From contig CM049314.1 in assembly GCA_026874595.1 (NCBI GenBank), positions 23,449,729 to 23,513,728 on the forward strand: DNA of 64,000 nt, in the 5' to 3' direction. A program made the position numbers and the translations under genes. The notes beneath the pieces were generated by a model. That model had not been told where the DNA came from. It made no database searches and was given only the letters and a program-made list of their open reading frames with translations. Below, in pieces: positions 1 through 64,000 of the stretch (position 1 is its first letter; each line of letters opens with the position of its first letter). Source of the stretch: Sipunculus nudus. Its lineage: Eukaryota > Annelida > Sipuncula > Golfingiida > Sipunculidae.

Positions 1-2350
1 ATCAGTTTCTGCAGACTGGTGGCCCCATCTCTATTTTTTCGATTTTTCACAATTTTTTTTCTCTGTTTTTGAGACCTCAAAAGATGCCGTGATCTGTTAA
101 CAGGGCACAGATCTTAACCGCTGGACCTGGAATCTTTTCACTTTACATCAGAGAGGTCCATGAAAAGTCTTCTTGTAAACCTGGAATTAGGTCTCTGTTA
201 CCCATATTCTTCCATCTATGGGGCTCAGCAGTACCCCCCAGAATAATAAAAAAATTGATACAAAAGCTCAAATATCTGAACAACTAATGCATTGATCACC
301 ATGATTCTTTGCACGAATATATATCATGGAGTGTTTTATCAGTTTCTGCAGACTGTTGGCGCAACCTGTATTTTTTTATTTTTTTACAATTTTTTTTCTC
401 TGTTTTTGAGACCTCAAAAGATGCCGTGATCTGTTAACAGGGCACAGATCGTAACCGCTGGACCTGGAATCTTCTCACTTTACATTCAGAGAGGTCCATG
501 AAAAGTCTTCTTGTAAACCTGGAATTAGGTGTCTGTTACCCATATTCTTCCATCTATGGGGCTCCCCAGCACCCCCCCCCCCCCCAGAATAATGAAAAAT
601 TTGATACAAATGCTCAAATATCTGAAAAACTCATGCATCGATCACCATGAATCTTTGCATGGATATTGATTATGGAGCGTTTCATCAGTTTCTGCAGACT
701 GGTGGCACCTACTGTATTTTTTTTAATTTTTATGATTTTTTACTCTATTTTTGAGACCTCAGAAGATGCCGTCGTCTGTTAACAGGGCACAAATCTTAAC
801 CACTGGTCCTTGAATCTTCTCACTTTACATCCAGAGAGGTACATGAAAAGTCATCTTGGTATCCTGGAATTAGGTCTCTGTTACCCATATTCTTCCATCT
901 ATGGGGCTCCGAAGTACCTCCCAGAATAATAAAAAATTTGATACAAAAGCTCAAGTATCTGAACAACTAATACGTTGATCACCATGATTCTTTGCATGGA
1001 TATTAATCATGGAATGTTTTATCAGTTTCTGCAGACTGGTGGCCCTATCTTTCTTTTTTCGATTTTTTACAATTTTTTTTCTGTTTTTGAGACCTCAAAA
1101 GATGCCGTCATCTGTTAACTAGGCACAAATCTTAACACCTAGACCTGGAATCTTCTCACATTACTTCCAAAGAGGTCCAAAGAAAAGTCTTCTTGTAAAC
1201 CTGAAAATAGGTCTCTGTTACCCATATTCTTCCAACTATGGGGCTCCCCAGTACCCGCCAGAATAATAAAAAATTTGACACAAAAGCTCAAGTATCTGAA
1301 CAACTAATTCATTGATCACCATAATTCTTTGCACCAATATTGATCATTGAGTGTTTTATCAGTTTCTGCAGACTGGTGGTGCAACCTGTATTTTTTTATT
1401 TGTTACGATTTTTTTTCTCTGTTTTTGGGACCTCAAAAGATGCCGTCATCTGTTAACAGGGCACAAATTGAACCGCTGGACCTGGAATCTTCTCACTTTA
1501 CATCCAGAGAGGTCCATGAAAAGTCTTCTTGGAAACCTGGAATTAGGTCTCTGTTACCCATATTCTTCCATCTATGGGGCTCAGCAGTACCCCCCAGAAT
1601 AATAAAAAAATTGATACAAAAGCTCAAATATCTGAACAACTAATGCATTGATCACCATGATTCTTTGCACGAATATATATCATGGAGTGTTTTATCAGTT
1701 TCTGCAGACTGTTGGCGCAACCTGTATTTTTTTATTTTTTTACAATTTTTTTTCTCTGTTTTTGAGACCTCAAAAGATACCGTGATCTGTTAACAGGGCA
1801 CAGATCGTAACCGCTGGACCTGGAATCTTCTCACTTTACATTCAGAGAGGTCCATGAAAAGTCTTCTTGTAAACCTGGAATTAGGTCTCTGGTACCCATA
1901 TTCTTCCATCTATGGGGCTCAGCAGTACCCCCCAGAATAATAAAAAAAATTGATACAAAAGCTCAAATATCTGAACAACTAATGCATTGATCACCATGAT
2001 TCTTTGCACGAATATATATCATGGAGTGTTTTATCAGTTTCTGCAGACTGTTAGTGCAACCTGTATTTTTTTTATTTTTTACAATTTTTTTCTCTATTTT
2101 TGAGACCACAAAAGATGCTGTCATCTGTTTACAGGGCACAAATCGTAACAGCTACACCTGGAATCTTCTCACTTTACATCCAGAGAGGTACATGAAAAGT
2201 CTTCTTGGAAACCTCGAATTAGGTCTCTGTTACCCATTTTCTTCCATCTATGGGGCTCGAAGTACACCCCAGAATAATAAATAATTTGATACAAAAGCTC
2301 GAATTTCTGAACAACTAATGCATTGAACACCATGATTATTTGCTTGGATA

Positions 2351-5300
2351 TTAATCATGGAATGTTTTATCAGTTTCTGCAGACTGGTGGCCCCATCTCT
2401 ATTTTTTCGATTTTTCACAATTTTTTTTCTCTGTTTTTGAGACCTCAAAAGATGCGGTGATCTGTTAGCAGGGCACAAATCGTAACCCCTGGACCTGGAA
2501 TCTTCTCCCTTTACATTCAGAGAGGTCGATGAAAAGTCTTCTTGTAAACCTGGAATTAGGTCTCTGTTACCCATATTCTTCCATCTATGCATGGGGCTCT
2601 GCAGTACCCCCCAGAATAATAAAAAAATTTGATACAAAAGCTCAAATATCTGAACAACTAATGCATTGATCACCATGATTCTTTGCACGAATATTTATCA
2701 TGGATTGTTTTATCAGTTTCTGCAGACTGGTGGCGCCACCTGTATTTTTTTTATTTTTTACGATTTTTTTTCTCTTTTTTGATGCCTCAAAAGATGCTGT
2801 CATCTGTTTACAGGGCACAAATCGTAACAGCTACACCTGGAATCTTCTCACTTTACATCCAGAGAGGTACATGAAAAGTCTTCTTGGAAACCTCGAATTA
2901 GGTCTCTGTTACCCATTTTCTTCCATCTATGGGGCTCCCCAGTACCCCCCAGAATAATAAATAATTTGATACAAAAGCTCAAATTTCTGAACAACTAATG
3001 CATTGAACACCATGATTATTTGCTTGGATATTAATCATGGAATGTTTTATCAGTTTCTGCAGACTGGTGGCCCCATCTCTATTTTTTCGATTTTTCACAA
3101 TTTTTTTTCTCTGTTTTTGAGACCTCAAAAGATGCCGTGATCTGTTAACAGGGCACAGATCGTAACCGCTGGACCTGGAATCTTTTCACTTTACATTCAG
3201 AGAGGTCCATGAAAAGTCTTCTTGTAAACCTGGAATTAGGTCTCTGTTACCCATATTCTTCCATCTATGGGGCTCAGCAGTACCCCCCAGAATAATAAAA
3301 AAATTGATACAAAAGCTCAAATATCTGAACAACTAATGCATTGATCACCATGATTCTTTGCATGAATATATATCATGGAGTGTTTTATCAGTTTCTGCAG
3401 ACTGTTGGCGCAACCTGTATTTTTTTATTTTTTTACAATTTTTTTTCTCTGTTTTTGAGACCTCAAAAGATGCCGTGATCTGTTAACAGGGCACAGATCG
3501 TAACCGCTGGACCTGGAATCTTCTCACTTTACATTCAGAGAGGTCCATGAAAAGTCTTCTTGTAAACCTGGAATTAGGTCTCTGGTATCCATATTCTTCC
3601 ATCTATGGGACTCAGCAGTACCCCCCAGAATAATAAAAAAAATTGATACAAAAGCTCAAATATCTGAACAACTAATGCATTGATCACCATGATTCTTTGC
3701 ACGAATATATATCATGGAGTGTTTTATCGGTTTCTGCAGACTGTTGGTGCAACCTGTATTTTTTACAATTTTTTTCTCTATTTTTGAGACCACAAAAGAT
3801 GCTGTCATCTGTTTACAGGGCACAAATCGTAACAGCTACACCTGGAATCTTCTCACTTTACATCCAGAGAGGTACATGAAAAGTCTTCTTGGAAACCTCG
3901 AATTAGGTCTCTGTTACCCATTTTCTTCCATCTATGGGGCTCGAAGTACACCCCAGAATAATAAAAAATTTGATACAAAAGCTCACATTTCTGAACAACT
4001 AATGCATTGAACACCATGATTATTTGCTTGGATATTAATCATGGAATGTTTTATCAGTTTCTGCAGACTGGTGGCGCCATCTCTATTTTTTCGATTTTTC
4101 ACAATTTTTTTTCTCTGTTTTTGAGACCTCAAAAGATGCGGTGATCTGTTAGCAGGGCACAAATCGTAACCCCTGGACCTGGAATCTTCTCCCTTTACAT
4201 TCAGAGAGGTCGATGAAAAGTCTTCTTGTAAACCTGGAATTAGGTCTCTGTTACCCATATTCTTCCATCTATGCATGGGGCTCTGCAGTACCCCCCAGAA
4301 TAATAAAAAAATTTGATACAAAAGCTCAAATATCTGAACAACTAATGCATTGATCACCATGATTCTTTGCACGAATATTTATCATGGATTGTTTTATCAG
4401 TTTCTGCAGACTGGTGGCGCCACCTGTATTTTTTTTATTTTTTACGATTTTTTTTCTCTTTTTTGATGCCTCAAAAGATGCTGTCATCTGTTTACAGGGC
4501 ACAAATCGTAACAGCTACACCTGGAATCTTCTCACTTTACATCCAGAGAGGTACATGAAAAGTCTTCTTGGAAACCTCGAATTAGGTCTCTGTTACCCAT
4601 TTTCTTCCATCTATGGGGCTCCCCAGTACCCCCCAGAATAATAAATAATTTGATACAAAAGCTCAAATTTCTGAACAACTAATGCATTGAACACCATGAT
4701 TATTTGCTTGGATATTAATCATGGAATGTTTTATCAGTTTCTGCAGACTGGTGGCCCCATCTCTATTTTTTCGATTTTTCACAATTTTTTTTCTCTGTTT
4801 TTGAGACCTCAAAAGATGCCGTGATCTGTTAACAGGGCACAGATCGTAACCGCTGGACCTGGAATCTTTTCACTTTACATTCAGAGAGGTCCATGAAAAG
4901 TCTTCTTGTAAACCTGGAATTAGGTCTCTGTTACCCATATTCTTCCATCTATGGGGCTCAGCAGTACCCCCCAGAATAATAAAAAAATTGATACAAAAGC
5001 TCAAATATCTGAACAACTAATGCATTGATCACCATGATTCTTTGCACGAATATATATCATGGAGTGTTTTATCAGTTTCTGCAGACTGTTGGCGCAACCT
5101 GTATTTTTTTATTTTTTTACAATTTTTTTTCTCTGTTTTTGAGACCTCAAAAGATGCCGTGATCTGTTAACAGGGCACAGATCGTAACCGCTGGACCTGG
5201 AATCTTCTCACTTTACATTCAGAGAGGTCCATGAAAAGTCTTCTTGTAAACCTGGAATTAGGTCTCTGGTATCCATATTCTTCCATCTATGGGACTCAGC

Positions 5301-7402
5301 AGTACCCCCCAGAATAATAAAAAAAATTGATACAAAAGCTCAAATATCTGAACAACTAATGCATTGATCACCATGATTCTTTGCACGAATATATATCATG
5401 GAGTGTTTTATCGGTTTCTGCAGACTGTTGGTGCAACCTGTATTTTTTACAATTTTTTTCTCTATTTTTGAGACCACAAAAGATGCTGTCATCTGTTTAC
5501 AGGGCACAAATCGTAACAGCTACACCTGGAATCTTCTCACTTTACATCCAGAGAGGTACATGAAAAGTCTTCTTGGAAACCTCGAATTAGGTCTCTGTTA
5601 CCCATTTTCTTCCATCTATGGGGCTCGAAGTACACCCCAGAATAATAAAAAATTTGATACAAAAGCTCACATTTCTGAACAACTAATGCATTGAACACCA
5701 TGATTATTTGCTTGGATATTAATCATGGAATGTTTTATCAGTTTCTGCAGACTGGTGGCGCCATCTCTATTTTTTCGATTTTTCACAATTTATTTTCTCT
5801 GTTTTTGAGACCTCAAAAGATGCGGTGATCTGTTAGCAGGGCACAAATCGTAACCCCTGGACCTGGAATCTTCTCCCTTTACATTCAGAGAGGTCGATGA
5901 AAAGTCTTCTTGTAAACCTGGAATTAGGTCTCTGTTACCCATATTCTTCCATCTATGCATGGGGCTCTGCAGTACCCCCCAGAATAATAAAAAAATTTGA
6001 TACAAAAGCTCAAATATCTGAACAACTAATGCATTGATCACCATGATTCTTTGCACGAATATTTATCATGGATTGTTTTATCAGTTTCTGCAGACTGGTG
6101 GCGCCACCTGTATTTTTTTTATTTTTTACGATTTTTTTTCTCTTTTTTGATGCCTCAAAAGATGCTGTCATCTGTTTACAGGGCACAAATCGTAACAGCT
6201 ACACCTGGAATCTTCTCACTTTACATCCAGAGAGGTACATGAAAAGTCTTCTTGGAAACCTCGAATTAGCTCTCTGTTACCCATTTTCTTCCATCTATGG
6301 GGCTCCCCAGTACCCCCCAGAATAATAAATAATTTGATACAAAAGCTCAAATTTCTGAACAACTAATGCATTGAACACCATGATTATTTGCTTGGATATT
6401 AATCATGGAATGTTTTATCAGTTTCTGCAGACTGGTGGCCCCATCTCTATTTTTTCGATTTTTCACAATTTTTTTTCTCTGTTTTTGAGACCTCAAAAGA
6501 TGCCGTGATCTGTTAACAGGGCACAGATCGTAACCGCTGGACCTGGAATCTTTTCACTTTACATTCAGAGAGGTCCATGAAAAGTCTTCTTGTAAACCTG
6601 GAATTAGGTCTCTGTTACCCATATTCTTCCATCTATGGGGCTCAGCAGTACCCCCCAGAATAATAAAAAAATTGATACAAAAGCTCAAATATCTGAACAA
6701 CTAATGCATTGATCACCATGATTCTTTGCACGAATATATATCATGGAGTGTTTTATCAGTTTCTGCAGACTGTTGGCGCAACCTGTATTTTTTTATTTTT
6801 TTACAATTTTTTTTCTCTGTTTTTGAGACCTCAAAAGATGCCGTGATCTGTTAACAGGGCACAGATCGTAACCGCTGGACCTGGAATCTTCTCACTTTAC
6901 ATTCAGAGAGGTCCATGAAAAGTCTTCTTGTAAACCTGGAATTAGGTCTCTGGTATCCATATTCTTCCATCTATGGGACTCAGCAGTACCCCCCAGAATA
7001 ATAAAAAAAATTGATACAAAAGCTCAAATATCTGAACAACTAATGCATTGATCACCATGATTCTTTGCACGAATATATATCATGGAGTGTTTTATCGGTT
7101 TCTGCAGACTGTTGGTGCAACCTGTATTTTTTACAATTTTTTTCTCTATTTTTGAGACCACAAAAGATGCTGTCATCTGTTTACAGGGCACAAATCGTAA
7201 CAGCTACACCTGGAATCTTCTCACTTTACATCCAGAGAGGTACATGAAAAGTCTTCTTGGAAACCTCGAATTAGGTCTCTGTTACCCATTTTCTTCCATC
7301 TATGGGGCTCGAAGTACACCCCAGAATAATAAATAATTTGATACAAAAGCTCACATTTCTGAACAACTAATGCATTGAACACCATGATTATTTGCTTGGA
7401 TA
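2351..7402 (+). repeat. Higher-order repeat: three 1,684-bp blocks of five units
   Basis: Blocks 2,351-4,034, 4,035-5,718 and 5,719-7,402 are nearly identical, while the five units inside each differ clearly. The period was measured from ATTAATCATGGAATG at about 2,351, 4,035, 5,719 and 7,403. Differences between blocks are few: for example GGTGGCCCCAT at 2,384 against GGTGGCGCCAT near 4,071, one T-tract change near 5,792, and AGCTCTCTG at 6,269 for AGGTCTCTG. This is the pattern of recent block amplification by unequal exchange. Confidence 0.93.
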
Positions 7403-9440
7403 TTAATCATGGAATGTTTTATCAGTTTCTGCAGACTGGTGGCGCCATCTCTATTTTTTCGATTTTTCACAATTTTTTTTCTCTGTTTTTGAGACCTCAA
7501 AAGATGCGGTGATCTGTTAGCAGGGCACAAATCGTAACCCCTGGACCTGGAATCTTCTCCCTTTACATTCAGAGAGGTCAATGAAAAGTCTTCTTGTAAA
7601 CCTGGAATTAGGTCTCTGTTACCCATATTCTTCCATCTATGGGGCTCAGCAGTACCCCCCCCCCCCCAGAATAATAAAAAATTTGATACAAAAGCTCAAA
7701 TATCTGAACAACTAATGCATTGATCACCATGATTCTTTGCATGAATATATATCATGGAGTGTTTTATCAGTTTCTGCAGACAGTTGGTGCAACCTATATT
7801 TTTTTATATTTTACAATTTTTTTCTCTATTTTTGAGACCTCAAAATATGCTGTCATCTGTTAACAGGGCACAAATCATAACTGCTGGACCTGGAATCTTC
7901 TCACTTTACATCAGAGACGTACATGAAAAGTCTTCTTTGAAATCTGGAATTAGGTCCCTGTTACCCATATTCTTCCATCTATGCATTGGGCTCCGCAGTA
8001 CCCCCCAGAATATTAAAAAAATTTGATACAAAAGCTCAAATATCTGAACAACTAATGCATTGATCACCATGATTCTTTGCACGAATATTTATCATGGAGT
8101 GTTTTATTAGTTTCTGCAGACTGGTAGCGCGACCTGTATTTTTTTATTTTTTACGATTTTTTTCTCTATTTTGATGCCTCAAAAGATGCTGTCATCTGTT
8201 AACAGGGCACTAATCGTAACAGCTGGACCTGGAATCTTCTCACTTTACATCCAGAGAGGTACATGAAAAGTCTTCTTGGAAACCTGGAATTAGGTCTCTG
8301 TTACCCATATTCTTCCATCTATGGGGCTCGAAGTACCCCCCAGATTTATAAAAAATTTGATACAAAAGCTCAAATTTCTGAACAACTAATGCATTGAACA
8401 CCATGATTATTTGCTTGGATATTAATCATGGAATATTTTATCAGTTTCTGCAGACTGGTGGCCCCATCTCTATTTTTTCGATTTTTCACAATTTTTTTTC
8501 TCTGTTTTTGAGACCTCAAAAGATACCGTGATCTGTTAACAGGACACAAATCGTAACCGCTGGACCTGGAATCTTCTCACTTTACATTCAGAGAGGTCCA
8601 TGAAAAGTCTTCTTGTAAACCTGGAATTAGGTCTCTGTTACCCATATTCTTCCATCTATGGGGCTCAGCAGTACCCCCCAGAATAATAAAAAAAATTGAT
8701 ACAAAAGCTCAAATATCTGAACAACTAATGCATTGATCACCATGATTCTTTGCACGAATATATATTATGGAGTGTTTTATCAGTTTCTGCAGACTGTTGG
8801 CGCAACCTGTATTTTTTTATTTTTTTACAATTTTTTTCTCTATTTTTGAGACCTCAAAAGATGCTGTCATCTGTTAACAGGGCACAAATCATAACCGCTG
8901 GACCTGGAATCTTCTCACTTTACATCAGAGAGGTACATGAAAAGTCTTCTTTGAAACCTGGAATTAGGTCTCTGTTACCAATATTCTTCCATCTATGCAT
9001 TGGGCTCCGCAGTACCCCCCAGAATAATAAAAAAAAATTTGATACAAAAGCTCAAATATCTGAACAACTAATGCATTGATCACCATGATTCTTTGCACGA
9101 ATATATATCATGGAGTGTTTTATCAGTTTCTGCAGACTGTTGGTGCAACCTGTATTTTTTTTATTTTTTACAATTTTTTTCTCTATTTTTGAGACCTCAA
9201 AAGATGCTGTCATCTGTTAACAGGGCACAAATCATAACTGCTGGACCTGGAATCTTCTCACTTTACATCAGAGACGTACATGAAAAGTCTTCTTTGAAAT
9301 CAGGAATTAGGTCCCTGTTACCCATATTCTTCCATCTATGCATTGGGCTCCGCAGTACCCCCCAGAATAATAAAAAAATTTGATACAAAAGCTCAAATAT
9401 CTGAACAACTAATGCATTGATAACCATGATTCTTTGCACG

Positions 9441-11468
9441 AATATTTATCATGGAGTGTTTTATTAGCTTCTGCAGACTGGTAGCGCCACCTGTATTTTT
9501 TTATTTTTTACGATTTTTTTCTCTATTTTGATGCCTCAAAAGATGCTGTCATCTGTTAACAGGGCACAAATCGTAACAGCTGCACCTGGAATCTTCTCAC
9601 TTTACATCCAGAGAGGTACATGAAAAGTCTTCTTGGAAACTTGGAATTAGGTCTCTGTTACCCATATTCTTCCATCTATGGGGCTCGAAGTACCCCCCAG
9701 AATTATAAAAAATTTGATACAAAAGCTCACATTTCTGAACAACTAATGCATTGAACACCATGATTATTTGCTTGGATATTAATCATGGAATGTTTTATCA
9801 GTTTCTGCAGACTGGTGGCCCCATCTCTATTTTTTCGATTTTTCACAATTTTTTTTCTCTGTTTTTGAGACCTCAAAAGATACCGTGATCTGTTAACAGG
9901 GCACAAATCGTAACCCCTGGACCTGGAATATTCTCACTTTACATCCGGAGAGGTCCATGAAAAGTCTTCTTGGAAACCTGGAATTAGGTCTCTGTTACCC
10001 ATATTCTTCCATCTATGGGGCTCAGCAGTACCCCCCCCAGAATAATAAAAAATTTGATACAAAAGCTCAAATTTCTGAACAACTAATGCATCGAAGACCA
10101 TGATTATTTGCACGAATATATATCATGGAGTGTTTTATCAGTTTCTGCAGACTGGTGGCCCCATCTCTATTTTTTCGATTTTTCACAATTTTTTTTCTCT
10201 GTTTTTGAGACCTCAAAAGATGCCGTGATCTGTTAACAGGGCACAGATCGTAACCGCTGGACCTGGAATCTTCTCACTTTACATTCAGAGAGGTCCATGA
10301 AAAGTCTTCTTGTAAACCTGGAATTAGGTCTCTGTTCCCCATATTCTTCCATCTATGGGGCTCAGCAGTACCCCCCCACAATAATAAAAAATTTGATACA
10401 AAAGCTCAAGTATCTGAACAACTAATGCGTTGATTACCATGATTCTTTGCACGAATATTTATCATGGAGTGTTTTATTAGTTTCTGCAGACTGGTAGCGC
10501 CACCTGTATTTTTTTATTTTTTACGATTTTTTTTCTCTATTTTGATGCCTCAAAAGATGCTGTCATCTGTTAACAGGGCACAAATCGTAACAGCTGCACC
10601 TGGAATCTTCTCACTTTACATCCAGAGAGGTACATGAAAAGTCTTCTTGGAAACTTGGAATTAGGTCTCTGTTACCCATATTCTTCCATCTATGGGGCTC
10701 GAAGTACCCCCCAGAATTATAAAAAATTTGATACAAAAGCTCAAATTTCTGAACAACTAATGCATTGAACACCATGATTATATGCTTGGATATTAATCAT
10801 GGAATGTTTTATCAGTTTCTGCAGACTGGTGGCCCCATCTCTATTTTTTCGATTTTTCACAATTTTTTTTCTCTGTTTTTGAGACCTCAAAAGATACCGT
10901 GATCTGTTAACAGGGCACAAATCGTAACCCCTGGACCTGGAATATTCTCACTTTACATCCGGAGAGGTCCATGAAAAGTCTTCTTGGAAACCTGGAATTA
11001 GGTCTCTGTTACCCATATTCTTCCATCTATGGGGCTCAGCAGTACCCCCCCCAGAATAATAAAAAATTTGATACAAAAGCTCAAATTTCTGAACAACTAA
11101 TGCATCGAACACCATGATTATTTGCACGAATATATATCATGGAGTGTTTTATCAGTTTCTGCAGACTGGTGGCCCGATCTCTATTTTTTCGATTTTTCAC
11201 AATTTTTTTTCTCTGTTTTTGAGACCTCAAAAGATGCCGTGATCTGTTAACAGGGCACAGATCGTAACCCCTGGACCTGGAATCTTCTCACTTTACATTC
11301 AGAGAGGTCCATGAAAAGTCTTCTTGTAAACCTGGAATTAGGTCTCTGTTCCCCATATTCTTCCATCTATGGGGCTCAGCAGTACCCCCCCACAATAATA
11401 AAAAATTTGATACAAAAGCTCAAGTATCTGAACAACTAATGCGTTGATTACCATGATTCTTTGCACGA
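9441..11468 (+). repeat. Second higher-order repeat: two ~1,014-bp blocks of three units
   Basis: Blocks of about 9,441-10,454 and 10,455-11,468 share unit order and private variants: GATACCGTGATC, TATTCTCACTTTACATCCGG, and GTACCCCCCCCAG or CCCCCCCACAATAATA in successive units. This trimer differs from the 1,684-bp pentamer, so the array grew in at least two episodes. Confidence 0.85.
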
Positions 11469-11891
11469 ATATATATCATGGAGTGTTTTATCAGTTTCTG
11501 CAGACTGTTGGCTCAACCTGTTTTTCTTTTATTTTTTTACAATTTTTTTCTCTATTTTTGAGACCTCAAAAGTTGCTGTCATCTGTTAACAGGGCACAAA
11601 TCATAACCACTGGACCTGGAATCTTCTCACTTTACATCAGAGAGGTACATGAAAAGTCTTCTTTGAAACCTGGAATTAGGTCTCTGTTACCCATATTCTT
11701 CCATCTATGCATTGGGCTCCACAGTACCCGCCAGAATAATAAAAAAAAATTTGATACAAAAGCTCAAATATCTGAACAACTAATGCATTGAACACCATGA
11801 TTATTTGCTTGGATATTAATCATGGAATGTTTTGTCAGTTTCTGCAGACTGGTGGCCCCATCTCTATTTTTTTCGATTTTTCACAATTTTT

Positions 11892-14489
11892 AGCTCAGCT
11901 GACTATAAGTCATCTGAGCTATAGTCGTGGTCCATTGTCCGTCGTCCGTCCGTCTGTCCGTCCGTCCGTCCGTCCGTCCGTAGATGTGGCACGTTTTGAA
12001 ACCGTAAGACCTAGGAATCCAAAATTCGGCATAATGTTAGATGTCCCCAAGATCTCCTACCAAGCCGAAAACTGGGTGTTTGCAACTTCGTTCCTTTGAG
12101 AAATTAAGGAAAAACCTCAATTTTTTATTAAAAACCTATTTTCACCCTTCAGGACTGCCTAATATCAAAACCACTCATCTGTTTTACCTCATATTTACCA
12201 TAAATATTCCTCTATATAGTTCCTATGTACATGCCAGAAATTATGTCTGTATTATTTAATTTAAAAAAGTTATGGGCCCAAACATAATGCATTTTGTAAA
12301 AAATCAGAAAAGATATTTGATCACTTAACACAAAAAATGTTAATGCTATGGACCTTTTTTTCAGTAATATAACTTTAATTAATCAAAATTAAATTGTATA
12401 CCCAAAATTAGATGAAAATCTTTTAAATTTTTTAAAATATTAATAAAAATAAAAAATTGGTACCTTAAATTTTGCCCAACTTTGACCATGGCACGTTTTT
12501 TTCCTGTAAGTACTGTGGATTTAATTTTCACAGCATGTTTTTGTTAGCATTTCAACTGTTAACACCAAAAATTTTAAACCAGGTGATCAAAAACTGTAGA
12601 TTTTAATCAATTTTTCAAGCACCATGTAACATATTGTTTACATCAAGCTAGTGTTATGCAGTTTGCAAGAGCTCAGCTCCCCAACTTCAGCTCTAAGTTC
12701 CTTAAATTCGGCATACAGTGAGATGTCTCCAAAATGCCCTACCATGCCAAGAATTTGGTCACTAGGACATTCGAGATATTAATGAAAAACTTCATTTTTC
12801 CATTAAAAACCCATTGTTACACTTCAAGACTGCCTAATATCAAAACCACTGATCTGACTTTAATCATAAATAATATACATATTTTTCATTCTCTATGCAC
12901 ATGCCAGAATGATGTCAATATTGTGTAATTGTTTTAAGTTATATGCCCAAACATAATGCACTTTGTAAAAAATCAAGAAATATATTTACTCCCTTAAAAG
13001 AGCATTGCTGAAGCTAGAGATTTTTTTGTCAGGGATGTTACATTATTTAATCAAGATTCAATTGAATACCCAAAATTAGTTCTGAATTTTTCAAATTTTA
13101 TTTAGTATAAATATAAAATTTGTACCTTAAATTTTGCCAAACTGTGACCATGGCACGTTTGTTTCCCGTGAGCACTGTTGATATAATTTTCATATCATGC
13201 ACACATAAGCATTTCAGCTTTTTAGTTTAGAAAGCTGAAAGAAATTGGCCAAAAATTGTAGCTTTTATTAATGTTTTTTATGAGACCCTGTCAGACTTTG
13301 GCTCTCTCCAGCCCCTCTTGATTCACCTGTATGTTGACCTTGTTGACCTTTCATCAAATTATGCATGCTTGAGGCGAGGCATACATGGAATCCAGGCAGC
13401 TTATGGCAAGCCACAGTTGATCCAGGTGTCCAACCCAACTCATCTAGTAGTTTTAACCAAGAACATAACAAAAAACAATAAATTAATAAATTTTTATTGG
13501 TTTTTAATAACAAATGAAAGAAAAATAGAAAAGGAATTTGTTAGTTTATAATAACAGGAAATTAACTTGCAGTTACTGATGATATAAGAATCTTGTATCG
13601 ATGGGTAGAATGTCACATATTCCAAATAACACCATGCAGTCACCTATGGCATTTTTCAGTTCAATTTTAATGATAAAGAAGTAAATCATATTATTCATTA
13701 CTAATCATTAGGGATCATATGAAGGTAATTAGATAAAGATGCAGTTGATAATATTAATCTAGTTTCCTGCTGTGTCTAGTGTGTACATTGATGTGAAATT
13801 AGTCCAAAATGAATTTTTTACAGTTATTTTTTAATATAAATAAAAGCCATTAAACCAGGTACTTATGATCATTATTTAAATGTGTGAATTTTGTATATTC
13901 TGGATTCTCAACATCATTGTTTGGTGAAAACTGAATAAATTCCAGACATGGTGCAAAGACTTTGTAATTGTATTTAAATACGAATATGATTTTGTACTCC
14001 ATTATAAAATTTCTTGCATAAAGAATGGGAATTCAGGTAAAAATGAAAATATATGAATACTCGTGTAAATACTTTCAAAATGTATTCATGAATGCATTCA
14101 TGAATATATTCTTTAATATTATTTTAATAATCATATCAGTTATATTTCATTTTAAAAAATCATATGATTCTCTAATTATTTTAAATAAAAACAATATTTG
14201 TACTTTTTTTAATAAATAGTTAAACTCATATATTATATGTTCTGCTTATAAGTTATATGGCCAAGTCAAAATCTGTGTGACAATAGTACTCCATTTGTTA
14301 ATAAAATAAATGAAATCAATCCTCTTCCCTGTCTCCAAAGGTACTATCAAAATCATACATAAGCTAAACAACAACAACTCATAATACAGCTTATATTTAT
14401 TACCACACAAAACAAGCATGTGCCTCATTTCTAAATAATATTTTTTTATCATATATAACAGCTGAGCGTCGTGACCCATAGGTCCCTTG
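11892..14489 (+). mobile_element. Tandem-bodied element, subfamily B, inserted in a satellite unit
   Basis: The array breaks off inside a T-tract at 11,891. The head AGCTCAGCTGACTATAAGTC forms an imperfect hairpin with the following CATCTGAGCT and leads into a (TCCG)n tract at about 11,938-11,982. The body differs from the 338-bp unit. It has about two diverged copies of a ~650-bp unit (near 12,009-12,660 and 12,690-13,260), then AT-rich sequence. The tail CAGCTGAGCGTCGTGACCC...CCCTTG ends at 14,489, and the interrupted unit resumes in its T-tract. GCTCAGCTGAC at the head and GTCAGCTGAGC near the tail are inverted. No transposase frame is visible, so it looks non-autonomous. Superfamily is unknown. 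Confidence 0.8.
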
Positions 14490-16513
14490 TTTTTCTCTGT
14501 TTTGGAGACCTCAAAAGATGCCGTGATCTGTTAACAGGGCACAAATCGTAACAGCTGCACCTGGAATCTTCTCACTTTACATCCAGGGAGGTCCATGAAA
14601 AGTCTTTTCGGAAACCTGGAATTAGGTCTCTGTTTCCCATATTCTTCCATCTATGGGGCTCAGCAGTACCCCCCCATAATAATAAAAAATTCGATACAAA
14701 AGCTCAAATATCTGAACAACTAATGCATTGATCACCATGATTCTTTGCACGAATATATATCATGGAGTGTTTTATCAGTTTCTGCAGACTGTTGGTGCAA
14801 CCTGTATTTTTTTTATTTTTTTAAATTTTTTTCTCTATTTTTGAGACCACAAAAGATGCTGTCATCTGTTAACAGGGCACAAATCGTAACAGCTACACCT
14901 GGAATCTTCTCACTTTACATCCAGAGAGGTACATGAAAAGTCTTCTTGGAAACCTCGAATTAGGTCTCTGTTACCCATTTTCTTCCATCTATGGGGCTCA
15001 AAGTACACCCCAGTATAATAAATAATTTGATACAAAAGCTCAAATTTCTGAACAACTAATGCATTGAACACCATGATTATTTGCTTGGATATTAATCATG
15101 GAATGTTTTATCAGTTTCTGCAGACTGGTGGCCCCATCTCTATTTTTTCGATTTTTCACAATTTTTTTTCTCTGTTTTTGAGATCTCAAAAGATGCCGTG
15201 ATCTGTTAGCAGGGCACAAATCGTAACCCCTGGACCTGGAATCTTCTCCCTTTACATTCAGAGAGGTCCATGAAAAGTCTTCTTGTAAACCTGGAATTAG
15301 GTCTCTGTTACCCATATTCTTCCATCTATGGGGCTCAGCAGTACCCCCCCCCCCCCCAGAATAATAAAAAATTTGATACAAAAGCTCAAATATCTGAACA
15401 ACTAATGCATTGATCACCATGATTCTTTGCATGAATATATATCATGGAGTGTTTTATCAGTTTCTGCGGACAGTTGGTGCAACCTGTATTTTTTTATATT
15501 TTACAATTTTTTTCTCTATTTTTGAGACCTCAAAATATGCTGTCATCTGTTAACAGGGCACAAATCATAACCGCTGGACCTGGAATCTTCTCACTTTACA
15601 TCAGAGACGTACATGAAAAGTCTTCTTTGAAATCTGGAATTAGGTCCCTGTTACCCATATTCTTCCATCTATGCATTGGGCTCCGCAGTACCCCCCAGAA
15701 TAATAAAAAAATTTGATACAAAAGCTCAAATATCTGAACAACTAATGCATTGATCACCATGATTCTTTGCACGAATATTTATCATGGAGTGTTTTATTAG
15801 TTTCTGCAGACTGGTAGCGCCACCTGTATTTTTTTATTTTTTACGATTTTTTTCTCTATTTTGATGCCTCAAAAGATGCTGTCATCTGTTAACAGGGCAC
15901 TAATCGTAACAGCTGGACCTGGAATCTTCTCACTTTACATCCAGAGAGGTACATGAAAAGTCTTCTTGGAAACCTGGAATTAGGTCTCTGTTACCCATAT
16001 TCTTCCATCTATGGGGCTCGAAGTACCCCCCAGATTTATAAAAAATTTGATACAAAAGCTCAAATTTCTGAACAACTAATGCATTGAACACCATGATTAT
16101 TTGCTTGGATATTAATCATGGAATATTTTATCAGTTTCTGCAGACTGGTGGCCCCATCTCTATTTTTTCGATTTTTCACAATTTTTTTTCTCTGTTTTTG
16201 AGACCTCAAAAGATACCGTGATCTGTTAACAGGGCACAAATCGTAACCTCTGGACCTGGAATCTTTTCACTTTACATTCAGAGAGGTCCATGAAAAGTCT
16301 TCTTGTAAACCTGGAATTAGGTCTCTGTTACCCATATTCTTCCATCTATGGGGCTCAGCAGTAACCCCCCCCCCCCCAGAATAATAAAAAAATTGATACA
16401 AAAGCTCAAATATCTGAACAACTAATGCATTGATCACCATGATTCTTTGCACGAATATATATCATGGAGTGTTTTATCAGTTTCTGCAGACTGGTGGCGC
16501 AACCTGTATTTTT
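14490..16513 (+). repeat. Continuation of the 338-bp array, about six units
   Basis: The array resumes mid-unit after the nested element. From about 15,050 to 16,440 it matches roughly 7,360-8,750 unit for unit at an offset near 7,690, sharing private variants such as CAGATTTATAAAAAATTTG and the same expanded C run. The two sides are therefore copies of one segment within the array. Confidence 0.9.
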
Positions 16514-18595
16514 AGCTCAGCTGACTGAAAGTCATCTGAGCTATAGCGATCACTCTTTGTCCGTCGTCCGTCTGTCTGTCTGTCTGTCTGTCCGTCTGTT
16601 CGTCTGTCCGTCTGTCTGTCCGTTAACCAGGCACAAATCGTAACCGCTAGAACTGGAATCTTCTTACTTGACATCCTGGGAGGTCCATGAAAAATCTCCT
16701 TGGAAACCAGAAATTAGGTCTCTGTTACCAATATCCTTCGAGCTATGGGGCCCCAAAGTACCCCCCAGAAAAGTCCAAAATTTCATACAAAAACTTCAAT
16801 ATCTCATTAACTACTTGACTGATGGTCATGATTTTTGGCATACATATTGATCATGAGAGGTTCCATCAGTTCCTGAAGACAGGTGGCGCCACCTGTATTT
16901 TTCGATTTTTTACGAATTTTTTTCTATTTTTAGAGAATTTTAAAAATGTGAACATCTGTTAACAAGGCACAAATCGTAATGACTGGACTTAGAATCTTCA
17001 TTCTCAACACACTAAGAGACCAATGAAAAGTCTCCATGGAAACCAGAAATTAGGTCTCTGTTTCCCATATTCTTCGAGCTATGGAGCCCCAAATACCCCC
17101 AAGAAAAGTAAAAAATTTCAAACAAAAACTTCAATATCTCATTAAATACTTGACTGATGGTCATGATTTGTGGCATAACTATTGTTCATGAGATGTGTCA
17201 TCACTTCCTGCAGACTGGTGGTGCCACCTTTATTGTTCGATTTTTTACGATTTTTTCCTCTATTTTTGAGACCTTTAAGGATGCTGTCATCTGTTAGCAT
17301 GGCACAAATCGTAACAACTGGACCTAGAATCTTCATTCTTGACACACTGAGAGGTCCATGAAAAATATCCTTGGAAACCAGAAATTAGGTCTCTGTTAAC
17401 CATATCCTTCGAGCTATGGGGCCCCAAAGTACCCCCCCCCCCCCCCCCGAGTAGTCAAAAATTTCATACAAAAACTTCAATATCTCATTAACTACTTGAC
17501 TGATGGTCATGATTTGTGGCATAACTATTGGTCATGAGATGTGTCATCACTTCTTGCAGACTGGTGGTGCCACCTGTATCGTTCGATTTTTTACAATTTT
17601 TTCCTCTATTTTTGAGACCTTTAAGGATGCTGTCATCTGTTAGCATGGCAAAAATAGTAATGACTGGACCTAGAATCTTCATTCTCAACACACTAGAAGA
17701 CCTATGAAAAGTCTCCATGGAAACCAAAATTAGGTCTCTGTTACCCATATTCTTCGAGCTATGGAGCCCCAAAGTACCCCCAAGGAAAGTAAAAAATTTC
17801 ATACAAAAACTTCAATATCTCAATAACTACATCACTGATGGTCATGATTTTTGGCATACATATTGATTATGAAATGTTCCATCAGTTCCTGCAGACTTGT
17901 GGCGCCACCTGTATTGTTTGATTTTTTACGATTTTTTCCTCTATTTTTGAGACCTTTAAGGATGCTGTCATCTGTTAACGTGGCACAAATCATAACGACT
18001 GGACCTAGAATCTTCATTCTCGACACATTGAGAGACCTATGAAAAGTCTCCATGGAAACCAAAATTAGGTTTCTGTTACCCATATTCTTCGAGCTATGGA
18101 GCCCTAAAGTACCCCCAAGAAAAGTAAAAAATTTCATACAAAAACTTCAATATCTCATTAACTACTTGAATGATGGTCATGATTTGTGGCATAACTATTG
18201 ATCATGAGATGTGTCATCTGTTCCTGCAGACTGGTGGCGCCACCTGTATTGTTTGATTTTTTACGATTTTTTCCTCTGTTTTTGAGACCTTTAAGGATGC
18301 TGTCATCTGTTAGCATGGCAAAAATAGTAATGACTGGACCTAGAATCTTCATTCTCAACACACTAGAAAACCTATGAAAAGTCTCCATGGAAACCAGAAA
18401 TTAGGTCTCTGTTACCCATATCCTTCGAGCTATGGGGCCCCAAAGTACCCCCCCCCCCCGAGTAGTCAAAAATTTCATACAAAAACTTCAATATCTCAAT
18501 AACTACATCACTGATGGTCATGATTTTTGGCATACATATTGATTATGAAATGTTCCATCAGTTCCTGCAGACTGGTGGCGCCACCTATGTTATCT
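16514..18595 (+). mobile_element. Tandem-bodied element head with diverged units
   Basis: A new head, AGCTCAGCTGACTGAAAGTC, starts at 16,514 straight after a satellite unit's CCTGTATTTTT. A (TCYG)n tract follows (about 16,558-16,623), then six diverged units of about 340 bases. These carry the intact palindrome GGTGGCGCCACC or a near form, plus features absent from the satellite: TTCGAGCTATGG, AACTTCAATATCTCATTAACT and TTTTTGGCATACATATTGA. Its own tail is not obvious; the tail at 24,251 is a candidate. Confidence 0.75.
17432..17448 (+). repeat. C17 run inside a unit
   Basis: Seventeen consecutive C at the GTACCCCCC site of the tandem unit. Similar expansions at the same site of other units occur near 580, 7,660, 15,347, 16,365 and 18,449. 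Confidence 0.95.
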
Positions 18596-19356
18596 ATCAA
18601 GAGGGTACAAATTGCAACAACTGGACCTAGAAACTTCATTCTTGTCATGCAAGGAGGCCCATGAAGAGTGCCTGTGGAAACTTGAAATTAGGTCTCTGTT
18701 ACCCATATCCTTCAAGCTATAGGACTCTGAAGTATCCCTCAGAATAATGGACAATTTGATACAAAAGCTGAAGTATCTGAACAACTAATACGGAGATCAT
18801 CATGATTCTTTGCATGGATATTGACCATTAAGTGTTTTTAGCTCAGCTGACTGTAAGTCATCTGAAGTATCCCTCAGAATAATGGACAATTTGATACAAA
18901 AGCTCAAGTATCTAAACAACTATTGCAGTGATCACCATGATTCTTTGCATGGATATTGATCATGGAATGTGTCATCAGTTTCTGCAGTATGGTGGCGCCA
19001 CCTGTTTTTTTTTATTTTTACGATTTTTTTTCTCTATTTTTGAGACCTCATAAGATGCGGTCATCTGTTAACATGGCACAAATAGTAACAACTGGACCTA
19101 GAATCTTCTCTCTTGACATGCTGAGAGGCCCATGAAAAGTTTCCTTAAAAACTTGAAATTAGGTCTCTGTTACCTATAACCTCTGAGCTATGGGGCTCCG
19201 AAGTACCCCCCAGAATAATGGAAAATTTGATACAAAAGCTCAAGTATCTGAACAATTATTATATTGATCACCATGATTCTTTGCATGGATATTGATCATG
19301 AAATGTTTCATCAGTTTCTGCATTCTGGTGGCGCCACCTGTATTTTTTCAATTTTT
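18596..19356 (+). repeat. Older, rearranged units with a truncated head at 18,840
   Basis: At 18,596 one unit jumps from its palindrome straight to the ACAACTGGACCTAGAA part, an internal deletion. At 18,840 a head (AGCTCAGCTGACTGTAAGTC) runs directly into unit sequence (GAAGTATCCCTCAGAATAAT), having lost its (TCCG)n tract. A unit follows with GGTGGCGCCACCTG at about 18,990 and another near 19,328. Confidence 0.7.
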
Positions 19357-20551
19357 AGCTCAGCTGACTGAAAGTCATCTGAGCTGTAGGGATCACCTTT
19401 TGTCCGTCATCCGTCCGGCCATCCAGGCGTCTGTCTGTTAACAGGGCACAAATCGTAACCGCTAGACCGGGAATCTTCTTACTTGAAATCCTGGGAGGTC
19501 TATGGAAATTCTCCTTGTAAACCTGAAATTAGGTCACTGTGACCTATATTCTTCGAGCTATGGGGTTCTGAAGTACCCCCCAGAATAATGCAAAATTTAA
19601 TACAAAAGCTCAAGTATCTGAACAACTAATGCATTAATCACCATGATTCTTTGCATGGATATTGATCATGGAGTGTTTCATCAATTTCTGGAGATTGGTG
19701 GCGCCACCTATATTTTTTTTATTTTTTACGATTTTTTTTTCTCTACTTTTGTGATCTTTAAACATTTGGTCATCTGTAAACAGGGCACAAATCATAATGA
19801 CTGGACCTAGAATCTTCTGTCCTCACCTCCAGGGAAGCCCATAAAAGGTCTACATGGAAACCTGAAATAAGGTCCCTGTTACCCATATTCTGTGAGCTAT
19901 GGGGCTCTGAAGTACCCCCCAGAATAAAGATTTGGTCATATATTAACAGGGCACAAATCATAATGACTGGACCTAGAATCTTCTGTCCTCACCTCCAGGG
20001 AAGCCCATAAAAGGTCTATATGGAAACCCGAAATAAGGTCCCTGTTACCCATATCCTTCATGCTCTGGGGCTCCGAAGTACTCCCCAGAATAAAGATTTG
20101 GTCATCTGTTAACAGAGCACAAATTATAATGACTTGACCTAGAATCTCCTTTCTTGATATGCTGGGAGGCCCCTGAAAAGTCTCCTTGTGCACCTGAAAT
20201 TACATCTCTGTTACCCATATCCTTCATCCTATGCGGCTTTGAAATACCCCCCAGAATAAACATTTGGATTTGTTAACAGGGCACAAATCATAATAACTGG
20301 ACCTAGAATTTTATTTTTTGACATGCTGGGAGACCCCTGAAAAGTCATCTTGTAAACCTTGAAAATAGGTGTCTGTTACCCATATCCTTCATGCTACAGA
20401 GCTCCATAGTACCCCAATGAATATTGGATGATTTTATACAAAAGGTCAAGTTTGGAAAAAGTATTTAATTCAAATTTGACATTCAGATGATAAAATTACT
20501 TTTGTCAATGTCTTCCTGGTCAGCTGAGCGTCATGACCCCTGGGTCACTTG
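19357..20551 (+). mobile_element. Complete 1.2-kb tandem-bodied element nested in a unit
   Basis: The head AGCTCAGCTGACTGAAAGTC starts after GGCGCCACCTGTATTTTTTC and a further T-run. A (TCCG)-type tract, one full unit and three shortened units (about 160-190 bases, centred near 19,790, 19,950 and 20,110) follow. The tail GTCAGCTGAGCGTCATGACC...GGGTCACTTG ends at 20,551. The split unit then continues (T-run, ACAAATTTTTTCTG, GAGACCTCAAAAGAAGC). This is the cleanest short copy and defines head, body and tail. Confidence 0.82.
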
Positions 20552-21141
20552 TTTTTTTTTTTTTTTACAAATTTTTTCTGTATTTTTGAGACCTCAAAAG
20601 AAGCTGTCATCTGTTAACAGGGCACAAATTGTAACCGCTGGACCTGGAATCTTCTCACTTTACATCAGAGAGGTACATGAAAAGTCTTCTTGGAAACCTG
20701 GAATTAGGTCTCTGTTACCCATATTCTTCCATCTATGGGGCTCCCCAGTACCCCCCAGAATAATAAAAAGTTTGATACAAAAGCTCAAATATCTGAACAA
20801 CTAATGCATTGATCACCATGATTCTTTGCACGAATATTTATCATGGAGTGTTTCATCAGTTTCTGCAGACTGGTGGTGCTACCTGTATTTTTTCAATTTT
20901 TTACTATTATTTTTATCTATTTTTGAGATCTTAAAAGATGCGGTCATCTGTTAACAGGGCACAAATCGTAACAACTAGACCTAGAATCTTCTTTCTTGAC
21001 ATGTTGGGAGGGCTATGAAAAGTCTTCTTGGAAACATGAAATTAGGTCTCTGTCGCTCATATTGTCCGACTTATGGGGCTCCGAAATACCCCCCAGAATA
21101 ATAAAAAATTTCATACAAAAGTTCAAGTATCTGAACAACTA
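20552..21141 (+). repeat. Resumed units of the 338-bp family
   Basis: The right part of the interrupted unit plus about one and a half further units, with the usual landmarks (GTTAACAGGGCACAAAT at about 20,612 and 20,951; CCCCCCAGAATAATAAAA at about 20,752 and 21,090). Confidence 0.85.
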
Positions 21142-21280
21142 ATTTCAGGTTTCCACAGAGACTTTTCATTGACTTCCCTTGATGTCAGGTAAGAAGATTC
21201 CAGGTCCAGTGGTTACAATTATTGCCCTTTTAACAGATGACAGCTACTTCGAAGGTCTCAAAAATAGAGAAAAGAATTGG
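21142..21280 (-). repeat. Inverted fragment of the 338-bp unit
   Basis: Reading the minus strand gives the unit's order: CTCTATTTTTGAGACCTTCG, ATCTGTTAAAAGGGCA, CCACTGGACCTGGAATCTTC, then AAAGTCTCTGTGGAAACCTG. Plus-strand units lie immediately to the left, so orientation flips at about 21,142. Confidence 0.8.
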
Positions 21281-22756
21281 TGCACATGGCTAGAAATGAT
21301 GTCAGTATTGCATGTTTGTTTTAAGTTATCGGCACTTTGTAAAAAATCAAGAAATATATTTACCCCCTTAACATGAGAATTGCTGAAGGTAGAGATTTTT
21401 TGCCAGGGATATAACATTATTTAATCAAGATTCAATTGTATTCCCAAAATTAGTTTTTATAAGTTATTAGCATAAATATAAAATATATAAATTTAAAATC
21501 AGTACCTTAAATTGTGCTCAACTTCGGATATGGTATGTTTTTTCCCTGTAAGCACTGTTGATTTTTATATCTTGCACATGTAAGGATTTTAGCTTATAAA
21601 AGGAATTGATCAAAAACTAGCTTTTGTGAAAGTTTAAATGATACCATAGGCTGTGCTGAAGCCCCTCTATATGTCCCTACATTGACTTTTCAGGCCAATT
21701 AAAATAAAAAAAATGCATGCTTGAAGCTAGGCACTCTGCAGCCAGCCAGCTCTTGGGTTGCTTCGAATTCAGCTAGATCTAACTGTCCAACCCCCCTCTT
21801 CTAATATTTGTTTTGGCCATAAACATAACAATAAACTTTTTTTATTGTTATTATTTAATTATTATTTAATCATTTGTTAATGATAAGAACTTAAAAAAAA
21901 AATAAATGGAAAAGGAATTTATAGTTAATGAGTTACAGGGAATTACCTTGCAATTACTGATCATTTATTGATCTTCCATGGATGGCCAAAATTGTATTTC
22001 AAATGACACCATGCAGTCACCATTGGGTATTTTTCATTTCAACCATAAAAATGAAAAGTAAATAATTAAAAAAAATTGTTGTTTACTATTAGGGATTATA
22101 TGAAGCAAGAAAATGATAGACAAGGATGCAGTTGATTATATTAAATTAATCTAAATTTCCAGGTCTTTGCCAGGTGTTTAACTTGTTGGTTATATTTATT
22201 ACAAAATTTAAAAAAATATGTCAAAACTTTAAAATATTACTCAGACAATTGCTCATTAAAGATTTTAATATGTTTGACTTATAACTCATTGGTTGTAACA
22301 GTTGTTACATGATACTGGCTAAATAATCAAAATTTATATTACTGATCCTTTATTTCAGTTAATAAAATTAAACATTCCCAACTCCATTTTACTCCTGATA
22401 TAATATATTGGGTGTTTTAATCCTTGGATTAATTTTAACACATGTATTAGTTTCATAGCTGAGAATACTTTTTTTTCCTGGTACCATTTAAAAAATATAA
22501 ATATTCAAATTTTTCCTGTTAGTGCTGTGGGTTTAATTTTCACAGCATGTACACATAAGCATTTCATCTGTTAAAATCTGAAATTTGAAACTGATTGATC
22601 AAAAGCTGTAGATTTCATTCAAGTTTTCAAGCACCATGTCTTGATTGTTTACATCAGGTCAGTATAAATGCAGTGTACTGGGCAGTTACATAACACCTTC
22701 AGGTCTGACCTACTGCCACTGTGAGTGTCTGGGTCAGGCAGTAATTACCAGAGAGC

Positions 22757-22882
22757 CTCTCTTTCTCTCTTTCTTTTTCTCTCTCTCTGACAGTCTAGCT
22801 CGCTCTTTTGTCTCCCTCTCTCTCTCTCTCTCTACATGACAGTCTAGCTCTCTCTCTCCTACTTTTTCTCTTTCTCTCTCCA

Positions 22883-22927
<45 letters not shown>

Positions 22928-22929
22928 CC
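22757..22929. repeat. CT-rich microsatellite, then (CA)n
   Basis: Interrupted (CT)n and (TTTC)n tracts, ending in a pure CT run of about 40 bases (to 22,920) and a short CA run. It lies in the body of the subfamily-B element. Confidence 0.95.
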
Positions 22930-23396
22930 TTAATTGCCTCCCTTCCTCCCTCCAGCCCATTCTGCAATTTAGAAATGTGAATCAACTGAAATATTCACAA
23001 TCACATTGTATATGTTATACTGTAAATTTATAGTAACATTTGTAAACCTGGAAAAAAATTATGTAATGAAAAAAAGGAATTAATGCAAATATTGTTAATT
23101 TTTTCCTGGCTCAGTAGAGTGGGAAAAAAAAGATTTGCTTTGTTTCTCCATCTTTCTGCCTGTTTTAAATATTTAATGATCATGAATAAACTTTTTTTCT
23201 TATAAGCACTGTTGAATTAAATTTCATATTCTGTATGTATATGCAAGGGTGTTGTAACTCTCACCATCCCCTTCTTCATCCCACTGAGGCTTTGCTCCTT
23301 GGCACTGTGAACTATAGTTCTATGGCTATAGCATAAAATTTCATGATTAAAGAATATATCTACAGAGAGACAGAGGCGTTGTAACTCTGATCATAA

Positions 23397-23418
23397 CCCC
23401 CCCCCCCCCCCCCCCCCC
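23397..23418 (+). repeat. C22 homopolymer
   Basis: Twenty-two consecutive C after GATCATAA, within the subfamily-B body. Confidence 0.95.
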
Positions 23419-24392
23419 AATCAAGTCATTGCACCTGTGGAGTGGGAACGTTATGGCAACTGTATACATATCATAAAATTGATAAAAAAGGTTTACTAAA
23501 TAAATTGGATCTCATTAGACAAGTATGTAAACTGTTGAACTGTCAACAGCCTATCAAAAAGGTAACCAATGGAAACGCATGGTCAGATCTCAAAATATTA
23601 TTTGCAACATTTTCTTCAATCATATCAACCAAACATGGCCTAGTTTACCTCTTCCTCTCAAACTTTATCTACATTTCATCAAATTTTTAAGATTTTACCT
23701 TCCAGGTGTTTCAGTACTGTTGACTATTTGTCCATAGGTACCTATGTACATGCCAGAAATTATGTCAATATTTTGTAATATGTAGACGTCATGGGCATCA
23801 AAATAATTTACTTTGTCAAGACTGAAGAGATATCATGTCAAACAGTCACAAATTTATAAATCCCCTCATCAGCATAGTTAATCTTAACCTTATATCTGTC
23901 AAATTGAAATCTTGCAGTTTTCCATACACTATAAATCCTTCAACAAACAGCCTTATCATCATTATACCATTGCTTAGTATACTGTCATTGCATTCATATT
24001 TGCTCAAATAAATTGTTTTTTCAACCCCTCCCAAATAAATAAAAAATAAACCACTATATTTTACTCCATATTAATCCATCAGTCAGGTTATTTCATACAT
24101 CAATCACTCACATATTACATTATATTCCTTTATTAAAGCCCAACATGACCATGATATTCATGAGCTTTATCGACTAAATATAGTATCACAATGGTGATAC
24201 ATTTATAGTCCAATCATGATCAGCTGAGTGCCGTGACCCATGGGTCCCTTGTTTTTATTTATCAGACCTTCAAATGAAACGGTCATCTGACTGAAAGCCC
24301 ACTGAAATCCATTTCCTAGGATTCTTCACAAAATTCATGATATTTTTTCATTCTTGCTGTCATTTTGCTCATTGTTCAACATTCCTTGAATT

Positions 24393-24424
24393 TAGCTGAG
24401 CGTCAAGGCCCATGGGCAACTAGT
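24393..24424 (+). mobile_element. Degenerate element tail
   Basis: AGCTGAGCGTCAAGGCCCATGGGCAACTAG matches the family tail with substitutions. It lies about 140 bases beyond the previous tail with part of a unit between. It would fit the outer boundary of a larger element that encloses the array to its left, but no matching head is in the window. Confidence 0.55.
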
Positions 24425-24799
24425 TAACATACATGTAGTCTTATTCACAGAGTTTTCATTTTCTGAACAATTCACTTTAGCTGGTATTACAGTTTTGAAA
24501 CCCTTATTAAGGTAAATGTCACGACAGCTGGTTCAAATCCTTTTAGGCCAAGTTTCCTCCTGCTAAGAGGACATGTATGTATTTTTCTTTCTGCAAATTA
24601 TGAATTCTGGATTGGTAAGATTTTAATAACCTCATGTATAGTACTTCTATATAGTTAAACTGTCTTCTAGAGTTGTGTTTGTTATTCTGTTACCTTTCAT
24701 TGCTATTTACTGATAGGTTACCTTGTGTGAGTGGCCTTGTAATGTGGTTCTCTCAAAGAATGGAATAATTAAAGAATAATTAATATATTGATTATTTTA

Positions 24800-25290
24800 T
24801 AATAAAAATTCTTATTACATGAATATGAATCATTATAATTATAATTTTAATAATAATAATTGAAATAAAAAAAATAATAATTAAATCAATAATGATAATA
24901 ACAAAATAATGCGAAAAATTACAAATAAATTCACTGCTACTACCACTTATAATAAAAAATAAAATAAAAAATATTAATAATGATAATTATTATAATTATG
25001 ATAATGATATTTCATTTTTGTCCTATTTGTTGTATATATTTTTTATGATATTACATTTTTGTGATATTATTTTAGCAATTGCTTTTTAGAACAGCAACAA
25101 AAATTATTATAATTATTATTAAGATAGTAATGGTAATAATGGTTAATAACAGTAATACTAGTAATACTAATAGTGACAAAAATATTTATGTAATAACAAA
25201 AAAAATAAAAATAAATTTACTGCTACTACTTCTGATAATAATAATAATAATAATAAAAATAATAAAAATAATAATAAAAAAAATAATAAG

Positions 25291-25341
<51 letters not shown>

Positions 25342-26050
25342 TTTATTATTATTATTTTTACCTTATTTATATTGTATCATATATATATATTTTTGTGATA
25401 TTACATTTTTGTGATATTATTTTAGCAGATGCGTTTTAAAAACAACAATAATATGATTTTATTATTATCGAATAATAATAACAACAACAAAATAATAATT
25501 ATTGTAAATGGTAATAATAGAAATAATTATAATAATTCTACTAATATTAATATATAAGTCAAACCAAGGAGCTAAATAATAAAATCAAATAAATATTAGT
25601 TTAATCAAATTTAAGAAACAATGAAATAATTAAGGCGTAAATGTAATTCATATTTGTTACAAATAATGTGTTAATATATACTTTTATATATTTTGGTGAT
25701 ATTATACTAGTGATATATTATTTTTCTGACTTTGTAATATTAATTATATTGTTATATACTATATTTCTTTACATTATATTTTATGTTATATTTTTCTTAT
25801 ATAAATTTTTTCTGATATTTTAATTAATTATATTATAGAGTTATTAAAAAATATATTTTTCTGATACCACATTTTTTTGTGTTATTATATTTTGTATGAT
25901 ATAATTTGTAAGATGTTAAGTGTGATATTTTATTATTTTAATATATTTATATATTATTTTTAAATGTTTTTGTTAGATATTATATTTATAATGCAGTTTT
26001 TTATATTATATTTATGTTACAGTTTCACATGATATAATTTTTAAAAATTA
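24800..26050. repeat. Very AT-rich stretch with (ATT)n and (AAT)n tracts
   Basis: Poly-purine/pyrimidine AT trinucleotide runs, including a (TTA)n run at about 25,297-25,340. The 111-codon open frame at 25,079 is only Ile/Leu/Lys/Asn from these triplets and is not a gene. Two related segments (25,030-25,090 and 25,375-25,440), each with TTTTTGTGATATTACATTTT or close to it, indicate an old local duplication. Confidence 0.85.
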
Positions 26051-26058
26051 TATTTCAG

Positions 26059-26107
26059 ATCATTTGATCCATCTGCCAGGAGAAAGGGAGGACTCTCCAC
26101 CATGCAG
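26059..26107 (+). CDS. FASTKD-like protein: internal exon before the RAP domain
   Basis: A 49-base exon. The acceptor is TTATATTTCAG ending at 26,058; the donor CAG|GTATTA starts at 26,108. Entering with two bases to complete a codon, it reads HLIHLPGEREDSPPC and leaves AG, which joins the first G of the exon at 40,380 to make Arg. Only this reading continues in frame into both later exons, which is the main reason to accept so short an exon. The residues fit the linker before a RAP domain, but the exon itself is not diagnostic. Earlier exons, which should carry the FAST_1 and FAST_2 regions of a FASTKD protein, were not found in the window and presumably lie to the left. The following intron is 14,272 bases. 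Confidence 0.55.
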
Positions 26108-27865
26108 GTATTAGACATTTTTAGGCATCAGTTTGCTGTGGCTTTTGTGTGCTATGTGTTTGTCCACTTTATAAATACATATTCAGATGAAACTGGATGG
26201 TGGTGATATCTTGGGTCACAGATAAATAGCAGTGTCAGATCATAAGAGAATCATTTTCCCATTGTCCACCAGATGTCGCTGCTGTATGGTCAGTTGTGGT
26301 GAGAGACATCTGGTCGAGAAAATGGGCATCAGTATTTTCAGCAAAGCGAGTTCACTCTTTGTGATGGATGTCTCTGTTGGGTACTATTTTCAAAGATTTA
26401 GGCACCATAATAAAGTACAAAGTATAGGCACCAATGGTTATGCATTCTGTTTAGTAGCTATACTGTTTATGTTGATCAATACAAAATGGGTCTCTCTACT
26501 ATGCAACCTTTGCACTAGCCACCAACGACAATGCAAGAGTTTTCTTAGTCCGTAGTGTTGCCGGCCGACCAAAGGGTTAATTGGGATTATAGCACAAAAC
26601 GATCTGTTACTCTTAAAAAGAAACAGAATAAAAATGTTTCCTATGGTTGAAACATACCAATGTTCACATTATGTTGTATGTTGAAAGTCCTGTAATTAAA
26701 AATGACCATTTTGGAAAGCATGAAGCACCTGTAACATCAATAACTGATTTAATTAATCTAGAGTGAACTGAAACATTAACAGCCCAGTAGACATTTTGCA
26801 ATTGACAGCAGTCCTGTGTATAATCCATCAGGTCTGTGTACCTTCATGTACATATTTTCGCTCAATAGCTAATGGGTCAAATATTGAATACACATAGATG
26901 TACTGAACATAAATCAATGGCAGTATGTTAAATCATACAGTTGTGCATGGGGTGTTATAATCATGATCAGCAGGGGCAATCTATGTACTCCACATTGCAT
27001 CAGTCACTGAAAAAAGGAATTTGAGGAGTCCATTCTCATGGGCTACCTTTGCACCTGATTGGAGGGCAGAAAGATAGACAGACAGATAAAAGATTAATAA
27101 ACTGAAGCAGGCCAAAACAGATATGAATGGAATATTTTTTGTTGTTGACAAAATTCAGGTCCCTCTCCAGCAAGGTTGGCCTCCTCAGCATAAACAAGTC
27201 TGACAATGCTTTGATGCCGGAACTAGGTTAAATGAAAACCACTGAAAATATAAATAAGGAATAGTATATTTTTTTTCACCTCTGACATTACCTACGAAGT
27301 GACTAAAATTAACTTGACAAACACCAGATACATATATAATATGTACTTTCTAGTAACACCCATCATGTGTGAAAAAGATTTTTTTGTTGCTCATCTTATT
27401 GGTAAATCTCCATGGATATTTATTGAATCACTGACTGCATACAACTGTGTCTCCCATGAGCTATGGGAACCAGTCAAGTTGGGCGAGACACAGGAAATAA
27501 TGGTGTTATCATGGAGATGGGATATATTTGAATTCTTGTGTTTTAATTTTCCACTTGTACTATTGTAGCCTTATGTATGATGTCTTGCTCTGAACAGCCA
27601 TATACTTGCAATAATACAAATGTCCCTTGCAGTGCAGCTTTGCAAAATTACTGCGGCCAAACTAGACCCTCTTCAGTCCAAACTAGTGCCTCTTCAGTCT
27701 TATATTCACATGTGGGCCCTCTCCTTTGAATCTCTCATTGGACTCTCATAAGTTTCATGTGACATGACACAACAAGACAGAGAGAGAGAGAGAGAGAGAG
27801 AAATATAATTTCATTTGACATTAAAGTAATGCATTCTTAAATATACATTCAACATATCAGTTTTT
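26108..27865 (+). other. Intron sequence without a recognised element
   Basis: Start of the 14.3-kb intron. CCACCAGATGTCGCTG at 26,269-26,284 resembles the CTCF core in part. A 107-codon frame at 26,232 and an 89-codon frame at 27,299 show no domain, and no splice context was seen for them. A (GA)n run lies at about 27,778-27,801. Confidence 0.6.
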
Positions 27866-28322
27866 AGCTCTGCTGACTGAAAGGGAGAGTCCACAGAGGT
27901 GTAGCTATGAGGCTTTGTCTGTCAACACAAAATGTTACTTCTTGACATGGAAACCTCAAGTTGAACATCCAAGGAGATCAATTTAAATTTCTGGGAAATC
28001 CTGAAATTAGGTTACTGCTGTTAGTGCACCCGAGAATAATTGAAAATTTGATACAAAACCTCCAGTATCTCGATAATTAATGCATGGAATGCCTTGATTT
28101 TTTTTAAGCTTATTGATCATCTACATTTACATCAGCTGCTTAAGATTAATGTGCCACTGTATTTTTTCTAATTTTTACAATTAATTTTTGAGACTGTCAA
28201 ATGACAGCAGTCATGTCAATTTCTAAGCTTTGGTTTCATTTAGTGTCCTTAAACCTTGTATGTTTCTCAATCATGACTGGTTTTATCAGTTCCTGAAGAC
28301 TGGTTGTGCCACCTGTATTTTT
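27866..28322 (+). mobile_element. Degenerate tandem-bodied element
   Basis: AGCTCTGCTGACTGAAAGGG at 27,866 after a T-run is a decayed head. TTTGTCTGTCAACACAAAAT stands where the (TCCG)n tract and the start of a unit should be. One worn unit follows (AATTAGGTTACTG at about 28,004, CCGAGAATAATTGAAAATTT at 28,029, TTAATGCATGGAATGCC near 28,076). Confidence 0.6.
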
Positions 28323-29440
28323 AGCAAAACTGTAAGCTTGTGTGATGGTGTGGAGTTGTCCGTCGTCTGTACACATAAACCCAAACTATCTCAAAAATGG
28401 CAGGAGCAAGCATCACCAATTTTTATGCAAAATATCAGTCATCTAAAAAACTTTGGTTAATTTAAATAATTTTTGCCTATTTTTTGCTACCTGCATATAC
28501 TTATATTATATAGGGAAAAGACTAAACAATTTTTTAAATCTTTTTCTCCAAAACTGTCCAGCCAAATTGTTCAGTATTTCATAGAAATGATCCAAAGAAC
28601 AATCTCTCTCAAATTTGTTCAAATAGGCTAAGTTCAGTAGTTTTGGCTGAGTTACAGGAAGCTGAACTTAGTCATTTGGTCTAATAGCATACTAAAATTA
28701 CAATATAAGAAAAGGCTGGCGCTATCATCACCAAATTTTATGTAAATGTTGATCACATGAGTCATACCGGTAATTGAAATTGAGGTATTGGTTCCACTTG
28801 CATCCACTTTTTTAACCCATAATTTCTCAAGAATAGGCAATTTTAGGCAAAAATCAAATGTTTTGGGATTGAGCTTTTTGTGGCACCACCTGTATTGATT
28901 TACATTTTATGAGGAAAAAGAAAAAAAATCTTGAAAACCTTTGAAAATCTTCTCCAAAATCATTCAGCGTAATTGTTCAATATTTCACAGAAATGATCCA
29001 AGAGAGAAGCTCTCTCAAGTTTGTTCAAATGGTTGGGTTTAATGAATTTTGGGCGAGTTACAGGAATATGCACTTAGTCATTTGGCCAAGTAAGCATACT
29101 AACATAACAGTCTCAGAAAGGACAGGAGCTAGCATCACCAAGTTTTGTGCAAATGGTGGTCACATGGCTCATATTTGAAATTGTGGTTTTTGTTGCACCA
29201 CCTACATCGACCGATTTTTACAGGCAAAAACCTTGAAATTGTAGCCTCTTTAAGCTTTTTGTTTTATGCTGACACTGTGAAGCTTAATGGTTTAACTTTT
29301 AAAAGAATTATCCAAGGGTAGGGTTCTTTCAATTATATAAGAATAGATTAGGTTTATTGATTTTTGGTAGATTCATAGTAAGCTGAAGTTGTTGTTTCAA
29401 CTTCTGAAACATCACATAAAAAGGATTTTCGGGTGGCCTT
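28323..29440 (+). repeat. Tandem-bodied repeat with a ~406-bp unit
   Basis: It starts inside the T-tract after GGTTGTGCCACCTGTATTTT with a different head ending in GTCCGTCGTCTGT (about 28,358). About two and a half diverged units follow. AATGATCCAAAGAACAATCT at 28,587 and AATGATCCAAGAGAGAAGCT at about 28,993 give the period; a shortened third copy lies near 29,304. GAGTTACAGGAA (28,650; 29,054) and CATCACCAA (28,727; 29,132) keep the same spacing. No coding frame. Confidence 0.7.
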
Positions 29441-29689
29441 TGTTCAAGTTTACTTTAATGATTATTGGCTTAATTATTGGACATTTAACAGTGAAAGGAC
29501 TGTGAGATACCTTGGTAAACAAAGCTAGTATATTTATTGTATTAAAAAACTGACCTCTTTAGGTAAATAAGTAAAGCTGTACAGGCAACATAAATAATTG
29601 GTATCCATATCAAGTTTATGTGTAAAATTAATCCATATATATATAATATGTCTTTACTCTAATTTTTCTTTCAGTAGGCTTCTGTTATT

Positions 29690-30246
29690 ATCCCCTGCTA
29701 CAGTTGAGAGGGCGATATAGTGATCAGCTCCATCCGTCTGTACATCCGTTTATCCGTCGTTCCATCCATCTGTCCGTTTGTTAGTCTGTCTGTAAACAAT
29801 TTTATGCGAGTGATATCTCGAAAAGTTTTATTCTGTTTTACTTCAAATTTTGGTTCCATGTGCACCTAATGGGTCTACACAGTTGTTTAGGTGTTGGTTA
29901 CACTTAAATGATTTTTGGATTTTTTTATGAATTTTTTTTTGCAAAATTTTAACATTTCATATGTGACCCGTACGGTATCTTGAAAAGTTTTATTCAGATC
30001 TACGTCTAATTGTAGTAGCAACTGCATCTTATGGGTCTCAAGAGCTGTTTAGGTTGTGGTAACACTTGAATGATCTTTTTATTATTTTATGAATTATTTT
30101 ATACAAAATTTGTTTATTTTATATGTGAAACTATTTCTCAAAAAGTTTTACTTGGATCTACATCTTATTACAGAAGCAGGTTCATCTTAAGATTCTCCAG
30201 ATTTGATTTGGGTTTGGTCACACTTGAATGATTTTTGGATTTTTTA
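29690..30246 (+). repeat. Tandem-bodied repeat with a ~160-bp unit
   Basis: The head CCCCTGCTACAGTTGAGAGG leads into CCGTC-type tetramers (about 29,730-29,790), then three units. AAAAGTTTTATTCTGTTTTA near 29,820, AAAAGTTTTATTCAGATCTA near 29,980 and AAAAGTTTTACTTGGATCTA near 30,141 show a period of about 160 bases. Each ends with a CACTTRAATGAT motif. Confidence 0.75.
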
Positions 30247-30770
30247 AACGCCCGTCTAGGACAGGATGTATTATGGTTTACCCAAAGTCCCTCCATAAAT
30301 CCATCTGTCCACTCTCCATTAACTTTTAATTTCACCATAATAACTTACCAGGGCTTTGATGGATTTTCATGAAACTCACCATAAATACATAACAATAGTT
30401 TTTCTCACCCAAGTTTGATTGAAGGCAAAAACCCAGCATATTTAATGAAGTCAGAGGTCACAAGGCTACTTTGTGGGGTCACCACAATAACTCACAAGGA
30501 ATACAATTGATTTTGATCAAACTCAGCAGAAATTTAATCAAAATAATATCTTGCCTAATTTCATTTTCCTGCATATTTTATATCTATGCATGTTTAATAA
30601 GGTTAGAGGTCACCCAAGTTTGTTGGCACCATGGTGACTTAATTACCAAAAATCTTATGGATTTTCATGAAACTCAATAAACATATTTACATTTCCAGTT
30701 ATTCTAAACATTTTGATAAAAAAATCTTATGAATATGCAGCTTGAAAAAAGCATTGTAACCAAGTTTTTT
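30247..30770 (+). repeat. Tandem-bodied repeat with a ~155-bp unit
   Basis: Another head (ACGCCCGTCTAGGACAGGAT, then TATTATGGTTTACC and CCATCTGTCC) begins right after the previous repeat. Three units follow. The core TTGATGGATTTTCATGAAAC (about 30,357) recurs as TTGATTTTGATCAAAC (about 30,508) and TATGGATTTTCATGAAACTC (about 30,657). AGAGGTCAC occurs at about 30,452 and 30,606. Confidence 0.72.
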
Positions 30771-31999
30771 AGTATATGTCAGATTTGGTGATATGCTAAA
30801 ATTTTGTCTGTATCCATAAATGGCTTGGCAATTTGCCAGCTATATCGGATTTGGCAACAGGCGACGTTTTAAGATTCGATCTATTTATAGCTTTGGCAGA
30901 CTGCCAACTCTATCAGATTCGGCAACAGGTCAAGAGTTCTGTTTTGTTTTTATATACAACTAGAAGTCTTTGTACTCACAACAGAATATTTATTAGTATA
31001 TTTAAAGAAATCCTCATAGAACTGGAAAGTCTATGTGAAGAATATATAATAATAGTCCTGGTGCTAAACACTGCTGACTGTAGGGTATTACTGCTGTACA
31101 CAAACTGATATAAATTAAAAAACACTACTCTTGTATGTATAAAATGTCCAATCAGGAACCTTACACTCCATGCACTCAGGATGTCAGACATGCACTGTCC
31201 AGTATCACAACCAGAGTCATGGCAACAATGTCTAGCTGTGAATATGCGAACAAGTTCACTTGGTGCAACAAGGTTCAGGTCAAGAGTTCACTCAGTGCAG
31301 TAGCTGCAGCTGGCAATTGGCTTCGCTTGACTTGGGGCAACTGCCTACCTCAGCTGAGCTTGGTCAGCCAGGTGCACTTGAATCAAGAGAAGTTTCATGT
31401 TTCTTGTTTCATGTTTCATGTGAAATTTTGGACTGTCCATGTCATACATAATATGGTGTCACCACCTACATTGATTTTTACACAGTATATTAGCATGCTT
31501 ATATCTCAAGAGGGATTTTATATATCACCCTGAAATTATGAATATATCTATACATATTGGTTAGCTTTGTTGTATACAAGACCGGTGGTGCCATGTACAA
31601 TAATATTTGCGCTGTGTATGTCCCTGCTTACTTCTCAGGAGGGACTTGCTGAAATGTATACAGCTCGGATAGCTTTGGCATATTCATGAATAGTGGTGCC
31701 ACACACAATATTTCAGGATTAATGTTTGTGTAATTGGTGCTTATACTCGGGTTCAAAGTATTAATTACTTGCATTGTACATATCACAAATGTACTTGAAA
31801 AGTAATGGTCCAGCATGGAAGCATTATACCTGATGCATATCCCAATGCACAGGTTTGCATTAGGCCTGTAGGCCTTGATCTATTTTTAAACTTTTTTTTC
31901 CTCTGCCAAATTACATCAATATGCTGACATAACAGCAACCTGTGACACATGGAGAAATTTTGCTGTACCATGGAGGTTCAGGGTTAAACATTTCATAGA
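30771..31999 (+). other. Intron sequence, no recognised gene
   Basis: GGCAATTTGCCAGCTATATC and GGCAGACTGCCAACTCTATC (about 30,828 and 30,895) are an imperfect ~67-bp duplication. CAGGTCAAGAGTT recurs at about 30,926 and 31,276. The 132-codon frame at 31,135 has no recognisable domain. Weak echoes of GGTGGTGCCA (31,583; 31,691) suggest worn repeat units. Confidence 0.45.
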
Positions 32000-32934
32000 C
32001 CTTGCAGTGTTGCTCCTAGAATGCGGCATTGCGGCAGTGCCGCAGTTTTTTTGGCCGTGTCCCTCTGTTTTGAGGCAAGCGCGCCCATGTGGACGCACTA
32101 TTTCCGCATGCGTCCCCTTTTAAGTTCAAATAATGTGGCCCTTAAACGAACGTAGTTATATGAGAATTTAAACGTTTCAGGTCTACTTTTAACAAAACAA
32201 ATCTATCCCTTCAAGATTTGCGCGAATCCTCCGGTAGGAATCTCTAATAAAACCATATATGCGGGATTACGTGATACACATACTGTAAAACTGGTTCAAT
32301 GGTAACACCATCGATGTCTAGAATAGCCATGACAACATGACACTCAGGCCTTCTGAAATAAACTGCCCATCGTCTCCAGTTCATCTAAAATCGACGTTTG
32401 GGGTGACAAGCTGTCGCTATGTCTAGAATGCATCACCTCAGGGTTGTATTGGTCCATTCACATAGAGGGCTTGCACATGTACTGACAAAGATCAATCTTC
32501 TAATGTCAGAATAAAGTTGCAAGCGAGCGTCCAGTGCTCGACGGGAATTTGTTTAGCCTACATCATGTCAAATTAAAATGCATTTTAATCATTTATAAAA
32601 GAATAGGAAAAAGCAGATATTTTTTTTTTTGGTTTGAATGAAGTTTAGAATGTGCGCCCACGGCCGACATGATCAATCTTTATGACATTTACCCCTAAGT
32701 TATTCCGCGAAGCACGGCAGGGAACTCGCCTCCCCAGCATTTCGAATGTTCGCATGTCATGATGTCAAGCAGTTTCTCAACAGCGTTAAACAGTTTAGAA
32801 TTATACCAGGTTGATCATGAATTACATTATAATGCCTCAGATGACATTGTTACGATTGCTCAGACGATTATTTCGCTCAAAGCAACTCCGTTCAGGTTTC
32901 CGACAATCTCAAACTACCGGTATATGTCTGTCCA

Positions 32935-33500
32935 CAGGCGCTTGAATCGCTATTTGTGTTGATATTGGCTTAAATCGTGTTCAATTTACCTTAACAACAA
33001 TCCCCTACCGTTCAATGAGCTGTAAACCATGTTATATCGCTTGCCGGTACTTGTTTATATAATAGATACACAAGGCCGGCATCCAAGTCTGCGGTGGGTT
33101 GGCGATAATACAAGAAATCAATTCAAATTCCCGAATATATCAAAGATTTTCGAGGGAAGAAACTTACAGTCGTTAAATGGCCAGTTCTCCTTTCTATAAA
33201 AGCATAAACAATTCCAATACACACAGTGTACCACTTGTAATGAGCTCTTATTTGTAACTAGTCTGCATCCATTAAGCAGCTGTTACCCCAAACGAGGAAA
33301 TCCCCATTTATCGGCAATAGATAAAACTCGGAAGTCGGAAGTCGGAAGCCGTTTTATTTTAGTATAATTTTAAAAATAACGAACAAATCGACAATTTTTT
33401 GTGTTAAAACGGAAAATAAATACCTCCTTTATCATTCAAGAAAGTTTCAAAGAAATATATTAACATATATGAAAATTAAAGCATAATTAATCCGTCGGAA
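32935..33500 (+). repeat. Left arm of a large inverted repeat
   Basis: Bases 32,935-33,094 are almost identical to the reverse complement of 36,032-36,191, with one visible mismatch near GGCATCCAAGTCTGCGG against GGCATCCAGGTCTGCGG. A second homologous block (about 33,320-33,500, starting ATAAAACTCGGAAGTCGGAA) matches the inverted 35,690-35,893 at lower identity. The stretch between the blocks is less similar. Confidence 0.88.
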
Positions 33501-34440
33501 GCCTCTCGGAAGTCTTCCGAGAGTGACATATGATGCTCAAAATGCATAAAACTCGAAAGTCAAACCAATATAGCACCAAACAGCAATGATACAGATTGGG
33601 TCCTGCGTGAACCCAAATTTCAATAAAAGTAATATAAGTGTATTTGAATAAAATCATAATGTATATAACTAACAAAATAATATATAAATTAATATTAAAA
33701 TACAAAACATGATATGAATGTTAAATACTATAATAACAAATAACAAAACAAGTATAACGCAAAACTGATTATTTTCGTATTCGCTATTTTTTTCATTGAA
33801 CAGGTATAAACATGATGCAAAATATAATAACATAATAACCGGCATAATAAAATGTATACACAATGTGTTAAATATCATTATATGACAATATAATTATATA
33901 TTCATTCAACAGCGATATAATTATATATATATCATGTATTATTATATATTTTAAAATTATATTATAATCAATATTCCTAAAATATTATAAACCATTAAAA
34001 GTGATTAAACATAAAAGTGATATAACATTGTACTGCATATTATTTAGGATATGTTACGTATGACAAAGTAATATATTTAATATAAATTAATATATGAAAT
34101 TATCAAATTGTATATGATATGATTATTTATAAATCCATTCATGTATGTGATTATTTGTCTCCTCCACCGAGCGAGTAATTCTTACAGTTGAATGAGTAAC
34201 AGCTGGCAGAACAGATTTTAAGTGGCGATTCCTCCCTCTACCACTTGTTATTTAATTAGTTTTAACTGATTACAATCTAAAGATATTTCATGTCGTTACA
34301 TTAAAAGCACACGCGTTTCTAAGCCTGATCCCCATTTAGCACAACATTTTATGAAACTGTTCTTAAAATGTTTATAAAAACAGTATGTGGCTTTGAATTG
34401 TTTAAAAAAATAAACAAATGTTCTCTGGAATCTTTTCATA
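33501..34440. other. AT-rich loop sequence of the foldback pair
   Basis: No gene recognised. The 72- and 69-codon minus-strand frames here are Ile/Tyr/Leu-rich products of AT-rich sequence. Confidence 0.6.
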
Positions 34441-34553
34441 TGTTATCCTGCTATAATTGTCAGAAGACCATAAGTCATCTGAGCTATAGTCGTGGTCCAT
34501 TGTTTGTCGTCCGTCCGTCCGTCCGTAGATGTGGCACGTTTTGAAACCGTAAG

Positions 34554-34956
34554 ATTGCCGATGAAGAAAAAACTTGCTAAAAAATGCATAACCGGGAAGC
34601 CTGGTTAATACGGTCCAAATGACCGAAACCGCAAGCACAAGGGCTATGGGTCTCGGAGTAGTGTCGTTCACATGATCGAGTTCGGCTCTCGAATGACATG
34701 GCTGGGTCTCCGCTGCTGGGATCGGTGGAGGGAATGTGGGTTGCTTCTGGCTTTGTGGCTGTGGATGCTGTAGCTTTCTAAAAAGGACAACGGCTCGGGA
34801 TAGACGGTGGCGTCCTCTACCGCTCCCTGCTTGCATGGCTTGGCGTGGCACTGCGACTGTTGGCTCAGATAACATGCTTAAGGAGCGCACAGGGCTGAGG
34901 TCTTGACTGCAGCAACCTGTAGCTGCTCGATGAGCGTATACCTCTTTTGGCTTGGC
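34554..34956. mobile_element. 403-bp insertion flanked by a 13-bp direct repeat
   Basis: TTGAAACCGTAAG occurs at 34,541-34,553 and again at 34,957-34,969. Comparison with 11,990-12,012 shows that the uninterrupted element has it once, so the bases between are a clean insertion with a target duplication of retroposon length. The insert is more GC-rich than its surroundings. It lacks an obvious poly(A) or microsatellite end and matches no class I recognise. Part of the 162-codon minus-strand frame at 34,402-34,890 lies in it, but that frame crosses the insertion border and so is not a native gene. Confidence 0.8.
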
Positions 34957-35153
34957 TTGAAACCGTAAGACCTAGGAATCCAAAATTCGGCATAATGTCA
35001 GATATCCCCAAGATCTCCTACCAAGCCGAAAACTGGGTCTCTGCCACTTCGTTCCTTTGAGAAATTAAGGAAAAACCTCAATTTTTTTTTATTAAAAACC
35101 TTTTTTTTTTAACACTTCAGGACCGCCTTTTATCGAAACCACTCATCTTTATG

Positions 35154-35479
35154 GTAGTTGCCGCGCCTATTCTCTAAAACACTCTGCCAAGTGCAATCAA
35201 AGACCTAGCTTGCTACAAAACTTTTAAATTACGTCTTAAGACATACTTATTCATAGAAAGCTAGAGTTTATGATTCATGCAGATCTGGTCTGAATACTTG
35301 GTTTTTAACTGGCATTAAAATTTTAAGAATTTTTTTAGTGTGTACCTTTAGTGATTTTATTTTCTTTTCTTTTATTTATTCATTTTATTTTAAACCATGT
35401 GAAGCGCATTTGAACATTACATTGTAATGGAAAATTCGCTATATAAGAAATAAATTATTATTATTATGATTATTATTTT
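35154..35479 (+). mobile_element. 5'-truncated LINE: reverse-transcriptase C-terminus and 3' tail
   Basis: Frame 35,154-35,264 reads VVAAPIL, a stop codon, then NTLPSAIKDLACYKTF and KLRLKTYLFIES before TAG. This is the usual last segment of CR1/L2/Rex-type reverse transcriptases (a W-N-x-L-P motif, then a K-x-x-L-K-T-x-L-F ending). The Trp codon before NTLP has become TAA. The 3' end GTGAAGCGCATTTGAACATT...CGCTATATAAGAAATAAATT followed by (ATT)n is also typical of those clades. Only the last ~325 bases remain; the rest was lost by 5' truncation. It sits inside the subfamily-B fragment. Confidence 0.82.
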
Positions 35480-35567
35480 CCTGCCTCAGAAGAGTTGGAG
35501 AACAGGCTTTGTTTGCCCTGTATATATGTTGTTAATTAGTTATATTTCAACTGTATACATTTCATAA

Positions 35568-35570
<3 letters not shown>

Positions 35571-35623
<53 letters not shown>
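35571..35623. repeat. (TA)n microsatellite
   Basis: Uninterrupted TA dinucleotides of about 50 bases. Confidence 0.97.
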
Positions 35624-35626
<3 letters not shown>

Positions 35627-35689
35627 ATAATATATATTATACATAAAAATAGATTCAATTGAACAAATGTGTAAACTACGGAAATGTCA

Positions 35690-36191
35690 ACAGTTCCGAC
35701 GCATTAAATATGCTTTGATTTTTATATACGGGAATATATATCTTTGAAACTTTTTTGTATGATAAAGGTGGTCTATGTCTTCCATTTTAACACGAAAAAG
35801 TGATGGTATGATCATTATTTTATAAAATTATACTGAAAAAATAAAAAGGCTTCCGACTTTCGAAGGCTTCCGACTTCCGACTTCAGAGTTTTATTTATTG
35901 CCTTTGGTACATTTATCTTGGTCAGCAGTAAGGATTCCCCCCTGGAACCTAACACCTGATTGGTTGATAACGATGGAAATAGTAATCTGGGTTAAATCTG
36001 TCTGCTCGTCGCTTAATGGATACAGACTCGTCCGCAGACCTGGATGCCGGCCTTGTGTATCTATTATATAAACAAGTACCGGCAAGCGATATAACATGGT
36101 TTACAGCTCATTGAACGGTAGGGGATTGTTGTTAAGGTAAATTGAACACGATTTAAGCCAATATCAACACAAATAGCGATTCAAGCGCCTG
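35690..36191 (-). repeat. Right arm of the large inverted repeat
   Basis: It pairs with 32,935-33,500. The outer 160 bases (36,032-36,191) are near-perfect; the inner block carries the CTTCCGACTTCCGACTTC motif, inverse of that at about 33,329. A 68-codon minus-strand frame lies here but spans the arm without domain content. Confidence 0.88.
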
Positions 36192-37425
36192 CGGTCTGTC
36201 GTGACACCGTTTCACGGCGGACCAGCCAACCGACAGCCGCCCTTTTTTATATTTGCATATTTTATTTTGGACTGAACGTTAAATTTGAATCATAGAAATA
36301 AGACTATCATTTGAATAGGAATTCCCTCATAATAGTCTAGCCTCATGGACACGTGACCTCTCTGTTGCCCGGTATGTAAAGAAGCCCGAGCCCGGGAATA
36401 TACTTTGCTGAAAGTGCGATGTTTCTCCTGACTGAATGACTCACTCTTGCTGTATAATTGTTATGAAAATGTCATAACTTAGAGGAACCCAAATATTTCG
36501 TTGTTGGTTGTTTAACATTTTCTCGGACCAATAATATGGATGTTTAATCGTTTGTTAATGGTCGAACAAGTAGATAAAGCTGCTGCCAGCGCCAGCAGCA
36601 TATTTACCCGGTCAAGCTTACATCGTTTTCACGGCTACGTATACGTATAGGCTAACACGAAAATTTCAGGAACCAGGAATATACTGACAGAAGCATTCAG
36701 TTTCTGTTATAAATATTTCGAATGTTTTATCTTTTTAAAAGAAATTGTGATGTGTGGTCTTTTGATACTTGCCTAAGAATTATAATAATGCAGCGCTGGC
36801 CGCAATTAAGCTCTCCAGGCTGACATGTAGGCCTAACATTGTTGCAAGGCACCGCCTGCGCAAAAATGACACGGTTTTAATTTTATTGTGAACAGAAATT
36901 TCGACGTTTATTCCTTCCATACTTTCATACAAACAATTATGTAATTTGGTGACGGCTGCAGCAAAAATCAACAGACTTGCATCGAACCACGGCAACTTAC
37001 GCTAGCACGGCCGACTTTCTGAATAATCTATCCTTATCAAATTTATCGACGGTGAATACACCCTTGTCTAAACGTGCATGTTGAGTTGTTCAGAACAATA
37101 AGATTTGATACTGATTTGCCACTTTAAATGGCACCAGTTGTTGCGTGATTCCTCAATTAATAGCAATGATCATGATGGTATGTCACCAGTTAGCATTTTT
37201 TGCCTTCAGTTTTATGACGACTTAAAAGTGGTGACATGTAAAACATTCAAACTTTAAAAATATTTTTTGTTCATTTCCAAATGACCAAAACATACTTCAT
37301 TCACATAACATAGATTTTTTTAAGATTATATTTATATTTTGCTTCAAAGACCGTGTCCCCACCTAATTTTGGTTTGTCCCTCAGAAATTACATTAAGGGG
37401 CCCGGTGTCCCTTTGCTTTTCATGC
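36192..37425. other. Right interior of the inverted-end element
   Basis: Mixed-composition sequence, less AT-rich than its surroundings. No transposase motif, gene or further repeat was recognised. Confidence 0.5.
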
Positions 37426-37440
37426 CTAGGAGCAACACTG

Positions 37441-40379
37441 CCTTGATATATAATTGAGGTTGGAGGACTGGACTACTACCCAGTATGATCCACATGAGGG
37501 ATCCTAGGGTAAACATAGTATTAATAATTGGATCATATGTAAGTGTACAACAGATAGAACTGCATTGCTTAACCCATCCCTGCTCAGTTTTATTTGACTT
37601 CACTGATAAGCTTAGTTTGATGACAACAGTGTAGGTGATGCCATACAAAACTGCAGATGTTCTGCAGATTCACTGCTCCCCATTTTTCATGATCAGAATT
37701 TCTTCTTTTTTTTTTTGCAAATGAAGACTTGGTCCTTGAATCATATACACCATTTCAAGAGTTGAAGCAGAGTATAGCATTTTCCAGGCAAAATGGCAAG
37801 ATCCCACATGTTGTGTCTGAACTGGTAAAAAAATAAGTTGCCCGCTAGCTCCAAATTGTTTGTTCCCAGAGTTCATAGAACAATATTTGTTTTGTTGTCT
37901 TACCAAAGGCTTAATTGTTGATGTATTGTTATTACTATTTAATATCACAGAGATGTCTGAAGAGCTGTGGATCATTGATTTTACACTCCTAATGCAGTGG
38001 TTACTGCACCGTCTCTTTTGTGTAACCACTGCATGTATAGCAATTATGATTCTCTAGATTCTCAGGGTTCATTGCCCTGTGCCAGGACTAGTGAAACAAA
38101 CCAATGAGAGCAGGTGTTGCATGTTTAAAATTTGGAGCTGGATGCACATTGTGACTACATGCTCTCACTGGTCTGATCATACTTCCTTGCTCCATGCCCA
38201 CCATGATGGTTGAACCCAGAGAATCTTACTTTACTAAGCAGCAGTTTTAAGAAAGGAGAAACTCCAAAGTACCTTTACCTTCTATTACCTCCACCAAGAA
38301 ACTATACCTTTAATACAAGATCAAGTGCTCTACTCAATATATAAAACATTTTCTCTAGAACAGAGCTGTACTACAACTCATTCCTACCAAAATCTATACC
38401 TTTAATACAATGATAGTAAAATCCAGTAAATTGCTAAAAAATAATATATCAAGAGATTTTGCTAAAAACAAACCACCTTAATATTATAATTCAGGATCAA
38501 GAAGAGCCCAGATAATTCACACACGGCTAAGAACACAGTGCAGTAATCTAAACCATGATTTATATAGAAGACATCAAATGACTCAAAATGCCAATGTGGA
38601 TTCAAAACAGAAAACGCAGAACATTACCTACTGCAGTGTCACCTCCATGTCAACTCTAGAAGTAAACATCTCCCCCTAAATATACCTGTAGAAGAACTTC
38701 TTTATGGAAATCCTTATGCAAGCCACATCAGAAATGAAGAAATTTTTTAGCAGTATCTTCATACATAGAAGACACAAAAAAGTTCAAAATATAATATTCC
38801 CCACCATATTTTCCCCTAAAAGTGATATTCATAATTCATAGTCCTAATATACTAGGACCTGAAACAAAAATGAAACAAAAACAATTTTAAATACTTGTCT
38901 TCCAAATAATTAATTAAATTTAAAAAAAGAATAATTGAACAATTTCTTCCATTCTTACTAAGAAAATTTACAACTTGCCTTCACTTACCCAACATCCATA
39001 CCACCCTACCTCACCTAAACTCAATCACATCCAAACAATACTGCCATCGTATATTGTTAATGGAAACATTCGGGAGAGAGTCAAGGTAAGCTTTAATTAG
39101 CTTGCACTTAATGCCACTGATGCTTGTATTATGTGATTTATATGTGCATATTCAGTATCAATAAAATATCTAAAACAAAACAAAGGAGATCTTCATACTG
39201 CAGTATATAACCACTGCATAAGGAGCTAACAGCTTATCATCCATTAGTTTTCATAACTATCAATGCACATAAGAGCAGGTTATTTTGGTGAAAAAAAAGT
39301 TACATTTAATTATTGCAGGTCAGGGAAATCATAATGACAAATATATGAATATTTATATTAAAATTTAAAGGGGCCTATTCTAATATGTGAAGTCTAATAA
39401 CTAAAGGCAAATTTATGAATATTCATATAGATATTATAATTTAAATTGGTATTTTATGATACCTGATGTACCAGTATGTTATCTAAATATAATCCATTGA
39501 ACTAATTATTTATTTTGTTGATATCCACATGTTTATAACATGTGGGGGCCCACCATAAAATCAAAACACATTCATCTAGGACATCTGGCTGTAAGTCAGA
39601 TGAACCAGAGTTTAGCAAATAGTGTTTTGTAACCAGTGACCTTTCAGCTTCCACCGATATGCAACCATAAGCCTTCTGTTACAAGACTTTTTGTCAACAT
39701 GTTCACATGTACTGTGTTTACCAACAGCTTGTATATAAATATGGCTATACATTCATCACAGAGACATTGTAGGAACCTTTCTTAGCAGGAATTATCTAAA
39801 TTTCATTTTTATGTACTATATCCTAAACAGCATTAATGTCCAATATGATATTTAACTCTAGTAAAAAAAAAGCAGAATGAGTATTTTTTAGTCATCAAAT
39901 TGTGGTCAGTTTATAGAGTGCTGGGAAGTAAAGAGTAATGACTGATCTGTGAAGCTAGGGTATGCATTGCATTTTCACCAAATGACACCACAGCAGATAA
40001 AACATCTATATTTATCTTAATGTTCTCAAGTAGTAAGGCCAAAAATATAAAAGGTATGGTTCTCATGCACAGCCCGCATAAATTTCAAATCACCGCATCA
40101 AAATTTTTTATTTTGATTTTCAATAGAAACATACCAATTTTGCGCTCAGATATTTTTTTCAAGGAGATATCAAGCACTATGATTTGTTGTGCTTTTACTA
40201 GTTTAGCAAAAATAATCTGTTATTTTTTTTACTTTTCTCTGATCAAATGACATTTTATTGAGACATACAAAAAAAAGTAAAAAAAAAAAATTGAAAGCCC
40301 AAATTTATTTCTGAGGAAAACATGCCTGAGAACCAAACCCTATTTTTGTTTTGGCCTAATTTTTCTTTCTTTAATCCAG
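37441..40379 (+). other. Remainder of the first intron
   Basis: AT-rich intron with no recognised exon. It contains a strong hairpin at 37,992-38,034. A weak inverted pair lies nearby (CCAATGAGAGCA near 38,080 and TGCTCTCACTGG near 38,160). The 119-codon minus-strand frame at 37,670 has no domain. A pyrimidine-rich stretch precedes the acceptor at 40,379. Confidence 0.6.
37992..38034. repeat. 13-bp perfect stem, 17-nt loop
   Basis: ATGCAGTGGTTAC (37,992-38,004) and GTAACCACTGCAT (38,022-38,034) are exact reverse complements. It is unusually strong for AT-rich intron. GCAGTGGTTACTGCACCGTC recalls the start of tRNA-derived SINEs, but no full A/B-box layout follows. Confidence 0.85.
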
Positions 40380-40494
40380 GGTCGCTGTACTAGAAGCCCT
40401 GAGGACTGATATCTTCATGTACTCCGGTCACACTCGAGGACCGTTAGCAGCCCAGATGTACTCACTGACCCAGGAAGGATACATAGTGGTCGCA
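40380..40494 (+). CDS. FASTKD-like protein: exon with the first part of the RAP domain
   Basis: A 115-base exon: the acceptor TTTAATCCAG ends at 40,379 and the donor is GCA|GTAAGT at 40,495. Its first G completes Arg from the exon at 26,107. The 38 following codons begin VAVLEALRTDIFMYSGHTRG and end QEGYIVVA. The layout matches the RAP domain of FAST-kinase-domain proteins: R-V-A-[VL], an aromatic/Tyr strand, [NH]-x-R-x-P-L near a Gly, a variable helix, then L-x-x-x-G-Y-x-V-V. RAP domains are predicted RNA-binding or nuclease-like folds. FASTKD proteins act in mitochondrial RNA processing and stability. It exits in phase 0. Its neighbour exon completes the domain. The call rests on motif order read by eye; another RAP protein is possible. 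Confidence 0.72.
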
Positions 40495-43482
40495 GTAAGT
40501 CCAGCTTTCCCTGAATGGTTAAGGTCACATGACCTAATGTGATTTTTCTTGTCAATTTTTCTTCCGTGATTATGTTTGTCATTTATTTGAGGAAATGTCA
40601 AGGGTATGTTGGTTGCATGCTGACAGCGTTTGACTGAAATGCATCTGAGCTATAGCAATCACTCTTTGTCCATTGTCTGTCTGTCTGTCCGTATGTCCAT
40701 TAACCAGGCACAAATCGTAACCACTGGGCCTGGAATCTTCTCACTTGACATCCAGGGAGGTCCATGAAAAATCTCCTTGGAAACCTGAAATTAGGTCTCT
40801 GTTATCCATATTCTTTGAGCTCAGAGGCTCTGAAGTACCCCCCAGAACAATGGAAAATTTGATACAAAAGCTGCAGTATCTGAATAACTAATGCATTGAT
40901 CACTATGATTCTTTGCAGAGATATTGGTCATGGAATGTTTCATCAGTTATAGCAGATTTGTGGTGCCACCTGCATTTTTTTTTTTAGCTCAGCTGACTGT
41001 AAGACATCTGAGCTATAGCGATCACTCTTTGTCCGTTGTCCGTCTGTCTGCCGTGCAGTCCATCTGTCCGTCCGTCTGTCCGTTAACCAGTCAAAAAATC
41101 GTAACTGCTGAACCTAGAATCTTGTAACTTCAAATTCTGAGAGGTCCATGAAAAATCTCCTTGGAAACCAGAAATTAGGTCTCTGTTACCAATATCCTTT
41201 GAGCTATCGGGCCCCAAAGTACCCCTCTGAATAGTAAAAAATTCCATACAAAAACTTCAATATCTCATTAACTGCATCACTGATGGTCATGATTTTTGGC
41301 ATACATGTTGATCATGACAAGTTCCATCAGTTCCTGCAGACTGGTGGCACCACCTGTATTTTTCAATTTTTTACGAATTTTTTTCTCTATTTTTGAGACC
41401 ATAAAAAATGTGAACATCTGTTAACAGGGCACAAATCGTAACAACTGGACCTAGAATCTTCATTCTTGACACACAGGGAGACCCATGAAAAGTCTCCATG
41501 GAAACCTGAAATTAGGTCTCTGTTACCCATATCCTATGAGCTATGGAGCCCCAAAGTACCCCCCAGAATAGTCTAAAATTTCATTCAAAAACTTCAATAT
41601 CTCATTAACTACATCACTGATGGTCATGATTTTTGGCATACATATTGATCATGAGATGTTTCAACAGTTTCTGCAGACTGGTGGCGCCACCTATATTTTT
41701 CGATTTTTTTACGAATAGTTTTCTCTATTTTTTAGACCTTTAAGAATGTGAACATCTGTTAACAGGGCACAAATCATATAGACTGATTCTAGAATCTTCA
41801 TTCTCTACACAGTGAGAGACCTATAAAAAGTCTCCATTAGAACGAGAAATTAGGTCTCTGTTATCCATATCCTTTGAGCTATGGGGCCCCAAAGTAACCC
41901 CCCAGAATTGCAAAAAAATTTCATACTAAAACTTCAATATCTCATTAAATAAATCACTGATGGTCATGATTTTTGGCATACATATTGATCATGAGATGTT
42001 TCATCAGTTCCTGCAGACTGGTGGCGCCACCTGTATTTTTCGATTTTTTACGAATTTTTTTCTCTTTTTGAGACCTTAAAAAATGTGAACATCTGTTAAC
42101 AGGGCTCAAATCATAACAACTGGACCTAGAATCTTCATTCTTGACACACAGGGAGACCTATAAAAAGTCTCCATGGAAACCTGAAATTAGGTCTCTGTTA
42201 CCCATATCCTATGAGCTATGGGGCCCCAAAGTACCCCCAAGAATAGTCAAAAATTTCATACAAAAACTTCAATATCTCATTAACTACATCACTGATGGTC
42301 ATGATTTTTGGCATACATATTGATCATGAGATGTTTCAACAGTTTCTGCAGACTGGTGGCGCCACCTTTATTTTTCGATTTTTTACGAATAGTTTTCTGT
42401 ATTTTTTAGACCTTTAAGAATGTGAACATCTGTTAACAGGGCACAAATCGTATAGACTGGACCTAGAATCTTCATTCTTGACACACAGGGAGATCCATGG
42501 AAAGTTTCCATGGAAACTTGAAATTAGGTCTCTGTTACCCATATCCATTGAGCTATGGCACTCCAAAGTACAACTCAGAATAATGGAAAATTTGATACAA
42601 AAGGTGAAGAATCAGAACAGTTAATGCAGAGATCCCCTAAATTGCTTGCATGGATATTGATCATGAAGTGCTTCATCAGTTTCTGCAGACTGGTGGCAGC
42701 ACCTGTATTTTTTTTTAACAAATTCTTTTCTCTATTTTTGAGACCTGTAAAAATATGAACATCTCTTAACAGGGCACAAATCATAACAACTAGACCTAGA
42801 ATGTTCATTCTTGACACACAGAGAAACCCATGAAAAGTCTCCATCGTAACCTAAAATTAGGTCTCTGTTACCCATATCCTTTAAGCTATAGGACTCCTAA
42901 GTATCCCTTAGAATAATGGAAAATTTGATACAAAGGCTGAAGTATCTGAACAACTAATGCAGAGTTCACCATGAATCTTTGCACGGATATTAATTATGGA
43001 GTGTTTCATCAGTTTCTGCAGACTGGTGGTGCCACCTAAATTTTATTCAATTTATCAATTTTTTTTCTCTATTTTGGAGATCTTTAAGGATGCTGTCATA
43101 TGTTAACGTGGCACAAATTGTAACAACTGGACCTAGAATCTTCATTCTTGTCATGCAAGGAGGCCCATGAAAAGTGTCTGTGGAAACCTGAAAGTAGGTC
43201 TCTGTTACCCATATCCTTCACACTATAGCACTCTGAAGTATCCCTCAGAATAATGGAAAATTTGATACTAAAGCTGAAGTATCTGAACAACTAATGCAGA
43301 GATCACCATGAATCTTTGCATGGATATTCACCATTAAGTGTTTTATTAGTTTCTGCAGACTGGTGGAGCTACCTTTATTTTTTTAAAGTATACACATTTA
43401 TTCTCTGTTTTTGAGATATATAAATACAGACACAATCTTGGCCTGTTGGTTAATCTGTTTGATGCTTAAGTTGAATTGGTAT

Positions 43483-43486
43483 ATAC
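43483..43486 (+). other. Target-site duplication, left copy (ATAC)
   Basis: ATAC directly precedes the left LTR and reappears directly after the right LTR (47,874-47,877). Confidence 0.7.
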
Positions 43487-44303
43487 TGTTATGGAGTAGG
43501 AAAGTGCATATTTGTGACTTAACACATATTTCAAGGAATATTTCACATTTCATATTTCACAAATTTAAGCTCAGTTTCAGGCATGTCAGACTGAACAATT
43601 AATGACTTCTCATAATTGATGACACCCAACAACCAGTCATCCGGTCACACACATATAGGCTTCTCTCCCAATTTAATCAGAGAACAGCACACCAAACCAT
43701 TAAGGTCTATTTTAAGTCTGTACAAACAGAAATAGTGTCACAGAATGACTTATGTGTTTAGTCTTTATGAGGGAATGGTAGAACACAATTAAAGCATGTT
43801 ATTTTATGAGACTCCACATGTGTATATAAGCACTGTCCTCCAAATAGGACTTGTAGGTCAGTCTATAACTGGATGTATGTCAGGTCAGACTTGGGATTTT
43901 CCAAAATACTTTCATCCAGTAAAATCATGCAAAACTTATTAAGTCAACTTATAACTCTGATGTAATTGTGACCTACTTTGAGTCATCCAATAAGGTTTAG
44001 TTTTTATGACGAAATGCAGAAATATGGATATGTAAATCTCATATGTCACGTGTAAGCTCTGTAACAAAACTATCTGTAGTGCGCGCTGAGAGAGAGTGAG
44101 TCAGAGAGGCTGGGCGGCTCTCTCAGAGAGAGTGAGTCAGGGAGACTGGGCGGCTCTCTCAGAGAGAGAGACTGTCCCAGACCTCTTGCTATTGAATAAA
44201 GACTTCTATCATCAAACGGGTCTTGGAACATTGTCAGCCACGCGCATCAGCAACTGCTTGTGATACAGTGTGAGGACATCTCCCCAACCCCACCTTCGTA
44301 TCA
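43487..44303 (+). mobile_element. Left LTR, 817 bp
   Basis: It begins TGTTATGGAGTAGG and ends GTATCA, and is nearly identical to 47,060-47,873. A TATATAA box at 43,823-43,829 and a poly(A) signal AATAAA at 44,195-44,200 fit a plus-strand U3-R-U5 order. Between them are two ~38-bp tandem copies of AGAGAGTGAGTCAG...TGGGCGGCTCTCTC (44,085-44,165). Differences from the right LTR are concentrated in the last ~40 bases. Confidence 0.9.
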
Positions 44304-47059
44304 TTATGGTGAAGACAGATCCCCAACCCCATATTATATCATTTTGGTTGATGAACCGGGATTCACTTCCAGCACATCACACCAAGAAAAACCGACAATG
44401 CTGCCAGCTGGAGTGAAGAAAGAAGATCCCCCTCTTGCAACCACAGGTGCCATTGACTGGTCTAACAACCCATGCACTAGAACCTCACCCAGGTACCGGA
44501 TCACAGCCTAACATCAAGAATGTCATCTCTGCTGCTGAAGGTATCACACTTTTGCTAAGAACTCTCTCTTCAAACTTTAACTTGGCTGCAGTTTCTCAGT
44601 GCTCTGCTTGAGAAGATCAAAGACTCTCTCTGTATCTTTAAACCAAAAGGACACTGTAAACCAGCGCAATGCTTTAACAGTGATTTAAAGTTGCAAAAAT
44701 GACATTTTTCGCTAAAATATGCTGTGATATCTCAACTAGTGATCATCATTGTTCCTGACCAGCCACAAAAAAAATCAATATCGGGACAAGCCAGCTTCAG
44801 GCCTATGTCAACAATACTACTGGCAATACCACGTGCACTGTGTGTTATCTCACAACAAGTTCCTCGCTATGTTCCTGCAACTACTAGAAGCAGATTTGCC
44901 GTTCTACCGCTACCTTCTGCATCACCTTCCATACCATGACTCCAGAAAGAAAAAAAGAAAACCAAGTCAGCTGAGAAGACAACTTAAGACCCAAAGATGA
45001 CGAGACTTCCTGAGGTAATGAAAAACAAAACCAGAGACTTTGAATTTTAAATACCCAATGTAAAATTTGGGGCATTTCAGAATATTTTGCATGTATATGT
45101 TGTAAACAAAAAAAAAATATGTTTGTTGTACACTATAACTTTCTCTTATTGCTGTGTCATTGTTGTAATATGATATAATTTATAGTGTGTCTATCTTATT
45201 GATATGGTTAGGAATACGTTTACAAGACCACAGCAAAAGATGTAGAACTGTCAATGTTAGATTTGATGCAGTTATGTCTATCTCAGTTGTTAATATGCAA
45301 TGTCACAAATGGCTGTATTGATTTTAATACAATAATTCCTAGAGAAGAGCAATATGCAAAGCCATCAGCATGTTAGCATTCATTTATATTGAGATTTTCT
45401 CATGTGTTGTTCCATACCAAATCAATGGTTATCATAATGCTCTCTTGGCTATAAATTTAATGGAATGGTAGCACATTGTGTAACAAAAGCACAATGCGAT
45501 GCTTATTTTCAATTGTCACAGTTTGGTCCTCAAACACGAGTTCATGGGAAGCCCCCCAATATACAGGGAATTGGACAAACTGGGGAGTTTGATGACTCCA
45601 ACAGTCAATAATGCACTGACCTGTGGTCACACTATTGCCTCAAACAAGGGTTTGATTTGGTTAACCTCATCAATAACTGGAAATGCCAGGCAAGATATGT
45701 AGGTTAGCACAGGAATTCTTCTCAAAGGAATTCACATTTACGCATACTATGACAGACATGTTCATGAGCGAATGCATTCTGGTCGCTGCATTCATGATAC
45801 TGATAACCCATAAACCAATATGTGGAATGACAAGGATTTCAAGCATTAACATTTTTCATTTAATTTAAATCATCACTCTACAGATGTATGTTTGATCTTA
45901 CACATAAATAGCATGCAATAAAATTACCATCAAAATCCTATAGGTATAGATCGATACATGCACCTGTCCGTGAATTATTTCATTATCATCACATTTTCAC
46001 ACATATTTCGCCTTGCTCCTGCACAGAAAATTGGTAATCAATGGGAATATATGTACAACATTCCTCTATCGTTAGGAATGACCTCATTCTGTCATGTACT
46101 TATCCGCTGGTACCGTACACCAGTTGTGTTTTGCTAAAGGAATAGCAAATCAACCTTCCATTATTCTCAAGTCAACTTGTCCCAATGGCAAGTATGAAAG
46201 CCAAGATGTATTTTGAATCATTGGTACTGATCAACACACAGAGCAGATAGTCATGTACATTTTGTATATATTAAACTCTTAGGCACAGAGTATATATACT
46301 TTGTCAGATTAGGAATTCATGATCACTTTTCCCATAGGAATTATATGATTAGCTACAGGCATTGCTAATTCACTTGTTATAATTGGTAATGCATATTGCT
46401 GTTTGACAGAACATCTTTATGTAACATCAGTAACATTATGTTCAAATGGTTCACATACTTTGAATTATTCCATTGCTTATACTGTAGGCATTGTACTTGT
46501 ATAATCTGTGTATGATGTTATACTCATATCCCTTAAGATATTTTTTTATTCTACTTAGATGCTGTCATACTTATATAATCTAATGATTTAATGCTTATAT
46601 TAGGATGTCAAGTAATGTAACCATAGTTGTGATGTTGTTCCTGATTACTTAGAAATCAGCATTTTCTCTTCTAGATAATGTTTAGGATAGTCAATTTACA
46701 AACCAAAATTGTCTTTAGAACATGTATGTGTAGCTATAGATTTAAATATGCTGTTTCTCAGCTTATATAGGATAGCTTAAGCACTGTTGTTGTAATCCGA
46801 CATCATTTAAAATAGGCACTAGTTCATTCCTTACACTGTTACATCTGGACATGTGACATGTTCATGTATTCCATATCTATATTGATATGTGTAATCTATT
46901 ACACCTCAGTGATGTAATACTTTACTCTCTACAGACATATATCCATCACATTTTTTATTTCTGTCACCTACATTCCAGTTCTCCGTCTGAAATAACTCTA
47001 AAACTTTTCTCCGACTTTGCCAGTGAGGCCGGAGCCTCATTCTGAATACCAGAGGGATA
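44304..47059 (+). mobile_element. LTR element interior, no recognisable gag-pol
   Basis: The interior is 2,756 bases. TGGTGAAGACAGATCC about three bases after the left LTR is a possible primer-binding site; its tRNA was not identified. AGAGGGATA before the right LTR is a short polypurine tract. No reverse transcriptase, RNase H, integrase or protease motif was seen. The longest frames are 83 codons: one from 44,260 overlapping the LTR edge, and one at 44,749-45,000 ending in a Lys/Arg-rich tail. The element is therefore probably non-autonomous. A 33-45-bp near-duplication (CCCCAACCCCA...TATCATT) straddles the LTR end. Confidence 0.75.
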
Positions 47060-47873
47060 TGTTATGGAGTAGGAAAGTGCATATTTGTGACTTAACACAT
47101 ATTTCAAGGAATATTTCACATTTCATATTTCACAAATTTAAGCTCAGTTTCAGGCATGTCAGACTGAACAATTAATGACTTCTCATAATTGATGACACCC
47201 AACAACCAGTCATCCGGTCACACACATATAGGCTTCTCTCCCAATTTAATCAGAGAACAGCACACCAAACCATTAAGGTCTATTTTAAGTCTGTACAAAC
47301 AGAAATAGTGTCACAGAATGACTTATGTGTTTAGTCTTTATGAGGGAATGGTAGAACACAATTAAAGCATGTTATTTTATGAGACTCCACATGTGTATAT
47401 AAGCACTGTCCTCCAAATAGGACTTGTAGGTCAGTCTATAACTGGATGTATGTCAGGTCAGACTTGGGATTTTCCAAAATACTTTCATCCAGTAAAATCA
47501 TGCAAAACTTATTAAGTCAACTTATAACTCTGATGTAATTGTGACCTACTTTGAGTCATCCAATAAGGTTTAGTTTTTATGACGAAATGCAGAAATATGG
47601 ATATGTAAATCTCATATGTCACGTGTAAGCTCTGTAACAAAACTATCTGTAGTGCGCGCTGAGAGAGAGTGAGTCAGAGAGGCTGGGCGGCTCTCTCAGA
47701 GAGAGTGAGTCAGGGAGACTGGGCGGCTCTCTCAGAGAGAGAGACTGTCCCAGACCTCTTGCTATTGAATAAAGACTTCTATCATCAAACGGGTCTTGGA
47801 ACATTGTCAGCCACGCGCATCAGCAACTGCTTGTGATACAGTGTGGGGACATCCCCAACCCCACATTGTATCA
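47060..47873 (+). mobile_element. Right LTR, 814 bp
   Basis: It matches the left LTR from TGTTATGGAGTAGG to TATCA, with TATATAA at 47,396-47,402 and AATAAA at 47,768-47,773. The visible differences from the left copy (GTGTGGGGACATCCCC for GTGTGAGGACATCTCCCC, and CATTGTATCA for CTTCGTATCA) lie near the end. The high identity implies a fairly recent insertion. Confidence 0.9.
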
Positions 47874-48569
47874 ATACTACCATTCAGATGATAAGATTTC
47901 CTTTTGCGAATCTCTTTGAAGTCAGCTGAGCGTCATGACCCATGGGTCACTTGTTCAAATGTTACGCATTTTTACTCAATTTTTTATACCTTCAAAAATG
48001 TGGTTGTCCGTCAACAGGGCATAAATCGTAACCATTGGATCTAGAATCTTCTATCTTGACATCTGTGGAGGTAAATGAATAATCTCCCTGGAATCCTGAA
48101 ATTAGGTCTCTGTTACCCATATCCTCTGAGCTAAGCTTCAGTTGAATGGGGATACCACCTACAAAATTTGGCATTTAGATGATAAAATTCCTTTTGTGAA
48201 TGTTAATTTAGTCAACTGAGCGTCATAACCCATGGGTCACTTGTTTATGAATTTTATGTTTTTTTTCTAAATTTTGAGATTTTCAAATGAAGTGTTCATT
48301 GATTAATAGTCACTCAAAGTAAGATAAACTAGTTTGATTACTGATGAGATAAGCTCAAAATGACAGTTAGGAGGAGGGTTCTCTGGTGCTTATTAAATCA
48401 ACCTCCTCCCATATTGTGACAAGTGCCTGTGATTATAAGCTTATACCAACACATTTTTCACATTTCAAATTGGCAGTTGATTTAGTCTTCTGGGTATCAT
48501 TTTCTAGTTCTGCTTGTCATATTGATCACTATCAGCCTTAGTGACAGTTGTTTAATTCTCTAACTTAAG

Positions 48570-48689
48570 GTGAGCGTTGGTTACTGGAGGAGACTGAAAG
48601 ATGAAGAGAAGTTTATTTACCTGAGACGAGCAGTAACTGCAGCAGCAGAGAGACAACCAGACATCAAAAGGATCGATGTGGGTGTATGA
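48570..48689 (+). CDS. FASTKD-like protein: last coding exon, end of the RAP domain
   Basis: The acceptor CTAACTTAAG ends at 48,569. The exon is in phase 0 with the previous one and reads VSVGYWRRLKDEEKFIYLRR and onward to KRIDVGV, then TGA at 48,687-48,689 (39 codons). The pattern V-x-V-x-Y-W-x-x-L-K-x-x-E-E-K-x-x-Y-L-R is the C-terminal half of the RAP consensus, where a hydrophobic strand is followed by [YF]-x-[EWR]-W and a Y-L-[RK] helix. The final ~15 residues are a hydrophilic extension. A second GTGAGC lies at the exon's first bases but is not used as a donor in this model. The intron before it is 8,075 bases, of which about 7.6 kb is nested elements. Confidence 0.75.
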   Translation: MSVGYWRRLKDEEKFIYLRRAVTAAAERQPDIKRIDVGV

Positions 48690-49000
48690 ACTTTGTGGAG
48701 AATTACTGGTGCTTGACGATGATGTGCTTTCCAAATTTTACAATTAATTCATCACTGACAAGTTAAAACCTTGAAGTTTTTCATGTAAACAGAGTTTTAA
48801 GGTTTTGACTCAACGAGGATATAATGAGATTGTCAGTAATTACTGTGAAACTGTCATAAATCTAGTCTGAGTATGGTTAATGTCAGTTTTTTAAAAGTTA
48901 TTTAGTCTTGTGTGTAATAGTAGTTAAAACATTTTTTTGTTAATGGTGAATAAAACGTTTACTGAATGATAAAAATGCTGTGTCAGTTTTGATCGACTGC
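48690..49000 (+). other. 3' UTR of the FASTKD-like gene
   Basis: Non-coding sequence after the stop codon, with AATAAA at 48,949-48,954 as the likely poly(A) signal; cleavage would fall shortly after. No later exon is needed. Confidence 0.6.
48949..48954 (+). terminator. Poly(A) signal AATAAA
   Basis: A canonical hexamer 260 bases after the TGA of the last exon. Confidence 0.65.
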
Positions 49001-49197
49001 TCAAGGGTCAGCATTGTACATTTAGTAATTCATGTGCAAGGATTAATAAATATTTTGACCATGTAATTTTCCGGGCTCCGTAGGATTGTGTTATTTTAAT
49101 GTAATTTATTATAATTACATTGCAATTACATTCTGTTTATTGCTGTATGATTCCACTCTCATTTCCTTGACTATGATGTGGGTAAATAATACTTTAT

Positions 49198-49300
49198 CAG
49201 GGCTTGACATTAATTTAAAAAAAGTAGTTGCTTGGTTTGGCAAGTGATATCTATTTTTTACTGGCCTTGCAGAAATATTTACTTGCCTTTTGAAAAACAC
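49198..49300. mobile_element. Possible hAT-type end
   Basis: CAGGGCTTGACATTAA (49,198-49,213) resembles terminal repeats common in animal hAT elements. GGCAAGTGAT and TTACTTGCC nearby form a subterminal inverted pair. No opposite end was found, so this may be a fragment. Confidence 0.45.
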
Positions 49301-49739
49301 TTATCACACAAAGCTGTTCCACTTGATTGTATTGCATGTTCCATTGCATGTCCCAAAATGTTTTGCTCTTTAGCATATACAAACAATAGGTTATTTAAGA
49401 TGAAGAACATGATTTTTATTATCAATATGATAATATAGGATAGAAAATTGGTGTGATTGGTTAAATCATTCTACTCTATGCACATAAGAAAATGGTGAAT
49501 ACTTCGTGTTATTCGGAATACCTGTATCTCTTATTCCAGTTGTACTTAAATCATGGCACTGCAAGGCTTTGTATTAAGTTGGCTGTATATAGGAGGCCTG
49601 ATGAACAGAAATTAATGTATTTTATTTTACTCTGTTACATCGAATAGAAATACAGAATAAATTTATAAAAGAAGTAACAAATGCTTACTTTTCTATAAAT
49701 GAAATCATCAAAAAATGTATATGTATTGTAATATCAAAT

Positions 49740-49985
49740 GTTTCTGTGTGTTCATAACTGTATATTACATCCCCCCCCCCTCCCTTGAGAAATGCAGGTG
49801 TTTGTACAGGTGTCAAGAAGTAAAATGGATTGGTTCCTAAGAGAGATTGGCGGTGTTATTGAGGGCTTAAGCAGTGACATGGAATGGTTCCTAGCCTGAG
49901 AGATTGGTGGTGTTATCGAGGGTTAAGCCTCCTCCCCTCCCCCCCCCCCCTACACACACACACACACATAAAAAAAGTTGACCTC
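49740..49985. repeat. Short tandem duplication between C-runs
   Basis: GATTGGTTCCTAAGAGAGAT and GAATGGTTCCTAGCCTGAGA begin two ~70-base copies, both containing GATTGGYGGTGTTATYGAGG. A C10 run lies before them (about 49,771), and a C12 run with (CA)n after them (about 49,938-49,969). Confidence 0.8.
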
Positions 49986-50109
49986 TGGAACATTTAAAAA
50001 AGATCAGTGTGGGCAGGCATAATTTATTCAGCTTTTATAATATTTTTTTTATATAAAAATGTTATGTTATGATAGGAGAACATGATAATAACAGAATAAA
50101 AGAATTAAC

Positions 50110-50366
50110 TTGCGTAACAGATTAAATGTACATCGCATAAAGACAAAGCATTTTCAATTTTTTTTAATCTCAATTTTTCAGGGAATGTTTTTGAGTGGCT
50201 GTAGCTCAAAATTAGAAAAAAAACCGCTAACCAAGCAAGCACAATTTGGAACCATTTTAAGCTTTTTATCTGCCTTAGCCATTAACTACTGATTAATCAT
50301 TTATTGAATTTTAAATAATTATTCGATTAACAATTCAATCATTTAAAAAGTATAAAATGAAAACCA

Positions 50367-50424
<58 letters not shown>

Positions 50425-50625
50425 CAGGTTTATAAATGAAAAAATCCTATTATTTCCTGTTTGAAAGACTGGTCCCATCAATTGTAATCCGTATCTTTAG
50501 AGGTACTGCAGTGTTGTACCTCTTGTTCTGACACACGAATTTAGCAAGGTGGGTATGCATTCATTCCCATTCGTCCGTGTGTATTGTATGTGTTTTTAAC
50601 AACATAACTCCCACAATCATGTATG

Positions 50626-50659
<34 letters not shown>

Positions 50660-51094
50660 TATTTTTATTATTATTATATAGATGTTGAATTTTGATAGCA
50701 AATAATACAAATTCATTTTTCTATTTATTCAATTATTATTTTTTTTATTATCATAAAATTCTATTACATTAATTCCTTACCTTTACTACTTAATAAATAT
50801 ATATTATAATAATGTTTATTAACATAAAATTTAAATATAAATGTGGTATATAGTATATATCATTAATTATTATTGTTGTTGTCTTTGAGGTGTTTTATGG
50901 TATTTAATGATTTGTATTCGTGTCGTGAAAGAATATATACTATTTATCAAAGATAATACTAGTATAATTACAACAATGATTTCATTATGATTACAACAAT
51001 TGAAATAAGATAAATATAAACTATATTTATAAATTGTAATTAGGTGATAAATAAAGTACTGCTATATGTACTCTTTTCTTAGATCTTTATTTTT
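50110..51094. other. Intergenic AT-rich sequence with microsatellites
   Basis: A (TA)n run at 50,369-50,423, an (AAT)n run at about 50,628-50,659 continuing into (TTA)n. No gene recognised; the 60-codon frame at 50,110 has no domain. Confidence 0.75.
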
Positions 51095-52165
51095 CTTAGA
51101 ATGCTATATGTCATACGCAAGAACCAACAAACAGGCGAAATTGGGGACAATTTACTGATAGACAGACAGACATACTGACTAAGTAGACCAGTTGTGACAA
51201 GATGACTAGACCATTTTATGATTATTGAAAAAGACAAAGAGGAAGAGAATGAGCAAAAGTTTGTGAAGATATGACAAATATTGACAAAGTAATGAGAAAA
51301 ATTAAGTTCGAACGTGTTTTCATGACTTTGACCTTTAATGTTGACCTAATGGCAAATACACATACAGCTTTCGGAAATCTTTCCGGTATATGCTATGTAT
51401 AAGTTAAAAATGATTCCTGCTAAGCTGAGGCCTGTAGAATGCTATATGTCACAGGCAAGAACCAACAAGCAGGCGAATTTAGGACAGCTGACAAACAGAC
51501 AGACATACTGAAAAAGTGAAACAAAGTTGATACCAGTTGTCTAGACTATGTTATGCAGAAGGCGAAGATTAATACAATGAGCGAAAGTTCGTGAATATAG
51601 GACCAGGAGTGACAAAGTTTTGAGGAAATTAACATTTTGAAGTCACAGAAATGCTGACAAAGTTGAGGCAAGATGACTTGACTAAGTTATTAAGAAGACC
51701 CAGAGAAAGAAAATAAGCTATAGTTTATGTAATTAAAGTTTTAAGTTTTGACATGTTGCAGTGGTTTAATTGCAGCGCCCCCTAGCGGCTATATAGCAAA
51801 AATGAAAATCACCTTCGAAATAGAAGTGTATGACAAAAGATGTATCAGGTTACAAAGGATTACTGCAAACCTGTAGAATGCTATATGTAACTACTAAGAC
51901 ACCAGCAAAAAGGCGCAATTGAGGACAACTGAGAGATGGACAGACATACAGAAAAAAAAGACACAAAGTTGAGACAACTTGATGACTAGACCATTTTATG
52001 AAGAAGACGCAGAAGAAAATGAGCTTAAGTTTGTGAAGATAGGACCAATATTGACATTGTTATGATAAAAATAAAATTTCGACTTTTTTATGACCTTGAC
52101 CTCTGACTTATGTTGACCAGAAAACAATAGGCTTCCAGGACTTTAGACTTTCAATCAACCCTGTA
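51095..52165 (+). repeat. Second tandem family, about three diverged ~340-440-bp units
   Basis: TAGAATGCTATATGT starts units at about 51,097, 51,436 and 51,877. Shared parts follow in order: CAAGAACCAACAARCAGGCG, GACAGACAGACATACTG, ACTAGACCATTTTATGAAGA, AAAGTTTGTGAAGATA and TGACCTTGACCTYTGA. Unit spacing varies through insertions and deletions. A CTGTAGGTGTCAG remnant closes it near 52,165. It is unrelated in sequence to the 338-bp unit. Confidence 0.85.
51773..51788 (-). promoter_or_regulatory. CTCF-like motif
   Basis: CAGCGCCCCCTAGCGG; the minus strand reads CCGCTAGGGGGCGCTG, a full match to the bilaterian CTCF core pattern CCASYAGRKGGC with one allowed deviation at the third base. It sits in the second unit of the tandem family. 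Binding is not shown by sequence alone. Confidence 0.4.
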
Positions 52166-52191
52166 GGTGTCAGATATATTGCTACAAAAGT

Positions 52192-52437
52192 GTGGCCAGG
52201 AGATTACTGACAAGCACACCCTCAAACAGACATACGCAACTGACCAACATGCCTGCAGAAATTTTCGATTTCCGACAAGCAACAATTTGTATAAACCAAA
52301 GCGTAATTTCCATCCCTGTAATGACCGCATTCATTTCCTGCGCCTCGCACGAGTTAGTTGTACAAAACCCGCGGAGAGAGATTTACTTGTATGCCGATTT
52401 ACCACCGATTACTTTCCGCACACGATGGGCGTTGTTT
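52192..52437 (+). CDS. Candidate exon of unknown function
   Basis: An 82-codon open frame from ATG at 52,192 ending TTT|GTAAGT at 52,438, a strong donor match in phase 0. The internal start MPAEIFDFRQATICINQSV (52,249) is the better-looking one. Composition is more GC-balanced than the flanks, and the later part (SCASHELVVQNPRREIYLYA) has normal amino-acid variety. Against it: an overlapping frame of similar length is also open, no family is recognised, and no partner exon was found. It could be a first exon of an uncharacterised gene, or chance. Confidence 0.2.
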
Positions 52438-52739
52438 GTAAGTAAAGATATTTAACGTTTGACCTTGACCTTTCGACATGATAGGTTCTGTGACTTTTGT
52501 GCGTCGATAAACTGTCTTGTTTCTAAGCGATTCAAAAGTGCTGCTATACTATTGGAAAAAGGACATGAACAAGGCTAGAGTTGCCTCACTTGATGGATGC
52601 AGTTATTTTGAGCCAAGCTCAGGGACACATTTTTTACCTGTGGCCAAAACGGAAACATTGGAATTACCATGCCTTGTGACATGCCGGCCACCATGCAGAG
52701 TATTTGCAGTGATGTTGAACACGATTCTCCCTTTTTTAT

Positions 52740-53602
52740 GGGGGGGGGGGGGGGGGTCTAGGAATTGAAAATTACATCTGTAATTATATATTCCCTATAA
52801 TTTCATGGTTAAAATACACAAATACACCAGTGGGGGATCGAGGAGTTCAAGAACAGTGGGGCACATAGTTTGGTTTGGTAACTGATTGGTATTATTAATT
52901 TTTATTTTAATTTAATATATATATATATATACATATATATAGTATATATATATATAGTATATAATATAAGAATTTTTTTGTTTCAATTATTTTTTAACCA
53001 TGTTTTACTTCATAATATGTAAATTGAGGGAGGGTATTTCTTTAAATATGCAATTTAAAGAGGGTATTTTAGGCACCTGTCATAAAATATGAGGATTTTC
53101 TGTCTCTGTATATTAACGTGTATATTGGGGGTATATTAACGTGTGGTCGGCATTAATATTCATATTTGTTCAAAATAAGGGCCCAGTCGACTCCAACCAA
53201 GACTAAGCTCTTTAAGCTAACTGGAAGGCCGTGCCTCACTCACAGACGGGTGCGATTTGGGGGTTCCTCGGTGTCATGACCCAGTAGAGTGTAGGCCTAA
53301 TAATGGAAAGACTCGCTATTGAAATATTTGGATATCATCTTAATATGGTGTAAGTCACAAAGCCGTTCATTAATATCTTCAACTTATGAATTGGAAAGTA
53401 ATAAACTGTGGAAAACTTAATTATCTAATCGCTAGGGAATGAAAAAGAAATCAGTACATTGAATATTAATCATGAATAAATGGAAAAAGAATAGATAAAT
53501 TGGGAGATGTTTCAGTTCAAGGGGGGGGGGGGGGCTGTAGAGGTATAGAAAGTATAGGAATTAACGGGAATTACAGGTATGCAAAGTGGGCTGTAACTGG
53601 AA

Positions 53603-53652
<50 letters not shown>

Positions 53653-54250
53653 AATTAGAATATGAACATTAACTTTTGTCGTTTTTTTGAGAGCAGGACG
53701 TTAAAGATTCGAAGCAATACTCTGGATATTTAGGAAAAGCTACTTAATCTCATTGTTCCAAGATTTCAAATTTTAACCACCTTTCATGTGTGATAGGCAA
53801 GAAGGTGAACATTCAGGACTAGACCATACAAAGGTGATTTGTATATTTCTAGTGTTCAGATGTACGCCTTTTGACCATGCCAGTTGATTTGTAAAATAAA
53901 ATCCCTTTGAACAGTTTTTATATTTTCACCATTTAAGTTTACAGGCCTTGAAATAACACTTGAAGGAATGATTCTAATCAGGTATAATGATTAGAGCTTT
54001 TACGGGTAATTATGTGTTAGAAAAGAGTTATTTAGTGTAATTAAGTATAAAAGAGCCACCAATTAAAACATGCCGCTTGTTTAGGCACTTCCATTCCGAA
54101 TCACAATTTAGAGAAAAAATATATGTGCTTATAATATGCATGTATTTTCTTTATTAATATTCACCATGAATTCGATTTCAGCGTGATTGAACTCTTAAAA
54201 CTTGAAAAGGGGATTCTAGGGTTTCAAGTTTAGATCGTTAAATAGTACAG
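52740..54250. other. Intergenic sequence with homopolymers and (TA)n
   Basis: G17 at 52,740-52,756, (TA)n at about 52,917-52,965, G14 at 53,521-53,534, (TA)n at about 53,607-53,646. No gene or known repeat otherwise recognised. Confidence 0.75.
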
Positions 54251-54600
54251 GGTTTTTGGGACGCGGGAATAAGCGTCAGAGACGCGTGATACCGATCTGT
54301 GACTCGCGTCTATCAACCCCCAAGCATACCGCCGGACGCGCGTTTTAAGGCAGCACTACCTCAAGCTCAAAGCGTGCCCCATCACACTCGCTTACCAGCG
54401 ATCATTCCTAAGCCGGTCGCCCAGCCCATGGGTAAACATGTTAGGTCGATTAATGGCCTGAGACTTTATTAATAAACTCACGATCGTCGGCGTACTTGCA
54501 TGACCACATGGAAGTGGCGTTTGCCCAGGTCAAAGTTTTACCTCTCACACAGACGTCCCGGCAAACTAAACTGCTAAGCCGGTGTGGCAAATAACCATTA
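54250..54600. other. GC-rich, CpG-containing island without a frame
   Basis: It stands out from the AT-rich flanks, with many CpG (GGGACGCGGGAATAAGCGTC; AGAGACGCGTGATACCG; GCCGGACGCGCGTTTTAAGG). No open frame, tRNA fold or rRNA segment was recognised. It may be a promoter-type island or a retroposed structural-RNA-like repeat. Confidence 0.5.
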
Positions 54601-54841
54601 TATAATTTTACAATTAACTAAAACAAATACATAAATCACGCTTAACATAAACATTTGCTAAATCAAACCGTAAAATATTATCTAGTGGACTTAAAACATA
54701 TTTTAAGTATTATGAGGATAAGTGGAACACAGTGAATTGATAATTGTTATGCATATTCCATTGAAGTTTTATAAATGAAAAAGACATTACATGTGCATAA
54801 TGAAATTTACATTGACAGTGTTCTGTTTATGGTTCTGATTC

Positions 54842-54862
54842 AGTGGGCCTTGAAGGCCCACT
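54842..54862. repeat. Near-perfect 21-bp palindrome
   Basis: AGTGGGCCTT, one G, AAGGCCCACT. The motif AGTGGGC recurs at about 54,873 and 54,895, giving a cluster of three to four short copies. Confidence 0.85.
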
Positions 54863-55251
54863 CAGTTGTAATTAGTGGGCTTTTTCCCCAGACTAGTGGG
54901 CCCTTATCCCATCTGTACACTTACCCGGGAAAGAAAACCAAAAATGCAGTTGATAGTCAATAAAATAACAGTTCAGTGATTGTAGCCTTTTATTGGTAAA
55001 TATGTGTTACAAATAGCGCTATTAAGTGTAATTAGGTGCAATGGAGTGTAAGACAATATCAATTAAAACCTGCCGCTTCTTTAGGCTTTTTCATACCAAA
55101 GAAGGATTAGTAAGTACTTATTAAATGCATGGTTCACGTTTATTCAGCGTATTGTTCTTTGTACAGTAAAGGAGGTTCTAGTACATAAAGTTTTGACCGT
55201 TAAGTAGTATTACTTGTCTCTGTTTTTGCTAAAAGGAGAAAACAGAAAAAA

Positions 55252-55320
55252 ATGATTTTGATAAGACATTGCATACTTTTTTTCCAACTGATGTGGATAC
55301 CTCAGGGATACGCTCAGCAG
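55252..55320 (+). CDS. C-type lectin gene: first coding exon, signal peptide
   Basis: ATG at 55,252 opens 23 codons beginning MILIRHCILFFQLMWIPQGY and ending AQQ, then the consensus donor CAGCAG|GTGAGT at 55,321. The sequence is a typical secretion signal: a basic residue at position 5, a hydrophobic core (about residues 6-16), and small residues before a plausible cleavage after YA. It ends in phase 0, which matches the phase-0 start of the exon at 58,681. The link is inferred from phase and from lectins needing a signal; other exons could lie in the 3,360-base gap. An in-frame continuation past the donor runs to 55,506 but enters a transposable element and is not coding. Confidence 0.6.
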
Positions 55321-55382
55321 GTGAGTAATATTCAAGATCGATGGAGGCTTTCTTTGTGCTCAGTTTACTACACACCAGTTAA

Positions 55383-55778
55383 TACTGTGGTTGACTTTAT
55401 TTTTCATGGGATTAAGAGTTCGCGATTTTCACATTATCATTGTTTCGCGAGGGTTCAATTTTCGCGGGCTTCCTACACAGAATATATTCATTATAATATG
55501 AATTAGTTATAATATTGAATAATCTGTACACGAATTGTTAAACTCAAGGCAGCGTCGAACAAGTGGAAATTCTTGTTCATTATCGGCAGATTAATTGAAA
55601 TATTTTTTATATATATAAATACCATTTATTATAGCAGTCTTTGATTTAGGGGCAACAAACACGATTTATTATTATTTATATATCAATAATTTGATTTTGG
55701 ACTTTATTTTTGCGATTATTATCCTCTCGCAGATATCGCAAATTTGAATCAAAAGTGAACAAAAAGGCGACCACAGTA
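55383..55778. mobile_element. 396-bp MITE-like element in the lectin intron
   Basis: The left end is TACTGTGGTTG (55,383) and the right end CGACCACAGTA (to 55,778). They are inverted with one mismatch and bounded by TA, as in Tc1/mariner-type miniature elements. The interior carries TTCGCGAGGGTTCAATTTTC and similar TTCGCG motifs. Elements of this style are common in mollusc genomes to my knowledge. It starts about 60 bases after the signal-peptide exon. Confidence 0.7.
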
Positions 55779-55998
55779 TAAGCTCCAGATCCAAACATTT
55801 CAAGATTCATAATCGCCAGGCGGAGAATTTTATAGTTAAATAAATATAATAAAATGGAAGATTAATTCCCCAGAATACATCCCAGCTATTGACACCATTT
55901 AATAAGCACACTTAAAAGATTGATCAAACCCTCCCTTAAAAGCGGTTGGCTGTCTTGTCATATAATATTGGTCTTGGCGGTGTGTGTAAGCGACTTTT

Positions 55999-56142
55999 AT
56001 GATGGTTTGTCTTTTATTCAAGAAGTGCTCATTTGGTTGTTCTGTTCCTTGCATATTTGAACTTAAACACGTCCCTCGGTTTGCAGCTTTTTTTTCTGGA
56101 AAACACTGGATTCTCCTGATTATCTTAATGTGGGTTGTGTCG
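55999..56142 (+). CDS. Possible alternative first exon with a membrane-type segment
   Basis: ATG at 55,999 opens 48 codons ending GKHWILLIILMWVVS before the donor TCG|GTAAGT at 56,143, again in phase 0 and so compatible with the exon at 58,681. The end is a hydrophobic stretch that could act as a signal or anchor, and LMW recalls the LMW of the upstream signal exon. CGGTTTGCAG at about 56,075 could instead be an acceptor inside it. No transcript evidence exists here, so chance remains possible. Confidence 0.3.
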
Positions 56143-56226
56143 GTAAGTGTGCCGCATACAAATTCGGTGGCGCCACCCATGCATTTTAACGAACAAACTG
56201 TGTTATGTGATCAGGAAAAGTGTTAA

Positions 56227-57955
56227 TAAATTCAGCCAAAGCAGCTTTCAATAGATTCGCCTTCACGTTCTTGGAAAGGAATGAATGTTGGTTCTAATTT
56301 GTAAAATTATGCATCAGTTATATAATATTCTGCTTGCTAGATGTGTTATTTAACTTTGCACACACACGGATTAAGGATACTAGATGAATTTGGTGTACCA
56401 TCTACCATTTTGATAAATAACGAGTTTTGTCCATTTTTAGCACATTAAAAGACTGCCATGAAAGAATGTTCAATTTGGATGCCTGAGTAAATTTGAAGTT
56501 TCATTGACACTTAAAGAATAGATCTTTCTCACATAAAGTCCTGTCAGTAGTGCATAGCAAAATGGCCAAAACAGTTCTCCAGATCGTCAAATCCGAAGCA
56601 GTCATATTTTAAAAGTAAACTGAATTGTTGAGCTTGTAGTGAAAACATAATCACAATAATTACACGATACTCATTTTTAAATTATATGAACAGCACAAAC
56701 AAGATTATATGCCTGATATATGGCAACTCACAACTTCTTTTCTGCAGTAGAAAACCCGACTTGAGTAAGGCCGACTTCGACTTATTTTTAAACACGATAA
56801 AACATAAGTGTATAGTCATTTTTGTTGCGCCAGGAAACTAAGCGTGATGTAGGCTTATAGTACAGATGGGATATTGACAATGAGTCGATAAAATATCACT
56901 TGTTGAATTAATTTATTTTCTCTTGTACCGATGAAACAGGTTACCTCGGCCAAAATTATATGTAGGCACAAAATCCAACATTCATTAACACATTGAATGT
57001 ATTTTTTGGATCGACCTTTAAATCAGTTTGGCAAAGTATAAAAACCCGGGCTTTTGTTTTCGAAGGGTTTCGAAGGCCCGATGTGCAGTTAATGTATATG
57101 CTGGTGTGTCTTCCACTTACGTGACCCTTCCCGCTTTGAAGCATTCAGCAGTCCCTGAGGTTCTCTTCCTCTTGGTTGTACCATGGTTTTCCCGATATTT
57201 ATTATTAGAACAATCCCCCCCCCCCCCCCCCCCCCCCCCCCCGAAGCTAGACGACCCCGTACGTCTGAGCAACCAGATCGAGACTGCATGCCGCAGTTGA
57301 TATCACTATTAAATCACAACCTGCTGTATATATGCGAACATTGGAACACTTGAATTTAGTAGTTCCCATTTGGACCGCAGTATTTCGGTTCTATAAAATT
57401 TTATACAATGTATTATATAGGTCAGCTATTGATTGTTTTATACATTCTGGCTGATGATAGCATAAAACATAGGATACAGAAATTGTTATGGTATAAATGG
57501 TATATTTATATTTAAGGTATAGTAAGCCGTGTTAAGACGTGCGGATCGATCAACATAATTATTGAAGCACACCATTTATGTATGTGGACATAAACAAATG
57601 CTGGCATTTTAGGTAAAAAACACAGATACTTTAATAAATGTTTAAAAAAGCAAGCCTAAAATATTAGCTGCTTCAGTAAACATACATTTACAGCTCATGA
57701 CCGCGTGTATAAACCTAAATATGATTCATCCTATGCCTATCCTTCCTTTCCTGAAAATATAATTTTTTCCAAAGTAGTGATGGTGATTTGACGGAGCCGA
57801 TTTCTGTATAAAGAAACACATGGTGTGTATTTACGGGCCCCCTACTTCACATATAATCTTTTTATCACCTGATATTCATTCTTCCACGAATGAAGAAAAT
57901 TTATACCTCCCCTGTGTTTTTGTAAGATTATTTTTAATGAGTTAACTTTTCACTG

Positions 57956-58021
<66 letters not shown>

Positions 58022-58554
58022 ATGCAACTTAATAATCGCCCTGGGCGCCTCAAAAGTGATTTAAAACAATATTTTTATATCCCCATGCCCCCAAGTCTGC
58101 AAAGTTCAAGTTGTGTTACGTCTTACGATCCGATGATATTGACAATTTTTTTTTACACTGCAGGACATTGCGGCGGTCTAGGGATGACATGGGGCTCGAA
58201 TGTTGAATGTAAAACAATATTAATGAAATGAGAACTAATCCAAACCATATATTAGAGATACGTTCTCCCATTTTATTTCTCAAATATCCCCTGAACCAAC
58301 GCAGTTTTATATGTGTTACGATCTCTCACAAGTCGCAAATGCCTTTCGACGAACTCCAATAGTCTTCGCTGGCCAGCAGAGCAAATTAGCAGGTAACTAT
58401 ACTCAATGTTTCTCACAGTTGCCCGAATATCTATTTGCGTGGTTATTATTATAAAGACTTATGTAAAATAGAAATGCTTTTTAGGTTGTTTTCTTGCATA
58501 ATAACGACACAATAAGCAATTCGAGCAGCTGTGCTCACGGCCGGTGCTCAAAAA

Positions 58555-58616
<62 letters not shown>

Positions 58617-58680
58617 AACAAATATATTGTCATCCACGCTTATCGGATAAACGGGGTCGTACTGAATATATCTATTCCAG
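56227..58680 (+). other. Intron or intergenic sequence upstream of the sushi-like exon
   Basis: No convincing exon. C28 at 57,215-57,242, (TA)n at about 57,958-58,017, (CA)n then (TA)n at about 58,557-58,616. An acceptor-like ACACTGCAG at about 58,162 precedes CATTGCGGCGGTCTAGGG, but no reading fits the phase of its neighbours. Confidence 0.6.
57215..57242 (+). repeat. C28 homopolymer
   Basis: Twenty-eight consecutive C. It creates artificial Pro/Gly runs in the frames at 57,028 (plus) and 57,089 (minus). Confidence 0.95.
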
Positions 58681-58870
58681 TCCGGTGACATCAGGCTGGT
58701 AAGAGTGGAGGAAATGTCACAGGGACAGCTCTACACGACCAACTCAACCCTCGTCTACGAGTGCCGGAGCTCTTTTGATATGTTGTCTAGATATTCAAGG
58801 TCCACGTGTGACGGATCAACCCCGGAAGGGCACATGACTTCGGAACCCACCCCAGGACAACTGACGAAAG
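58681..58870 (+). CDS. C-type lectin gene: exon with a sushi-like segment
   Basis: A 190-base exon: the acceptor TATCTATTCCAG ends at 58,680 and the donor AAAG|GTTATA is at 58,871. Phase 0 in, phase 1 out. The reading starts SGDIRLVRVEEMSQGQLYTT and contains STLVYECRSSFDML and RSTCDG. The pattern Y-x-C...C-D-G resembles the second half of a CCP/sushi domain, but only two cysteines are present instead of four. It is therefore either a partial or degenerate sushi module or a linker. An ATG at 58,711 would be internal. The final G joins GT of the next exon to give Gly immediately before CPDGW, which supports this gene model. Confidence 0.6.
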
Positions 58871-60321
58871 GTTATAATAACTTATATATTGATAATAATT
58901 AGAATTTAATTATCATAGCACAGTAAACCCTGAATATGAAGACGCGTAATCCAGAATACATCAGTAGATTTTCGAATTATGAACGATAGACACATCATCT
59001 GAGTACCCTATATAAAAACTTATTTTGGAAAATAAAACTACTGATGGATATCAATAAGACGACCACACTCGGGCGTCATATCATTGGAATTGTCCTTCTA
59101 GATGTATTTCAGGCACCTAACATATCGATATTCCGGTAACCGAGATTATACCCTTATCAAATCTGCGTCCATTATACATTGAACGAATAATATACAAGAA
59201 CATCTAAATTATGTTTTACATCACAAAATATCCGAAAGACCTGTCCAAATTTAGATAATTATTAATATGCCGAAAATTATCATAATGCAAGTCCTTGGGT
59301 TAGGCCTAAACTCTGTTTGAGGATACGAGGGTTCATCCGTCTACTGGCTTATTACTCAAGGACTCTAACTTTTAACCATGTGATTTACTCTGTGCCACAG
59401 GGAGGATGATGGTCAAAGCTAGACCAAAGCCCATTCATACCAACTGGTTACAAAATGGTCACTCCCCCTCTCTGACCCATATGGCAGCCTTCGTTTTCAT
59501 ATGGGTGTTAGTCCACTTATAGTGAAGGAGGATGTGTATTTGAGCGGGTATGGATCATCTTAGAACAACTCCATACTTTCAGGTTTCCCTTGAGAATATT
59601 CGGTAAACATTCTGAAACATGTCTAAGCGCAAATTTCGTAAATCTCTGTTGCTTGTGTCACACATATTTACCTGCTTTTATACAACAAAGCAAGGACCGT
59701 ACAAGCCGAAGAAAACCGATTTAGGTCTTAAATTTACGTTTTCATTAACTCATAAGCTCGAGGAAATGCAATGAAAATTGATTCTATGGTAACATAAGTA
59801 CAGCGTTTCTCTATGCGCGAGACGAATTGAAGCACGAGAGCGAACATGATTTTTATTGCTGGAATTCCTTAAACTACGTCCCGGAAGGTATTGGGCATCC
59901 CCGTGTTTACAGCACGTGCTTAAAAAGCACGTGCAAAGCCAACTTGCTAAAGACACTGTTGTTCAAAAGTGGTAATATGAAGAGATGAAGAAGGCAAAAA
60001 ATATTATAAGATTTCACGTGTCTTCTCAAGGACGCTAAAATAAATATCCACATGTGGAAAAAAAGGAAATCGGAGACATAGATAGGGAATTACTTTACAT
60101 GCGTCAGTCATATATTTTTTTGTTACTTTCAGATAAAAATTTATTAAACCATGCTTTTAATTCTAGAATAAACACTCTGGTAAATCATAATAATATATAA
60201 ACCCAACATTCTACAATGTAACTGTGCAAAAAGACTAGAAATCACGTGTCGTATTGCTTGCATGGAAATGCATCCTCTCAACGCGATTATTGAAACGTAG
60301 CATCACTGTCGACATTGCCAG
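58871..60321 (+). other. Intron between the sushi-like and lectin exons
   Basis: 1,451 bases, AT-rich, no recognised exon or element. A short inverted pair, AGCACGTGCTTAAAAAGCACGTGC, lies at about 59,911-59,935. Confidence 0.6.
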
Positions 60322-60551
60322 GTTGTCCGGATGGCTGGGGACGTGTTGATGGCATGTGTTACAAGGCTTTCAAGATGGCACTGTCCTGGGAAAATTCTCG
60401 CCAAAAATGTCGAGGAATTGGTGCGCAGCTTGCTCATATTGAAAACTCGGACCAGAACGAGTACGTCAAGAGTCTACTCTCAGAAAATTCCTGGTTGGCC
60501 TTCAACGACAGAGTGAAGGAACGAACGTATGTGGACGCTTCGTCTAAAAGG
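60322..60551 (+). CDS. C-type lectin domain, first half
   Basis: A 230-base exon: the acceptor GACATTGCCAG ends at 60,321 and the donor AAAAGG|GTAAGG is at 60,552. After completing Gly it reads CPDGWGRVDGMCYKAFKMAL and onward: SWENSRQKC, GAQLAHIENSDQNEYVKSLL, and SWLAFNDRVKERTYVDASSKR. These are the hallmarks of a C-type lectin domain: C-P-x-G-W start, C-Y-x strand, W-x-x-[AS]-x-x-x-C helix, G-[AG]-x-L-[AV]-x-[IV] strand, E-N/Y-V-x-x-L helix, then W-[IL]-[GA]-[LF]-N/D. Three cysteines are here and three in the next exon, giving the six-cysteine long form. The product would be secreted and bind carbohydrate, commonly as an immune or mucosal lectin in molluscs. Confidence 0.92.
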
Positions 60552-61107
60552 GTAAGGGTACTTTTTATATTATATTATACCCGTAATATTTAAGTGTTGC
60601 TCCCATTTTGTTGAGTTTCAAAAGGTGCAATCTTAATAGCGTCCTCAAATTAGCTATCATTAAGTTACCTTCGATCAGTTGAATTTTAAGGAAATATTGA
60701 TAGTATAAAATGAATTTTTATTAATTCAGCAATATTTAATATATATTTCAGGGGTTGTGTATATATATATGAGACCTAGATAGACTATAGACTATTGCAT
60801 CCTGATTTCAGAAACATTCCTAATGTCATTTATATGTATATGTGTATGTAACTATGTATACATGTGTATATAAACAGTGACACCTAGAAATAACGACATC
60901 TCTCTCCGGACCTGATTTTTTTGGCTATTTATATCTTTATTATTTCTAGGTTTCTATATATATATATATATAGTCAGGTGTATGTTAAACTACACAACGA
61001 TAAAGTGCTCAACTGACAGGAGCTGTAATATATGTATAGTTAAAGACTTTAACATACATTTCAAACAATCATATTATTTGGATAACATATACAGATTGTT
61101 GCTAATT

Positions 61108-61135
61108 TTTCAGCTACCCCTGTAGCCTTCGTCAG
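61108..61135 (-). ncRNA. Hammerhead-like core, probably degenerate
   Basis: The minus strand reads CTGACGA (61,135-61,129), an imperfect stem (GGCTAC and GTAGCT around AGGG), then GAAA (61,111-61,108). This is the CUGANGA-stem II-GAAA layout of hammerhead ribozymes. No helix I partner or UH cleavage site was found nearby, so catalysis is doubtful. Similar motifs occur in Penelope-like retroelements and other repeats of marine invertebrates. Confidence 0.3.
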
Positions 61136-61161
61136 AGCGAGTGAATATCCGTGAACAAAGT

Positions 61162-61163
<2 letters not shown>

Positions 61164-61210
<47 letters not shown>
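61164..61210. repeat. (TA)n microsatellite
   Basis: A pure TA run in the intron splitting the lectin domain. A C19 run follows at 61,405-61,423. Confidence 0.95.
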
Positions 61211-61212
<2 letters not shown>

Positions 61213-61523
61213 CAAACTGTCTGCTTCTACCTTTCGCGAATCTTTTTTTTTTGTTGGAGAATTAGTATAGTGTGCAAAGAAACTATTAAATGTTATAACA
61301 AAGCACTGTTTTTATTCGTAATGTTATAAGTGATAATGGATATAGTTTTGTCATTTAATATTCACCATTTCAAGAATTCCTTTTTGTCTTATGGTGATCG
61401 CCCTCCCCCCCCCCCCCCCCCCCGCAAAATAAAAGAAACCCTCTCTCGCTTCATATTGTTGGCTTCTTGGTTTCTACATCGCATATCATTTTCACTGGAA
61501 TATCTCTCATCGATAATACATAG

Positions 61524-61665
61524 CTAACCTATACTAACTGGGATTCGGGTGAACCAAACTTCATGAGCACTCATCTGGAGGACTGTGGTGAAATGAGAAT
61601 GAATGGGAAATGGAATGATGATAAGTGCTTTAGACGGAAACACTACGTCTGCTCAAAAAGGAATG
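61524..61665 (+). CDS. C-type lectin domain, second half
   Basis: A 142-base exon: the acceptor ATACATAG ends at 61,523 and the donor AATG|GTAAG is at 61,666. It enters in phase 0 and reads LTYTNWDSGEPNFMSTHLED, then CGEMRMNGKWNDDKCFRRKH and YVCSKRN. EPN followed later by WND is the calcium-site pair associated with mannose-type sugars. The Glu and Asn/Asp ligands are all present, so calcium-dependent binding is expected. The three cysteines complete the two core disulfides and the N-terminal one. It is too short for most trees of the acceptor's pyrimidine tract (weak, purine-rich context), which is the main reservation about the exact start. Exit in phase 1 means at least one more exon, not identified before 64,000. 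Confidence 0.9.
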
Positions 61666-62426
61666 GTAAGTTGATTTAAGTCTACAACTATTTCATTTAA
61701 TATTAGCAAATATCTGATTTTCTATTAAGTTTGAATTTTTTTTAAATTGTTAAAATTGTTAAATTCCGTCATTCATATAACCTGTTGGAAAATATATATA
61801 TATATATAATCTTCACTACTCCTACTACTACAACTACATGTACTACTACTACTAGTTATTATTCCGATATTATTATCATTATCATTATTATTATTATCAT
61901 TATTACATGTTTTATTGAATCATTTATTAGTGAAGATTAAAAAAAAAATAATATTATTCATTAAGTCATACACAGAAAGAAAACAAATCTTATTCCTCTA
62001 ATAGTGAATAAAATGAAAACATGAAACACGAGTGAACATGAAAGATAAAAAGGTATAATATATTGGAGTGAAGAAGAAATGACAGGTAAATTACTCAGCT
62101 CATAGTTAACATAAAGGAAATAAAACATTATTTATCTATGTTGGAATGAAAAAAAAGTAAAAAAAAATAATTACAAAAAATATTCTTTATACTTTTGAAA
62201 GGAAACGCCTTTTAACTTCTCTATGTTAACTCAAATAATTTCCTTTATTAACCTGAGCCCTGATTTTTGTTAACAAGTTCCTCAGTCAGTGAGCTGGTTT
62301 TATGGAGTTTTATGGAGGATACCCTTTCTCCTAATCCTTGTTAATATTTTATGGGGTGTTGCCTTACACATGTCCAATTTTAGTTTCATATAAAAAAAAT
62401 GGACATCACTTATATATATATATAAA
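61666..62426 (+). other. Sequence after the lectin domain exon
   Basis: AT-rich with (TA)n at about 61,792-61,808 and ACT/ATT trinucleotide runs near 61,820-61,905. No following exon or stop of the lectin gene was recognised here. Confidence 0.55.
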
Positions 62427-64000
62427 CAAGTGACCCATGGGTCATGACGCTCAGCCGACTGACATGTTGACAATATGTCCTTGCACAGGCAACTAATTAA
62501 GATAATGTAGGTGGCATCATTGTTCATGCATCTTAGCTTAAGTTCATCCAGACCCATAAAACAACAAATTTGATGACAATCCAACCAGCCTTTCCTGAGG
62601 AATCTGGCAATTTGTGTGTATTTTGCATTATTTCTGGGGTGCTCAAACATACCCCAAAACTCTGAGAATATAGGTCACAGTGACTGAATTTCAGGTTTCT
62701 GGGAGAACTTTTGAGTTACACTCAATATGTCAAGAAAGAAGATTCCAGGTCATTTTTTTATGATTTGTGCCCTGTAAACAGACAACAACATCTTTGAAGG
62801 TCTCAAAAATAAAGATAAGATGTGTAAAAAATCGGAAAAGTCCAGATGGCGCCACCAGTCTGCCGGAACTGAGGAAATTAACACTCCATGGTGCATATAC
62901 ATGCAAAGAATCATGCCAATCAATGAATTTGTTGTTCAGATACTAAAGCTTTTGTATCAAATTTTTAGTTATTCTAGGGTGTACTTCTGAGCCTCATAGC
63001 TTGGACAATATGGATGACAGAGACCAAATTTCAGGTTTCCGAGGAGATTTTTCACGGACATTCCTGCATGTCAAGATACAATATTCTAGGTCCAGTCATT
63101 ACAATTTGTGCCCTGTTAACAGATGACCACATCTTTAAAGGTCTCATAAACAAAGAAAAAAAATAGTAAAAAATAAAAAAAATCTAGATGGCGCCACCAG
63201 TCTGCAGAAACTGATGAAACATTGCATGACCAATATCCGTGCAAAGAATCATGGTGATCATGGTGATCATTGCATTAGTTGTTCCGATATTTGAGCTCTT
63301 GTATCAAATTTACCATTATTCGGACGGGGGGGGGGGGGGGGGTACGTCAGAGATCGAAAGTTTGAAGAATATGGGAAACAGAGACCTAATTCTAAGTTTC
63401 CAAAGACACTTTTCATTGACCTCTCTGGATATAAAGTTAGAAGATTCCAGGTTCAGCAGTTACAATTTGTGCCTTGTTAACAGATAACCACATCTTTTAA
63501 GGTCTCAAAAACAAAGAAAAAAATAGTAAACAATTTTAAAAATCTAGATGGTGCCACCAGTCTGCAGAAACTGATGAAACATTCCAGGATCAATATCCAT
63601 GCAAAGAATCATGGTGATCATTGCATTCGTTGTTCAGATACTTGAGCTTTTGTAGCAAATTTTTCATTATTCTGGGGGGGGGGGGGATACTTTGGAGATC
63701 CATAGCTTGAAGAATATGGGAAACAAGGGGACTTTACATGGACCTCGCTGGATATAAAGTTTGAAGATTCCATATCCAGCAGTTACGATTTGTGCCCTGT
63801 AAACAGATTACCGCACCTTTACAGGTCTCAAAAATAGAGAAAAAAAAATGTAAAAAAAATTAAAATATACAGACCAATATCCATGCAAAGTATTATGGTG
63901 TTCACTGCATTAGTTGTTCAAATACTAGAGCTTTTATATCAAATTTTAAGTTATTCTTGGGGGTACTTCTGAGCCCCATGGCTCGGACAATATGGGTGAC
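62427..64000 (-). mobile_element. Minus-strand tandem-bodied element, running off the window
   Basis: CAAGTGACCCATGGGTCATG, then ACGCTCAGC, is the inverted family tail (62,427-62,455). Reverse-oriented units follow, marked by GATGGCGCCACCAGTCTGC (about 62,845 and 63,188), TTTGTGCCCTGTTAACAGAT (63,105) and AAAGAATCATGGTGATCA (63,243; 63,604). G17 (63,326-63,342) and a G12 run near 63,676 sit at the unit's C-run site. The head lies beyond 64,000. Confidence 0.85.

Follow-up and report, generated by a model that had tools for sequence, protein, structure and literature searches.

The stretch of DNA analysed here, referred to as the window, comprises 64,000 nucleotides of Sipunculus nudus contig CM049314.1, read on the forward strand. 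It holds a satellite array and several mobile elements which by their ends fit non-autonomous Helentrons (HINE type), that is, a new member of an already known kind. The features, all on the + strand, are the following:

1..11891 (within the window), +, satellite array A with a unit of 337-338 bp (TRF period 337, 35.2 copies)
11892..14489, +, HINE copy I1 with head, tail, GTCC microsatellite and a body lacking the 337-bp unit, inserted into a T-run of array A (TRF, head/tail scan, unit search, flank join)
14490..16513, +, array A, resumed (TRF, unit search)
16514..20551, +, composite HINE lying within array A, with heads at 16514, 18840 (truncated) and 19357 and a single tail (head/tail scan, flank join, other loci)
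18840..18872, +, truncated head of 31 bp, fused to the unit at a TCTGA common to both (33-mer count)
19357..20551, +, head-to-tail segment internal to the composite, with an inherited junction to the upstream unit (loci comparison, junction counts)
20552..21143, +, array A, resumed and then ending (unit search)
21144..24251, +, piece of the unit in inverted orientation, a body related in part to I1, and a tail (unit search, I1 alignment)
40627..40985, +, left part (beginning only approximate) of a degenerate, older HINE copy, a degenerate head and one unit up to the T-tract (by eye; unit hits 40700-40980)
40986..47953, +, HINE copy I3 with 6.6 unit copies (TRF), nested in the T-tract of the older copy (TRF, head/tail scan, flank join)
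47954..48243, +, right part of the older copy, and tail (head/tail scan, unit search)

A unit search in the window and the upstream DNA places the start of array A about 21.8 kb before the window (block -21799 to 11891). Equal unit matches 1,684 bp apart hint at a five-unit order in this array, a lag-identity test for higher-order repeats being blurred by indels. The body at 21144-24251 aligns with 12896-13757 of I1 (68.8% over 922 columns), and its tail at 24251 may close, together with a head at -23981 upstream of the window, a single outer HINE of about 48 kb. The degenerate head region of the older copy resembles that of I1 (75.0% over 68 columns). I3 is interrupted at about 43485-47849 by an LTR-type insertion, whose two repeats are 99.3% identical over 820 columns and which accounts for the swollen span of 40986-47953.

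Ends and class of the elements

The original prediction described a tandem-bodied mobile element that repeatedly lands in the T-tract of its own unit. Scans of the window recovered its heads at 11892, 16514, 19357 and 40986, adding the truncated one at 18840, and its tail ends at 14489, 20551, 24251, 47953 and 48243. The body of 11892-14489 is not built of the unit, as no array-unit match occurs from 11892 to 14486. The head claimed at 28323 does follow a unit fragment (28023-28188), but it differs from the family head and was left unmatched by the scan at 7 mismatches.

The family termini are AGCTCAG ... CTTG, flanked by Ts, and a canonical Helitron is ruled out by these ends, since canonical Helitrons end in 5'-TC ... 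CTRR-3' and use a target between A and T (PMC4067079). The HINE end features present are a hairpin head, asymmetric inverted repeats, a GTCY microsatellite (GTCC/TGTC by TRF), core repeats of about 337 bp and Ts on both sides. Moreover, the target is T-rich and without target duplication, as in HINEs, the surplus Ts at the joins fitting element or target alike. The 28-bp head has 8,421 exact copies genome-wide, versus 0 for a reversed control. The 5'-end hairpin, folded for head 16514, reaches -10.6 kcal/mol (z -3.44, equalled by 0 of 200 shuffles), while the tail palindrome GACCCATRGGTC has a stem of 4-5 bp and folded no better than shuffles in two tails (z -0.81 and 0.15). Coding capacity also agrees with the HINE type, the longest of the 10 ORFs of at least 100 aa overlapping 11892-48243 having 162 aa. 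As regards an autonomous partner, no family head was found in the 6 kb 5' of one Helitron_like_N match, out of at least 143 such matches in the genome.

The subterminal inverted repeat GCTCAGCTGACT likewise follows the HINE pattern in being nearer to the 5' than to the 3' terminus. In three of the five window tails (14489, 20551 and 47953), 9-12 nt of it are present at a distance of 22 nt from the 3' end, against 1 nt at the 5' end as this end is set here; in the account of PMC4067079, the repeats of Helentrons have distances of 2-4 nt at the 5' end and larger ones at the 3' end (38-60 in mite families). The remaining tails retain 9 nt, one base further in (24251), and 6 nt (48243). The Helentron, HINE and DINE-1 elements described in that source are also alike in their palindromic subterminal inverted repeats, 3' hairpin, TT landing, variable boundary Ts and tandem repeats in some copies.

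Cg_HINE of Crassostrea gigas, as described in PMC7492417, is similar in being non-autonomous, with satellite-like central repeats, a GTCY-type microsatellite and a 3' palindrome, as well as in its T-rich or TT landing without target duplication, its empty sites and its repetitive-region targets. It differs in that landing is reported in other TEs and repetitive regions; the available text of that report mentions neither its own central repeat as target nor a test of T-run share. Furthermore, the bivalve pearl/CvA elements and Cg170/BIV160 satellites (PMC5139131, PMC12628747, PMC11136912) are alike by description, with a modular build and repeats that also occur as free satellites, complex multi-insertion loci being reported as well.

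Empty sites, the composite and its inherited junction

Three insertions of the window split older family units in their T-tract: 11892-14489 and 16514-20551, in one satellite array, and 40986-47953, in an older copy. Joining the flanks rebuilds the unit at more than 93% in two of the three. The 11892/14489 join gives an intact unit (93.8% over 340 columns to intact units of array A), confirming that this element splits a unit, and the 16514/20551 join reaches 93.2%, in accordance with the prediction that head 16514 follows a unit; both deviate from units mainly in T-run length at the join. The claim for 40986-47953 stands in part: the sequences on both sides (unit hits 40700-40980 and 47969-48125) belong to one older copy, but that copy is degenerate and the join reaches only 77.6-79.0% to other units. 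Similarly, the T-rich DNA that follows the tails at 24251 and 48243 resembles degenerate unit on visual inspection, but the unit search gave no match in it.

The segment 19357-20551 had been taken for a separate complete insertion. This was rejected, as its join reaches no more than 87.0% to units and the segment recurs within a larger moving composite. The better join of 16514/20551, together with array continuity, indicates that the tail at 20551 closes the insert starting at 16514. This composite is found whole at two more loci with different flanks, L036 (aligned from 16955 onwards, 95.3% over 3,612 columns) and L037 (aligned from 18588 onwards, 98.2% over 1,972 columns, with 90.8% over 2,104 in the left part), the heads 18840 and 19357 recurring inside copies at other loci. 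A variant at L033 has two heads 1,047 bp apart, both with the same upstream unit. The outer flanks of L036 and L037 differ and neither is the unit: a T-run within an unrelated tandem repeat holds the L037 copy, whose joined flanks align with that repeat through the point of joining (89.1% over 138 columns), and the joined flanks of L036 align in the same way with non-unit DNA of locus L015 (82.2% over 118 columns).

The own-unit T-tract junction seen at 19357 has 675 exact 33-mer copies genome-wide. Extended to a 45-mer, it has 565 exact matches that include a rare unit variant, versus 2 that include the common one; in fetched DNA (leaving out L008, which overlaps L007), the common variant is carried by 86 of 94 unit copies and the rare one by 5, each before a head. 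The truncated-head scar (33-mer at 18840) has 525 exact copies, and on contigs C1 and C2 the junction lies 440-520 bp downstream of it for 48 of 77 scars, with 0 pairs on the opposite strand and 0 in reverse order within 2 kb; 29 of the 77 scars and 55 of 103 junctions there are without an exact partner. The rare variant and the fixed spacing therefore point to one founder junction, amplified: the 675 copies are mainly inherited within an old composite, and not many fresh landings. The composite has thus moved as a whole, as attested by the three loci read and the 48 scar-junction pairs on two contigs.

T-run landing and the origin of the composite

The core unit holds a tract of about 45 bp, in most cases with four T-runs (bare tract string TTTTTCTCTRTTTTTGAGACC). 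In fetched DNA, TTTT precedes 28 of 34 heads, including copies of one composite. Such pooled flank counts are illustrations and not rates: they include the overlapping loci L005/L006 and loci picked for unit content (L001-L007, L032-L037), L008 is left out, and, in these counts only, matches to the head's own palindrome read backwards were removed. Genome-wide, the unit's CCTGTATTTTT stands before 34 of the 5,244 heads that have ATTTTT in front of them, against about 40 (40.1) expected from the CCTGTATTTTT share of ATTTTT (ratio 0.85, two-sided p 0.38), a test that covers exact strings at a single T-run of the tract, the first. The ATTTTT total was estimated from 200 kb, and over its bootstrap range the head count would go from a slight deficit (p 0.057) to exactly the expected number (p 1.0). 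In 20 round-number 10-kb regions of C1-C12, none of the 7 heads and none of the 6 tails lie beside a unit, the unit making up 41 of the 5,847 T-run steps there. Locally (94 kb, the window and its surroundings), the unit contributes 2,573 of 5,072 same-strand T-run steps (51%, runs of at least 5); nesting is therefore expected here from T-run density. Compared with these 51%, the unit adjoins 5 of 6 local heads, two of them (18840 and 19357) internal to the composite, and 3 of 6 tails, which is a point against the T-run-share reading.

Landing in T-runs is thus supported, while the counts that could be made lend no support to a preference for own sequence. The original prediction, of targeting to T-runs near the element's own sequence, holds as regards the T-runs; the excess of own-unit flanks over T-runs in general that it implied is not seen for heads at this one T-run. 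Active self-preference, in which homology of the core units to the target array guides landing, is very unlikely in our judgement. The several nested copies within one window, the unit beside five of six local heads, the junction at 675 copies and the 24 exact tail-to-unit-tract junctions, in 24 separate places (a raw count), would all suit it, but heads show no excess at the first T-run, the copies at L036 and L037 have targets other than the unit, and homology-guided landing was rejected as the cause of the 675 copies, mainly one inherited junction. A naive count of 34 + 675 = 709 of 5,244 heads would falsely suggest strong self-targeting, most of it from one ancestral junction.

The explanation that we hold to be highly probable combines T-run targeting, incidental self-insertion and subsequent rolling-circle copying that runs from the outer head as far as the first tail. 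The elements would land between Ts of a T-run, oriented with Ts ahead of the head, and the unit array, a T-dense target because each unit carries a tract with mostly four T-runs, would receive self-insertions at about the rate of its T-run share. We infer that, in a nested copy, a later rolling-circle transposition would start at the outer head and end at the first tail, i.e. the inner one, yielding a composite that has more than one head but a single tail. A composite of this sort, with the head arrangement of 16514, 18840 and 19357, would have been widely copied together with its own-unit T-tract junction. No intermediate, an outer copy keeping its own tail around an inner one, was found for the composite, and the first-tail rule therefore draws on the several-heads-one-tail pattern at a few loci.

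Three heads and one tail would also result if rolling-circle copying on a circular template ran on where a tail had been lost, giving tandem 3'-truncated copies with no self-insertion, a model that the review PMC12628747 sets out for plant Helitrons. The L033 heads with the same upstream unit are what a tandem duplication would give, but every internal head follows a T-run inside a unit, like an ordinary landing, and this route seems rather unlikely. Unequal crossing-over or gene conversion between arrays could have set ends beside unit tracts without landing, given the homology between array A and the element units and the deletion at the shared TCTGA suggested by the 18840 scar. Such an origin is nevertheless extremely doubtful, as the joins at 11892/14489 and 16514/20551 rebuild the unit, with T-run length the main difference, and composites are present at non-array sites.

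Copying from outer head to first tail, the favoured route here, has already been published for fungal Helitrons: in the proposal for Fusarium composites, an element inserts into its own kind and is then copied from the leftmost 5' end as far as the first 3' end (PMC5148889), and a nested origin is proposed for multiple termini in maize Helitrons (PMC3288121). The duplicated 5' parts of the Fusarium composites are given as typically under 200 bp, whereas satellite-bearing segments of about 0.5-2.3 kb separate the heads here, and the junction and scar of one composite are already present in hundreds of exact copies. It would be a satellite-bearing, high-copy case of the several-heads-one-tail structures known from fungi and maize. 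The genome counts mean that elements can recur in their own repeat without homology-guided landing. With a favoured landing site in each of its core units, a HINE that bears units would permanently offer a target to further copies of its kind. It is conceivable, albeit tentatively, that self-insertion and outer-head-to-first-tail copying act as a ratchet, adding 5' heads and units, yielding multi-headed elements and seeding long arrays; if true, such a ratchet would work without landing rates above the T-run share.

Insertions in and around the satellite array

The window lies within contig C9 of a 1.43-Gb eukaryote genome in 153 contigs, and from 1 to 11891 it is filled by a 337-338-bp tandem repeat, the unit, which contains a T-tract. 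In the window and the fetched upstream DNA (negative coordinates), this satellite array (array A) runs from near -21799 to 21143, broken by two inserts into blocks of 33,691, 2,027 and 592 bp. Outside these limits, a 5' end (head) and a 3' end (tail) of the same kind, at -23981 and 24251, flank the array, so a single ~48-kb element may have array A as its core, a pairing of ends that we infer. Equal best matches spaced by 1,684 bp, or roughly five units, hint at higher-order repeats within the array, and a second tandem repeat of ~290 bp stands between head -23981 and the array (fetched locus L011, ~6770-8030, corresponding to -23230 to -21970). The insertions considered are:

11892-14489: HINE copy I1; joined flanks 93.8% identical over 340 columns to intact array A units
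16514-20551: composite with heads at 16514, 18840 (truncated) and 19357, and one tail
40986-47953: HINE copy I3, splitting the T-tract of a copy that is older and degenerate and has its own tail ending at 48243

The original prediction placed three complete elements, each splitting a unit that resumes beyond. For I1 this is borne out by the flank join, and the array unit is not matched anywhere in 11892-14489. For the element proposed at 19357-20551, the tail stands as the close of an insert while the separate start does not: the join for tail 20551 reaches 93.2% with head 16514 and only 87.0% with head 19357, which makes 16514-20551 the insert in array A and led to the rejection of 19357-20551 as a separate insertion. 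I3 does lie inside a unit T-tract, that of the older copy, and the nest (~40627-48243) retains both tails, as expected of a nest in situ. I3 has been enlarged by an LTR-type insertion (43485-47849) whose paired direct repeats are 99.3% identical over 820 columns; by eye it has ends TG...CA and, on each side, an ATAC that looks like its target duplication, and the single frame tried across 44300-47000 contains 50 stops.

Common descent of the abundant junction

The junction seen at 19357, CTGTATTTTTTCAATTTTT followed by the head, occurs in 675 exact copies (33-mer), and counting each of them as a landing would make self-preference look strong. A 45-mer spanning this junction, which overlaps the 33-mer without either sequence containing the other, is present in 565 exact copies with GCATTCTGG upstream and in 2 with GCAGACTGG. 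Among 94 unit copies in the window and fetched loci, the variant site reads GA in 86 and TT in 5; a head follows all five TT units, compared with 2 of the 86 GA units (loci L005 and L006 overlap). Moreover, the truncated head at 18840 is fused to the unit at a TCTGA common to both, and this 33-bp scar has 525 copies. On contigs C1 and C2, a same-strand junction lies 440-520 bp downstream of 48 of the 77 scars listed, and 48 of the 103 junctions listed have a scar partner; within 2 kb there were no pairs on opposite strands, and the reverse order did not occur. Decay, or variation of the kind seen in L033, which carries two heads 1,047 bp apart, may account for the 29 scars and 55 junctions whose exact partner is absent.

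The whole composite is also present at L036 and L037, with outer flanks that differ and are non-unit. At L037 (reverse strand, 127-4863) it occupies a T-run within an unrelated ~38-bp tandem repeat, which matches the flank join at 89.1% over 138 columns, across the join; the L036 join matches L015 at 82.2% over 118 columns, likewise across it. Since both joins match non-unit DNA, these are ordinary landings outside the unit. From the rare-variant excess, the scar pairing and these two loci, we conclude that the abundant junction derives mainly from a single event and was spread as the composite moved. A head-to-tail element dimer is present at L034, where a single TTTTT (reverse strand, 3604-3610) serves both a tail and the head that follows it.

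Landings at the unit T-tract

Of 377 T-runs (five or longer) in the left block of array A, 315 fall in the 50 bp before a GAGACC anchor, 61 are set back by one more unit, it seems through a missed next anchor, and 1 lies elsewhere. With T-runs so concentrated, landing in the T-tract is expected of any T-run seeker.

Heads and tails adjoining the unit, with the unit share of same-strand TT steps in T-runs of five or longer
C1-C12, 20 round-number 10-kb regions: 0/7 heads, 0/6 tails; share 0.7%
Local 94 kb: 5/6 heads, 3/6 tails; share 51% (2,573/5,072)
L001-L007, chosen for unit content: 1/6 heads, 2/5 tails; share 24.5%
L032-L037, chosen for unit content: 6/15 heads (all six internal to the composite or the L033 variant), 2/10 tails; share 56%

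Exact genome-wide counts are 5,244 for ATTTTT followed by the head, 34 for the unit string CCTGTATTTTT followed by the head, and 35,569 for CCTGTATTTTT alone. Genomic ATTTTT was estimated at 4.65 million from 652 in 200 kb (bootstrap 3.96-5.39 million); on this estimate CCTGTATTTTT makes up 0.76% of ATTTTT and 0.65% of ATTTTT-heads. The 34 heads compare with 40.1 expected (ratio 0.85, p 0.38; 0.057 and 1.0 at either end of the bootstrap range), and there is thus no excess at the one T-run counted: the claim that the element prefers its own unit fails its own test where landings are countable. Genuine self-insertions do exist, as seen in these 34 heads and in 24 exact tail-to-unit-tract junctions spread over the contigs; the expected number was estimated for heads only. 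No test that counts own-unit landings and sets them against the T-run share was seen in the literature searched, which leaves most subscription papers outside.

Element ends and the origin of multiple heads

The head, AGCTCAGCTGACTGWAAGTCATCTGAGCTATAG, is preceded by a T-run, and the tail, CAGCTGAGCGTCRTGACCCATGGGTCMCTTG, is followed by Ts. The one head folded forms a hairpin (z -3.44), and the two tails folded do no better than shuffles. The two ends share an inverted repeat, 9-12 nt of GCTCAGCTGACT, lying 1 nt from the 5' end and, in 3 of 5 window tails, 22 nt from the 3' end; heads 11892 and 16514 are followed by a GTCC or TGTC microsatellite, and the longest ORF overlapping 11892-48243 is of 162 aa. 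The head hairpin, inverted repeat, microsatellite and short ORFs are features described for HINEs, which are non-autonomous Helentrons (PMC4067079; PMC7492417). Elsewhere in the window, the minus strand at 62427-63967 carries a further tail of the family with four unit matches adjoining, and 29690-30250 holds a CCGT/GTCC-rich stretch, then ~160-bp repeats, possibly of another HINE-like family.

Self-insertion, with later rolling-circle copying that starts at the outer head and stops at the first tail, would give the three heads and one tail of the composite. This is the model printed for Fusarium Helitrons (PMC5148889), multiple termini in maize are ascribed to nested origin (PMC3288121), a circular-template model is summarised for plants (PMC12628747) and, for the bat Helraiser, the 3' end is shown to be bypassed (PMC4778049), any choice for the composite among the self-insertion, circular-template and 3'-bypass routes being one that we infer. 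At least 143 Helitron_like_N matches are present in the genome, several in open frames of more than 2,000 aa; no head of the HINE family, at up to 9 mismatches, was found in the 6 kb 5' of one of them. The window offers a genuine case, open to dissection, of self-nesting and satellite carriage by HINEs, and the case is of a kind already known.
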